Assembly (NCBI GenBank): GCA_009746045.1
Contig: RPFO01000080.1
Location: 11,902,670 to 11,966,669 of the forward strand
Direction of reading: 5' to 3'
Origin: Mesostigma viride
Taxonomy: Eukaryota > Streptophyta > Mesostigmatophyceae > Mesostigmatales > Mesostigmataceae
Length of the DNA: 64,000 nucleotides
Shown here: positions 1 through 64,000 of the stretch, one piece after another
Numbering within the stretch: the stretch's first letter is position 1
How the letters are laid out: each line of letters starts with the position of its first letter
Program-made: the position numbers and the translations under genes
Notes under the pieces: model-generated
What the model was told of the DNA's origin: nothing
Seen by the model: only the letters and a program-made list of their open reading frames with translations
Database searches by the model: none

Positions 1-477
1 GCTCTTGCCGGCGCAGTTGGCGTCCACGTTGCGCTGCAGCAGCGGCAGGCACTGGGGCAGCTCGGTGATCACCGCGACGGCGTTGAGCAGGCTGGCGGTG
101 ATGCCCACCAGGCCCAATCCGCTGCCGAGCTCGACCACTTTGGCGCCGTGCAGCGCGTTGGCCGGCAGCGTCTCCAGGATTTTCGTGAGCACGATGGCGC
201 CTTCCCACAGCTGGGAGCCGTACTCGGCGTCGTGAGGGCGCTGCTCCAGCGACACGGTGCGCCCGTCGGCCAGCGTGAACTCGATGCGGTCGGCCGTCTG
301 GATTTCCCAGCGGTCGACGCAGTTGGTTTCCTTGTCCTCGAATTTCTGGCCGTCCGCAAAACCTGAAAGTTTAATGTGAAGCCCTGAGGCTCCCTCCGAC
401 TTCGAGCCTGCGCATTGCTTCGAGCCTCGAGCTCTGCCTCCCCCATTTTTTCTTTCCCCATATGCTTTCCCTCCCAT
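1..477 (-). CDS. Protein-lysine methyltransferase, METTL21/VCPKMT-like (5' part)
   Basis: The frame read from ATG at 477 down to base 1 has no stop and gives 159 residues before the window ends; the start lies in a good eukaryotic context (gccATGG). Residues 86-94 read YGSQLWEGA and residues 114-126 read VVELGSGLGLVGI. These are the glycine-rich motif I and its upstream region, which bind S-adenosylmethionine in the seven-beta-strand Methyltransf_16 family (METTL21, VCPKMT, EEF methylases). Family members transfer methyl groups to lysines of chaperones or elongation factors in the cytosol; which substrate applies here cannot be told. The second residue is Gly, so N-myristoylation is possible but unproven. 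The first 36 or so residues are low in complexity and could be an extension. The C-terminal half lies beyond the left edge. The gene is divergent from TMEM43 once the transposon between them is removed. Confidence 0.82.
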   Translation of the reverse strand, partial: MGGKAYGERKNGGGRARGSKQCAGSKSEGASGLHIKLSGFADGQKFEDKETNCVDRWEIQTADRIEFTLADGRTVSLEQRPHDAEYGSQLWEGAIVLTKILETLPANALHGAKVVELGSGLGLVGITASLLNAVAVITELPQCLPLLQRNVDANCAGKS

Positions 478-914
478 GGCGTGTTTATGGCTGGTAATCA
501 CTCGATATCATCATACGCGTTGAGGGTTTAACCGCCATAATTAGCGTACTCGGGAAATCTACGGTTGCAACGGGCAAGCGACAACGGGAGGAATTGCTCC
601 CCGTACAGTGTAGCAAGCACCAGAAGAACCGCCGTCCTCGAGCCTGGACAAACATAGCCATCGTCGTGTTCCCACATGGTCATCCTGCCTTAATATTAGT
701 TTTGTTGCACTACAGCCGGGAAACGTGAGCTTATGAGCTTATCATGCACGTGCCGCAGGAATTGGCTCGTGGATCCTGGGTGAGTTGTCTCTCTACAGAG
801 GTATACTTATTTCTGATTTGCTCTTTTGCTGCCGTATGTCACGAGTTCACGGGTATACTTATTTCTTATTTGCTCTTTTGCTGCCGTATGTCACGAGCTC
901 CTTTGCTTGCAGAA
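478..914. promoter_or_regulatory. Left part of the split divergent promoter region
   Basis: No open frame looks real here. It is the 5' flank of the methyltransferase gene and ends at the target duplication of the 19-kb element. The rest of the ancestral intergenic stretch is 20153-20653, upstream of TMEM43. A 52-bp tandem duplication starting gtatacttatttct lies at about 801-898. No TATA box at a convincing distance is visible. Confidence 0.4.
905..914 (+). repeat. Left 10-bp target site duplication
   Basis: gcttgcagaa here is repeated exactly, in the same orientation, at 20143-20152, directly outside the two inverted termini of the large element. Confidence 0.85.
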
Positions 915-1655
915 GGTATTTCTTATTCCGGGGCCCAATGGCCGGCGCCGCGCCAGACTCGCCCGCCTTTGGGCTTTGTGTCACACTTTGGGCGTCTTGG
1001 AATTTGGCTTTGGGCGTCTTGGAAGTTGGCTTTGGGCGTTTGCTCTTTTGGCAGATTTCTACACTACACTGGTACTACGTAAAAAAGCACAGACTGGTGC
1101 GGCGTAACATTTTTAAACTTGGTAAAATTACCGCCGCACAGCCAGCCAGAACTGGACAAGGTGATGGCCGCAAGTAGTCGTTGCTGGGCTATCGTATTTG
1201 TAGCATGGGGCGTTTCACCGAGTCTACGGTTAGCATGATGGGGAGGATTCCTAACCTTCATTATGTGGGTTAAGTAGGGGTGCTCATAGTGGCCGGTTTC
1301 CCTCGCTTCCTTGTAAACCAGGCTCTGCGTCAAGATCACAGACGACCGGGTAAGTAGTTGTTCCAGTCTGTTCTAGTTTGTATGACGCCTGCTATTAGGC
1401 GTTCTTGTTATTGTCGTTCATCATCGCCGTGACCGTCGTGGCCAGCAGCGTGCTTTTTTTACATACCGGATGGTGTCGACTTGTTTATTGATAGCGCATT
1501 GGTGAATATCGCTGCATGGAGGAATATCGGCTACAACCCGCGGGAAAGTGCTGGCTCCAATGTTCTTTTTGTATGCAGGATGACGGCACTGCCAAGCCGG
1601 AGACGAATATGACGCTCGTTATAATGCCAGTCATTCAGACCGACTGCGCGACTGG

Positions 1656-2869
1656 TTGTGGGATACACGTTCCTGGTTGTGGGATGTGTTCCTTGTTGTG
1701 GGATACTTGTTCCTGGTTGTGGGATGCACGTTCCTGGTTGTGGGATGCACGTTCCTGGTTGTGGGATGTGTTCCTGGTTGTGGGATACACGTTCCTGGTT
1801 GTGGGATGCACGTTCCTTGTTGTGGGATACTTGTTCCTCGTTGTGGGAAACACGTTCCTGGTTGTAGGATACACGTTCCTGGTTGTGGGAAACACGTTCC
1901 TGGTTGTGGGAAACACGTTCCTGGTTGTAGGAAACACGTTCCTGGTTGTGGGAAACACGTTCCTGGTTGTGGGAAACACGTTCCTGGTTGTGGGATACTT
2001 GTTCCTCGTTGTGGGAAACACGTTCCTGGTTGTGGGAAACACGTTCCTGGTTGTGGGAAACACGTTCCTGGTTGTGGGATACACGTTCCTGGTTGTGGGA
2101 TACTTGTTCCTGGTTGTGGGATACACGTTCCTGGTTGTAGGATACACGTTCCTGGTTGTGGGAAACACGTTCCTGGTTGTGGGAAACACGTTCCTGGTTG
2201 TAGGATACACGTTCCTGGTTGTGGGAAACACGTTCCTTGTTGTGGGAAACACGTTCCTGGTTGTGGGAAACACGTTCCTGGTTGTGGGAAACACGTTCCT
2301 GGTTGTAGGATACTTCTTCCTGGTTGTGGGAAACACGTTCCTGGTTGTGGGAAACACGTTCCTGGTTGTAGGATACACGTTCCTGGTTGTGGGATAGTCG
2401 TTCCTGGTTGTGGGATAGTCGTTCCTGGTTGTGGGAAACACGTTCCTGGTTGTGGGAAACACGTTCCTGGTTGTGGGAAACACGTTCCTGGTTGTGGGAA
2501 ACACGTTCCTGGTTGTGGGAAACACGTTCCTGGTTGTAGGATACACGTTCCTGGTTGTGGGAAACACGTTCCTGGTTGTGGGAAACACGTTCCTGGTTGT
2601 AGGATACTTGTTCCTGGTTGTGGGAAACACGTTCCTGGTTGTGGGAAACACGTTCCTGGTTGTAGGAAACACGTTCCTGGTTGTGGGAAACACGTTCGTG
2701 GTTGTGGGAAACACGTTCCTGGTTGTGGGATACACGTTCCTGGTTGTGGGATACTTGTTCCTGGTTGTGGGAAACACGTTCCTTGTTGTGGGAAACACGT
2801 TCCTGGTTGTGGGAAACACGTTCCTGGTTGTGGGAAACACGTTCCTGGTTGTGGGATACACGTTCCTGG
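1656..2869. repeat. 21-bp minisatellite, about 58 copies
   Basis: The unit is gtgggaaacacgttcctggt plus t. Main variants are gggatacac, gggatacttgttcct and ttgtagga. Because 21 is a multiple of three and the unit lacks stops in most frames, several long frames result on both strands (repeating FLVVGNT, CGKHVPG, NVFPTTR); they are not genes. Confidence 0.95.
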
Positions 2870-3413
2870 AGTTAGGTTAAATAGTGCCGGAACCTTTTGC
2901 CGCCTGAGGCAAATCGGTCCGTCACACTATTTTGCCCGGAATAACCACTTCCGAGCACCCAAGTTAATTCGGCCGAATTAACTTGGGTGCTCGGAAGTGG
3001 TTATTCCGGGCAAAATAGTGTGACGGACCGATTTGCCTCAGGCGGCAAAAGGTTCCGGCACTATTTAACCTAACTAAAACCTGGCCTCGTGGAGGGGGGA
3101 CGAAGAGCCCGAGACATCCGCCTAGGCCGCTGAGCACGCACCACTAAATGCGCCGGAGCTGCCTCAGTGAGGATTCGAACCCCTGACCTCCAAGGTGCAC
3201 GGGTTTTAGTTAGGTTAAATAGTGCCGGAACCTTTTGCCGCCTGAGGCAAATCGGTCCGTCACACTATTTTGCCCGGAATAACCACTTCCGAGCACCCAA
3301 GTTAATTCGGCCGAATTAACTTGGGTGCTCGGAAGTGGTTATTCCGGGCAAAATAGTGTGACGGACCGATTTGCCTCAGGCGGCAAAAGGTTCCGGCACT
3401 ATTTAACCTAACT
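2870..3413. mobile_element. 544-bp fold-back element nested in the minisatellite, 5-bp TSD
   Basis: The element interrupts a minisatellite unit, and cctgg is present on both sides (2865-2869 and 3414-3418). It consists of two large palindromes, about 2870-3074 and 3206-3413. Each is made of roughly 100-bp arms beginning agttaggttaaatagtgccg and meeting at ttaattcgg/ccgaattaa. The 130-bp spacer between them carries a tRNA-like T-arm on the minus strand. No protein is encoded, so it must have been mobilised by another element or a recombination process. The right inverted arm lacks it, so it arrived after the arms formed or was lost from one of them. Confidence 0.75.
3168..3192 (-). other. tRNA-like T-arm / Pol III B-box in the fold-back spacer
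   Basis: On the minus strand the spacer reads ggtcaggggttcgaatcctc, an exact match to the B-box consensus GGTTCGANNCC with four of five T-stem pairs. The rest of a tRNA cloverleaf cannot be folded from the neighbouring bases. It looks like a relic of a tRNA gene or a tRNA-derived SINE, not a working tRNA. Confidence 0.5.
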
Positions 3414-4320
3414 CCTGGTTGTGGGATACACGTTCCTGGTTGTGGGAAACACGTTCCTGGTTGTAGGAAACACGTTCCTGGTTGTGGGAAACACGTTCCT
3501 GGTTGTGGGATACTTGTTCCTCGTTGTGGGAAACACGTTCCTGGTTGTGGGAAACACGTTCCTGGTTGTGGGAAACACGTTCCTGGTTGTGGGAAACACG
3601 TTCCTGGTTGTGGGAAACACGTTCCTGGTTGTGGGAAACACGTTCCTGGTTGTGGGATACACGTTCCTGGTTGTGGGATACACGTTCCTGGTTGTGGGAA
3701 ACACGTTCCTGGTTGTAGGATACTTGTTCTTGGTTGTGGGAAACACGTTCCTGGTTGTGGGAAACACGTTCCTGGTTGTGGGATACTTGTTCCTGGTTGT
3801 GGGAAACACGTTCCTGGTTGTGGGAAACACGTTCCTGGTTGTAGGATACACGTTCCTGGTTGTGGGAAACACGTTCCTGGTTGTGGGAAACACGTTCCTG
3901 GTTGTGGGAAACACGTTCCTGGTTGTGGGAAACACGTTCCTGGTTGTGGGATACACGTTCCTGGTTGTGGGATACACGTTCCTGGTTGTAGGATACACGT
4001 TCCTGGTTGTGGGATACTTGTTCCTGGTTGTGGGAAACACGTTCCTGGTTGTGGGAAACACGTTCCTGGTTGTAGGATACACGTTCCTGGTTGTGGGAAA
4101 CACGTTCCTGGTTGTGGGAAACACGTTCCTGGTTGTGGGAAACACGTTCCTGGTTGTGGGAAACACGTTCCTAGTTGTAGGATACACGTTCCTGGTTGTG
4201 GGAAACACGTTCCTGGTTGTGGGAAACACGTTCCTGGTTGTGGGAAACACGTTCCTGGTTGTGGGAAACACGTTCCTGGTTGTGGGAAACACGTTCCTGG
4301 TTGTAGGATAGTCGAGCCTA
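3414..4320. repeat. 21-bp minisatellite, about 43 copies (second block)
   Basis: Same unit and variants as the block at 1656-2869, interrupted only by the fold-back insertion. All long frames on either strand here are repeat artefacts. Confidence 0.95.
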
Positions 4321-4369
4321 GTTGTGGGATGTGTTCCTGGTCCAAATATAAAGGGGCACGGGAATTAGC

Positions 4370-4606
4370 GATAGCATAGGGGGCTCGGGAATAACGTTAG
4401 CAGAGGGGCACGGGCACTAACGTTAGTGAAGGGGCACGGGCACTAACGTTAGCAGAGGGGGCTGGGCACTAACGTTAGTAAAGGGGCACGGGCACTAACG
4501 TTAGCAGAGGGGGCTGGGCACTATCGTTAGTAAAGGGGCACGGGCACTAACGATAGCAGAGGGGGCTGGGCACTAACGTTAGTAAAGGGGCACGGGCACT
4601 AACGTA
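4370..4606. repeat. AACGTTAGT satellite, left copy
   Basis: Alternating units of about 26 bp, cactaacgttagtaaaggggcacggg and cactaacgttagcagagggggctggg, form a roughly 52-bp higher-order unit. The core aacgtt is a palindrome. An inverted, longer copy occupies 17683-18420. Confidence 0.9.
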
Positions 4607-7600
4607 AAGTCTTTACCACAAGGGTTTGCTCACATGACGCTCGGGATCGCTTGGGACCTATTTATGGTAACGTGAGATAGGCCAGCTTTGAGAAAGCGAG
4701 GTAGTAAATCTATAACTTGGGGGAGAGGCCGGGTTTTGAGGAATCTACTACTGTATTAAACTAATTTACATAAAAACCTTGGAAATAAATGTCTTTTTGT
4801 GAATGCATGCAGACCGTGACGTCATGGTGGGAGGTCAAAGCTCCTCTCTTGGTGTTCGGGAAGATGCCCGGACCTGCATTGAGGACTTGACAGGTGAATC
4901 GTGATGTATGTTTTATACACATGAATAACAACCTAACAATGTTGTTGATTTGTTCGCATTTGATTGTAGTATCATTTAAGTTTTTGTAAGTTGTTCTCTA
5001 CCTGAACTACATGCCGGATTGCTTTTTTGTACATGGCCATATATTTTTGCTCACAGGAAATCACACACAAATTGTCCAATACACATGACCATGCACCCAC
5101 ACATGATGTCGATCGGTTCTCGGTTTGGTAGTCTCGGTAAGGTATACTTTTTTTTGTTAATTTACATATGTCAAGAATGGCACACACATACGCTTAGCAG
5201 AATGCGGGTTTATTACCAGGGGCGTGTTTGGCATGTTCCCAAGTCCGATAATATCTTCTTGTCTTCCTTTGTATGCATGCAGGCCCTGACCTAGAGGTAG
5301 AAGGAGCAGGTATACCGGGAAGACACCGCCACACCTGACGTGGGACGAACGAGCGCGACCTGTGCGACATCCTCCTGTGGCTCAAGTGCTGAAGAAGAGT
5401 TGCTCGCGGTTGTGTTAACCCATTCCCGATACCGATACAGATGTCCAGCACTAAAGGGCCTCAATGGAGCTTTTATTGAGAAAAACGTGGCAACTTGCAC
5501 AGCGATGGAGTGTAGGGTAGAGGGTTGTAGACCCGCCCTGCGCACGCCTGTGAGGGTGCTCCGGTATGTAGTGTGCATCCTTTGTGTGTGTTATCATTAG
5601 TTGGCCTACTCACTACCAAGTGGGAGTGTAATTGTTCGTGGTGGGAGTCCTGCCTTGGATGCCGTCCGCCCCGGCAAGCCCTCCTCCAGGCAGTCAGGGG
5701 AACCACCATTGGGGGGAGGTGGCTCAATTGATGGAGGTGGTAAGCCCCTGCACCGATTGGCTAGTCGGTCGAATCCCACCAGATGACGTAACTCTCACTG
5801 CGTAATGGGAAGCTAATTGGTGGTGGCATAGTCATGGGATGCGTAGGTCTACTTCATGATTACCCGCTATTGTCCAAAAACCAAATGTCCTCATTTGAGG
5901 ACATAGTCCTCGTTTGAGACGGGGGGGGTCAGGGGCGCGGTTTTGGCGCCAAATTTGGTCCTAGGGTCACTTGGTGGGTTTTGGCGCGAAACTGGGATAG
6001 GTACTGAGCGCGCCAAGCCCCTGGGGTCGACAGGGGTCGACCGTACCTGGAAAATATGAGGCGACGAAAAGTACCTACAATAGCAAGAACATCGCAATGC
6101 AATCGAGTGTTTTGTCGAGTGGCGGCTATGGGGTCGTGCCAGTTCCGAGGCTTGCCTGAATGTTATAGGGCATTATTCTGCCCCGGACGAAGACATCATT
6201 TTAGATCGTAATCTAGTGATTTCGAAGATGCTATTCTTCACGTGCAGGTGCTTTGTATATGTCGAAAATTTTGTTCATGAACGGATTTTGGCATTGTTGA
6301 AGAAAATCTGAGAGCTACGTAGATCGCATGATAGGTCAGTTCGCAGTTCGGTTTTACAATTTCTTTTTCCGCCCAGGCGCTGCGGATATCGCGAGTATGG
6401 GTTATGGTACGCTTCTGGGCTTATGGGCGACATGGGGAGAAGAGGGACCTGGGCAGTTGCATGCGTCAAAGAGTCTCTATTTTTTCGTCGTGATGTCGCA
6501 GTCGCGCCTGGCGAAAACCAGGGCGAGCGCGAGCCATATTTTTCTTTTGCCGCAAGGCTGGGTGCTTCCCACGCGTCACCGTCCTTGAATATATATTTCT
6601 TGAGCTGGCCCGCGCAGCTGGCGGCCTGGGCGCACGTCAAGAGCAAGGTTCCGACTGTCATTCTCAACCGCACCGTTCTAAGTAAGCGTGTTAAGCGGAT
6701 TGTAACCTATAACTCTCGCAGACGTGATAATTCCGGTTGCTTTCAATGCCCAACTTCGTGGTTTTGATTACGTTTATGTCCGGGGAATAACGGAAGTTTG
6801 CTGGGCAGTACTTTCTTTTCCCGCTGCGTCACTGAAAAGGTAAACGGCCTTGCGTTATCAAAACAGCAGCGACTAGAAGTCGCTGTGCTTAATTGCGATG
6901 TGGTAGTTTGATTCAACACATATACTGCCTTGTTGCTGAGAAGTCTTTCAAGGCTTGCTGGTATGTTGCCCATATGTTTCTAATGCTTCAACTCATGTCC
7001 AAGTGATCAAGACTGGCTTGGAAACTTGAGCTTGTCATGTTTACATTGTGCTTGTGTTACAACTTGTGCCTCTTTGCAGTATATGTTTCATATATAACGT
7101 AAGGGTTCAGCATCATGGTTTAGCACCGTGGTGGCAGCCGAGCCTCTACCAACGATCATGGACCTAACCTTGGCGAGTATTTGCTTCATATTTCACTCGT
7201 TGGACTGAGCTAGCTTTACACCTGCTGTAAGGCCTGCACCATGGTCCCTGGTTGCCAGTTACATTTTGTCCCCCCACCCTGGCAGGCTGCAGGGTCTAGG
7301 ACTGCGAGGGTGTAACATAGACATGTTGTGGGCACCCTGGGTGCATTTTCAGGGCCAGCCATGACCTGGCTTAGCCTTCTTTCTTGGCATATTGTTGACT
7401 TGAGTGCTATTTGGTCACTCGCGTAGCGACCCCCCTGCATTCATAAATCGTAAACAATTATACAATGAGCATATTTCATGGATGTTAAGCATTGCAACTC
7501 TTGAACATATCATAAATGAACATGGTTCCATACCGTACCCATGGATGTGTTGACATGTGTTAGTTATTACAAATGGTATCCATGTTTAAAAATGTCCTCA

Positions 7601-7859
7601 TTTGAGGACATTTTCTTGGTGATTAGACACTATCTTACTTTGTTTTTATCGTGGTCCTCTCTACTGCTGCAAGGGGCTCCCTACCTGTTGGGGGCGGGGG
7701 GGGCGGGTTATCTTTGTTAGTTACGCCGTCTCTCAGTGGCGTTGCGTCCGTTCGATATGGACTTGCCTACAGAGGGTGGTACTGACGTGTTGATCGGGAG
7801 TTCCGGTTGAGCCTGTGATACATTATTTTTCAATTTGCGTTTCAATTTGCGGTGGTTGA
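4607..7859. other. Interior of the large element, no supported gene
   Basis: Mixed-composition DNA with only short open frames. None shows a family motif, and frames on both strands are of similar quality. Recognisable items are a tRNA-like Pol III box pair at 5720-5777 and two copies of an 18-bp palindrome (tgtcctcatttgaggaca) near 5888 and 7592. The 5340-5600 (+) frame is protein-like in composition but matches nothing I know. If the element once had a transposase, this is where a relic would lie. Confidence 0.4.
5720..5777 (+). other. Possible tRNA-derived SINE promoter (A and B boxes)
   Basis: tggctcaattgatgg at 5720-5734 resembles a Pol III A-box, and ggtcgaatccc at 5767-5777 resembles a B-box, at a plausible spacing. 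The cloverleaf is incomplete: the T-stem pairs poorly and no clear acceptor stem is seen. This suggests a SINE head or a decayed tRNA, not a gene. Confidence 0.3.
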
Positions 7860-7879
7860 TTAATTAATTAATTAATAGA

Positions 7880-7898
7880 CACGTGACTGCGTCACGTG
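7880..7898 (-). other. LINE 3'-terminal hairpin
   Basis: cacgtga / ctgcg / tcacgtg is a perfect 7-bp stem with a 5-base loop directly inside the TTAA tail. Its position matches the 3' hairpins by which some LINE reverse transcriptases recognise their own RNA. Its sequence differs from the bulged hairpin found on the other LINE tails in this window. Confidence 0.5.
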
Positions 7899-7996
7899 AG
7901 CATAAGTCCTCAGTGGGAGGGGAACATGGGATGGAATGGATTAATTAATTAATGAATAGACACGTGACTGCGTCTGGAATGGATGGTATAAGCTAT

Positions 7997-10900
7997 CTAG
8001 GTCCTAGTTACAGGGGTGTGGGCACCGCGGCCCGAATCGCTATGAATGCCATACTTGGTCACACGCGGAGCCCCCACAGGCTTGGGGGTGGTCTCCTTCA
8101 TCACTACTTGCCATCTATCCTTGCGCACCATCTGCCTCCATATTACAGACAAACCAGGAGGCTGCCCGGGGGTGAGCCCGTCACGTCTAGTGTAGCACAT
8201 GTCCATGCCGAGTCTATCACGAAAAGTCCACGGGTGGCGGCCCTGCCGCGCGCGGCCGGGGGCACGCCAGGTGAGGACATATCGCCCAGGCTGGGCGGGC
8301 TTGGTGCCAGCTAGTCTATCTGATGTATCTACCTGATCTGTGCGGGCCAGGTGCCCGGCTAGGCCCAGGCGCCTGTGCCTAATAATGTGGGAAACATAGG
8401 GCAAATCAGCGTACAAATCCTCATTACTAATGTGCAAACCAAAGGGGATGTTAAGGGCCTTGCGCAGCATCTTGGTGACGGCGCCGTCGAGTCGTTGCTC
8501 CAGCTCCTGCATCAGTGTCCACGTCTCGGCGCCGTAGGTCAGGATCGTCAGAATGACGACCTTGAAGAGGTCACGCTTGACGATCCGGGGTAGGGCGGGG
8601 TTGCTCCACCAGCGGCGGTGGTCATGGAGGTGCGCCCACGCCATGCCGATCCGTGTCGTCATGTCGTCCTCGCAGTCAGGAAGCCAACTGCCGAGCAGCT
8701 TGAAGCGGCCTGAAGTAGGGTAGTTGACCTCGGCATCGTCTAAGAGGCGGAGTGTGGGTGGGGGCCCTGCCATGCCGAGGGCCAGGGCCTCCGTTTTGGG
8801 GCTGATTTCTAGACCAACCGCCCGAGCCTCGAGCGCCAGGCAGTCCAGCCAAAGTTGGGCAGACTCCGGCTTCTCGATGAGCGTGATGTCGTCGGCATAA
8901 ATGAGGTCAGCTAGTAAATTCTGCTTGTTAGTCGGCCCCCCTTCCCCAAGCTCGTTCGTGATCGCTAGGCCAGGGGCACGGCCTGCAATGCTAGCAAAGC
9001 GAGCACGTGCCTGGCGCATAACATAATCCACTACAATAATAAACAGGTACGGCGACAGGACGCAACCCTGCCAGACGCCGGTCTGCAGTGGGCAGGGCGG
9101 GGTTATGCCGTGCTGAGTGCGCACCGAAGTGGTGGACCCCTCATACAGCGTGCGGATGACGGTAATCAGGGGAGTGGGGACGCGAGCGCGAGCAAGTACA
9201 GCCCATAGAGCGTCCCAGAGGACAGAATCAAAAGCCTTGATGAAGTCGACGAAGATCAGGATGGCGGGAAACTCACCAGGTTGCAGGAGAGCGATTTCCT
9301 CGAAGAGGCGACGCGCGACGAAGATGGCCATGACGGTGTTGCGCCCAGGACGGAAGCCCATTTGACTTTCCCCAAGGTGACAGTCGAGAGCAGAACGAAG
9401 GCGGTTGAGGATCATGCGCATGAACAACTTAAGTGCGGCGCTCTGGATGCAGACTCCTCTGTAGTTGGCGGGGTCGTCAGGGGAACCTTTGTTTTTGTAC
9501 AGCATAATACGGTAGCTGTGCTGCCACTCAGGAATCGGCGGCGCGTCGGCAAGCAGGATCCGGTTGCAGACGTCAAGCAGGAACCCCGTGAGCGCCGTCA
9601 GCTTAATCACCGGGGCTGGGAGCTGGTCAGGTCCAACGGCAGCATAGAAGCGGAGTTGCTTGGCGGCGGTGCTCAGCTCGAGCTCGGTGAACGGCGGGAG
9701 CTCGTTGGGGTGGGCCAGGGGTTCCGTCAGGGCTGGGTACGTGTAGTCCTGCTCAGCGGCGGGCGGCGTGGGCGGCGCAGGGACGTCCGCCGGTGCTACT
9801 GCCAGGCGTGCGGCCGCCAGAGGGCCAAGCGGCGGAGGCGGCGGGGGGGCGCCGAGCAGCCGGGACTGGGAGGAATACCACTGGTTGAGCTGCTGCTGCG
9901 GTGAGCCAGAGAGCGTCCGCGGCGCCGGCTGCGCGCCGCCGGCGGGCCGTTGGGCGTGACGCAGGCGGGTCCAGGCGTACTTGCCGTGCTGGTCCTTGAG
10001 GTGGGCGAAGTACTCGCGGACATGAAGGTCCTCCTGCTCCTTGGTCGCCTGCCGGATGGCCGAGTGGTAATCGGCTTTGAGGCGGGCGTAGCGGGCGGGG
10101 TCGCGGTTGTCGCGCAGGGCTTGCCGGGCCTGGATGACGGCGGGGAGCCGGTGCAGGCTGGTGAAGCGGGGCGGGCGGCGGGGGGGCAGTAGGGCCCCGG
10201 CCGCGGGCAGCTTGTCAGCGAGGTGCCGAAGGGCCGATGCCGGGCCGGCAGCGAACAGCTGGGCGTGGCTGGCCGGGATGTCCAGCGCGTCGACGAACGC
10301 CTCTGCGGCGCGCTTGTGGGCGCGTTTTTCAGGGAAGTCCTCCAGAGCGTCGTCAGATTTCTCGAGCAACTGAAGTGTGCGCAAATCAGGTGGTGCCACG
10401 TGCTTACGAAAGGGCGAGGGGAATCGCAGGCGGATGCGGGCGGTGACGATGCGATGATCGGAGCGCACCAGGGGGATCACATGCGAGCGAGCAGCTAGTA
10501 CAGATCCTTGATGACGCTTGCGCATTACAACATAGTCAATGCAGCGTTCAGTGCCAGTTGGCGAGGTGTGTGTGACCAAAGCATCTGGACTATGTGGAAA
10601 GCGGGTGTTGGCAGTGACCAAATCGCATGTCGTAAGCAAATCAGCAAAAAGTTCGGTGTTGGCATTGGAGACCGTACCGTTGGGGGCGTGCTGACATCCG
10701 CCAGTACCCGGTGGTAGCGTGGCGTTGGCGTCCAGCAGCAGAGCGAGGTAGTTGCGACCAGGGATGCCGTTCGCCAGGTTCTCCAGCGCTGCAAAGAAGT
10801 CCTTGCGGTCTTGTTCTGGGTGGCCGGAGTGGGGTGCGTAACCAACGCCCACCGTCAGGGCGTAGGTCGAGTGGCCCTCCATCGAATGAAAAGTGGCCAC

Positions 10901-11629
10901 GAGGAGCCGAGCGTTGACCAGCTGGGGTTCGCCCATGTGGCGTACGGCGAGCGGGGAGCAGAGGAGACCGACGCCCCCGTTCCCGGTGCCGTCGCCGCCT
11001 CCGTAGTAGAACCGCCAGCCGTCGATGTCGTCAGCAACAAGGGCAGTTGATCCGCGGGCCGATGCAGTGCGCCTGTGTTCTTGGATTCCCAGGATGGCGA
11101 TATTATTGTCGATGCAGAAACCAATAAGATTGGAGACTCGATGGCACTGACAGTCGTCACTGCGCAGGCAGTGACAGCGGTCAGCGTCGGGCTGGAGCGT
11201 GCGGGCGTTGAAGGTGGCGATGACCAAGGGCGCGCGTTGACCGAAAAGGGGGGTGCAGGCGGGGGTGGGGGCGGAGATGGAGCAGGGTGGTGATGGGGGT
11301 GGGGGTGGAGGTGGTGGGGTAGGGGGGGCGGGTTGGGGACTTATGCTTTCAATCACCATTTCGATTCTTCCTGCCAACGCGTCGAGGCGACGCCGACGGT
11401 TGGCTCGGGTGGCCAGGTAGAATGAGTTTGCGTCTGCACGCATAAGAAATGCGTGCAGTCTGAGGAGGTTTCGGAGGCGGCCGCGCGAGGCGGGGCTAAC
11501 CTGGCTCACTGCCGACCCGTTGCTCTCTCTCCGACAGCCCGAGGGCTGCGAAGGCAAAGGGGCGGGAAGGGGAGTTAGGCAGATCCCACTGCTAGAGCCG
11601 CGGAGCCGCGGGGCCGCGAGCGTCGTCAT
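7997..11629 (-). CDS. LINE ORF2: APE endonuclease and reverse transcriptase (1210 aa)
   Basis: This is the replication protein of the LINE. Its endonuclease nicks target DNA and its reverse transcriptase copies the LINE RNA from the nick. Residues 135-405 form an apurinic-type endonuclease: ATFNARTL around N141, GIQEHRR with catalytic E184, LLDANATLP, and the terminal SDHR. Residues 640-1000 carry the reverse transcriptase, with FIKAFDSVLW (796-805) and the catalytic YADD at 911-914. The C-terminal part holds LTYGAETWTL and a basic tail. The frame is intact, a sign of youth. The start codon overlaps the ORF1 stop by four bases (ATGA). Motif style is close to RTE/L1-type LINEs of algae and plants; I cannot fix the clade. 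Confidence 0.9.
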   Translation of the reverse strand: MTTLAAPRLRGSSSGICLTPLPAPLPSQPSGCRRESNGSAVSQVSPASRGRLRNLLRLHAFLMRADANSFYLATRANRRRRLDALAGRIEMVIESISPQPAPPTPPPPPPPPSPPCSISAPTPACTPLFGQRAPLVIATFNARTLQPDADRCHCLRSDDCQCHRVSNLIGFCIDNNIAILGIQEHRRTASARGSTALVADDIDGWRFYYGGGDGTGNGGVGLLCSPLAVRHMGEPQLVNARLLVATFHSMEGHSTYALTVGVGYAPHSGHPEQDRKDFFAALENLANGIPGRNYLALLLDANATLPPGTGGCQHAPNGTVSNANTELFADLLTTCDLVTANTRFPHSPDALVTHTSPTGTERCIDYVVMRKRHQGSVLAARSHVIPLVRSDHRIVTARIRLRFPSPFRKHVAPPDLRTLQLLEKSDDALEDFPEKRAHKRAAEAFVDALDIPASHAQLFAAGPASALRHLADKLPAAGALLPPRRPPRFTSLHRLPAVIQARQALRDNRDPARYARLKADYHSAIRQATKEQEDLHVREYFAHLKDQHGKYAWTRLRHAQRPAGGAQPAPRTLSGSPQQQLNQWYSSQSRLLGAPPPPPPLGPLAAARLAVAPADVPAPPTPPAAEQDYTYPALTEPLAHPNELPPFTELELSTAAKQLRFYAAVGPDQLPAPVIKLTALTGFLLDVCNRILLADAPPIPEWQHSYRIMLYKNKGSPDDPANYRGVCIQSAALKLFMRMILNRLRSALDCHLGESQMGFRPGRNTVMAIFVARRLFEEIALLQPGEFPAILIFVDFIKAFDSVLWDALWAVLARARVPTPLITVIRTLYEGSTTSVRTQHGITPPCPLQTGVWQGCVLSPYLFIIVVDYVMRQARARFASIAGRAPGLAITNELGEGGPTNKQNLLADLIYADDITLIEKPESAQLWLDCLALEARAVGLEISPKTEALALGMAGPPPTLRLLDDAEVNYPTSGRFKLLGSWLPDCEDDMTTRIGMAWAHLHDHRRWWSNPALPRIVKRDLFKVVILTILTYGAETWTLMQELEQRLDGAVTKMLRKALNIPFGLHISNEDLYADLPYVSHIIRHRRLGLAGHLARTDQVDTSDRLAGTKPAQPGRYVLTWRAPGRARQGRHPWTFRDRLGMDMCYTRRDGLTPGQPPGLSVIWRQMVRKDRWQVVMKETTPKPVGAPRVTKYGIHSDSGRGAHTPVTRT

Positions 11630-13098
11630 TGATAGGAGAGAAGGGTTCGCAGCGCGGGCTCCGGCTCAGGTGCAAAGCGAACGAATTTATTAGGGGGACG
11701 GCCAAGCCTGGCAGCCATACCTGAGCTGAAGTTGCCCCGGCGGATCCCCACACGTGCTGGGGAGCAGGTGACCGTCGATGCCGGTGGCGATGGCGGTGAC
11801 GGCGGGGGCCGAGCAGGGCCGGGCTGGGGCGCTGGCACGGCGGTATCCATGGGGGTCGCCGTCATTGGAGGAAGGTCCTGGCCGTTAATGCGGACGATGA
11901 AGACGCCATTAAAGAGGCGGGCATAGATGCTGCACCGTAGTTGCGGGTTGGCCTGCTTGGCTGCCCGAGCCTCGTGGACCTCCGGCCGGTTCAAAGCGGC
12001 AGCCCGGGCCTCAAGCTGCTCCGGGGTATAGTAATCGTCGATGCTCAGTTGGGTATCGTGGAGGTTCCGGCGGGCCTTCTGCACCTGCAGTTTGTCCTCC
12101 TTGCGGTGGAATTCCACCAAGACAGGGGCGGTGGGGCCGCCGAGCCGTCGTGCCGTTTTGATGACGACGCTTTGGGCCACGCCGAGCTTCCCCAGGAAGG
12201 GGTCGCCCCGGAGGTAGGTGCCCAGGCGTGCATCGTTGACGTTCGAGGGGACGCCACGTACCACAATACTGCATGAGCGAATGGGTTCGTGCATAGCATC
12301 CCTTGTGCTGGCCTTGACGGCTGTTTTGATTTCGTTGATGAGCTCCGTAGGGTTCTGAAGCGTGGCGGCATAGGTGGTCTTGGCAGGAGTTATGGAGGCG
12401 GCAAGTTGTTGCTGGAGCTGGTGGAGGAGCTGCTGCTGCTGCTGCAGCCCTGCTGCAATGTGGGTGATGGCGGAGTGGATGGAGGTGTCGGCGTGTGAGG
12501 AATGGGCGTGGTGGGTGGCGAGGTGGTTGTGGACAGGGTTGAGGGCAGCGTTGAGGAGGGGAGGGAGGCGATCGAAGCACGTATTGGCGACTTGCTTGGC
12601 GGTGATGTTGATGGCGGCCGCAACAGTGGGGTCGGCTCCCAGGTCCAGAGAGGCCATGACAAAGCGCTCAAGGGCGCTGTCGGAAAGACGGGAGCACGTC
12701 CACCAGACTGCGAGGCAGAGGTCAGTGTCGTCGGGGTCGTCGTGGAGAAAGTCCGACAGGTGGGTAACCTGTTGGTTGCAGTCCCGGATCTCGCACTTTT
12801 TCTCGGCAGCCAGGTGCAGGATGGTGAGGGCGGCAGCTCGGGACAGGCGCATGATGGCGTTAAGGCCTGGCCATTTGCCAGGTAAAAATGCGGCAGCTTC
12901 CTCGGCAGAAAAGGCCTCCTCGCGGGTATCCATGGCAAGGTCGCTGTTCGGCGGAGCGGTGGAGTGGAGCGGCTGGATGCTGACAGTGGCGTCCGGCATA
13001 GCGTGCAAGGGTGTTTCCAATGACGCCATGGCTTCGTCAGCGAGTTGGTGCAGGGCCGCGGACGCTTGTGATTGCTGGGATGAGTCGTATTCCGCCAT
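11626..13098 (-). CDS. LINE ORF1: L1-ORF1p-like RNA-binding protein (490 aa)
   Basis: The probable nucleic-acid chaperone that packages LINE RNA with ORF2 protein. The N-terminal third is acidic and variable. A glutamine-rich stretch of about 20 residues near residue 220, ahead of KTTYAATLQ, looks like a short coiled coil. After it come SCSIVVRGVPSNVNDARLG (an RRM-like first strand, around residue 285) and VLVEFHRKEDKLQVQKARR, a layout matching L1 ORF1p RRM plus C-terminal domain. The tail is proline-rich. The starting ATG at 13098 is the first after the 5' monomers. The gene overlaps ORF2 at ATGA. Confidence 0.82.
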   Translation of the reverse strand: MAEYDSSQQSQASAALHQLADEAMASLETPLHAMPDATVSIQPLHSTAPPNSDLAMDTREEAFSAEEAAAFLPGKWPGLNAIMRLSRAAALTILHLAAEKKCEIRDCNQQVTHLSDFLHDDPDDTDLCLAVWWTCSRLSDSALERFVMASLDLGADPTVAAAINITAKQVANTCFDRLPPLLNAALNPVHNHLATHHAHSSHADTSIHSAITHIAAGLQQQQQLLHQLQQQLAASITPAKTTYAATLQNPTELINEIKTAVKASTRDAMHEPIRSCSIVVRGVPSNVNDARLGTYLRGDPFLGKLGVAQSVVIKTARRLGGPTAPVLVEFHRKEDKLQVQKARRNLHDTQLSIDDYYTPEQLEARAAALNRPEVHEARAAKQANPQLRCSIYARLFNGVFIVRINGQDLPPMTATPMDTAVPAPQPGPARPPPSPPSPPASTVTCSPARVGIRRGNFSSGMAARLGRPPNKFVRFAPEPEPALRTLLSYQ

Positions 13099-13111
13099 AT
13101 CGAGCTGAAAA

Positions 13112-13615
13112 AACAGCGATATTTGCTGGGCAGGGCGGTGCCGGTATCTTCGGAAATATTGAGCGATAGCTGGAGAAAATTATATCAGCGTGTTCGTCTT
13201 CAAAAGACGAGTCTAATGCAACCAACCCGATGAAGTTTCATGGCCGGAGTCAAAAGTTATGAGCATTCTCGTATATTGCAACAGCGATATTTGCTGGGCA
13301 GGGCGGTGCCGGTATCTTCGGAAATATTGAGCGATAGCTGTAGAAAATTATATCAGCGTGTTCGTCTTCAAAAGACGAGTCTAATGCAACCAACCCGATG
13401 AAATTTCATGGCCGGAGTCAAAAGTTATGAGCATTCTCGTATATTGCAACAGCGATATTTGCTGGGCAGGGCGGTGCCGGTATCTTCGGAAATATTGAGC
13501 GATAGCTGTAGAAAATTATATCAGCGTGTTCGTCTTCAAAAGACGCGTCTAATGCAACCAACCCGATGAAATTTCATGGCCGGAGTCAAAAGTTATGAGC
13601 ATTCTCGTATATTGC
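13112..13615 (-). repeat. Three tandem 168-bp 5' UTR monomers of the LINE
   Basis: Units 13112-13279, 13280-13447 and 13448-13615 are nearly identical, with a few substitutions. They lie immediately upstream of ORF1, as promoter monomers do in mouse L1. Each contains a small hairpin (gtctt-caa-aagac). The second LINE at 53672-53821 has one diverged unit in the same place, so the monomer is probably a conserved 5' promoter or RNA element of the family. Confidence 0.8.
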
Positions 13616-14546
13616 ATTCCGTCACATCATCCTCATAGCAACGCTGCGTGGTTGATGAAGCATGACTATATGGTTGTCTCCTTGATATGCTGTATAGTTT
13701 TCGGAAGACACCGACGCACGGCTGACACGCATGGTTGACACACTCCTGTTTTCTCCCCACGGGCCCCGCGGCCCGTTGCTAGCCAGGGTAGAAGTCCGCA
13801 GGTGGAGGTTATTGGTCCTGAGGATAGCCGCTACACTACCGCCTCGTCTGCCATTACAGTAGAGGACAGCTCGGATGAGGATTACATCCCCATCTAGTGC
13901 TTAACGGTTGGGGGATGATGCAGACGATATTTGTTTAAACTTTTGTGTAATTATTTTTCTAATGAGATTAGCATAGTACTCCGTGGCATGCCTTTGCGCA
14001 TGACACGCAAGTACTTACTTACTTACTTACTTACTTATGGTTGACACTATACGTACCAACTTGATTATTTGGGTGGTTATGCCCTTTCATACGGCTTCGA
14101 TCACGATGCATGGATTTACATTTCCCTTCCTTATTTAAGTGAATGACATGGGGAGACATGCTGTAGGACTTGGCGCACTTTGCCTGAGCAAGGTGTGACA
14201 ATTAATTCACCGCTATAAATGTGAATGGACCAAGTTCGTCGAAACGGGGAAATAACGTTACTTGATACTAGATTTAGGGAGGTCCTGTGTTCGTAACTTG
14301 CTGGTAGCTACTGTGGTTTCTCATTTTCGGTGTTGTCCGTGGAATCTCATATTTGGGCAGCTAGCCCCATTCACGTTGAGCGCTTACTGACAACAATACA
14401 AGATTTAGACGCGTAGGGGGGCAAGAATCAATTGTGCGTCGGCACGGTAGCTTGCATCATTCACGATTTGTGCGTTTTAGTCGAAGGGCATCTACTTAGT
14501 TCGGCAGAGCAACGGGGGTTGTTTAGTTAGTAGTTAGTTAGTACTT
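13616..14546. other. Spacer between retroelements, nothing recognised
   Basis: No coding frame with support. It contains a short ttac repeat (about 14015-14037) and ordinary AT/GC-mixed DNA. It is part of the interior of the large inverted-repeat element. Confidence 0.4.
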
Positions 14547-14570
14547 AATTAATTAATTAATTAATTATCA

Positions 14571-14595
14571 ACATCACTCCGTTGGGAGTGGATGT
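14571..14595 (-). other. Bulged 3' hairpin of the half-LINE
   Basis: On the minus strand: acat, bulged c, cactcc, loop caac, ggagtg, atgt. It abuts the TTAA tail. It is one of at least eight hairpins of this family in the window. Confidence 0.65.
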
Positions 14596-14997
14596 AGCAC
14601 ATAGCCCTGAGAAGGGGCATATGGCTTTTAATACATTCTAGGCTACTTCATGCAAGGGTGGGAATGTAAGCTACCCCTGCTCTAGGTGCACCAGGGCACC
14701 CGCACCCTCATGGTCTATCACGCTATGCCCGGGTAAGGGGGGCCGGAGCATGCCTGTGAGGGGGAAGATCATCATGGCTATACAAAAACTAGAGCGTGGC
14801 ATCTCAGCAGAGAGCAGCTCTCTGCATGGGCACAGCATTACTAAATAAAACTAGGCATCGTCTGGAGTGTGGCTCATCATAGGCACACATGTACATGATT
14901 AAATAAAGCGCGTGGCTTAGCTGGAATAGGGCCTCTAGGAGGCGTACATGTACATGGCCACGGTCTATCTATTCTACACTACTACTGCTGTATTCCC

Positions 14998-16436
14998 CTA
15001 AGCTGGGGCGTCTGGAGTCGCTGGGGCCGCGGGGGTCGCCTGCCAGGGCTTGTGGCCGACGTAGATGGCCGCCCCCTTCCAGTACACCGGCTGCCCCGCC
15101 TTGGTCTGCCGGAGCTGGAGGTAGGTCGGCCATAGCTCCCGTCGCCGTTGTTGCTGCGCCAGGGTCAAGTCGTCATCAAGGGTGAAGAGAGTCTTCTCGA
15201 GCCGCTTGCGGCGTCTGAGAAAAGAAATCTTGTCCGCCGGGGTCTTAAAGGTGAGAAGGAGCGGGGGCGGCCCTGCCTTACCCCGCGCGCGGGGAAGGCG
15301 GTGGGCGGCCAGCTCGATCTCACCAGTAAGGCCCATGCGATCAAGGATTTCTCTCTCAAAAGCACGCGCAAGCTTCTCGGAATTCTCACCTTCCTCCATC
15401 TTGAGATTCTTGACAATGACGTTGAGGCTGCGCTTGGCGAGCTCGGCCTCCTCGCGGAGGTCAAGCGTCTGCCGTTGAAGCTGGGCTGCGACGGCGGAGG
15501 TGGTGGAGGTGGTGTGTTGCTTAAGCATGTCCGCCCAGGTGGTGATGGGAGGAGCATCGCCGGCCAGGCCAGCCGGGGCTGGCTTGGCGGCAATGTCCTT
15601 CACCGCCTGGGCGGTGAGGCCTGCGGTGTTCTGCAGAACCTCGATAGCGATGGCGTTGTCCTTAAGACGCTGGTCGATGTCGCGGAGCTGGGCGGTGATG
15701 GAGTCGGAGGGGGGGGGGGGGTGGAGGCGAGGAGGGTGGCGGTGGCGGTGGCGGTGGCGGTGGGGATTTTGGGGAGCTCAGCAGCCATCTTACGACCCAA
15801 AACTTCCATGTCGCAAGCAAGGGGCGTCACATGCTGTGAGAGGAGGCGGAGGAGGGCGAATTCGGTCAAGGGGCCGGACGGGTTGCCAGACGTCCGCGGA
15901 ACAGCGTTGAAGGATGGAAAAGAGGGCGGCAAGCTGAAGGCGCGGTCGCGACCAGCCAGACAGGTCAGCTGAGCGGAGCTGAAACTGGCCGTCAGACTGG
16001 CTGCGGAAGCATTTGTGGCGTTGGAGGCGTTGGCACAGGTCAAGAAGGGAGGCATACGACCCATAAAACAGGAGCTCCAGCATCCGGATGTGTGGCCTGT
16101 CGAAATAGCCAGGTCTGCGGACGTCGAAGCCTCGAAGGTGGAAAATAACTCATCGACGTCAAAGTCGGTCTCAGACCAGCTAGGTTCGGTGGGGCGGCTG
16201 CGTTTGGGCTCGGGCGAGGCTGAAGGCGAGGCAGGAAGCCCGGGAGGGTGCTGGACGACCACCAGTGCGCGACTAGTGTCACCACTGCCTTCCGGCCCTG
16301 ATGGCGAAGCTGCAGCCGGAGCTGCAGACGTATTTTCATTGCCTAACGCATTCGCCAGGCTGCGTTGCGTTGTTGTGCGTTTGCTCGTCATAATAGCAGT
16401 TCGCGTAATAGCTGCAGGCGGGTCACAATACTGCAT
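14998..16436 (-). pseudogene. Half-LINE ORF1, one frameshift in a poly-C tract
   Basis: The two frames 16436-15600 and 15603-14998 belong to one protein of about 475 residues, out of step at a run of about 12 C (plus-strand G run at 15711-15722). The other copy at 28735 reads across the equivalent place in one frame. The C-terminal part has LNVIVKNLKMEEGENSEKLA, then LLTFKTPADKISFLRRRKRL and LEKTLFTLDDDLTLAQQQRR, a good match in style to the RRM and C-terminal domain of L1 ORF1p. The N-terminal half is Ser/Pro/Ala-rich. The likely start is the second Met (MTSKRTTTQ). The shift could be a real slippage mutation or a sequencing error in the homopolymer. Confidence 0.75.
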
Positions 16437-16450
16437 TACAGCTGTAACCG

Positions 16451-16689
16451 TTTATAGTAGCAGATGCGCCTAGAAAAGATGCATCGGTTGCAAGTGATCT
16501 GACGGAATTTGGGGCTCAGACGCGAAAGTTCTGAGCTCCGCCGTCAGCCATGGCTACCTCGTGGCTCGTGGCTCCGGGCATGCACACATGTACATACAGT
16601 TAGTACTTACTTAGTTAAAATAGTTAGTCAGTTAGTTAGCTAGTGAGCTAGTTAGAACTTGATAGGTAGGTCAGGTAGGTAGGTAATTA
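16451..16689. other. Short spacer with tta/gtta tracts
   Basis: No gene. It contains loosely repeated agttagttag and aggtaggtag tracts leading into the TTAA tail block. Confidence 0.4.
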
Positions 16690-16925
16690 ATTAATTAATT
16701 AATTAGACTCGTGCTCCCGTTGGGGAGTCACGGAGCCCGAACTGCCTTTCATCCCTTTGTTTGCACAACAGGAAGGAAGGTCAGAGACCCCCTTTCTCCT
16801 TCATGCTAGAGGCATGCCACAGCTGCGTGACTCCCAAACGGGAGCACGAGTCTAATTAATTAATTAATTAATTAATTAATTAATTAATTAATTAATTAAT
16901 TAATTAATTAATTAATTAATTAATG
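16684..16925. repeat. Two LINE 3' ends head to head between long TTAA tracts
   Basis: A TTAA tail leads into a minus-oriented bulged hairpin (16710-16732), a 93-bp middle and a plus-oriented hairpin (16826-16848), followed by a TTAA tract of about 17 units to 16924. The hairpin sequences are the family ctccc / caac (aaac in the right copy) / gggag type also seen at 48591-48613 and 58128-58150. The result is a near-perfect palindrome. Confidence 0.7.
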
Positions 16926-17134
16926 CCACAGCTGCAATCGGACACGCTAAACGATCCTGCAAGATCTGTGGGTGCAATGAGACCCATGTGAGCTTATCAT
17001 AACAAGGAGCGTGGGCAAGTAATGTGAGCATAGCCAAGACGTAGCATCATTGGATGTACAAGGAAATATTTAATAGCTCTATCTTGATGTGCGTGTAGGA
17101 ATAACTGCATGGAGGAATAACGGCGAACATGTGA

Positions 17135-17295
17135 AGGAACAAGTATCCCACAACCAGGAACGTGCATCCCACAAGCAGGAACGAGTATCCCACAAGCAGG
17201 AACGTGTTTCCCACCACCAGGAACAAGTATCCCACAACCAGGAACGACTATCCCACAACTAGGAACGTGTATCCCACAACCAGGAACAAGTATCC
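17135..17295. repeat. 21-bp minisatellite, short isolated block
   Basis: About eight units of tcccacaaccaggaacaagta type, the same family and orientation as the right arm but separated from it by a different repeat. Confidence 0.85.
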
Positions 17296-17297
17296 TC

Positions 17298-17680
17298 TGC
17301 CGGCAGTGCCACCCCATGCAAGACCCCACAAGCCGTCCTTGCATAAAGGGGACATGCAGTCATCACAAGGAGTGGTAACTGCCGGCAGTGCCACCCCATG
17401 CAAGAACACACAAGCCGGGGACATGCAGTCATCACAAGGAGTGGTGACTGCCGGCAGTGCCACGCCATGCAAGACCCCACAAGCCGTCCTTGCGTCAAGG
17501 GGACATGCAGTCATCACAAGGAGTGGTAACTGCCGGCAGTGCCACCCCATGCAAGAACACACAAGCCGGGGACATGCAGTCATCACAAGGAGTGGTAACT
17601 GCCGGCAGTGCTACCCCATGCCAGAACCCACAAGCCATCCATGCAATCATCACAGGGAGTGGTAACTGCCGGCAGTGCGT
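17298..17680. repeat. Alternating 68/82-bp tandem repeat
   Basis: Units begin ctgccggcagtgccacccca and end gtcatcacaaggagtggtaa. Long units contain an extra gtccttgcataaag-type segment. About five units are present. It marks the inner edge of the right arm. Confidence 0.85.
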
Positions 17681-17682
17681 GG

Positions 17683-18420
17683 CCCTAACGTTAATTCCCA
17701 CAACCCCTCTGCTAACGTTAGTGCCCAGCCCCCTCTGCTAACGTTAGTGCCCCCCCCTCCTTTGCTAACATTAGTTCCCACACCCCTCTGCTAACGTTAG
17801 TGCCCGTGCCCCTTTACTAACGTTAGTGCCCATCCCCCTCTGCTAACGTTAGTGCCCGTGCCCCTCTACTAACGTTAGTGCCCAGCCCCCTCTGCTAACG
17901 TTAGTGCCCCCCCCTCCTTTGCTAACATTAGTTCCCACACCCCTCTGCTAACGTAAGTGCCCTCCCCCCCCTGATATCGTTAATGCCCACCCCCCTTCAC
18001 TAACTTTATTCCCACACCCCCTCTGTTAACGTTAGTGCCCGCGCCCCTTTACTAACGTTAGTGCTCGTGCCCCTCTGCTAACGTTAGTGCCTGTGCCCCT
18101 TTACTAACGTTAGTGCCCAGCCCCCTCTGCTAACGTTAGTGCCCGTGCCCCTTTACTAACGTTAGTGCCCGTGCCCCTCTGCTAACGTTAGTGCCCGTGC
18201 CCCTTTACTAACGTTAGTGCCCAGCCCCCTCTGCTAACGTTAGTGCCCGTGCCCCTTTACTAACGATAGTGCCCAGCCCCCTCTGCTAACGTTAGTGCCC
18301 GTGCCCCTTTACTAACGTTAGTGCCCAGCCCCCTCTGCTAACGTTAGTGCCCGTGCCCCTTCACTAACGTTAGTGCCCGTGCCCCTCTGCTAACGTTATT
18401 CCCGAGCCCCCTCTGCTATC
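17683..18420. repeat. AACGTTAGT satellite, right copy
   Basis: About 28 units of ctaacgttagtgcccgtgcc and its ccagccccctctg variant, inverted relative to 4370-4606 and three times longer. Unit number has therefore changed since the arms were made. Confidence 0.9.
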
Positions 18421-18469
18421 GCTAATTCCCGTGCCCCTTTATATTTGGACCAGGAACACATCCCACAAC

Positions 18470-19425
18470 TAGGCTCGACTATCCCACAACTAGGAACGTG
18501 CATCCCACAACCAGGAACGTGTATCCTACAACCAGGAACGTGTATCCCACAACCAGGAACGTGTATCCCACAACCAGGAACGTGTTTCCCACAACCAGGA
18601 ACGTGTATCCCACAACCAGGAACGTGTTTCCCACAACCAGGAACGTGTATCCCACAACCAGGAACGTGTTTCCCACAACCAGGAACGTGTATCCCACAAC
18701 GAGGAACAAGTATCCCACAACCAGGAACGTGTATCCCACAACCAGGAACGTGTTTCCCACAACCAGGAACGTGTTTCCCACAACCAGGTCCGTGTTTCCC
18801 ACAACCAGGAACGTGTATCCCACAACCAGGAACACATCCCACAACCAGGAACAAGTATCCTACAACCAGGAACGTGTTTCCCACAACCAGGAACGTGTTT
18901 CCCACAACCAGGAACGTGTACCTACAACCAGGAACGTGTTTCCCACAACCAGGAACGTGTATCCCACAACCAGGAACGTGTTTCCCACAACCAGGAACGT
19001 GTTTCCCACAACCAGGAACGTGTATCCCACAACCAGGAACGTGTTTCCCACAACCAGGAACGTGTATCCTACAACCAGGAACGTGTTTCCCACAACCAGG
19101 AACAAGTATCCTACAACCAGGAACGTGTTTCCCACAACCAGGAACGTGTATCCTACAACTAGGAACGTGTTTCCCACCACCAGGAACAAGTATCCCACAA
19201 CCAGGAACGTGTTTCCCACAACCAGCAACACAAGGAACGTGCATCCCACAACCAGGAACACATCCCACAACCAGGAACAAGTATCCTACAACCAGGAACA
19301 CATCCCACAACCAGGAACGTGCATCCCACAACCAGGAACGTGCATCCCACAACCAGGAACAAGTATCCCACAACAAGGAACACATCCCACAACCAGGAAC
19401 GTGTATCCCACAACCAGTCGCGCAG
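18470..19425. repeat. 21-bp minisatellite, about 45 copies (right arm)
   Basis: The inverse of the left-arm minisatellite, uninterrupted by the fold-back element. Frames on both strands remain open and are artefacts. Confidence 0.95.
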
Positions 19426-20142
19426 TCGGTCTGAATGACTGGCATTATAACGAGCGTCATATTCGTCTCCGGCTTGGCAGTGCCGTCATCCTGCATACAA
19501 AAAGAACATTGGAGCCAGCACTTTCCCGCGGGTTGTAGCCGATATTCCTCCATGCAGCGATATTCACCAATGCGCTATCAATAAACAAGTCGACACCATC
19601 CGGTATGTAAAAAAAGCACGCTGCTGGCCACGACGGTCACGGCGATGATGAACGACAATAACAAGAACGCCTAATAGCAGGCGTCATACAAACTAGAACA
19701 GACTGGAACAACTACTTACCCGGTCGTCTGTGATCTTGACGCAGAGCCTGGTTTACAAGGAAGCGAGGGAAACCGGCCACTATGAGCACCCCTACTTAAC
19801 CCACATAATGAAGGTTAGGAATCCTCCCCATCATGCTAACCGTAGACTCGGTGAAACGCCCCATGCTACAAATACGATAGCCCAGCAACGACTACTTGCG
19901 GCCATCACCTTGTCCAGTTCTGGCTGGCTGTGCGGCGGTAATTTTACCAAGTTTAAAAATGTTACGTCGCACCAGTCTGTGCTTTTTTACGTAGTACCAG
20001 TGTAGTGTAGAAATCTGCCAAAAGAGCAAACGCCCAAAGCCAACTTCCAAGACGCCCAAAGCCAAATTCCAAGACGCCCAAAGCCCAAAGGCGGGCGAGT
20101 CTGGCGCGGCGCCGGCCATTGGGCCCCGGAATAAGAAATACC

Positions 20143-20152
20143 GCTTGCAGAA
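20143..20152 (+). repeat. Right 10-bp target site duplication
   Basis: gcttgcagaa, identical to 905-914, directly follows the outer end of the right arm. Confidence 0.85.
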
Positions 20153-20653
20153 TCTCTGATTCTCGATATTTATGTCGCGAAACGGCAGTAATAATTAACA
20201 AATATCTGCGAACTAAAGTCGGCCTGTATCCTGCCGAACCGGCTTGGGAATAAACGGACTCACTGACTGGCCTGCCGAACCTAGTAGGAAGCAAGTTCCT
20301 ACATGCTATTAGGCACAAGTGAATAGCGGCCGGCCCAACCGGCAACCGTTCAGGAAATGCCGCAGGACGTGGAATCGCCCCCAGGAATTATCGCTGAAAG
20401 AGGGGTGCCATGGCGTAACCGACAGATCCTTTAATTTATATGTAACTTGAGGGCACATGCCCCTCAAGGTTAGGGTTATCGTCTATCGAGCTTACGATAC
20501 GGCCGTGGTGAAGCTGCACTCTTACTCAGTGTCACTACTTTTGTCAAGGACACCTCGTCAGTAATATTTAACCTCAGATTACCTGGAAGTCGAATGCTTA
20601 GGCTGCCCCTAAATTAAACAGTCTGCGTTTCCCATTCTGGCGCTTGGGTTAGG
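20153..20653 (+). promoter_or_regulatory. TMEM43 5' flank (right part of the split divergent promoter)
   Basis: There are 500 bp between the transposon end and the TMEM43 start codon, with no open frame of note. The insertion separated this from the methyltransferase gene, so the original intergenic region was about 0.9 kb. Confidence 0.4.
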
Positions 20654-23600
20654 ATGCAGGGCGCTGCGGATACCTTTACCACCGTCAGCACCACCACGGC
20701 CTTTGGGCGAGCAAAGGCGAGCTGCTGCGGTGCTTTCTTCGGCGTCATTCTTCTAATTGGCAGCATCGGGCTCCTTGTTTGGAATGAAGGTCGATCTTAC
20801 GACACCGAGGTAAGGACCGGCCTTTTTTCGCTGGTTATGCGATTGCGTGTCTCTCTTCTGGTACCTCTATGCTTGTCCACCTAGGGTCGTGACGTTTAGA
20901 ACTCAAAAGCAGCTCCGTGATCTTCATGCATACACAGATGGTAGATTGCTTATCTGATTGTTGATTGGATAATTGCAAACGCGGGACTAAACGTCGTAGG
21001 GATATCCTTTTGTGCACGACCAAGTGTTATGCTGGATTTTTTTTATTTGTAGTGATGGCTGCGCGTTGACTGCTTCGCGATCATTTTTTGCCGGTCGAGA
21101 CGCTGTTATGTCCTTACACAATTGAAACAGCAAATCGCGACAGTGTGACCAAAGAGAGTTTTTTTGGTGCACTACATTGGTTCAGTTGGGTCGATGCAGC
21201 AACAGGTTACTTGACCCTGGTTTTATTCTAGAATATGCTCAGCCGGATGCTATAGGATGAGCGATGTGCTTAATCAAGCTGTGGGATGTTTGTGCATGCT
21301 TGATTATAATTGAAAACCTCCTAACAGTGCTGGCACAGGTTGTGTGTTCACCTTTACTCCAGTGCACGCTGTACCCCCCTTCCATCCACCTCTCACCCGC
21401 CCATCCCCCTTCCACCCCTGACCACCTTCCTCCCCCCTCCCCCGCCCATCCCCGTTGCCCCCCTGCCCCTCTCCCCCATGCATGTCGCCCCCCTCTGCTC
21501 CCAATTTCACATCGGCTTCCCACTTTGAATCCACCTTGAATACCCCAACGTACTGTCCACCCCCTTCACCACCTACTTCCCCACCCCCAACCCAATAATA
21601 GCACCTCCAATCGCAACTTCAACTTCAACTTCGACCCCAAACCCAAACCAAACCCGACCCCAAACCCAAACCCAAACCCAAACCCAAACCCAAACCTCAA
21701 CCTCAAACCCAACCTCTGCGTCCCTCTCCCCCCCATCCCCACCCTCCTCAGCGCAAGTTGGTGCTGGGCCGCCGCAAGGTGGTTGACGTCGGGCCCGACT
21801 CTTGGAACACGACGGAGCTGGGCGCGCTCATCCACGTGGCGGGCACGCTGACCAACGTGCCGCTGCTCAAGGACACGTGCGTGGTGGAGTGTGTGGGGCC
21901 GTTGGAGTGGTAGAGTGTGTGTGGCCGTTGGAGTGGTAGAGTGTGTGGGGCCGCTGGTGTGGTGGAGTGGGGGGGGCCATTGGCACGTTCTTTACAAGGC
22001 AGCATCCAGCGCGGACCAGCGTGCAGCAACCAACGTACACTTATTAAGGACAATTATTAAAGGACAGCCAATTGTTCTTGTTGAATTTACTAGTTTGTAT
22101 GGGTTTTGGTGTCAAGTGTTGGATCCCCGTGGGCACGCGCAACAACGTGCGCCGCTGCACAGGAGCGCGTGCCCTTGCTGGTGGCCACAATCGTGCCTAT
22201 TGGTTACGCCCTTCCATGCCGTTGCCTTCAAGCGCAGCCTTACATGATGTGTGGGCAAGCAGTGCTTGGCCGTATGCGTGACCCAGTGAACTGCTGTGTC
22301 CCATGATTGGCCCTAATATGCCACGCCCTGGCCAGTCTACCAAGTATCAGCCGCAGTGGGGTTGGTTTTGAGTTCACAAGATGGCCCAGCGTAGGCGTGG
22401 GGTGTACCTTGACCTGCTGTTGGCCCCCTCTTGGTGCTGCCTCTGCCCCCTACTTGCGGCCCCCCCTTCCCCCCTAGTTGTTGCGTGTGCGTGCAGCGAC
22501 GTTGGCCTCGTGTTGACTCTGTGCCCCGCCCTTCGCCCATCCCTTGGCCCTTCTCCGTGCTTGTTGTGGCGCGTGCGTGCAGCGACTTTGGCATCCTCGA
22601 GCAGACCGTGCGGCTCGTGCGGAAAGTCGAGATGTGGCAGGTAAGGGCGCGACACTGCACCCTCAATTGTGGAGATGCGGCCGGTAACGGTGGGGCAGTT
22701 CATTGTTCTGTCCCATGTGGTCGTGGAGGCGCTAGTTCTCCCGATTGCGCACCACCCACATCCTCTATTCATGTTCCTAGATCTCAAATTATATCTCAAA
22801 GTATGGTAGTACTAGTAGTTGTAGGTTAGGAAAATACGTCCCTAGTAAGTTCTCCTAACAGTCAAGATAAGTTCTGCGAATGAGTTCCTAATAAGTTCTA
22901 AAACTCGTGCATTCAGTCTTTCTCCTATGCATAATGGGCTGGACACCCCAAACACAAGGGCACGAGTCATCATCGCTGCATATTCCCCTCACTGCATATC
23001 CCCTCCTACTTCGTCGTTTCTATGGAATTCATGGCGATTGTAGCTGGCGCAATTAGTTTTGTTTTGTTTATTGTTGTGGTGGCATGGCTCGTCCCACTCG
23101 CTCGTTTCGAGGCATGCACGCCCACGCTTCCTGTGTGTTGCTGATGCTCACCTTCCCATGTCTCTCATGTCCCTCCTGTTGTTGCTCACATTCCAAAACT
23201 CTAATGTCCCTCCTCATGAGGCTCACGTTCCGGTATCTCTCATGCCCCTCCCATGCGCCATCTGCGACACACACCCAACGCAGTGGCACGAGTCTTCCCA
23301 GTCGCGCACGACCCGTGACGCCTTTGGCAAGGAGACGACGGTGACCGAGTACACCTACAACCTGGACTGGGATGAACGGCTCATCAGCTCATCGAACTTC
23401 CACGCACAGGGGGGGCACCAGAACCCAGCCGTGTTCCCCGTGCAGGCCATGGAGCAGTGGGGGACTGGGATCAAGGTAAGGGCTGCCTCTGCCTACTGGC
23501 TGCTTGAGTAGGTGAGGGCGGTCCCTGCCTACTGGGCGCTTGAGTTAAGGTCAGGGCGGAGGTAAGCGCGGCAGGTGAAGTGCATGAAGGTATCTGTGGC

Positions 23601-26600
23601 GGTCTACATGCCTGCCTTGCAGCAGTGCGCAACGGGCCTAGTGGCAGCCATAGACGGCTGTCTACATGATGTCCCAAGATGTGTAAACGATGCAGTGTGC
23701 AGGCGTGGGTGGCCATCTTTCGCCGGCCATGCAGCAGTGGCCGAGGAGAGGGAAACGCAGGGGCGCCCGTCTACTCGCGGGAAAGCATCAATAGCGGTAT
23801 CGGCGCGCACTTGGCGGAAGGCGATGCAACTGCTTGGAGCGGGCCACGAGCCGGCATATGGACCACGAGCCGTGCCCCAGCTCTGGAGGCGCCAGCGACC
23901 TAGAATAGCTGGAGGCGCCAGCGACCTAGAATAGCTGGAGGTGCCAGCGACCTGCATTCTAGTAGACCTCATGTCTGTCGTTTGACCCCCGTTGTGCCCT
24001 GCATTCTAGTAGACCTCATTTCTATCGTTTGACCCCCGTTGTGCCCCGCATTCTAGTAGACCGCATGTCTATCGTTTGACCCCCGTTGTGCCCCGCATTC
24101 TAGTAGACCTCATGTCTATCGTTTGACCCCCGTTGTGCCCTGCATTCTAGTAGACCTCATGTCTATCGTTTGACCCCCGTTGTGCCCTGCATTCTAGTAG
24201 ACCTCATTTCTATCGTTTGACCCCCGTTGTGCCCCGCATTCTAGTAGACCGCATGTCTATCGTTTGACCCCCGTTGTGCCCCGCATTCTAGTAGACCTCA
24301 TGTCTATCGTTTGACCCCCGTTGTGCCCCGCATTCTAGTAGACCTCATGTCTATCGTTTGACCCCCGTTGTGCCCTGCATTCTAGTAGCCCTCATGTCTG
24401 TCGTTTGACCCCCATTGTGCCCTGCATTCTAGTAGACCTCATGTCTATCGTTTGACCCCCGTTGTGCCCTGCATTCTAGTAGACCTCGTGTCTATCGTTT
24501 GACCCCCATTGTGCCCTGCACTCTAGTAGACCTCATGTCTATCGTTTGATCCCCGTTGTGCCCTGCATTCTAGTAGACCTCGTGTCTATCGTTTGACCCC
24601 CGTTGTGCCCTGCATTCTAGTAGACCTCATTTCTATCGTTTGACCCCCGTTGTGCCCCGCATTCTAGTAGACCTCATGTCTATCGTTTGACCCCCGTTGT
24701 GCCCTGCATTCTAGTAGACCTCATGTCTATCGTTTGACCCCGGTTGTGCCCTGCATTCTAGTAGACCTCCTGTCTATCGTTTGACCCCCGTTGTGCCCCG
24801 CATTCTAGTAGACCTCATGTCTATCGTTTGACCCCCGTTGTGCCCTGCATTCTAGTAGACCTCCTGTCTATCGTTTGACCCCCGTTGTGCCCTGCACTCT
24901 AGTAGACCTCCTGTCTATCGTTTGACCCCCGTTGTGCCCTGCATTCTAGTAGACCTCCTGTCTATCGTTTGACCCCCGTTGTGCCCCGCATTCTAGTAGA
25001 CCTCATGTCTATCTGTTGACCCCCATTCTGCCATGGCGTTCCACTTCTTGGCAGGAAATCGGGTGCCTGTCAGGACCACCCCCACACTCCTCCCTCAGTC
25101 CCCTCACCGCCCCCTCCCCTGGCACCGCCTTTTTCCCGTCTGGTCCTTGTGCACCTTGTTGCCCTTTGCTCCACCTACCATGGCCCTCCCGCGCCCCCTC
25201 CCAGGTGGGCGCATACCCCCTGTCCACCGCCTTGATCCAGCGCATCGGGTCCCTGGAGCAAGTCATAGACCAGGTGGCCGGCAACGCCCCCCTGCCGTCC
25301 TCCCCCCTCTACACAGCGGGTCTGCGGTTCACCGCCATGGGCGCGGCTTTCTACTCGCCCGGCGCGGTCACTGCCCCGCAGCTGGGGGACCTGCGCGTGA
25401 CCTTCTTCTACTGCCCCACGACAGAGGTCTCGGTCGTGGGCCAGCTGACGGCGGACTCGTTTGCGCCATGGTCGACCGAGTGGGGGGAAGTGCTGCTGCT
25501 GCAGGAGGTGGGTGGGTGGGCGCCGTGGGGAGGGTTGCCCTTGAAGTAAATACACGTGTCGTAAAGCGTAGATTGTCAGGAGGAGTGGGGGGTGGGGAAG
25601 GTAGAAGGGGAAGGAGACGTGCTGCGGCTGCAGAAGGTGGGTGTTTGAGTAATGATTGTGTTTTGGAGGGTACTGGAAGGCTGGAAGGCTAGCGGTGAGG
25701 GAGGTTGGCGGTGTGTGTGTGGGGGGGGATGAGGGGGGTGGGTGGAGTGTGGCATGGTGCTGCGCTGTGTTGCCGTTTGGATGCCTTTGAAGCAAACACG
25801 TATGTCGTTTGGGTGCGTACAAATGAATGGCATTTTGGGGTAGGAGGCAGCTGTCGCGAGGGAGGTTGGTAGGTAAGGGAGGGACGTGGGCGCTGTGTGG
25901 CGTTGCCTGGTGGTTGCCTGGCGGTTGCCTTGCCTTTTCACCAGCGGCCACGCGTGTGCGTTCTATCCGCGCTGTATGGGGCGCAGAAGCAGCCGTCCGT
26001 GTTGGGGGAGCACCGCACTGCGTGGCACCCAAAGGCAGCATGGATTGGGTTCTCCCATCTGGGGGGCTTTTGCCACGCGGCGTTTGAGTTCGCGGTGTTT
26101 TCGTACATCTTGGGGAGCACATCGCGGGGAACACATCTTGGGGAATACATGGCGGTGTTTTCGTACCTGGCCCATTCTCTCCAAGCTCCCTCGTCCCTCG
26201 TCCCTCCTCCCATGCCCCCGTCTTCTCCTCCACCCTCTTCTCTGCCCTCTTCACCCCCCCCACCCCTTTTACCTCACCCCCCTTCCCTCTGTCTCTGGCC
26301 TTTCACCACCCCTCCCCCTCTCCACCCTGCCCTGCACCCGTCGTTGCTCCCCTTCCCCGGCTCATGCTGCTCCGCGCGGTCCCCAACGTTTTCACAATCC
26401 AAGGGCGTTGCCTTGCGAAGCCGCAGCCTGTGCTAACCCTCTTGTCGCCCCCCGCACAAGCGCGGCATGGACGCATGCATGTGCACACGGCTCCGCACGC
26501 TACCTCCTTGCACGCGGCCTCCCCCTGGGTATTTGGGTGTGCGTTCCGGGAGGCTGCCGCCGTGTGCTTACGCTCAAGCGGGTTCTCACGTTACAGCCGT

Positions 26601-27506
26601 ACTAGAGGTATGTGGTACATGGCTTTTGCATAATAGTTATTATTATCCTTGTTCAATCGCAGTCTGGGCCCATTTACGCGTCTACCCATGCTTGCCTCGC
26701 TTTGTCCCCACGTTCCCACGTCCCTGCACCCCATACCCCCACCTCCACCGCATCGGCCTCAGGGCATCTACACCTCGGACGAGATGTTTGACGAGGCGCT
26801 TGCGGAGAACGCCGCCCTTACCTGGGTGCTACGCGCCATCGGCTGGCTGCTCACCTGCTTCTCCTTCTTCCTCGTCCTCTCCCCCGTGGCTGCCGTGCCC
26901 GATCTCATCCCCTTCATCGGCGGGTTCATGGCCGAGGCCGCCAGGTGCGTGCTGGGCGCGATTTCCCTCGTCGTCGGCACCGCCCTCTCGGTGCTGACCA
27001 TCGGCATTGCCTACATCGCGCAGCGCCCAGCGTTGGCCTTCCTCCTCATGGCCATCCTCGCTGCCATCATCGGTGCCGTCGTCTACTACCTCGCGCGCGT
27101 GCGCAAGCCCAGCCAAGGCCACGTCAAGTTGGAGCAGGAGGTGGAGGGCCACTCCCCGCACAGCCCGGGCCACTCCACATCGGGGGGGGGCTACTTCCAG
27201 ATGTCGTTTGCGTCGCAGCCTTTGCCTGCATATGGCAGTCTGCCACCCGCGCAGGGGGGCCTGTATGGGAGCACGCTCCCTCCCCAGGGGGCAGGGGCGT
27301 TTGGGGGCATCCCTCCGGTGCAGGCGAGCCCTTACGGCGGGGTGGCACCGCCGGGGATGATGTACGCGCCCGCCACGGGGGGCATCGGGTCGTACGGAGC
27401 CAGTAATCCGACCCCGTACTACGGGGCCCCACCCATGCCCATGTATGGCGCGCCGCAGGTGTACCCGCCGCCAGGGTATCCGTCGGACCCCTATTCGAAG
27501 AAATAA
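20654..27506 (+). CDS. TMEM43: TMEM43 (LUMA) family multispanning membrane protein, six exons
   Basis: Exons: 20654-20809, 21752-21876, 22583-22640, 23284-23475, 25205-25507, 26763-27506. All introns are GT-AG and phases fit throughout, giving 525 residues. TMEM43 sits in the ER and inner nuclear membrane, binds LINC-complex and lamina partners in animals, and its biochemical role is unsettled. Visible marks are an N-terminal membrane helix (about residues 24-43) followed by WNEGR, then VVDVGPDSWNTTELGALIHV, then VEMWQ joined to WHE across an intron. A lumenal domain follows, then LLLQEGIYTSDEMF and three or four helices after TWVLRAIGWLL. Human TMEM43 has 400 residues; the extra length here is mainly a C-terminal tail of about 110 residues rich in Pro, Gly and Tyr, ending YPPPGYPSDPYSKK. 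Several exon borders are echoed in the introns. Confidence 0.9.
21640..21712. repeat. (CCCAAA)n tract in TMEM43 intron 1
   Basis: A six-base repeat with minor interruptions, within a C/T-rich stretch before the exon 2 acceptor. It could serve as a pyrimidine-rich acceptor region. It is not a canonical telomere repeat. Confidence 0.8.
22125..22175 (+). repeat. Diverged echo of the TMEM43 exon 2 end
   Basis: cgtgggcacgcgcaacaacg followed by tgcgccgctgcacagg and a gtgccc donor-like site resembles the exon 2 end (ggcgggcacgctgaccaacg, tgccgctgctcaagg) 0.27 kb upstream. It lies inside the following intron. Confidence 0.5.
22479..22512 (+). repeat. Echo of the TMEM43 exon 3 acceptor
   Basis: gttgcgtgtgcgtgcagcga then cgttggcctcg repeats the true acceptor and exon start (gcgcgtgcgtgcagcgactt, tggcatcctcg) 86 bp downstream. 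Confidence 0.6.
23476..23560 (+). repeat. Duplicated donor region after TMEM43 exon 4
   Basis: The donor gtaagggctgcctctgccta and the bases ctggctgcttgagta that follow are repeated with changes 43 bp later (gtgagggcggtccctgccta). This creates a second potential donor. Confidence 0.6.
23951..25015. repeat. 47-bp minisatellite, about 22 copies, in TMEM43 intron 4
   Basis: The unit starts cctgcattctagtagacctc and ends gacccccgttgtgc. Marker variants ctcatttct and accgcatgt recur 188 bp apart, so at least part of the array has a four-monomer higher-order unit. It makes up most of the 1.7-kb intron and stops about 190 bp before exon 5. Confidence 0.92.
25608..25645 (+). repeat. Echo of the TMEM43 exon 5 end and donor
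   Basis: gacgtgctgcggctgcagaa then ggtgggtg resembles the exon end gaagtgctgctgctgcagga then ggtgggtg, about 130 bp downstream of the true donor. Confidence 0.6.
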
Positions 27507-28400
27507 GGCCTAGTTTGAGCAATTAAGCAGTGCTACCTTTTTGGCTGCTGTGGAGGGAGCATGCCTTGGCTCATCGGAAAGGCGCTTGGGAGGAGCCTGG
27601 CCTGGCCGGTGCTTTGGAGGTGCCTTGGCCGGTGGGATGGATGTAACGGTGAGGAAATGTTCCTTGGCACATTTGAGTATGTTCAGCCGGTCCTGCCTCC
27701 CCGGATTTACGCCGCCAGTTTGCTGGCCATCGCAAGCGTCAAACTGCTACTTTGATGACTTTGATTCATGCGTTTTGCATGGATGAACCGAGCATGAATT
27801 TGAAGCATGCATTTAAATGGGTACGTGTGGTCATGGTTTCTGACATTTGATGCATAATCATAGCAGCCTTCACCTTTGCGGAAGTTTTCACCTTTGCGGA
27901 GTGTCTGATCAGAATAGCAGCCAGCCTGCTGTACTGGTCATGTTTTTGTGTGTATTATTGGTAGTGTTTTTGTGTGTACGAAAGTGCGTTAACATGCACT
28001 GAAGGCATGCCACGGAGTACCCGATGAGGTACTTTTCTACGCGGATACTTCACCCGCGAAGGCAAGTGGCGCGACTCACTCGCCCAGGTCGCAGATAGCA
28101 ACTCCGCCTCATCCGGAGTATCCAAGACGACTGTACGCTGGGCCATGATGACGGGTGTGGTGGTAGGTTGCATGCTAACCCCCGATAGCCCAGGAGAACA
28201 TAAAGGCTTCTCCCGGAGCCTGAGAGGTTTTGTGTTTGCATCCTGAGAATGTAAATATAAGAATTGACGCGGGTTGGTGCACTCGCGCCATTCAGTGCAT
28301 GCTTCTGTCTGGCTGCCGTCCTTCGATGCCTGGACATGCCTTGTACGTTGCGTACACTCCATACTATTTGTTATGTTCTGAAATCCATCGTAAACTGAAC
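27507..28400. other. TMEM43 downstream region, nothing coding seen
   Basis: Only short frames without motifs. tgtaa occurs at 27641, but no poly(A) signal can be assigned with confidence. The region ends at the TTAA tracts of the retroelement cluster. Confidence 0.4.
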
Positions 28401-28404
28401 GGCA

Positions 28405-28490
28405 CCCCCATTAATTAATTAATTGATTGGTTAATTAATTAATTAATTAATTGATTGGCTAATTAATTAATTAATTAATCATTAGAGTCG
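28405..28490. repeat. TTAA tail tracts
   Basis: Blocks of attaattaattaattgattgg lie at the start of the retroelement cluster, tails of one or more LINE 3' ends. Confidence 0.8.
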
Positions 28491-28495
28491 TTGTA

Positions 28496-28690
28496 TCAGG
28501 GCCTATGCCTCGCATTACGGACGAGATTAGGCAGCGTAGGATAGCATTCGTAGGACATCTTGCTCGCACCAGTCAGGTAGACACCGACCTCGGTCTGGCC
28601 GGCCCCCAGCGGCTTGGCCAACCAGGGCGGCATAATATAATCCTGACCTGGCCTGGCCCCAAGGACATTCCTCATTAATTGATTAATTAG
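28496..28690 (+). mobile_element. LINE ORF2 C-terminal fragment with tail
   Basis: The plus strand encodes PRITDEIRQRRIAFVGHLAR and QVDTDLGLAGPQRLGQPGR, closely matching the ORF2 C-terminus at 30383-30784 and 53900-54100. It is truncated at both ends. An ATTAATTG tail follows at about 28673. Confidence 0.8.
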
Positions 28691-28726
28691 GAACATAACT
28701 CCGTTGGGAGTATCTGTAGCACATAG

Positions 28727-29937
28727 CCCAGAGGCACGCTGGCTGCTGAGCTTCCCACCATCCCCACCGCCACCGCCACCCTCCTCGCCTCCCCCCCCCC
28801 CCTCCGCCTCCACCGACTCCATCACCGCCCAGCTCCGCGACATCGACCAGCGCCTCAAGGATAATGCAATCGCTATCGAGGTCTTGCAGAACACAGCAGG
28901 CCTCACCGCCCAGGCAGTGAAGGACATTGCCGCCAAGCCAGCCCCGGCTGGCCTGGCCGGCGATGCTCCTCCCATCACGACCTGGGCGGACATGCTTAAG
29001 CAACATACCACCTCCACCACCTCCGCCGTCGCAGCCCAGCTCCAGCGGCAGACGCTTGACCTCCGCGAGGAGGCCGAGCTCGCCAAGCGCAGCCTCAACG
29101 TCATTGTCAAGAACTTCGACATGGAGGAAGGTGAGAATTCCGAGAAGCTTACGCGTGCGTTTGAGAGAGAAATCCTTGGTCGCATGGGTCTTGATGGTGA
29201 GATCGACCTGGTCGCCCACCGCCTTCCCCGCGCGCAGATAAGGCAGGGGCGCCCCCGCTCCTTCTCACCTTTAAGAACCCGGCGGACAAGATATTTCTTT
29301 TCTCCGACGCCGCAAGCGGCTCGAGAAGACTCTCTTCACCCTTGACGACGACTTGACCCTGGCGCAGCAACAACGGCGACGGGAGCTATGGCCGACCTAC
29401 CTCCAGCTCCGGCAGACCAAGGCGGGGCAGCCGGTGTACTGGAAGGGGGCGGCCATCTACGTCGGCCACAAGCCCTGCCGGCATGCGACCCCCGCGGCCC
29501 CAGCGACTCCAGACGCCCCAGCTTAGGGGAATACAGCAGTAGTAGTGTAGAATGGATAGACCGTGGCCTTGTACATGTACGCCTCCTACAGGCACTATAC
29601 CAGCTGAGCCACGAGCATTACTTAACCATGTACATGTGTGCCTATGATATGCCACACTCCAGATGATGCCTAGTTTTATTTAGTTATGCTGTGCCCATGC
29701 AGAGAGCTGCTCTCTGCTGAGACGCCACGCTCTAGTTTTTGTCTAGCCATGATGATCTTCCCCCCCACAGGCATGCTCCCCCCTTACCCGGGCATAGCGT
29801 GATAGACCATGAGGGTGCAGGTGCCCTGGTGCACCTAGAGCAGGGGTAGCTTACATTCCCACCCTTGCATGAAGTAGCCTAGAATGTATTAAAAGCCATA
29901 TGCCCCTTCTCAGGGCTATTGAATTGAATTGAATTGT
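28727..29937 (+). mobile_element. 5'-truncated half-LINE (ORF1 plus 3' UTR), second copy
   Basis: Starts at ggctgctgagcttcccacca, inside ORF1 relative to the copy at 14547-16450. ORF1 runs to the stop at 29524-29526 and is followed by the same 3' UTR as the first copy, ending in ttgaattgaattgaattg. The terminal hairpin is missing and replaced by this 5-base-type tail. A stretch of about 43 bp (aacataactccgttgggagt ... agcccagag) occurs just before and just after the element with one difference, as if duplicated on insertion. Confidence 0.68.
28735..29526 (+). pseudogene. Half-LINE ORF1, N-terminally truncated, frameshifted
   Basis: Reads PSASTDSITAQLRDIDQRLK through NVIVKNFDMEEGENSEKL and EREILGRMGLDGEIDLVAHR in one frame. 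The frame is lost after about 29240, where the other copy continues PPPLLLTFKTPADK. The end (LTLAQQQRRRELWPTYLQLR, then APATPDAPA) is found in another frame up to 29526. At least one indel therefore separates it from a working copy. Confidence 0.75.
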
Positions 29938-30251
29938 AACATAACTCCGTTGGGAGTATATGTAGCACATAGCCCAGAGAAGGGGCATATGGCCTATCAT
30001 ACATTCTAAGCTACTTCCTGCAAGGGTGGGAATGTAAACAACACTTGCTCTAGGTGCACTAGGGCACCTGCACCACCCAGAGTTTCAGGCAACACCCAGC
30101 TAAGGGGAGCCTGTCATAGGTGGGGAAGATCAGCACAGCTATACAAAAGCTAGGGCATGGCTTCTCAGCAGGGAGTGACCCCCTGCATGGGCACTGCATA
30201 ATTAAATAAAGCTAGGTATCATCTGGAGGGTGGCTCATCATAGGCACACAT
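29938..30251 (-). mobile_element. Half-LINE 3' UTR fragment, outer part
   Basis: Minus-strand 3' UTR with the bulged hairpin at about 29942-29966. It is homologous to 14571-14900. It is interrupted at 30251 by a second LINE fragment and resumes at 30779. Confidence 0.7.
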
Positions 30252-30276
30252 TAAAATTAAATTAAATTAAATTATA

Positions 30277-30301
30277 ACATGCCTCCGTGGGGAGGTCATG
30301 T
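30277..30301 (-). other. Bulged 3' hairpin with compensatory changes
   Basis: Minus strand: acatg, bulged a, cctcc, loop ccac, ggagg, catgt. Compared with 14571-14595, the upper stem has changed on both sides and still pairs. Confidence 0.65.
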
Positions 30302-30382
30302 AGCACATATTTCATGATGGATGGGGTGGAGGAAGCCGCGTGATCGAACTATCCTAACTCTATCTAGAAAAGCCTAACTACA

Positions 30383-30778
30383 CTACTCATCAAAACGCCT
30401 CCTCCGCTTGGGGGGAGGTGGCTTGCCCACAGGGTCGGGCGTGTGTGCCTTGACAATCTTCTTCCACCGCTCCTTGTCCTGCATGGCAGTCCAAAGACGG
30501 GAGAGAGAGTGGATGCGGTACTCAAACTGGGCTGGGACCACTAGGTCGTCCAGCAACATCTGGGTATAGGTCATGGCATGTTTCCCTACCTTTTTAGGAA
30601 TGTTCTTGGGGCCAGGCCAGGTCAAAATGTGCCGCCCCGGTTGGCCGAGCCGCTGGGGACCGGCCAGACCAAGGGCGGTGTCGACCTGGCTGGTGCGAGC
30701 AAGATGTCCTACAAATGCTATCCTACGCTGTCTAATCTCGTCCGAAATACGCGGCATACCGTGATACAAAGACTCTAT
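30383..30778 (-). pseudogene. LINE ORF2 C-terminal fragment
   Basis: About 130 residues from SLYHGMPRISDEIRQRRIAF to the stop, ending KPPPPKRRRRFDE, a strongly basic tail that could act in RNA binding or nuclear import. The reverse transcriptase domain is absent because of 5' truncation. Confidence 0.85.
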
Positions 30779-31165
30779 AGGCACACATGTACATGACTAG
30801 AAAAGGCTAGGCTCAGCTGGTATAGTGCCTGTAGTAGGCGCTCAGGGCTATGTGCTACATTTACTCCCAACGGAGTGATGTTGATAATTAATTAATTAAT
30901 TAATAGCCCAGAGCCCCCTTAGCTGGGCATAGCGTGATAGATCATGAGGGTGCAGGTGCCCTGGTGCACCTAGAGCAAGGGTAGCTTACATTCCCACCCT
31001 TGAATGAAGTCGCCTAGAATGTATTAAAAGCCATATGCCCCTTCTCAGGGATATGTGCTACAGATACTCCCAACGGAGTTATGTTTCTAATTAATTAATA
31101 GCCCAGAGAGGGGGCATTAAATTAAATCAAATTAAATTATAACATGACTCCGTTGGGAGATCATG
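30779..31165. mobile_element. Cluster of further LINE 3' ends
   Basis: Successive 3' UTR pieces end in bulged hairpins at 30857-30881 (+), 31060-31084 (+) and 31142-31166 (-), each next to an AT-rich tail (30883-30905, 31086-31098 and 31106-31141). Orientation alternates, so several insertions landed in or beside earlier tails. Confidence 0.65.
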
Positions 31166-31166
31166 T

Positions 31167-31360
31167 AGCACATATTCCCGTGGATGGATGGAGGGGGGGA
31201 CAAAGCCGCGAAACCGAACTAATCTAACTCTAAGCTAATCTAATCTAGAAAACCCTACCTATTCTAGAGAGGGGGCATATGAGCCTATAATACATTCTAA
31301 GCTACTTCCTGCAAGGGTGGGAATGTAAACGACCCTTGCTCTAGGTGCCCCACACATCAA
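31167..31360 (-). mobile_element. Remaining 3' UTR fragments
   Basis: Pieces homologous to LINE 3' UTR (atctaatctagaaaa...) and to the half-LINE 3' UTR (gcaagggtgggaatgtaaac). They end near 31360, after which sequence character changes. Confidence 0.5.
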
Positions 31361-31588
31361 ACTTTTCCCGCGGAGGGCCGGCCGGAAAATTCTTTTCGAC
31401 TTGCCCGACTGAGCTGGACGGTACGGACCAAATTTCGGTGCAAATTGAGGCCAAAAAGCTATGTCGGCTGATTTAATGGCGGTGACCTTGATGGAGGCAT
31501 TTAAGCATTATTAACGCTGGAAAATTTTGCTGCACATGCTCCGAGATGTGCGATCGCTCATGATATTTTTTTTTCTATTTTACCGACG

Positions 31589-34070
31589 TGCTGCAAGCTG
31601 AAAAAAATATTCGCGCGGGGGTGGGTACGAGCCTGCCGACCCTTTTGCGGGCTGCTGTCCGCAGATGCAAAAAAGTACACCATCGCGTTACTCCATCCAC
31701 CACTGGGTTCGCGTGCGATAAGAGCGAATTTCTCTTCTTTGGTAAGTCTATTTTAGCGTTACCACGAGCTTTTTTCGAAAAATTTTCAGTTCGGTTTATT
31801 TCCTCGTTAAATCTGCTAGTGGGTGCTTCGGAGCTCTAAAACCCCTGAAATCCACCGCCCCCCCTCCTCCCCCTGATGCTTCATTGTATTGCTCAGATCA
31901 TCATGAATTCGACGGAAGGCAACCTGCGCTATTGCTACCGGTGTGACAAGCTACGACGGCGCACCTCAGATGGCGATCTCACGTATGGCGGCCTGCCCCG
32001 CACGATTCACCCCAGCAAGTACGTAAACTGCGACTTAAAGCTGCAGATTTTTTGCGCTGTCAACGTCCGCCCGTGGCAGGTCTTGTACAATCTTAAGGCG
32101 GCGGCTGCCATGGGATGGAAACCGTTTGCGAACAAATACTTTGTTATCTCTCCTTGCCCCCGTGAGGCGTTTGATACAATGTTCAAGCACGTAGGGGAGG
32201 GCGCAGCCGATCGGCCGCAGGGAAGGTGCCATGGCAACTTCAAGGAAAATGCAACGAAGGTCAAGCGCGTGTTAACGGATTTGAACGAAATAGAAGACCT
32301 GTTGAGGGCAGGTGACACCAGCAAGGTAGCCACAGTGTGGGCAGGGGCTAGGGTGATGGTGGATAGCACTCTTCCTGTTATTGTGCCCCCCTTGACAGCC
32401 ACCTGGGCATCCACTTCCCATGGAGAGTGCTCCCTCAAGATAACATTTTCTACCATGGCCATGCCCCCCCCCACACCCACGCATGCATGCCAGCCCCCCC
32501 CCACACCCACGCATGCATGCCAGCTCCCCCCCACACCCACACATGCATGCCAGCCCCCCCCACACGCACGCATGCATGCCAGCCCCCCCCCACACCCACG
32601 CATGCATGGCAGCCCCCCCCCACACCCATGCATGCATGCCAGCCTCCCCCCACACCCACGTATGCATGCCAGCCCCCCACCCACCCACACATGCATGCAT
32701 GCCCCCCCCCCACACCCACGCATGCATGCCAGCCCCCCCCACACCCACGCATGCATGCTAGCCCCCCCCCCCACACACGCATGCATGCCAGCCCCCCCCA
32801 CACCCACGCATGCATGCCAGCCCCCCCCCACACCCACGCATGCATGCCAGCCCCCCCCCACACCCACGCATGCATGCCAGCCCCCCCCACACCCACGCAT
32901 GCATGCCAGCCCACCCCCCACACCCACGCATGCATGCCAGCCCCCCACCACACCCGCGCACGCATGCATGCCAGCCCCCCACCCACCCACGCATGCATGC
33001 CAGCCCCCCCCACACCCACGCATGCATGCCAGCCCACCACCACCACACCCACGCATGCATGCCAGCTCCCCCCCCACATCCACGCATGCATGCCAGCCCC
33101 ACCCACCCCCCGCATGCATGCCAGCCCCCCCCCCCCCCGCATGCATACCAGCCCCCCCCACACCCACGCATGCATGCCAGCCCACCCCACACACCCACGC
33201 ATGCATGCCAGCCCCCCACACACCCGCGCATGCATGCATGCCAGCCCCCCCAGACACCCACGCGTGCATGCCAGCCCCCCCCACACCCACGCATGCATGC
33301 CAGGCCCCCCCATACCCACATATGCATGCCAGCTCCCTCCCACACGCACGCATGCATGCCAGCCCCCCCCCCACCCACGCATGCATGCCAGCCCCCCCCC
33401 CACACCCACGCATGCATGCCAGCCCCCCCCACACCCCCGCATGCATGCCAGCCCCCCCCCACATCCACGCATGCATGCCAGCCCCCCCCACCCCCCCGCA
33501 TGCATGCCAGCCCCCCCACCCCCCGCATGCATACCAGCCCCCCCCACACCCACGCATGCATGCCAGCCCCCCCCCACACCCACGCATGCATGCCAGCCCC
33601 CCCAGACACCCGCGCACGCATGCATGCCAGCCCCCCCAGAGACCCACGCATGCATGCCAGCCCCCCCCACACCCACGCATGCATGCCAGGCCCCCCCCCC
33701 CACCCACGTATGCATGCCAGCTCCCCCCACACACCCACGCATGCATGCCAGGCCCCCCCCACACCCACGTATGCATGCCAGCTCCCCCCCCACGCACGCA
33801 TGCATGCCAGCCCCCCCCCCCACACGCATGCATGCCAGCCCCCCCCCACACCCACGCATGCATGCCAGCCCCCCCCCCACATCCACGCATGCGGATGGGC
33901 GCCTGGCCTCGAACAAGAAGGGCAAGACCAAGGGTGTGCTGCTGCAAGTAGTGACAACGGAGCAGCGCAGGACTCCACTAGATCACATGCCAGGCCTCCA
34001 GCGCAGCCCAAGTAGGAGAGAGAGGCAGATGATAAAGCGGCAGCAGGCTGTACCAATGCTGGAGTCTTAG
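31589..34070 (+). CDS. Unrecognised split gene interrupted by a minisatellite
   Basis: A likely model has exon 31589(?)-31741 (donor gtaagt), exon 31897-32325 (acceptor ttgctcag, donor gtagcc) and a last exon from about 33890 to the stop at 34068-34070. The middle exon reads NSTEGNLRYCYRCDKLRRRT, then GGLPRTIHPSKYVNCDLKLQ, and later WKPFANKYFVISPCPREAF, with evenly spread, protein-like composition and several Cys (CYRC). The last exon is basic (LASNKKGKTKGVLLQ). Phase agrees between the first two exons. I do not recognise a family. An unspliced start at ATG 31876 or 31903 is also possible. A decayed transposon gene is an alternative. Confidence 0.35.
32457..33890. repeat. 27-30-bp minisatellite, about 50 copies
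   Basis: The unit is cacccacgcatgcatgccag plus a C run of variable length (6-12). Length variation of the C run shifts frames, yet all six frames remain mostly open, giving long Pro/His/Cys/Met frames that are artefacts. It fills the putative second intron of the gene at 31589-34070. Confidence 0.93.
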
Positions 34071-36221
34071 GCAGTGGCATGGTGTTTTATACAATCATGG
34101 TGCTGCCCCAGCAATATGCATGCATGGATGGCTGTAGTGGTGTGCTCTGACTCACTCCTTATTGCTGCCATGATTGGTTGCTCTTTGGCGCGCCTTGATG
34201 CACGGTGGCGCCTTGTAAGCATGTGTTTGTTTAGCATGTAATCAGCTTGTGTAATCAGTACTTAACTCATGTGTTATGCATCGAAACGACCACTTCTACA
34301 GACATGTATAAATTAACATCATATACAGCATGTGACCTAACTGTGTTTGATCATTTGATTTGCTAATTATGCATCAAAATCGAGTGATAACGTCATATTT
34401 AATGCTTTTTTCTGTCACAAATTGAGCTTCTTACCACGCCAAACTTTTTTCATGATCTATCATGCATATCTTAAGCGTGCTTGTAAAGTTTTTGCATGGT
34501 TTAAAATGATTAAATCTTTCTATACATTTAAAATTGTATAATAAAGCAAAAAAATGGGATGTTTATGCTGCCAAACGTCACAAACACATCAAAAGCTCGA
34601 TGCAAACTGAGTCCTGTCAATGTAAGCATGTTCATCCATCATAGTTCAGTTTATGTTCAAGTTTCCATGTCCATAGGATAGCATTCGATGTCATTTACAT
34701 GCCCCTCCATAGGCCAAAATGTCAAAAATCATGTACCTTATGCTGTTATACGTCACAGTTAACCTTGCCAGGGTTGTCCGATGACCCCCAATTTTGGGGG
34801 GTAAACACTACCATATATGTGCTCGCTTGGGCCCAAAACCTGGGTTCAACATGTTTTAGCAAGCCAGTCAAATAATTTTTTGGCCAGAAAGTGCCAAAAA
34901 AATTTCATGTGAAGAATATCACGGCCCAGGCGCTCCCATGTCTAATACTCCGTTTCTAAACTCCAGACTATAATCAAAATCGTCCACAAAAATTTCCTGG
35001 CTTGATTCGTACCACCATTGCTAATACACTAACATGTTTGTGCCAAAATCGACCCTCCGCGAGCAGGCGATCTGCGACCCATTTGTGTTGTGCCGCTGTG
35101 CTACAGCGCTACACATAAAAACTTGCGCAGAAAATTTTCACAGCCTTTAAGCATAACTAACAACCTTTCGTTTTTGCTACTGGGCGCCCGAAATGATAAA
35201 CGCACGTGAAAACGCCGGCCACGATTGTCAGGTCGCCATATCCACCTCACATCATTCCCGCACCCACTTTTTCGCTCCAAAATCGGTTATATTTTTGGTC
35301 GAGGTACCTACTTTCCCGCGCATCTACCCGGTACCCGGGTACGGAATCCGGGTGCCATGTGCCGGTACCACGGGTCGGGTACATCATGCCGGGTACTGTC
35401 CACATGGGGTTCGGACCATATAGTGACCCCCCCTACCCGGTACCTCGGTTATAGTGACCTCTAGGACAAATTAGGACAAAGTCCTAAATTAAGGACCGTG
35501 AGTGGATTAACACTAGCCTGTGCAGTTTCTGTGTCATTTCATGTTGTGAATGCATTGATGGCATGCCTATGATTATAATAAACTGCTTTTAAAAGGCCAG
35601 GGCCAACTGAGTTGTGTAAATGGTTGATAATGCATTATATATGTCTCCAACCCCATGTGCACTGTACCCCCTTGGGGGGAGGGGGGGGTATTTATAGCAC
35701 CTGTGGGGCATGGATAGTTGGATATATGACCAACCTCATGACGACCCCCGTGATGTTTAACATAAAAGCATGCTTCCTTCCAAGGGTGGGCCAGAAAATA
35801 GTATTAGGCTAGATACTCTCATACTTACAAAGATACCCTAACTCAGTCCGTTCTGGTGGTTCCAGTTGAGACAGTTGAAGGGTTAAGCTTAGGTTCTTTG
35901 TTCAGGCCACCAAAACCCCCTGCGTTGGTTGATCGTGTACGCACCATCAACGGCAGCGCATTGATCGATGCTTGAAAATGAAGCTGACACTTGGGCAGCA
36001 TCACGCCCCTTGGAACCTCGCCTAGTTGTTTGCTTTTGTATGTAACACCTCATTTCCGGCCCTTGCCTGCACACAGTTAGTCACCGAGGTGGTCGGTTCG
36101 GTCGGTCACAAGATATGCGCCGGGCGCACAGCCATCCCAACAACCGAGTCTTAAAGTGAGATTCTCATCGTGAGCAGGTTCATTCCCACATCACCCTTTG
36201 ACGCCATGGTGCTAGAGGCGA
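34071..36221. other. AT-richer intergenic region, nothing recognised
   Basis: No frame with a motif. A GGTACC/CCGGGTA-rich stretch at 35320-35450 and a gene-poor character throughout. It lies between the unrecognised gene (+) and the IMPACT gene (-). Confidence 0.4.
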
Positions 36222-36482
36222 AAGCCATAGAAGGGCATAGAAGGGCATAGGAGGGCATAGGAGGGCATAGAAGGGCATAGAAGGGCATAGAAGCGCATAG
36301 AAGGGCATAGAAGCCCATAGACGGGCATAGAAGGGCATAGGAGGGCATAGGAGGGCATAGAAGGGCATAGGAGGGCATAGGAGGGCATAGGAGGGCATAG
36401 GAGGGCATAGAAGCCCATAGACGGGCATAGAAGGGCATTGAAGGGCATAGGAGGGCATAGAAGCGCAGAGAAGCGCATAGAA
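36222..36482. repeat. 10-bp minisatellite, about 26 copies
   Basis: The unit is ataggagggc / atagaagggc, with a few acgggc and aagccc variants. Confidence 0.92.
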
Positions 36483-36495
36483 GAAATAACTAATC

Positions 36496-36633
36496 CATGC
36501 AACTGCCATGCAACTGCCATGCAACTGCCATGCAACTGCCATGCAACTGCCATGCAACTGCCATGCAACTGCCATGCAACTGCCATGCAACTGCCATGCA
36601 ACTGCCATGCAACTGCCATGCAACTGCCATGCA
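36496..36633. repeat. 11-bp minisatellite, about 12 copies
   Basis: The unit is catgcaactgc, nearly perfect. Frames reading HATAMQLPCNC and HGSCMAVAWQL are artefacts. Confidence 0.93.
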
Positions 36634-37009
36634 ACTTCGGGCATACAGGCCGGGTCTATCTTTACAGGCACGGTGTGCTGTGCTGGTATCCTCGTACGGC
36701 GTGATGCTGCCAGGCAACACCCGACCAGATAGGGCTATGCGAGGGAATCTAATGGACAACCGCACAAGAAAGAGAATGGGGCATGAGCCCGACTAACATG
36801 TTGCGGTGCGGCATAGCATAGCATACCTTTCCGCTTCATCATATAAGCGAACACCTCAGGAAGTACCTTTCCTTCAGCGCGGCAATAACACACGTACTCA
36901 ACACACGTACTCTTCCGGTACTTCCGTGCCCTTCCTGCGTGTGTAGGTTAAGGCACGCAGTAAGGGCTTGTTACGCGCGGCGGCAACAAGGATCGACAAC
37001 CATGCCTAC

Positions 37010-40000
37010 CTTTCGGCTTGTGTCCTGCGCCTCTCCGGTCTTCCTTCCCCTTGGCGGCGATGAACCCCTGCGCGTCCAGCAGCTCCCTCGCTGCGTTGTT
37101 GATGAACTTGAAGCGGTCGGGGCCCAGCAGCACGCCACCAAACCACCGCGAGACGACCACGACCTGCACGTTCTCAAATAAAGCGCGTTCCCAATCATCA
37201 CGTTCCCATGATGCCAAGTACAGCATGGGGCCCTGTTGTAGCATCAGGGGGAAACATATGCTGCTCCCTCCCTACGCATAGCGCACGCCCACCACAAACT
37301 GATGTGCCCTGCCTAAGAGCTCATAACGAGAAAGCTGACCATGACCATGCTGCATCCGTATAATCACATGGAATCGCCGTGCCCCCACCCAACAGAATGC
37401 GCACACCCACCACAAGGTGCCACGCCTCACCCCAGAGCTCACAAGGACCAGTTACAGCAGTAGGGTGCCCCCACCCACCACATTGCGAGCGTCCACCACT
37501 TGCAGCAGGTGGAGCAGGCGACCGCCCGCCGCCGCCTCGCCGTCATCATCGCTGTCTTGGGCGACCTGGTGAGGAAGAAAGCAGGCAAAGAGGGGTAGCA
37601 ACAAAAGGTCGGGTATTGATTCCTGTCAATCGTCACCGGTGTCTTGGGCGACCTGGTGTCATAGGCAGAGTGCAGGCAAACAAGGGCAGCATCACAAACA
37701 ACAGGTAAACAAGGGCAGACGGTTTAGTTCCTGTCATCATCCTCGCTGTCCTGCGCCACCTGGCGGAATAAGGCAGGTAAGGCAACATTTGCGTAGATAA
37801 CAACCGTTAGTAACACGAATACCGAAAACGGACCACAACCTGCCGCATGCGACGATGAGCAGGCAAGGGGCAACGGTTAATATACCACACAGCTACTAAG
37901 AGCAATGGTAACGAATAGCGGCGCACTATTTCATAACATGCTTTGTCAACGCAGGGTTAACAAAACATAGCACGAGTGCCTTTGGTCAACCCTGCGTTAT
38001 CAAAACGTGTTGCAAAATAGCGCAGCTATTTCGTTGGCAGTAGCACAGAAAGAAAAGTCACAGTATCCTGCGTCATCGTCGTCGCTGTCCTGCATGATGA
38101 GCAGGACAGCCCAGGGTAACACAAATAAAGATACCCGTGGGCACCTTCTGCACAGGCAAGGCAGTATACTAGAGCCGTGTGCAATAGTAGTCCCTCCCTA
38201 ATATCCGTGTCGCTCTCCTGCGCAACCTAGCCTCTCCCGACCACTCGGGAAAATCCACCGGAGAAGGAAAAACAAAACATAGGTCAGAGACGGTGGGGAA
38301 GAAAGACTGCAGGGAGGAAGGCACGGCGGCACACGTCTGGTCAGAATCATGCGAGGATGGTCGCATGCGAGGATGACCATGAAGATACCATGAATTGGCA
38401 CACCCGTGGCTAACAATATGGAAAAGGGCCAGGCCCGCTGCGCCCCCCCCCCACGCCCGTCTCCACCCCCTACCCACCACGCCCGTCTCCTCCAGCCCCC
38501 ACCCCCCACGCCTGCCTCCAGTCCACCCCCCACCCCCCACGCCCGTCTCCTCCAGCCCCCACCCCCCACGCCCGTCTCCTCCAGCCCCCACCCACCACGC
38601 CCGTCTCCTCGACGCAGTATCGATACGCCATGATGTTGTGTGTGGCCTCGGCGATGCGCTTGTCCGACAGCAGCTCATCCATCACGCGTGTGACCTGAGT
38701 GGTTGCGGTTGGGCACCCACAGTAGCATGTATATATATAGCCCGACCCACGCACATAGCACACGGGTAACTTGCAGCAGCTCTTCCATCACGTGTGCGTG
38801 TGCATTTGTGTGCGTGTGCTTGTGTGTGCGCGCGTCTGTGTGTATGTGTATGCGTGTCCGGGTTGGCAAATACACCGTACTGAGCTGCGAAAAATACGGG
38901 AGTATGTGTACCGAACGCCGTGAAACCCCCCCCCCGCGTATTTTCGACGGTACGGGAACTGGACTTTTGCGGGGTACCAGCGGGCAGCGCGGTGCCTGTA
39001 CTGGGGTCTTGGCGGGGTGTTTCACTCCCCGTTCGAGATTTTTACTCACACTAGATGCGAACGGTTCTTTCCGTCAAGCGCAAGCCTTACAAATCATGGC
39101 CTAGGAATAATTCTAGTTGTAAGTTGGTGCGAAAGCCAACATTAATGCATTATGTCAGCATATGCGACGCGCAAGTGAAGGTGTGATACTGGTCGTTATG
39201 CTGCAATATAGCGAGGTGCGGTCAGGCCAGTGCGACAGCGATTTTCAGTTAGCAGCCGTGCATAATTGTGCCAAAGGTCCTGAGTGGGATTATGAGGTAA
39301 AAACGAAAGAACAAATAAGAAATCCTCATATGGTCAAACCGGTTTCCGTGACGAAGTACCACTGGCTCGCAGTTTGCAACAAGAACTTTTCGTGCGTCTA
39401 CCTCATCATCGACTCTTCTTCATCATGGCTACAGATTGCCAAACGGCTGGTTACCACAGACGAGATGGCTGCCAAGCTGCTGGTCGCCGAGACGTTTAGA
39501 TGGGATTAAATGCAGGGCACATGCGGATGTTTTTAACCAATAAGCACACCAAATGTTCTCAACCAATACGCACCAACGTCACGAACGAGCATGCTATATT
39601 GTGTGATGAAGTTGGAAATGACGAAGTTTGGTAATTATTATCCGTGCTGGTAGTGTTCTTCATATGGATGCACTGCAACCCTTAAACAGTCACGTATTTT
39701 GGGCCCGCGTACTTTGGGGCCCGAAGTGTATAATATTGTAAGTATATAATATTGTATTTTCAGGCCCCACGTATTGACGCGCGTACCGTATTTGCCAACC
39801 CCGATGCGTGTGGTTGTGGGTGTGTGCATGCGCCAGTGTGTGCGTGTGTGTCTGTGTGTGTGGTTGAGTGCTCGATGCATGAATGTTCACAATGTGTGCG
39901 TTTGGTGGCAGCAGCAGCGGCGCAGAGGCGGCCCACCATGTGGGGATGGTATGGGAGTGCGGGTGGGCATGTGCGTACATGTGTCCAGAACAAACGATAG

Positions 40001-43000
40001 ACACAGGGGCGGATACTCAAACACACGTGCACCATGGGGGGCGGGTGACAGCATGTTCCTGTGTGTGCTTGTTGGCAGCAAATGCACAGGCACGGTCCAC
40101 CAGCTGCAACCATCGTAGCGGGAGGCACCAGCGTGAGGCCATGCCGACCGCCCAACCCAAGTCACGCGATCCGCTCGCCACCAAGGCGGCATGCCAACGC
40201 AGTACAGCTCGATGATACTGCGACGTCACTCGGGGGCATCGCTGCCTACGAGGGCGGCTGACAGAATGGGTCCAATGTAGGACGTGTCCAAAACATGCAA
40301 TACCCCGTGTTGTGGCAGCAAGCAGCATGGTCGCACCTGGTCCATGGACGTTACAGGCGCCAGGTGTGCCTGGAACTTGCCTGCACGGCCGAGGCAGGAT
40401 GTGCAACATGACAGGATGCCGCATGACAGGACCACAGCACAAGATGAAGGCAGTAGTACATGGGGAGGTTCAGTGTGGTTGAACTAGGAATGTGCGTGCG
40501 TGCAGTAGACTCAGCTAGCTCAAAGAACAGGAAGGGGGGGGGAGGGGGGAGAGGGGGGGGAGGGGGAAGGAGCTGGGAGGGAGGGAGGGACACAGATCCA
40601 TGCACTAAACCCAGAACGTGCAAACCGGCCTGCTATGTTATGTTGTAGATCCCAGTCTATCAAAGCAAAGGGGGGGGAAGCATGCACATTGGATGCAAGC
40701 CAGCCGCAAGACGTGGGATCAAGGACGAGAGAACACACATCGAGGGCATGGTGCGTGACGAGCTTTTCGCAAGCATAAGCTGGCCAGAACGCGGTCTGCT
40801 TCGCCGTGCGCAAAGTGCCGGTTTGTTCCACGTGCACCAAACGATAGCTACCGGGTCCAAACGAGCATAGCCCGGACAAGGCACACATTCCACCAACAGA
40901 GATTAGACATACAAGGGAAGGGAAGTGAGGTATTCTCATGCCATGTGGCGCATCAGCCACTGATTCGGTGCGTGCCACCCAGCAAATATCGCCTGGGGTG
41001 GAGAGAGAGGTAAACCGCTGATAAAAGCCAGAAGCAACACAATCCTCACCTCGCAAAACAAAAACCCTTTAGATAAGGCTAGGCATGCTGAACCCACTTC
41101 CTTGCTTGTCCCACTCTACGCTCCCCCAGCCCCCCTATGCCCCCCTACTCTGCCCTCGCACAAGGCTCTGCTCCGCCCCCTTCCCTCCGCCCCTACCCAC
41201 TTTTCCGCTCCACAAACGGCTCCCCGTGGACGATGCCGAGTGACGCCTCTGCCCCTCCCCCGGCTGCCCCTGCCGCTGCGGACCCGTTCACCCTGGCCGA
41301 TGCGCCGCTGTCCTTTCGGCTGCGCGGCGGCGATACCAGTAACAGGACAGCCGGTGTTGCAGTGCCGAATATGCACGAAAGTAGAGAACAATTGGCATAT
41401 CAAGAGATACCCGCGAAAGTACAAATATCCACGCCAGTATCATCCCATTGGGTGGAAAGCAAGAGAAGGCTGGCCGAAAGAAATTTCCTACCATCGGCAG
41501 GCCAACCACATCCCCTACACCAGCAGGCCCAATGAGCCGCACACCGTGTTTCTGTCCTAGTCAGATATGAAACAAAGGAGCCGCACACCACGTTTCTCTC
41601 CTAGGCAGATGTGACACAAAGTAGGAGTCCCTACAGGGGGGTGATGTTCCTAGAAGAGAGCATCGCGCACACATGATCACCTACAGGACAATCGGTATTC
41701 CCTACAACAATTTTAATGCATCACTCCAAGCATGCTGTGGCGCCCCTACATCTCAAGGGCTGTATGACTACTCTCTGTCAGTTGTCACAATACTTTCCGA
41801 CACGCCCCGAGTGCTGTAGAGTGACCATAACCCCTGCCTCTCATATCCTATCTATAGCATGCCCTTTACAGGGCAATTATGGTCATGTAGTGTTTCCCCT
41901 CACCTGCCCGCAAACTGCTACCTTATGGGCCTTGCCACCTTCTGGGCCATCGCCACCGGCATAGCATGTACCTGTTTCCCCCCCATGCCCTCACATACTC
42001 GCGTGTGTTCTTCTGGCTGGAGGATCCCATCTTCCCATTCCCATCTCCTCCCCACTCGCATCCTGTCCAGGTCCCTTCCATCGCACGTCGCTACTATCAC
42101 ACGCGCCAGTCATGGTTCTTAGGGTCGTTTGATCACCACCCCCTGGACGCCTCACCTTTGGGCCGCAGCCATCGGCGCTATAAGCATCGGCGTTATAAGC
42201 ATTCAATCCTCCAGCGCTCTCTACTGCGCAAAACGCCCCACCCGCCGCCGCCGCCACATTGCTAGCATCTACTCCCCTACCATCTTCTCGCACCCTATAT
42301 ACAGATACCCCATCTACCCACCTCTGCGCTGCGGCCATTACTATTACTAGAGTATTCTGACACTGCTTCTCCTTCTCTGTGCGGCTCCTGCCCTGCCCCG
42401 CCGCAGCAACCCCATTGCACTCATTCGATGCCAGCACCCCGATCGCAACAATCCGCTCCCGTTCCATCTTCTCGCCACCTGCATACATGCGCCCCCCCAC
42501 TTCTGCGTTGCGGCAACTGCAGCTGTCAATAATCCCATAATTATCCCACAAGGGCAAATGCTCTGCGGCTCCCCGACGGGACTGCGCGACTAATGGATTA
42601 ACTAATTAATTAATCAATCAGTTAATCAAATAAGTAATCGATTAGAAAATATCCCTTCACTATTTCCCCGCACCACCCCACAGCTGCGCCGCAGCCATGG
42701 TCACTGCAAGCAGTCCTACAATACTCCCCCCACCGCTGCGCCGCAGCCATGGTCACTGCAAGCAGTCCTACAATACTCCCCCCACCGCTGCGCCACAGTC
42801 ATGGTCACTGCAAGCAGTCCTACAATACTCCCCCCACCGCTGCGCCACAGTCATGGTCACTGCAAGCAGTCCTACAATACTCCCCCACCGCTGCGCCACA
42901 GTCATGGTCACTGCAAGCAGTCCTACAATACTCCCCCCACCGCTGCGCCACAGTCATGGTCACTGCAAGCAGTCCTACAATACTCCCCCCACCGCTGCGC

Positions 43001-45211
43001 CACAGTCATGGTCACTGCAAGCAGTCCTACAATACTCCCCCCACCGCTGCGCCACAGTCATGGTCACTGCAAGCAGTCCTACAATACTCCCCCACCGCTC
43101 CGCCACAGTCATGGTCACTGCAAGCAGTCCTACAATACTCCCCCCACTGCTGCGCCACAGTCATGGTCACTGCAAGCAGTCCTACAATACTCCCCCACCG
43201 CTGCGCCACAGTCATGGTCACTGCAAGCAGTCCTACAATACTCCCCCCACCGCTCCGCCACAGTCATGGTCACTGCAAGCAGTCCTACAATACTCCCCCC
43301 ACCGCTGCGCCGCAGTCATGGTCACTGCAAGCAGTCCTACAATACTCCCCCCACTGCTGCGCCGCAGTCATGGTCACTGCAAGCAGTCCTACAATACTCC
43401 CCCCACCGCTGCGCCACAGTCATGGTCACTGCAAGCAGTCCTACAGTACTCCCCCACCTCTGCGCCTCCTGCGCGAACCGCCCCGCCTTGAGCAGCCGCT
43501 CAAACGCCTCGTCATCCAGCGACGCCACGTGTCCTATCGCCGACGGCTCCACCCACACGGCGCCATCAGGCCCTTGTGCCATCGGCCCATTGGCGTGGTA
43601 TGAGCCAGAGTAAAGCTCGGCGCCCCGACGGCTGGCATCCGCGCCGCCCCTGGCAGCGCCGGGCCCCTTGCCGTTGGCAAGCGGCTGCGAGGCGCTGATC
43701 TCCCACAGCACGTCTTGTTGCTGGTGCAGGACGAGACAGCGAGGGGGGGAACACACGGCATGAATGGGGGAGGTTGGAACGCGGCACGTTGTTGCTGGTG
43801 GAGGATGAGGCAGCGAGGGGGGAACACACGGCATGAATGGGGGAGGTTGGAACGCGGCACGTTGTTGCTGGTGGAGGATGAGGCAGCGAGGGGGGAACAC
43901 ACGGCATGAATGGGGGAGGTTGGAACGGGGCAGTGAGGGGAGGGTGGCAGACCATGCGAGGCGAGGTGTTTGTGGCGTTGCAGGGGCGGCCGTGCAGGGC
44001 CAGTGGTGAAGAGGTGGTTGCTCAGCCGCGAGGGTTCAAGGGTGGCGTGAAGCGCTGCCAAGTCGGGGATGGCAAGCCTACACTACAATTATAGTAAGCA
44101 ATTTTTAAAAAATCATACTCTTCAGTTTTGGATTATATGATTACAGTATTTGCTGCATAGACATAGTAGTAGTTGAATTCGGTGTGCCCCTTTCGGCCGT
44201 CACAATTCGATGTGCCCCTGTCGGCCGCCACAATTCACTCGGGTTTGCTATGAGCCTCGTACGCGATGAATGGTTGTCTATCTACCACCGCCCACCCCTG
44301 GCATCCGCCACCTTCCGTCTCCGCTACGCGCCCAGGGACCTGCAGACTTGCGCACGATGAAACCTTCCTCACATGGTACTTTCTCCTAGGTAAAACACCT
44401 TTTATCAAATACGCTTAACCTTAAAAACAAACAGGGAAACCAGAATGCAATACTCAGGGCCTCCGCGAGCCACTGGATCCGATGACACACAGGAAAGGGG
44501 CGCAACGACATACTGTAGTAGGATAAAACCGTACTACTGTTATAGTATACAAGCCTTGATGCATCGCAATACCCAATACCCAGGTACTCACCTTGAGCCA
44601 CTCAATGCACTGGTAGAGGCACGGCTCACCCCCGCTCGCCCTCGCCATCTCGTCCAATTCGGCCAATGCCCAGCCACAGAGGCCAGCATGAGCTCCCGAT
44701 GTGTCCGCATGTCCGCCACTCCTGCCCACAAGTCCCTCCCCCACTGCCCCCACCGTGGTCCCCCCCGTGGCCATCTCGCGGGCCATCCGCAGCGACTCAT
44801 GGGGAACCAGCCGCATGGCGGGCACGCCCTGGGACGGGTACCCAGGGGGCAGCGCTGCGAGGAAGAGGATGCTTTGCTCGTGCGGGTCATGGAACCACCC
44901 TGGGGGGCTGACAGCGCCGCTGGGGTGCCCACCCGCGGCGCCGAAGACGTCCGCGGAAGACTGGACGGCATCGTCCGCAAGTCGCACCCGCACCTGCCGT
45001 GGACGTGGACCCCGTGCCATGACCATGTGTGATGGGGGGCATGGACATCCCACGGCGCAACCAGGGGTGGGCATCACACGGGGCAGGGATCCCACGGCGC
45101 ACCAGGACCGGGGACCAAGCCCTTGCGAAGCAGGTGCCAGGGCCACAACCACAGGCGGTGGTGAGCATGCAGCCATGTGGCGGTGGTGGTGGCAGTGGCG
45201 GTGGCGGTGGC

Positions 45212-45243
<32 letters not shown>

Positions 45244-46073
45244 TGGTGGTGGTGGTGGTGGTGGTGGTGGTGGTGGTGGTGGTAAGCGTGAAGCCATGGC
45301 TGGGACACACACACATGGGGTGGGGAGGTCAAAACATCAGACTAATTTTAAAAAGAAAAATTGAACCAGAGCCGGCCGTGGCCAGGTGAGGGGCAGGGGC
45401 GCGCAGAGGCATGTACGGCCTTGCAAGGCATCACCACACGGCACGAGCAATAGCATGGACGGTTACAAGGACTATCGATTTGGGATTCCCAACTTGGCGG
45501 GCGGTTGCATGGTGGAACCTACTCACCTGGCGCGGGCTCCAGTTCCAAAATAAGAAAAGTTTACCAAGGCTGCACGTGCACACTCGCATGGCCCCTCCAC
45601 GCCCCCAATAACCGACATCATATTGTCAATAGTTCATTGAAAAGAAAAAAAGGAACTCGCCTGGCACGTCCACGAGCCATAGTCCACGTGGCAGTCGTCG
45701 CCATAAATAGACTCGAGCACCTGCAGCTCCTCAATCTGGGCCTCGCGCACCGCGGGGTCCGCATCCGCACTCATGACCATGCCCCCGCCGCCTCCAGAAT
45801 TATTATTAAAGGCTGACAACAAGGCGGCTTCTGTCATAAACTCGAGTCTCCCTCCCTTGCCCTCCAGGGGCCCCTTGCCTGCTTCCCCATCATGACTCAT
45901 GCCTGCCCCCGCAGATGCCGCCACAACCGAGTTGAGTGCGCTCGTGGTTGGTTCGGGCGATGGCTCGGGCGCGGGCGGCGGCGCTGGTTTGACGGTGGCA
46001 TCCGTGGCGCGCACTTTCTGGAGGCGCAGGCCTCCCAGGATGTAGCCGAGGACTTGCATCTCCTCCAGTTCTT
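37010..46073 (-). CDS. IMPACT: IMPACT/YIH1 homologue (RWD + UPF0029), at least eight exons
   Basis: Exons (minus): 46073?-45661, 44993-44592, 43720-43458, 41319-41201, 40380-40337, 38694-38599 (or 38596), 37565-37479, 37163-37010, plus a final part. All joins keep phase. IMPACT/YIH1 binds GCN1 and restrains the eIF2-alpha kinase GCN2 in the cytosol. The first exons carry an RWD domain: EELQVLESIYGDD, LAALPPGYPS, then ASGGEPCLYQCIEWLK. The later ones carry the IMPACT domain: IVHGEPFVERK, KFQAHLAPVTSMDQ, EATHNIMAYRY, DSDDDGEAAAGGRLLHLLQ and SRWFGGVLLGPDRFKFINNA. The first intron appears to use a GC donor (CAG/gcgagt). The start is uncertain: ATG at 45900 or 45774, or in an exon upstream of 46073. 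After 37010 the reading may splice (gtaggc) or run on to a stop at 36948. Confidence 0.88.
37620..38232 (-). repeat. Four echoes of the start of IMPACT exon 37565-37479
   Basis: Relative to the true exon start (acceptor then gtcgcccaagacagcgatga), similar acceptor-plus-exon starts occur near 37652 (gtcgcccaagacaccggtga), 37759 (gtggcgcaggacagcgagga), about 38100 (gacagcgacgacgatgac) and about 38230 (ggttgcgcaggagagcgaca). Only the first has the complete GGRLLHLLQ exon; the others break off after the acidic part. Confidence 0.7.
38445..38598 (-). repeat. About 30-bp minisatellite repeating the IMPACT exon 38694-38599 donor
   Basis: The exon end gaggagacgggcgtg and the donor gtgggtggggg recur about six times (minus strand gctggaggagacgggcgtgg), starting at the real junction and running into the intron. 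Confidence 0.75.
38858..39803. mobile_element. 946-bp hAT-like element with 8-bp TSD
   Basis: Termini are ccgggttggcaaatac (left) and the reverse complement cggggttggcaaatac (right), flanked by atgcgtgt at 38850-38857 and 39804-39811. An 8-bp duplication and short GGTTGGCAAATA-type ends are characteristic of hAT transposons. It lies in an IMPACT intron, in a gt-rich microsatellite, which makes an 8-bp match by chance a little easier. No hAT transposase motif is visible, so it is probably a non-autonomous copy. Confidence 0.55.
39162..39509 (+). CDS. Small ORF of 115 aa inside the hAT-like element
   Basis: Reads LQYSEVRSGQCDSDFQLAAV, then KTKEQIRNPHMVKPVSVTKY and SWLQIAKRLVTTDEMAAKLL. Composition is protein-like and free of repeats. 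I do not recognise a domain, and no BED zinc finger or DDE motif is present. It may be a fragment of an element gene or chance. Confidence 0.22.
   Translation: MRRASEGVILVVMLQYSEVRSGQCDSDFQLAAVHNCAKGPEWDYEVKTKEQIRNPHMVKPVSVTKYHWLAVCNKNFSCVYLIIDSSSSWLQIAKRLVTTDEMAAKLLVAETFRWD
42696..43457 (-). repeat. 52-bp minisatellite, about 15 copies, starting at the IMPACT exon 43720-43458 donor
   Basis: Minus strand: the true exon end ggaggcgcagag and donor gtgggggagtactg are followed by 51-52-bp units, each with tgtggcgcagcg and gtggggggagtattg. Each unit is thus a copy of the exon edge plus a potential donor. Frames reading HSHGHCKQSYNTPPTA are artefacts. Confidence 0.9.
43721..43935 (-). repeat. 71-bp tandem repeat upstream of the same exon's acceptor
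   Basis: Three units contain catcctccaccagcaacaac, echoing the true acceptor tcctgcaccag and exon start caacaagacg at 43720. Confidence 0.75.
45179..45285. repeat. (GGT/GGC)n trinucleotide tract
   Basis: About 36 units of ggt and ggcggt in the intron between IMPACT exons at 45661 and 44993. Confidence 0.95.
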
Positions 46074-46310
46074 CTGTGGGTGGGGCAAGAGGCAAGGGGA
46101 CAAGGGATGGTAACACGACGGGGGCCAGGTCATGAGTGTGCGGTCGAGGACTTGCACCTCTACTCGCTGCTCTGTGGGTGGGGCGACAAGAGGGGACGAG
46201 GTGGGGCCTTGCCGTGAGCGAAACATGGGCATGTAAGGATGTAGCCCAAGGCTCGCACCGCTTTCTGGTTGCTCTGTGGGTAGGGCAAGGGAAGAAGCAA
46301 TGAGGGGAAT
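46074..46310 (-). repeat. Acceptor echoes upstream of the first recognised IMPACT exon
   Basis: Minus-strand ccacccacag followed by exon-like starts occurs at about 46074, 46181 and 46283. The following bases share gaggtgcaagtcctcg-like sequence. The acceptor and exon start were therefore duplicated twice. Confidence 0.65.
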
Positions 46311-46802
46311 CAGCCTCCCCTCCTCCATGTCACACCGTGTGCACATAATTGAGATGCAGGAGTGCTGACTACCGCTGCGTCGTGTTAACTGCAGCTGTGG
46401 CGTGCCTTCGGGCATGATGAGGGAAGAGGGGCGTCTCTGCGCCTCCCTCGGTGCGCAACACCCAGCGATGGAAAGCACAATAAGATAATCGGGTCTTCTT
46501 GTGCTCCGCATCTCCCAACGGGAGCGCGTGACTCATTGAATCCTAAATTCTCGGGTGGGGAATATGTCATAAGAATGGGGTGACGAGGGAGCTGAGGACA
46601 GGCATGTGCGCGGGCCGATGTGGAGTGCGCTGAGGGCTGCTCATGCCTTGTTCGTAACGCCATGGCTCATGCTTGCTTGCTAGGTGGCACCGAGCGCTCG
46701 TGCGTGCTTGCTTGGTGGCACCGCGAGGCGTGACCCAATGATGGCGTGGTCTAGAGAGGCAAGGCAGGGGGAGGGAGTCTATGTAGGTGGGGAAGCAGGG
46801 TT
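46311..46802. other. Upstream region of IMPACT
   Basis: May contain a 5' exon with the true start codon. No frame could be chosen. It ends at a large microsatellite. Confidence 0.35.
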
Positions 46803-48292
<1,490 letters not shown>

Positions 48293-48570
48293 TCTTCCAG
48301 TCGCCCGCCGCTGCCGCGGCTGTTAGACGGGACGGAGGTCCCGTTTTGTGATCGCTTCAAACTGCTGGGGAGCATGCTTCCTGACACCGCCGCCGATGTG
48401 GACATCCGCATTGGCCTGGCCTGGGCCAGGCTCCGTTCGCTCAACGGCACCTACTGGCGCTTGAAGGGCCTGGGCGAGCACCGCAAACCGCATGCTCTTC
48501 AAGGTCCTCGTCCTCACGGTGCTCACGTATGGCGCCGAGGCGTGGACACTCACGGACACACTGGCAGCTA
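48293..48570 (+). pseudogene. Older LINE ORF2 fragment, left half of a split copy
   Basis: Encodes LLDGTEVPFCDRFKLLGSML, then GLAWARLRSLNGTYW, then (after a frameshift) VLTYGAEAWTLTDTLAA. It is cut by the younger LINE and continues at 53822 as LAAKLDGTVYRMLRQVLNV. Confidence 0.8.
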
Positions 48571-48590
48571 ATTAATTAATTAATTAGACT

Positions 48591-48613
48591 CGTGCTCCCG
48601 TTGGGGAGTCACG
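48591..48613 (-). other. Bulged 3' hairpin of LINE copy 2
   Basis: Minus strand: cgtg, bulged a, ctccc, loop caac, gggag, cacg. It has the same architecture as the half-LINE hairpins, with different stem sequence in both arms. Confidence 0.65.
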
Positions 48614-48746
48614 GAGCATTAACCCCGATGAATGGATGGATGGGTGCACACATTCCTACCGGTCTAATCTATCTACATTGGCTACATACTACATCTATCT
48701 AACAACATTCTATCTACATCATCTATCTAGGCAGCCGCACGCTGCC

Positions 48747-51700
48747 CTAGGGGGAGCTATCTAGCGTGCCTCCCGCGGGATTGCACACGCGGGCGCTTCC
48801 CCACTGGGGGGGCTCGTTGTCCTCTATGACCTGGGCCCACTTGGCCTTGTCCATCATCTTCTTCCAAATCACGGAGAGGCCTAGGCCCCCCATGTCCTCT
48901 ACTAGCTGTTCTTTGAAGGTGCGGGCCTTGCGGCGTCTAACATCACTGGGCCCAGCCCACGTCAGGAGGTGCCGGCCAGGCTGGGCTGGTCGCAGTCCTG
49001 CGGGGGGGCCACGTGAGGTGTCTACCTGGTTGGTGCGAGCTAGGTGCCCTACTAGCTGCAGGCGGCGTTGCTTAATTGTGCTGGTGATATAGGGCATGCC
49101 CTGGTACAGGTCCTCATTGCGGACATGAGCAGCATATCCTACTCTGAAAATGGAACGCAGCATGCTGGTGACCGCGCCGTCCAGCTTGCGGGCCAGGTCG
49201 GCGGTGAGGGTCCACGTCTCGGCGCCATACGTGAGAACAGGAAGGACGAGGACCTTGAACAGGTCCTGTTTCTCGATCTTGCCCAGGGGCTTGCGCCATA
49301 GGGCCCGGTACTGGCGTAAAGCGTGCCAGGCGAGGGAGATGCGGTGGTCCACATCACCTCGCAGCTAGGGAGCAGGCTGCCCAGCAGCTTAACGCGGTCC
49401 CGATACAGGACTCGAGAGCCGTCTAGGAGATAGAGGGGCGGCGCTGAGGTGGTGAGCCCAACCGCCAGGGCCTCTGTCTTCTTGCTGACCTCAAGCCCCA
49501 CTGCACGGGCCTCGAGAGCCAGGCAGTCAAGCCATGTCTGCACGTGCTCAGTGTCCTCAAAGAGGGTGGTGTCGTCTGCGTAAATGATGTCTGCTAGCCG
49601 AATCTCCGTGTCCGCACCGCCATGCCAGAATTTGTTAGCAACCTGCACTCCTGGTTCCCTGCCCACGATGCGGGCAAATCGCTTGCGCGCCTGAATCATT
49701 ACGTATTCGACAACAATAATGAACAGGTAGGGCGACAGCACGCAGCCCTGCCACACACCCTTCTGTAAAGGGCATGGGGGCGTGGTCCCGTAAGAAGTGC
49801 GCACCGAAGTGGTGGACCCTTCATACAGGTTGCGGATGACAGCAATCAGGGGGCGGGGGATCCGGAACAACTCGAGGATGTCCCAAAGCGCAGGCCAGAA
49901 AACCGAATCGAAGGCTTTGATGAAGTCCACCAGCACAAGGTGCAAAGGGGACTCACCAGGCTGAAGGCGTTGCAGTTCCTCCACCAGTCGGCGAGTAGCG
50001 AAGAGCGCCTGTACTGTGTTGCGACCTGAACGGAAGCCGTGCTGAGTCTCGCTGAGGTGACCGTCCAGGGCCGTGCGCAGGCGGTTCAGGATGAGCCGCA
50101 TAAGAAGCTTGAGGGGGGCACTTTGAATGCACACCCCTCTGTAGTTGCCGGGGTCGGCAGGCGACCCCTTGTTCTTGTACAGCATCGTGCGAAAACTGTG
50201 TTGCCAGGCCGCTGGAGGTGGTTGCGACGACAGCAGAAGGCGGTTGCAGATGTCCCGGAAGAGCAGCATAACACCTGTGTCCTCGAATTCGGCTGCAAGT
50301 TTTACAACTGCGGCCGGAATCTCGTCAGAGCCGGTGGCTGCGTCATAACGCAGGCGCTGGACCGCCTCCGTGACCTCGCGAGAGGTGAAAGGAGGCATGT
50401 CAGACGGGTCGCCAAGTGGGCCGACCAGCGGGGGGACTAGGTAGTCCGCCGCTGACCTAGGCGGGGCCGGGGGCCCTGCGGGGCCGGCCAGGGCGGCCGG
50501 GCGGGCGGCGGCGGCTGGGAGCAGGGGTGGGGGCGGCGCAGCTGTCCCCACGACCTCGGCCGTGGCCGTGGCCCAGGTACGAAGCCGCTTGGCTGGGGCG
50601 CCGGGGACGTCGTGGCGGTGGGGCCGGCCGAGGCCGTCCGGGTGCCCGAGGCGCTTGTACCAGAACCAGGCCCCCTTGCCGTCGTGCTTCTGCTGGCAGC
50701 TGCGCAGGTCCTTGACCATCTGCTGAGCATCTGCCTTCTCAGCCTGCTCGTAGGCGGCCCTCAGAGCTGCTTGCAGCCCAGGTTTGGCGAGCGGATCTCT
50801 GTTGCGGCGGAGCATCTGCCTGGCGGCGACCACTGTCGGTGCGTGACGGTGGACAGCAAGCTGCCGACGCGGAGGCAAGGTGGGGAGGGTGCGGGCAGCC
50901 AGGCGATACTTGGCGGCGACACCACGGAGGATCACTGAAATATCCCCCGGCGGCGGAATGGCGTGTAACTGCTGTCGGCTGCCCCCGGCGTCGAATACGG
51001 CCAGGAAATCATCCCTGTGCGACATAGCGGCCTGCTCTGCTGCTGACATCTTGTCGGCATCCTTCAGCACAATCCGGAGCACTTTCAGATCTGGCTGAGG
51101 TGCCAGCTGTCGCGACGGTTTCACCCCAGGAAACCGCAATCTGATGCGAGCGAGCACGAGACGATGATCAGATTCCACCGTGCTGACAGAATCTTGCAGG
51201 ACGCGAGCATCGACAACTGAGGGGCGCTGAGCCCGACGTACGCAGACATAATCAAGGCACACCACCCGATCCGACGGCCCGAAAAAGGTGGCCAGCTGCT
51301 CAGCGGGGCGTGCGAAAGAAGCATTGCATGCATGCAACCAGCGCAGATTCTGCCAGCAGATTCGCAAATAAAGGCGTGTTACCGTTGGCTGTCGTGTTGG
51401 TTGGGGAATACTGAGCGCCCCCAGTGCCAACTGGCAGCGTGGCGTTGGCGTCGAGCAGCATAACCAGGAAGTGCCGAGCTGGGATGTTGGCCTCCTCCTC
51501 CTTGAGGGCGTCGAAGAAGGCCTCACGTTCCGCCTGAGCTCGACCCGCATGTGGTGCATATCCCACGATAACGGTTAGCGTGTGGTGTGAATGGCCCTCA
51601 GTGGCCGAAAAAGTGGCCACTAGCACACGCGGGGACCGCAGCACGATGGACTGGAGCTGCTCTGATGCTGCCGGCGAGCACAAGAGGCCCACACCACCTT

Positions 51701-51920
51701 GGCCCGGCGCGTCGCCGCCACCATAGTGGAACCGCCAGCCTGCACGCAGGTCGTCGACCAGCAGACCGTTGACCGCGTGCTGAGGGTCAACGGTGCGTCG
51801 GTGCTCCTGGACTCCAAGAACAGCGATCTTGTTGTCGGCGCACAGGGCGATCAGCTCGTCGACGCGTTGGCGTGCTGGGGTGCCGCCGCTCGTAGAAGGA
51901 TCTGCAGGGAGGGTGCGCAC
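48747..51920 (-). pseudogene. LINE ORF2 (copy 2), at least two frameshifts
   Basis: Endonuclease part in one frame (51920-51300: AVLGVQEHRRT, VMLLDANATLPVGTGG), then a shift near 51310-51330. The second frame to about 49360 contains VESDHRLVLARIRL, the reverse transcriptase with LVDFIKAFDSVFWPALW and the catalytic IIYADDTTLFED. A second shift near 49355 leads to LTYGAETWTLTADLARKLD and the C-terminus at 48747. It is about 55 percent similar in feel to copy 1 ORF2; I have not aligned it. No functional protein is expected. Confidence 0.88.
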
Positions 51921-52302
51921 GTTAAAACTTGCAATACCAAGAATGGGCCGTTGCCCTATTAGCGGGGGGGTGGGGGTGGGGGTGGGGGTGGAGAAGGGTA
52001 GTGCTGGAGGTGGGGGTGGGGGGGGGGGGGGGGGGAGGGGGAGGGTGGCGATTGGGGTTAATGCTTGTCAACGCATGGAGGCTTTCTTTCAGGACGGATA
52101 TGCGTCGTCTCCGTCCTGGCTGGGGTCGCCGGCGTGTCGACTGGGCCTCATCCCGCTCAAGGCGGGCTAGGAGGCGTGTAAGGCTGGTAAATTGGCGGGA
52201 AGGTTGACCGTGGCGTGCCTGGCGACCTTGCATCCTGATCATGCTCGCACGGTGCGACATGAGGATGGAAAGGGGCTTGTTTATAAAGGCTGTGCCCAAA
52301 GC

Positions 52303-53671
52303 CTATTGTACCGCGAGGCCGCGAGGGTGTGCCCTTACCGGGCGCCATCCATACCCGGGACGTGCGTAGACGATGATGACGCAGCTGGGGCGGGCCTGGG
52401 ACGGCCCGACTTGTGCCGCTTGTTCGGAGCCTGCGCCTCCGTGCGCTGGCCGTTGATGAATAGCACGGGGGTGTCGTGGACGAGGCGGACGTAGACCTTC
52501 TGGCCATCCGCTGGCCTTGATCGCCACGTCGCTGCCCAGCAGACCATTCTTGATGACTAGCTGGGCCGGTGAGAGGAGGTCGTCGAGGCTCGGCGCGTTC
52601 TTCCCGCCTAGGAGCTTGCGGGCCTGGAGTACCTTCACCTTGCTGGCCACATTCGCAAAGGTCACCCGGATGGGGCCAGGCTGGCCCGCCATCCAGGCTG
52701 CCGACTCAATGCGGATGCGTTCGTTGCCCAGTTGCAGCCTGCCCACGATGAGGCTGTGGTACAGGCGTTGCGCTAGCATCAGGTCCGTTTCAGGCTGCTG
52801 TGCGACCTGGAAATACCGGACCACTATACTGCGTGAGCGCAGGTCCTCCTCGACCGCAGTCTTGTGGGCTGCAGCCCCCCTGCGTGCTGCATCCTCCATC
52901 AGGTTGGCAATGTCCGTCTGTTTGACCATGTTAGCGTAGCTGGTGGCCGGTGCGGGGGCGGCTGGTTGGGGCGGGCTGGTCAGGGCGGCCTTGACCTCGG
53001 CAATGCTGGAGCGGAGCTCGGCAGTGTCTTGACGGATAGCGGTGGACAAGGTGCCGAGTTGGGCAGCCATGTCTGCGACTTTCTTATTGAGCTTGTGCAG
53101 GTCTGCTGCTTCCGGGGAAGCATCGGGGTGTTGGCGGTGCCGTGATCGGCGTCCTTGAAAGCGGCAAAGAGTGCCCGGAGGCAAGGGGCCTGCGCGTGGC
53201 TCAAGAAAACAGAAAGTCGAAGCTGTGGCTCGTCCAAGTCGTCGATGTCGTCCACTGGAATGGTCCCGCCAGACGCGTAAGGAAAATGTATTCCTTGCCG
53301 GTGTCGTGCAGGTGGCGCAGGATAGCCTGCGCCTGCTCGGCGGTAAGCGAAAAGAACTGCTGCTCGTCGACAACCTTGCCAGGCATGAAGGATGCTGGGT
53401 CGAACTCAGCGTCGTTAGCGTCGTCGTCGTCGTCGTCGATGGCGTCGTCAATGGGGGTGTCTTTGGAAGACGATGGCGGGGGGATCTGGCTCTCCATCTC
53501 GTCGGCTGGGGCGTAGCAAACCCGCTTGGAGGAGGCGGTAATGGCGGCCGCGTTTGCCTGGGGCTGCGTCGCAATGGTTTCCGCATCTGCAATTAGTTGC
53601 GTAATCGTGTTGGGCGCTGAAGCCTCCCTCTCGGAGAGAGAAGGGGAGGCGGTTGACGGAGTTTCTGCCAT
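52303..53671 (-). pseudogene. LINE ORF1 (copy 2), frameshifted
   Basis: Starts MAETPSTASPSLSEREAS. An acidic run (DDAIDDDDDDANDAEFD) is followed by a shift near 53230, then LHKLNKKVADMAAQLGTL (coiled coil), LRSRSIVVRYFQVAQ and VTFANVASKVKVLQARKLL (RRM-like). A second shift near 52520 leads to YVRLVHDTPVLFINGQRTE. The domain order matches copy 1 ORF1. Confidence 0.82.
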
Positions 53672-53821
53672 AGCCGGTTCCGGAAAATTACGAACCCTGC
53701 CTGTGCTACGTTTTATGATATTGCGCTAAATCTTGGGCGATGGCGGCTGAAAATTATATCATCGTGTTCGTCATTAAAGGACGCATCTACTGCAATTTAC
53801 CCGACCAAATTTCATGCCCGG
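53672..53821 (-). promoter_or_regulatory. LINE 5' UTR, single diverged monomer
   Basis: Shares aaaattatatca, cgtgttcgtc and aaatttcatg with the 168-bp monomers at 13112-13615, in the same order and position before ORF1. The likely internal promoter lies here. Confidence 0.55.
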
Positions 53822-54445
53822 ACTGGCAGCTAAGCTAGACGGCACGGTTTACAGGATGCTCCGACAGGTCCTGAACGTAGGGTTTTCCAAGCGCCCGTCA
53901 TTAGAGTCTTTGTATCAGGGTATGCCTCGCATTTCGGACGAGATTAGGCAGCGTAGGATAGCATTTGTAGGACAACTTGCTCGCACCAGCCAGGTCGACA
54001 CCGCCCTAGGTCTGGCAGGCCCCCAGCGGCTTGGCCAACCAGAGCGCCATATTCTGACCTGGCCTGGCCCCAAGGGCATTCCCAAAAGGGTAGGGAAACA
54101 TGCCACGAACTACATCCAGATCGATGTTGCTGGCCGACCTAGTGGTCCCAGCCCAGTTTCAATACCGCATCCACTCTCTCTCCCTTCTTTGGACTGCCAT
54201 GCAGAACAAGACGCGGTGGCAGAAGATTGTCAAGGCTCACACGCCAGCCCCTCTGGGCAAGCCACCTCCCCCCAAGCGGAGGCGGCGTTTTGCATTATGA
54301 GTAGTGTAGTTAGGATTTTTCTAGACTAGATAGCTTAGGGTTAGGTTAGTCCGATTACGCGGCTCCCTCCACTCCACCCATCCATCCAGGAATATGTGCT
54401 ACATGACCTCCCAACGGAGGCATGTTATAATTTAATTTTAATTTT
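53822..54445 (+). pseudogene. Older LINE ORF2 C-terminus and 3' end, right half of the split copy
   Basis: Reads LAAKLDGTVYRMLRQVLNVG through PRISDEIRQRRIAFVGQLAR, a frameshift near 54120, then FQYRIHSLSLLWTAMQNK and KPPPPKRRRRF to the stop. It ends in the bulged hairpin at 54401-54425 and an AT-rich tail. Confidence 0.85.
54401..54425 (+). other. Bulged 3' hairpin
   Basis: acatg, bulged a, cctcc, loop caac, ggagg, catgt, directly before ataatttaattttaatt. Confidence 0.65.
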
Positions 54446-57111
54446 TTAATAATAATATTCACGCGAGGGGATATGCCTAAAGGGCACTTTTCTGGAAACC
54501 ATACCTATGCATGTGCTAAAAATCCAATTATGATTGGGAACCATAAATATGATTAAAAAAAAAAAATTCCAACCACTTGGGGGGGGTACTAGCCCCCACC
54601 AGATGCCGGTTACGCGCTAAAAATAGAAAAAGACGCTACTTTTGGCATATTTTCCCTAGGACAATGGGCAAACATATTTGGACCAAATCATATATTTCCA
54701 ATTAGTTCCCCCACTTTTGAGAAAGTCTGCCTAATTTTGAGCACAAAATAATGATGTTTAGACACATTGATGGATTTTCCCGCAAAAAGGGTACTTTTTT
54801 TCACCAAAAAAAATAAAACAAATCATAAACACATGGAATCATGCCATATCTTATATTTTCAAATACTAGAGAGGGGGGGACATGCAGCCCCAAATTTTCA
54901 GGTCATTCTGACAAGCGCAGCCCTATTTGATGGATATTCCTAGATTGCCACCTGTGATGACGCTGACGGAGGTTTTAGCTAGTATTTAACCACACTAACA
55001 CCCCTTAATACATCTAAGCCACGTGAAAACTGGCCAAACCACACACTACCATCCTCTGCACGTATGGTACCTCCAATGTTCCAGGTTTGACGCCATTCTG
55101 ACAAGAACTGCCCAAGTTACAACCATTCCAAGACGGCCACCCATGTAGACACTACAAGGAAATTATAGTAACCATTCAGCCACACTAGCACCTCCTTCTT
55201 CATCAAAGACATCTGCAAACTGACCAAAGCACACATAATTAACTCTTGCACGCTGACGGCAACGCATGGTCAACGTGGGGGTCATTGTGACAAGAACTAC
55301 TCAAGTTGATGGGTTTCCTATATGACCACCTGACAAGGCGCTAAGGACCACTCAGTAAGTTAGTAACCCCACAGTGCCACTTCATATGCCATCCAACATG
55401 CACCAAAACCATGCTGAGTATGTTTACAATGTACGAAGGGCTGGCCACGCACCTCATATGTCTTCATCATCCCTCCAGCATGGCCAGCCTTGTAAATATG
55501 TTCATAGCCTTGACGATGGTAGCCCTAATATGCCTAAGCAGCATTTCCTATGTTTCTCCTAGGTTAGAGTGTAAGGTTGATGACAACCAAGCTAATCAAC
55601 TCAACAACACCTCCTAAACTGTCCTCCCCGGCATGGATGACAAACTGGGACTATGGAGGGCAAGGAACCAAGCAGGAACATGGTATATATAGCTTGCATG
55701 CAGTCATGCATGTCAACCATGGTTGGCTCAGCACATTGTAGTCTTGTCACATCATCATAACAAAGGAAAGCTCAAACAACCATTGGTGCCAGCTATCTAC
55801 ATGCAGTCACACAAATGCAATATCTCCAACATCATCATCACTAAAACACTTCCATCCTTGCACGATAAAATGCAAAGAAACCATTGGCGGCCCTTCAGCG
55901 CATGAGCGCTGTGATGCCGCTGCGAAGAGAGGGTGCGTCACTCTCACACAACAAGAAGCGTCCATACGCACAACATCCTTGCCGGAACACGTTTTATGAA
56001 ATGCCTTATACCTTCCTGAAGAGCTATAGGCTGCGACTGAAGCGGCCCTGATCACGACATCAACGAAAACAATCTAAAGCTGCCAGGTATTCGACAACAC
56101 AACGGCAAGCGACGGCGAGATAGCTGGCGGAAACTGCCCAAAAAGAACGCAAAAAACCTCGAACGATGAGCTCATAGAAGAAAGCACTGATAGCAGATAA
56201 CATTCGCGACAAATCTGTACCTCGCCCTCGTAAATCCCTCGCCCAGGCGCGCAACAACCGCCGTTCTTCCATGGACAGGTCAGACACGCACTGCGCAGGT
56301 CTGAACAATTACTTACCGATAATGGCCGAAAATCTGGAAAAAAGCACCAGCGCGGTTTAGAATTCGATGCAACCGATATTAACGCCTGCTTCACGGTCAA
56401 AACAACCCTAAAAACCGCGATTTTACTGCCGCTATCATGAATTCTATTTTATTCCGCGCGACCAAAAAATTCAGATTGCCCCCCATGCCGATGGCATAAA
56501 AAAACAACAGCGATATTGTAAACCAGCTGATTTCCGCAACAAACTAACATCATAAACTCATCGTCTTTTAGATTCGAGTAAAATTTTTGCATTTCGCCTG
56601 CCCTAGTGTGGTAGTTTCGCCTGAACGCAGTCGCCATGGCCACTTCCGCAAGGGGTGCGCACACCGTGCACGTGAAATTTATGACCTTCGGTTCCGGCGC
56701 GAATTTTTTGGCGCCAAAAAATTCGGGCATGTCCCGTCCCCTTAAGTTGGGTTCGATGTTTTTGAGGGGTCAACCCAACTTAAGGCGTGAACCCAACTTA
56801 AGGCGTGAATGACTCCACTAAATTCTACTAATTTAAACTAAAGATACTTAAACATACTATTCTGAACTACTTTATACTTAGAACGCCACAATCCTATTCG
56901 ACCCATCATAAGGGCGTGAACACAACTTAAGCCAACCCAACTTTAAGGCGTGAATGACTGTATTGCGGGAAACTCTAGTAACAATAAACGGCTCTCAAGT
57001 CTTATCTGTCGGAGCCAATTTTCGGCCGCGCCGTTAGGATTGCCAGAATTGGCCGCGAAGCATACAAGGTCGTACACGTGATAAAACATTGGAATAGGGG
57101 ATAAAAATCCG
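54446..57111. other. AT-richer region, nothing recognised
   Basis: No coding frame with support. Three repeats of aacccaacttaaggcgtgaa-type sequence lie at about 56770-56955. The stretch at 56440-56740 is open on minus but shows no motif. Confidence 0.4.
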
Positions 57112-58127
57112 TACATCCGTACATCCGTACATCCGTCCGTCCGTCCGTCCCTCCGTCCGTCCCTCCGTCCCTCCCTCCGTCCCTCCCTCCCTCCCTCCCT
57201 CCCTCCCTCCCTCCCTCCCTCCCTCCCTCCCTCCCTCCCTCCCTCCCTCCCTCCCTCCCTCCCTCCCTCCCTCCCTCCCTCCCTCCCTCCCTCCCTCCCT
57301 CCCTCCCTCCCTCCCTCCCTCCCTCCCTCCCTCCCTCCCTCCCTCCCTCCCTCCCTCCCTCCCTCCCTCCCTCCCTCCCTCCTCCCTCCTCCCTCCCTCC
57401 CTCCCTCCCTCCCTCCCTCCCTCCCTCCCTCCCTCCCTCCCTCCTCCCTCCCTCCTCCCTCCCTCCCTCCCTCCCTCCCTCCCTCCCTCCCTCCCTCCCT
57501 CCCTCCCTCCCTCCCTCCCTCCCTCCTCCCTCCCTCCCTCCCTCCCTCCCTCCCTCCCTCCCTCCCTCCCTCCTCCCTCCCTCCCTCCCTCCTCCCTCCC
57601 TCCCTCCCTCCCTCCCTCCCTCCCTCCCTCCCTCCTCCCTCCCTCCCTCCCTCCCTCCCTCCCTCCCTCCCTCCCTCCCTCCCTCCCTCCCTCCCTCCCT
57701 CCCTCCCTCCCTCCCTCCCTCCTCCCTCCCTCCCTGGACCTCCCTCCCTCCCTCCCTCCCTCCCTCCCTCCCTCCCTCCCATCCTCCCTCCCTCCCATCC
57801 ATCCATCCATCCATCCCTCCCTCCCTCCATCCATCCATCCATCCATCCATCCATCCATCCATCCATCCCTCCATCCCTCCCTGCCTCCCTCCCTCCCTCC
57901 CTCCCTCCCTCCCTCCCTCCCTCCCTCCCTCCCTCCCTCCCTCCCTCCCTCCCTCCTCCCTCCCTCCCTCCCTCCCTCCCTCCCTCCCTCCCTCCCTCCC
58001 TCCCTCCCTCCCTCCCTCCCTCCCTCCCTCCCTCCCTCCCTCCCTCCCTCCCTCCCTCCCTCCCTCCCTCCCTCCCTCCCTCCCTCCATCCATCCGTCCA
58101 TCCATCCATCCATCGGGGTCAATGCTC
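57112..58127. repeat. CCCT/CCAT tetranucleotide tract, about 1 kb
   Basis: (CCGT), then (CCCT) with a few one-base slips, then (CCAT) blocks at 57790-57866 and 58085-58115. Three Gly/Arg/Glu-type frames on the minus strand are artefacts. It adjoins a LINE 3' end whose 3' UTR in another copy (48630-48640) has a short ATCC repeat. Confidence 0.96.
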
Positions 58128-58165
58128 CGTGACTCCCCAACGGGAGCACGAGTTCAATTAATTAA
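58128..58165 (+). mobile_element. LINE 3'-end remnant: bulged hairpin and tail
   Basis: cgtg, a, ctccc, caac, gggag, cacg at 58128-58150 followed by aattaattaatt. It is the same 3' end as LINE copy 2, on the plus strand. Confidence 0.75.
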
Positions 58166-58360
58166 TTCTATCTAGAATGAGCCAGACCCTAGGGGTCTTG
58201 CCTGCCATGCTTCCTACGCTTGCAAACACGCGGCTTCCCCACTGGGGGGGGGGGGGGGTTCATTGTCCTCTATACCGTGAGCCCACTTGGCCTTGTCCAT
58301 CATCTTTTTCCAAATCACGGAGAGCCCTAGGACCCCATGTCCTCTAATAGCTTGCCTTAC
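58166..58360 (-). pseudogene. LINE ORF2 C-terminal fragment
   Basis: Homologous to 48760-48910: the minus strand encodes SVIWKKMMDKAKWA-like sequence up to the end region, with a G run (58246-58258) expanded. Confidence 0.7.
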
Positions 58361-60638
58361 CTACACCCCACCACATTTGCAACACAGCGTGCGCTGTCAA
58401 CATGTATGCACAGATGGCTAAGTTATGACTAGTTCAAGAGTCTAGTGAATAAACCTCAGTCAAGTAACCCAAGCATCACAACACAAGGACACCCTTAACC
58501 CAGATGCCTATCTACAATGCCCAACAAACAAGGACTATGGACGTCAGGACACAAAGCAAATGTGTAATGGAAAATGCTTGCTATCGGTCCCATAACCAAT
58601 ATGGCTAGCTCCCTTGCTGGTACATGGATGATGCCTACCACCTGGATGGAGGAGTTGAGCTACAAGGGCTAAAAAAAAACACATGCATATACAGCCAAAT
58701 GTCACATATAAGGTATTTCCAGCATGGCGTGCAATATTACCTTGTTTTCAATGACGATGCAGACCCTGGAGGCGTTCATGAGTATCGCCAGCTCCTTGCA
58801 ACGGCGATGCCGCCAGGCAGTTAGGGTTCTTGACTACGCAATATATAGAACGTCTACGATGTCACACCTCCAATAAAGCAAGTGAAGCAAAAGTCCGATA
58901 TTTTCCCGACCAACTCTAGGTAAGATTGAGAAGCATGATGTATGCAGCGTAAGCCATACCTTTGAAAGCTGCGGTAAATTTGAAGACGCAATTACTGCAA
59001 CAAGCGGCGAACAAATTCACGTGAACATACCGGGAAGGACTCAAAAAGTTTACCGTCACGGACTTGTAGAGCGGGCACAGATTGGGAGGGGGCAAGGCCG
59101 CATGGCGCATGGGGCAAACGAACGTATCATGGTCTGCATTCCTTCCCACCCAGGCGAGCCAAGAAAACCCGTCATCCATGGAAGGCTTTTCGCGGATCGC
59201 GCAGGCAAAGGAAGGATTTTCACGGATATCTTGCAAGGAATGTCTGCATACCAGACCCGATAGGGTTATTTTCATTGTTTCCATTGCTAAACGCTTCTTC
59301 CTTCATCGATTCAACCCACTGCATTTTGATTGTTACCGCAGCTGGCATGCATTCTAAATTATTCATCGCGGCCAGAATTGCATATTAAACCCACATGCGA
59401 GTTTGTATCAAGAAGGAACAGTGCACACTGAGCTATGAAACATCGTACCGGAACTTTCTCTATAGCCATCAGTATAGTTTTTTGGCAACTTGCTTGCCAA
59501 ATCAGGCAAGTATTCACGGAACGCACGGCGCCATCGCCTCGTGCACCGCACCGCACGGTCCGGAGGTACCGCGCGAACTTTTGGGCGCGATAACTTAACA
59601 ACGTGCCCCCAACTGTCCCGTCTGTACGTCTGTACCGTCCACGAGACGGCAGCACGGAATCTGACAAGCGAATCAGATTTGAATCAGGAAACCGATGAAT
59701 GAGCGTATCTGACGTATCGAACAAAGAATCCCCGACCGATCTGTAATAAAAAACACCTGTCTGTAAATATGAAAACATATCCGTAGTTTCCGGGCCTCAA
59801 CTTTACTAATCTGTCAAAAATTAACAATGCGGACGGTGTAGGACTGTAGGTCATGGCCCGATGGTTATAGTGGTAACTGCTCATTTAGACAACTGTATTG
59901 TTGTCAGCGAAATCTGTCGTGGCCCGATGGCCATCGGCCGCCTTTGACATTACGTGATTATGTTAATACACTTAAAAATACTATTGGTCATGTAAATACG
60001 AACAAATATATATTACCGTACAAAGGACGAAAGGATCAAGGATTTTGCATGGGAGGTAGATCTCGATTGCTTCAGATAGGCTCGGAAGTAGAGTCGTCGA
60101 TTTTTTTTTTTTTTTCGGGGAAGTAGAGTCGTCGATTTCAATCGAGAATCATCCGGATACAAATGTCGTCATCGGCTCGTTGGAGACAGGGAAAAAAGTG
60201 CTCATCACGGACAACTGGACAAGTGACAACGCACACGCGCACGTGAGATTTCTCATTTCACGCGCACGCATTAATAATGGAGTGGCTCGCCTGGGTAGTG
60301 GGTACCTAATCAAATGTGGCAACTGCGCGACTACGGCCCTATCCAGAAGGCAATAGGACGCTTCAGGGCATCGAAAATGGGATGGTACACCTACTACTCC
60401 ACCGGGCCATACAGTAGGAGTCCATGAGGATTTCGAAATGTCGCAGTGCCACTTGATCTTTGGCAATATGGAGTGTTGATCCTCTGTTTGTGTGACGCCA
60501 GCTTGGCGTGGAATGTAGGCGCTTGAACACCATGGCGGGCTCCCGCCGGAGTCTGCCTACGGGCATGGGTGGATTCCCTCACTCCGTCGCTATTTTGTAT
60601 GTTAGTTTTCCGGAAATGTGTGAGTGCCTAGGTTGAAG
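58361..60638. other. 5' flank of the histidine kinase gene, nothing coding recognised
   Basis: No frame with support on either strand. tggcccgatgg occurs twice (about 59853 and 59922). The gene promoter should lie towards the right end. Confidence 0.4.
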
Positions 60639-63600
60639 ATGGCAGGTCCCTACCGTAGGGTGAAGGTGGGCAAGTCGGCCTCCCCGAGCCCGAAGGGCGG
60701 CTCCGCGGCGGAGGAAGAGAAAATCGTCAGGCCCAAGGTGTGCACGCCGAGCTTCTCCGCTATGGCGCTGTGCGTGCTGGGGCTGGGCATCGCGCTCAGC
60801 GTGTGGCTGGCCGTCAGCAGCTACCGCTCCAGCTCCAAGGAAGCGTTTAACTCGTTTGAGCACTACTCGAAGAACCTGGCCAACATCATGCGCACGGAAA
60901 TGGGCTGTCACCAGGAGCACTTGAGCCTGGCGGCCATACGCGTCGCGCCCGACCTCCCGGCGCTCCCGTTCGAGAACTTCGACGCGATCGCCTCGCACCT
61001 GGTAGGCAAGCGGGACTGGATCCAGGCCATCGAGTGGGTCCCGCGCGTGCGCCACGACGACCGCGAGCTCGCCAAGGTTGTCGGCGCGGCGCTGTACAAC
61101 CGCAGCAGCTTCGACTTCTCGGAACGCCTGCCCACTACGGGTCAACTCGTGCCCGCGGGCAACCGTTCCGAGTACTTCCCCGTCTTCTACTTGCACCCTT
61201 ACCAGGGCAACCAGGCTGCCCTGGGCTTTGACCTCGCGTCGAGCGAGCCGCGGCGAAGCTATTTATACAGGTCGGCAGAGCTGGGCACCACATTGGCCAC
61301 GAGCCGCGTCACGCTCGTCCAAGAGACGTCGAGCAGCTTCGGCTTCCTCCTCTTCTGCCCGGTGTACACCGCATTGGACGTGGTGGACCGCTCGCTGAGC
61401 TGGCGGCGTGACAACCTGGTGGGCTTCCTGCTGGGCGTGTACCGCGTCCAGGCGCTGATGGAGCGGTTCCTGGGTGACACGATTCAGGACATCGAGAACT
61501 GGCACAGTGAACGCGTGCGCGTGGCGCTGTACGACGAGGACGCGCCGCGAGGGCAGCAGTTCCTGGCGCATCGCAGCCTGGCCGTGGGGTACGACAACGT
61601 GCAGATGCTAGCAAACAGCACGCCCGCGGACGCGATGCGGGGCACGTCGCTGTCCCGCTCGTACCCCGTCGAGGTGGGCGGCCGCCGCTGGACGCTCGTG
61701 GTCGTCGCCACCTGGGAGTTCCTGAACCACTTCCGTGGCCGCGCCATTATGATTGGCATCGTGGGCAGCCTGTGCAGCCTGCTGGCGACAGCGCTCCTGG
61801 CGGGCGTCCAGTGGCGCAGCCTCAAGAAGAGTCAGACGACGCGGCGGCTGCGCGAGCTCACGCGCCACCTGCTGGAGTCCAAGCGCAAGGCCGAGAAGGC
61901 GACACAGCACGCGGTGCAGACGATGAACTTCATCTGCCACGAGGTGCGCAACCCTCTGCACGCGGCCACTGGGATGATGTCGCTGCTTAAGGAGTCCAGC
62001 ATGGGGCCCGAGGAGATCCGCGAGACGATCAAGGACATCGAGTCGGCGCTCGGATTCCTCCACCGCATCCTGAATGACGTGCTGGACCTGAATAAGATCA
62101 CGTCCGGGCGCATGGAGTTTGAGCAGTCGCCGTTCAAGCTGCGCCGCGTGCTGGAGGACGTGCGGCGGAATTATGCGGCCACCGCAGCGAGGCTTGGCAT
62201 CGCCTGGAGCGTGACGGTCGACAGCGATGTCCCCGACGTGCTCATTGGCGACGACGGCCGGCTGCAGCAGTGCATGACCAACCTGATCGGGAACGCATTC
62301 CGCTTCGTCAAGGCCGGGTTTGTGCGCGTGCACGTGTCGCTGCTGAACAAGGAGGACCAGGGCGGCGGCGTGCCGGGCGACGGGGGCGGCGGGAACAGGG
62401 CCAACCAGGGGGGCGCCACATCCATCGAGCCCTTCTTCTTGCGCGCGCTACGCCGGCGGCGCACCTGCTCCGACAGCAAAGCTTCCCCACGCCGCCCCCG
62501 CTTCCTGTCCTTCACGTCGGCACGCCCCCGCGCGTCCTCCTTCACCTCGGCGTGCCGGCCTCCGAGCCTGGGTGCGTGGAGCAGCCTCGGCGAGTCGTCA
62601 GTGACAGATTGGGGTAATGGCACGTTGGGGGGCGACAAGGGCAGGCCGGGCCACCGGCGCCACTCGCTCCCCTCGGCCCCCATTTGGGAGATCACTGAGG
62701 AGAGCCCCTGCGAGCGGTGCGGCGGGTCGGGCTACCTCTCGGGGGCAGATGGCAGCACGAGTCTCAAGCGGTGCCCGTGCGGCGCCAGCAGCGATCGGCT
62801 GCGATGGCGGAGGTCCACCGTCTCGGGTGCTCTGGAGAGCGTGGCCAGCAGGATACACCTGCCGGGCCGCACGTTGTGTGCTGGCGACGACACACCGGCC
62901 CCGCAGGACACTGTAGCGCAGCAGATCCATGTAAGACCACAGGGCGATCGATTGAACGCGGGCGCCCTGTCCCCGCGCGCCGCACCTACGGGTCATCCCA
63001 CTCGTGCATCCGGCACACACACAACAACTGTGGGAGGCATTCTCGTGCTCTCGAACGCGGCCGCAGGGGGCGCCATGCTGTCCGACGCCGCGAGGGCGGG
63101 CGCCGTGCCCGACGCCGCGAGGGCGGGCGCCGTGCCCGACGTGGAGAGCTCAGAAGCGTCACAGGAGGTGGTGGAGGTGACGGCCTCGGTGGCGGGTGTC
63201 AGCGGTGGCCAGGGCGGCATCGGCCGGTCGTGGTTCTCGCACCGCATGGCTCGCAACCATTGCGCGGGGCGGCCCGCTGGCGGCAGCGTAAGCGTGGGAA
63301 CGTCCACCGCCGCGAATTCCCTGCTGGGCTCCTGCGCCTCCTCGCGCCGTGAGACGAATAGCAGCTACGGCGGGCCCGAGGAGAGGGTCAGCGACGAGGG
63401 CATTGGTGGCGTGGGTGGGGGCAGGTACCGTGCTGGCGGGGATGCCTGGCATCGGGGTGAGGAGGGCCGCCCCAGCGTGGGCACGACCGCGATGAGTCTG
63501 CTGGCGGAGCTGGCGTCCTCGCTGGCCGTGTTCCGGCGGTTCACATACAACGGGGCAGGGCGATCTGCTCGGAACAGCCTTGATTTGCCGGGGGCGGCAG

Positions 63601-63898
63601 GGGGAGGAAGGGAGGTGGAAGACGGCTGTGCCTCGCGGGCGACCACATATGTGACGAAAGCGAGCGGGAACATCCAGCGGCGGGACCAGAGGCACCCGGG
63701 AGGTGCGGGCGGTGGCCGTAAGGAGCGCGGGGCGAGCATGGGCAGCGAGGCGATGAAGGAGGAGGAGGGGCCCCACGTGATGCTGCTCGTGTCGGTGCTG
63801 GATAGCGGCATGGGCATCGCGCCGGAAGTGCTGCCCGCGCTTGGGGAGGCGTTCAAGCAGGCTGACGCCAGCATCGCGCGCCAGTACGGCGGGTCAGG
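60639..63898 (+). CDS. CHASE-domain sensor histidine kinase, large first exon (partial)
   Basis: A membrane sensor kinase of the phosphorelay type. Start at ATG 60639 (an in-frame GTG 15 bp upstream is not used in eukaryotes). Residues 40-61 and 369-392 are membrane helices bracketing a CHASE sensor domain (IEWVPRV at 131-137, HPYQGNQAALGFDL, FGFLLFCPVY). The H box FICHEVRNPLHAA has its phospho-accepting His at 434, and the N box ends LIGNAF with Asn 552. About 475 Ser/Gly/Ala/Arg-rich residues then separate the N box from the G1 box (VLDSGMGI, Asp 1055) and FKQADASIARQYGGSG. The exon ends GGGTCA-G/gtaggg at 63898 in phase 1. The G2 box and any receiver domain lie beyond the window. In plants CHASE kinases bind cytokinin; no ligand can be inferred here. 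Confidence 0.9.
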
Positions 63899-63954
63899 TA
63901 GGGGGCCACGCGCTCACTAGGATGAAAGTGTTGTAGGTATGCATGTCGGGTATG

Positions 63955-63998
63955 GACGCCAGCGTCGCGCGCCAGTACGGTGGGCCAGGTAGGGGCCT
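63955..63998 (+). repeat. Echo of the kinase exon end and donor
   Basis: gacgccagcgtcgcgcgcca then gtacggtgggccaggtaggg repeats the exon end gacgccagcatcgcgcgcca, gtacggcgggtcaggtaggg 90 bp upstream, and may continue beyond the window. Confidence 0.8.
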
Positions 63999-64000
63999 AC

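What the first reader, a model, noticed from the sequence alone, without database searches (positions are those of the whole stretch)
20654..63998. Splice-site echoes: exon edges with their donor or acceptor are copied into the adjacent intron
At no fewer than ten exon borders in three unrelated genes the exon edge plus its splice signal reappears in the neighbouring intron. TMEM43: donors of exons 2, 4 and 5, acceptor of exon 3. IMPACT: donors of exons ending at 43458 and 38599, acceptors of exons starting at 46073, 43720 and 37565. Histidine kinase: exon end at 63898. Copy number runs from 2 to about 15. This is not random intronic repetition: the repeat begins at the real junction and keeps the GT or AG. 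It could reflect tandem duplication as the way introns grow or arise (AGGT duplication model), and it supplies many alternative splice sites. I know of no name for this pattern at this density.
Basis: partly seen in the sequence, partly recalled or inferred. Interest (0 to 1): 0.88.

Follow-up and report, generated by a model that had tools for sequence, protein, structure and literature searches.

The report
Exon edges duplicated into neighbouring introns
In this unnamed eukaryote, the end of an exon together with its splice signal is often found copied, in the same direction, a short way into the next intron, which points to one way introns lengthen and gain spare splice sites.

Summary
The echoes are real.

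The pattern holds outside the window: in chaperonin and kinesin genes chosen without regard to echoes, 41 of 148 borders against 3 reverse-complement and 4 reversed; donors 30 of 84, acceptors 11 of 64.

Repeats do not start at the junction; they begin about 9-60 nt inside the exon and cross it. By events, crossing is not random: 8 of 20 near-identical families cross a donor, 0.7 expected. By windows there is no excess.

Intron birth by AGGT duplication fails (0 of 58 introns); introner insertion is not supported.

Best account: local, mostly tandem-type duplications straddling exon borders. Selection removes those inside exons and keeps the exon-side splice site in use, leaving the outer copy in the intron; erosion and, in one paralog pair, homogenisation with the exon follow. 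Why exon edges are such frequent sources is unexplained. Without transcripts, use of echo sites is untested.

The parts
20654..27506 (+). TMEM43 gene: exons 20654-20809, 21752-21876, 22583-22640, 23284-23475, 25205-25507, 26763-27506
   Evidence: spliced ORF; Pfam PF07787 1.8e-60
22131..22172 (+). echo of exon 2 donor (34/42, GT kept); a 26-nt minisatellite 21881-21983 also starts just after this donor
   Evidence: p=0.003
22477..22509 (+). echo of exon 3 acceptor (29/33, AG kept)
   Evidence: p=0.003
   Evidence: p=0.010
22943..22971 (+). decayed echo of exon 4 acceptor (23/29, AG now AA)
   Evidence: p=0.003
23473..23559 (+). 36-nt array starting at the exon 4 donor (2-3 exon nt only); a separate exon-only copy lies at 23722-23740
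   Evidence: p=0.007
25613..25643 (+). echo of exon 5 donor (27/31, GT kept)
   Evidence: p=0.003
36827..46073 (-). IMPACT-like gene (RWD + UPF0029): exons 46073-45661 (GC donor), 44993-44592, 43720-43458, 41319-41201, 40380-40337, 38694-38599, 37565-37479, 37163-37010, 36934-36827
   Evidence: spliced ORF; Pfam; PDB IMPACT
46145..46289 (-). two echoes of the 46073 acceptor (46193-46145, 40/49; 46289-46236, 41/54; AG kept in both)
   Evidence: p=0.003
45582..45601 (-). echo of the 45661 GC donor (17/20, GC kept)
   Evidence: p=0.007
43715..43932 (-). 73-nt tandem array that includes the 43720 acceptor; matched copies take in 13 exon nt
   Evidence: p=0.003
42676..43466 (-). 52-nt array (15.3 copies) whose first unit takes in 9 exon nt and the 43458 donor
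   Evidence: p=0.003
38774..38796 (-). echo of the exon starting at 38694 (21/23 exon nt, AG not covered)
   Evidence: p=0.003
38443..38610 (-). 29-nt array whose first unit takes in about 12 exon nt and the 38599 donor
   Evidence: p=0.003
37630..37777 (-). two echoes of the 37565 acceptor (37676-37630, 37/47; 37777-37737, 34/43; AG kept)
   Evidence: p=0.003
37262..37413 (-). two decayed echoes of the 37479 donor (28/35 and 25/34, GT lost)
   Evidence: p=0.003
60639..63897 (+). CHASE histidine kinase exon (start codon presumed); donor after ...QYGGSG
63955..63995 (+). echo of the HK donor (38/41, 34 exon nt, GT kept); the acceptor of the same intron, beyond the window in L004, is echoed too (33/34)

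Best explanation
The echoes are remnants of local, same-direction, mostly tandem-type duplications of about 30-170 nt that straddle an exon-intron border. Shown: copies are almost only in the same direction (searched within 400 nt); exon-derived blocks mostly run through the splice site; no exon-exon duplication was seen; some loci are full tandem arrays, and in some others the remainder of the unit is still homologous; one pair of paralogous genes carries the same array with gene-specific changes shared by the exon edge and its echo. Inferred: a duplication wholly inside an exon breaks the protein and is purged; one that straddles the border is tolerated when the exon-side splice site stays in use, so the outer copy of exon edge plus splice signal becomes intron; the exon side is held by selection while the intron side of the block erodes; repeated rounds and homogenisation with the exon add up to longer introns carrying spare splice-site copies. 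Not explained: why near-identical events cross a donor several times more often than uniform placement predicts. Candidates are a higher duplication rate in exonic DNA and exon-anchored homogenisation that keeps echoes looking young.
For: Direct 15/29 vs reverse complement 0/29 in the window. Outside it 41/148 direct vs 3/148 reverse complement (Fisher 1e-10) and 4/148 reversed; exon-only 37/148 vs 1/148. Strict intron duplications: 16 direct, 0 inverted in 32.8 kb. Interior exon segments against intron 0/106; 0 exon-exon duplications in 15.2 kb of coding edge (an exon between two introns is counted from both sides). Of 13 donor-side exon-derived matches outside the window 10 cross the donor; the other 3 (cctA, cctC, L062) stop 1-25 nt short at donors where another or a gapped match does cross. 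Event test: 8 of 20 families cross a donor vs 0.72 expected, 0 of 20,000 placements; unfiltered 8 of 26 vs 0.96. Simulated detection advantage only 1.3-1.5x. Tandem remainder detectable at 4 of 13 loci tested: HK, L061, cctG6790 (p=0.005 each), cctK (0.04); full arrays at L053 and cctI. Right block edges cluster at +3..+12 overall (14/17, P=6e-5) but not clearly among near-identical blocks (6/9, P=0.10; 3/4, P=0.32), as erosion predicts. Paralog array: 8 sites shared by exon copy and first echo within a gene but different between genes, 0 of the opposite kind.
Against: Window-level counting shows no excess at junctions outside the window: 16.1% of junction-crossing vs 15.4% of intron-interior stretches; long arrays weigh heavily in that measure. 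The event test rests on 20 families from 43 introns of two gene families, not all independent, and no acceptor is crossed there (0 vs 0.73 expected). At 9 of 13 loci tested no tandem remainder is detectable (p 0.065-0.995), among them near-identical ones (L056, L070, cctG3869, cctG1455), so a later deletion or a non-tandem copy must be assumed there. Donor-acceptor asymmetry (30/84 vs 11/64, p=0.016) was absent in the one replicate with both kinds (7/20 vs 6/20). Junctions come from homology and splice consensus, not transcripts.
Confidence: 0.7

Rival explanations
1. Ordinary intronic minisatellites placed at random; echoes are those that happen to touch a border.
For: Local direct repeats are pervasive: 15.4% of intron-interior stretches outside the window and 28% in it carry one, against 16.1% and 27% of junction-crossing stretches; intergenic DNA scores like introns (34% each).
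Against: Event-based placement: 8 of 20 near-identical families cross a donor vs 0.72 expected, unchanged without the low-complexity filter; the simulated detection advantage is far too small. In the window with large arrays masked, 12 of 26 junctions against 57 of 603 interior stretches.
Confidence: 0.15
2. AGGT intron birth: tandem duplication of exonic DNA made new introns whose two ends derive from the two copies.
For: Local duplication is clearly active, and the mechanism is documented elsewhere (PMC2891723, passages; PMC4974935, search listing with start of abstract).
Against: Donor and acceptor regions of the same intron are no more alike than those of different introns: 0 of 58 above the 99th percentile, 2 of 58 above the 95th.
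Confidence: 0.03
3. Mobile-element insertion (introner or retroelement) near splice sites, the echo being a long target-site duplication around the insert.
For: Some copies are separated by spacers without homology to the flanks, with variable block length.
Against: Spacers show no common sequence (best pair score 22; 14 spacers over 10 nt compared, 12 of them with the right shift); 0 of 1537 intron pairs from different genes score 60 or more, the best being 59 (these scores were not set against shuffles).
Confidence: 0.05
4. Splicing-linked copying or selection for spare donors: the exon end plus 5' splice site is copied, or retained, because it binds the splicing machinery.
For: 10 of 13 donor-side exon-derived matches include the splice site; outside the window family starts fall in the last 40 exon nt 9 times and between -8 and +60 never (in the window 3 and 0, or 4 and 2 at the laxer 80% cut); donors are echoed more often than acceptors (p=0.016).
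Against: Any contiguous duplication from exon into intron includes the splice site; edge clustering is weak in near-identical blocks; donor bias was absent in one replicate.
Confidence: 0.12
5. Assembly artefact.
For: Tandem repeats are error-prone in assembly.
Against: Most copies listed differ from the exon edge; a separate contig a few percent diverged (C1641) carries the cctH echo as well; a paralogous gene carries the same array.
Confidence: 0.02

Closest known systems
[quoted passage not shown] potato RdRp, PMC4974935, search listing with start of abstract; human tandem arrays, Zhuo 2007, seen only in a reference list)
   Same: Tandem duplication involving splice-site-bearing sequence
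   Different: There it creates a new intron with similar ends; here existing introns seem to lengthen and their two ends are not similar
Intronic minisatellites
   Same: Some echoes are direct arrays of 29-76 nt units inside introns
   Different: The first unit reaches into the exon and takes in the splice site; donor-crossing is over-represented as events
Short paired direct duplications ('doublets', Thomas et al. 2004; recalled, not found by the search, not read)
   Same: Short same-strand duplications at short distance, sometimes spaced
   Different: Here associated with exon borders
Introners (PMC9860276, search listing with start of abstract)
   Same: Repetitive DNA shaping introns
   Different: No element shared between the introns compared

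Membership tests
Intron gain by tandem exonic (AGGT) duplication | Donor-side and acceptor-side sequences of one intron are copies of each other | tested here: not met
   0 of 58 introns above the 99th percentile of cross-pairs, 2 of 58 above the 95th
Intron gain by tandem exonic (AGGT) duplication | Intron absent in relatives | not testable with these tools
   The genome search says the genome has no relatives in its collection
Introner insertion | Same element in many introns | tested here: not met
   0 of 1537 intron pairs from different genes score 60 or more; 58 introns only
Local tandem-type duplication | Same orientation | tested here: met
   16 direct and 0 inverted strict families; 41/148 vs 3/148 borders
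Local tandem-type duplication | Adjacent full units | tested here: inconclusive
   Full arrays at L053 and cctI; tandem remainder at 4 of 13 other loci tested (HK, L061, cctG6790, cctK), not detectable at 9 of 13
Intronic minisatellite placed at random | Uniform position relative to splice sites | tested here: not met
   8 of 20 families cross a donor, 0.72 expected; but no excess by window count
Functional alternative splice sites | Use in transcripts | not testable with these tools
   No RNA data

The most novel reading that the evidence does not exclude
In this lineage exon ends are hot sources of copies because of splicing or transcription (for example breaks or stalled forks at paused polymerase and R-loops at 5' splice sites), so splicing itself drives intron lengthening; and the exon edge then evolves in concert with its intronic echoes, letting intron copies and coding sequence exchange changes.
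Probability: 0.15. Interest if true: 0.85.

Novelty: new variant of a known kind. Interest (0 to 1): 0.6.

Why it matters
How introns grow is mostly inferred indirectly. Here the conserved exon edge acts as a fixed reference against which duplicated copies in the intron can be recognised, and outside the window 30 of 84 donors tested carry one. Near-identical cases suggest the process continues, unless homogenisation keeps old copies young. It offers a testable system for intron growth, for the origin of cryptic splice sites, and for gene conversion between exon and intron. Eight literature searches (capped lists, two with no hit) listed no paper whose title or abstract start describes junction-spanning echoes; passages of three papers were read.

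Tried and rejected
AGGT end-to-end homology, shared introner elements and shared spacer inserts were tested and not found. Window-level density first suggested no junction excess; event counting showed one, and both are reported. A right-edge rule at the end of the 5' splice site looked like sharp copying but weakens in near-identical blocks, so it is treated as erosion; the 17 blocks were typed by hand, cctC by its gapped match, and 5 of them (cctG6790, cctG3869, cctH2992, cctK3579, cctF12466) sit at exon ends judged by eye, without a profile match. In one search two rows (HK, TMEM43 donor 5) had a mis-set shift (95 and 120 instead of 91 and 129). In one search the spacer also resembled exon further left of the block in 3 of 13 loci (L053b, cctG3869, cctG1455), so left edges there are not sharp. 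Donor-only asymmetry was not upheld in one replicate. Haplotig comparison for an empty site: C2 and C622 identical, C887 and C1641 both carry the echo. Frame rule: shifts were not depleted of multiples of three (4 of 17). Rfam and tRNA scans of the window were empty. A gradient of decay with distance was looked at by eye only and not tested.

Rows dropped before counts: 1 of 22 CCT fragment pairs without a model; 4 of 28 kinesin pairs rejected and 1 low-scoring one skipped; introns under 250 nt left out of event tests, that is 43 of 44 outside introns and 13 of 14 window introns used. Kept in the counts although doubtful: L105 (simple repeat), L074 and L084 (profile match overshoots the exon) and L091 (its reverse complement also passes). 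The organism was not identified.
Full report
WHAT WAS CHECKED. The window is DNA of a eukaryote: position 11,902,670-11,966,669 of contig C1106 in an unnamed 440-Mb assembly. I rebuilt three genes from sequence and homology. TMEM43 (plus strand, 6 exons) gives one continuous spliced frame matching Pfam TMEM43 at 1.8e-60. The IMPACT-like gene (minus strand, 9 exons found) matches RWD and UPF0029 in Pfam and IMPACT in the PDB. A CHASE histidine kinase has one long exon ending at 63897. The kinase continues beyond the window, and its next exon was found in locus L004.

THE OBSERVATION. For every border I took 35 exon and 20 intron nucleotides and searched the adjacent 400 nt of intron against 300 dinucleotide shuffles. 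Same-direction copies were found at 15 of 29 borders (p<=0.01), reverse-complement at 0 of 29, reversed at 1 of 29. With exon letters alone, 8 of 29 pass, 0 of 29 reverse-complement. Copies are listed: for instance, the histidine-kinase donor is repeated 91 nt downstream with 38 of 41 letters, and its acceptor 97 nt upstream with 33 of 34. GT, GC or AG survives in a copy at 12 of the 15 borders.

GENERALITY. The window was picked because it looked striking, so I tested genes chosen without regard to echoes. Chaperonin (CCT) genes gave 21 introns with a clear best junction pair: 8 of 42 borders pass direct, 0 of 42 reverse-complement, 1 of 42 reversed. Kinesins gave 23 introns: 12 of 46 direct, 1 of 46 reverse-complement, 1 of 46 reversed. 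Two further batches used kinesin exon ends placed by profile matches alone: 13 of 40 against 2 of 40 and 2 of 40, and 8 of 20 against 0 and 0 of 20. Together 41 of 148 against 3 of 148 reverse-complement (Fisher 1e-10) and 4 of 148 reversed. Donors: 30 of 84; acceptors: 11 of 64 (p=0.016), though the batch with both kinds of single border showed no difference (7 and 6 of 20). A last batch of acceptors could not be fetched. Some copies are perfect (35/35 in L061; 38/38 in cctH, at an exon end judged by eye).

IS IT JUNCTION-SPECIFIC? Two measures disagree. Counting 40-nt stretches, junction-crossing ones are no more repeated than intron interiors (outside the window 16.1% against 15.4%; in it 27% against 28%). 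Long interior arrays weigh heavily there: with large arrays masked in the window, 12 of 26 junctions against 57 of 603 interior stretches pass. Counting events, of 20 near-identical duplication families in 43 outside introns, 8 cross a donor where uniform placement predicts 0.72 (0 of 20,000 placements reached 8) and none crosses an acceptor (0.73 expected). Dropping the low-complexity filter gives 8 of 26 against 0.96. In the window itself 3 of 8 families cross a donor (0.25 expected) and 1 an acceptor (0.24). Outside the window families start in the last 40 exon nucleotides 9 times and between -8 and +60 never. A simulation in which exon and splice site are frozen gives border-crossing duplications only a 1.3-1.5-fold detection advantage. 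So there is a real excess at donors, on a modest sample.

WHAT IT IS. Strict local intron duplications are direct (16) and not inverted (0). In 15.2 kb of coding edge no exon-exon duplication was seen; of 13 donor-side exon-derived matches outside the window 10 cross the donor and 3 stop short of it at donors where another or a gapped match crosses. A contiguous tandem-type duplication from exon into intron must do this. Some loci are full tandem arrays (70-nt units in L053, 76 in cctI). At 4 of 13 other loci tested the rest of the unit is still homologous (HK, L061, cctG6790, cctK); at 9 of 13 it is not detectable (L053b, L063, L070, L056, cctE2335, cctC6355, cctG3869, cctG1455, cctF12466), so deletion after duplication or a spaced copy must be assumed there. 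Spacers show no common sequence. The intron-side edge of the block clusters just after the 5' splice site in the whole set (14 of 17 at +3 to +12, P=6e-5) but not clearly in near-identical blocks (6 of 9, P=0.10; 3 of 4, P=0.32). That is what erosion of the unselected intron side predicts.

CONCERTED EVOLUTION. Kinesin paralogs on C2189 and C1579 carry the same 70-nt donor array with the same left edge 23 nt inside the exon (176 nt at 85%), while the rest of the 500 nt fetched hardly aligns (one 32-nt match). At 8 sites the exon copy and its first echo agree within each gene and differ between genes, one of them in the exon part; 0 sites show the opposite. This points to homogenisation between exon edge and echo. 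It is one paralog pair only. It also means that near-identical does not always mean recent, which may explain part of the donor excess.

MECHANISM. Best account (confidence 0.7): frequent local duplication; purging of events inside exons; tolerance of border-straddling events when the exon-side splice site stays in use; the outer copy is left in the intron, erodes, and sometimes amplifies or is homogenised. Shown: direction, position, mostly contiguous blocks, presence in other genes, absence in exon interiors. Inferred: the role of selection and which site the spliceosome uses. Unexplained: why exon edges are such frequent sources.

COMPARISON. Tandem duplication is a known route to new introns (PMC2891723, passages read), but that route makes intron ends alike, which is not the case here (0 of 58). 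No shared element links the introns compared. I class it as a new variant of a known kind.

LIMITS.

Noticed in passing
915-2618 and 18449-20142 (inverted, 94%); 3413-4605 and 18185-19379 (inverted, 93%): Two blocks rich in 21-nt repeats lie as inverted copies about 14-16 kb apart, enclosing a reverse-transcriptase ORF (7997-11629, minus strand) and a second ORF (11626-13098, minus strand): possibly a large compound element.
   Followed up: partly
7997-11629 (-), 49139-51559 (-): Long ORFs with reverse-transcriptase (RVT_1) domains, 1.2e-24 and 7.6e-26, taken from memory of such elements to be non-LTR retrotransposons.
   Followed up: no
14601-15760 and 28755-29919: A further dispersed repeat, present as inverted copies at 94% identity.
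   Followed up: no
45661: One intron of the IMPACT gene starts with GC rather than GT, and its decayed echo also keeps GC.
   Followed up: no
L053 and L084: Paralogous kinesin genes share a 70-nt donor array that still aligns (about 85%) while the rest of the intron stretch fetched hardly does.
   Followed up: partly
L098 (kinesin on C1579) against L053 (C2189): An acceptor echo at -277 in one paralog has no match in the other's intron, which suggests gain or loss since the gene duplication.
   Followed up: no
L039/L040 joined, minus strand, cctC donor (index 6355): One donor has five short echo-like matches (16-19 of 22) at irregular shifts of 59, 106, 185, 235 and 283 nt; the chance level was not tested.
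   Followed up: no
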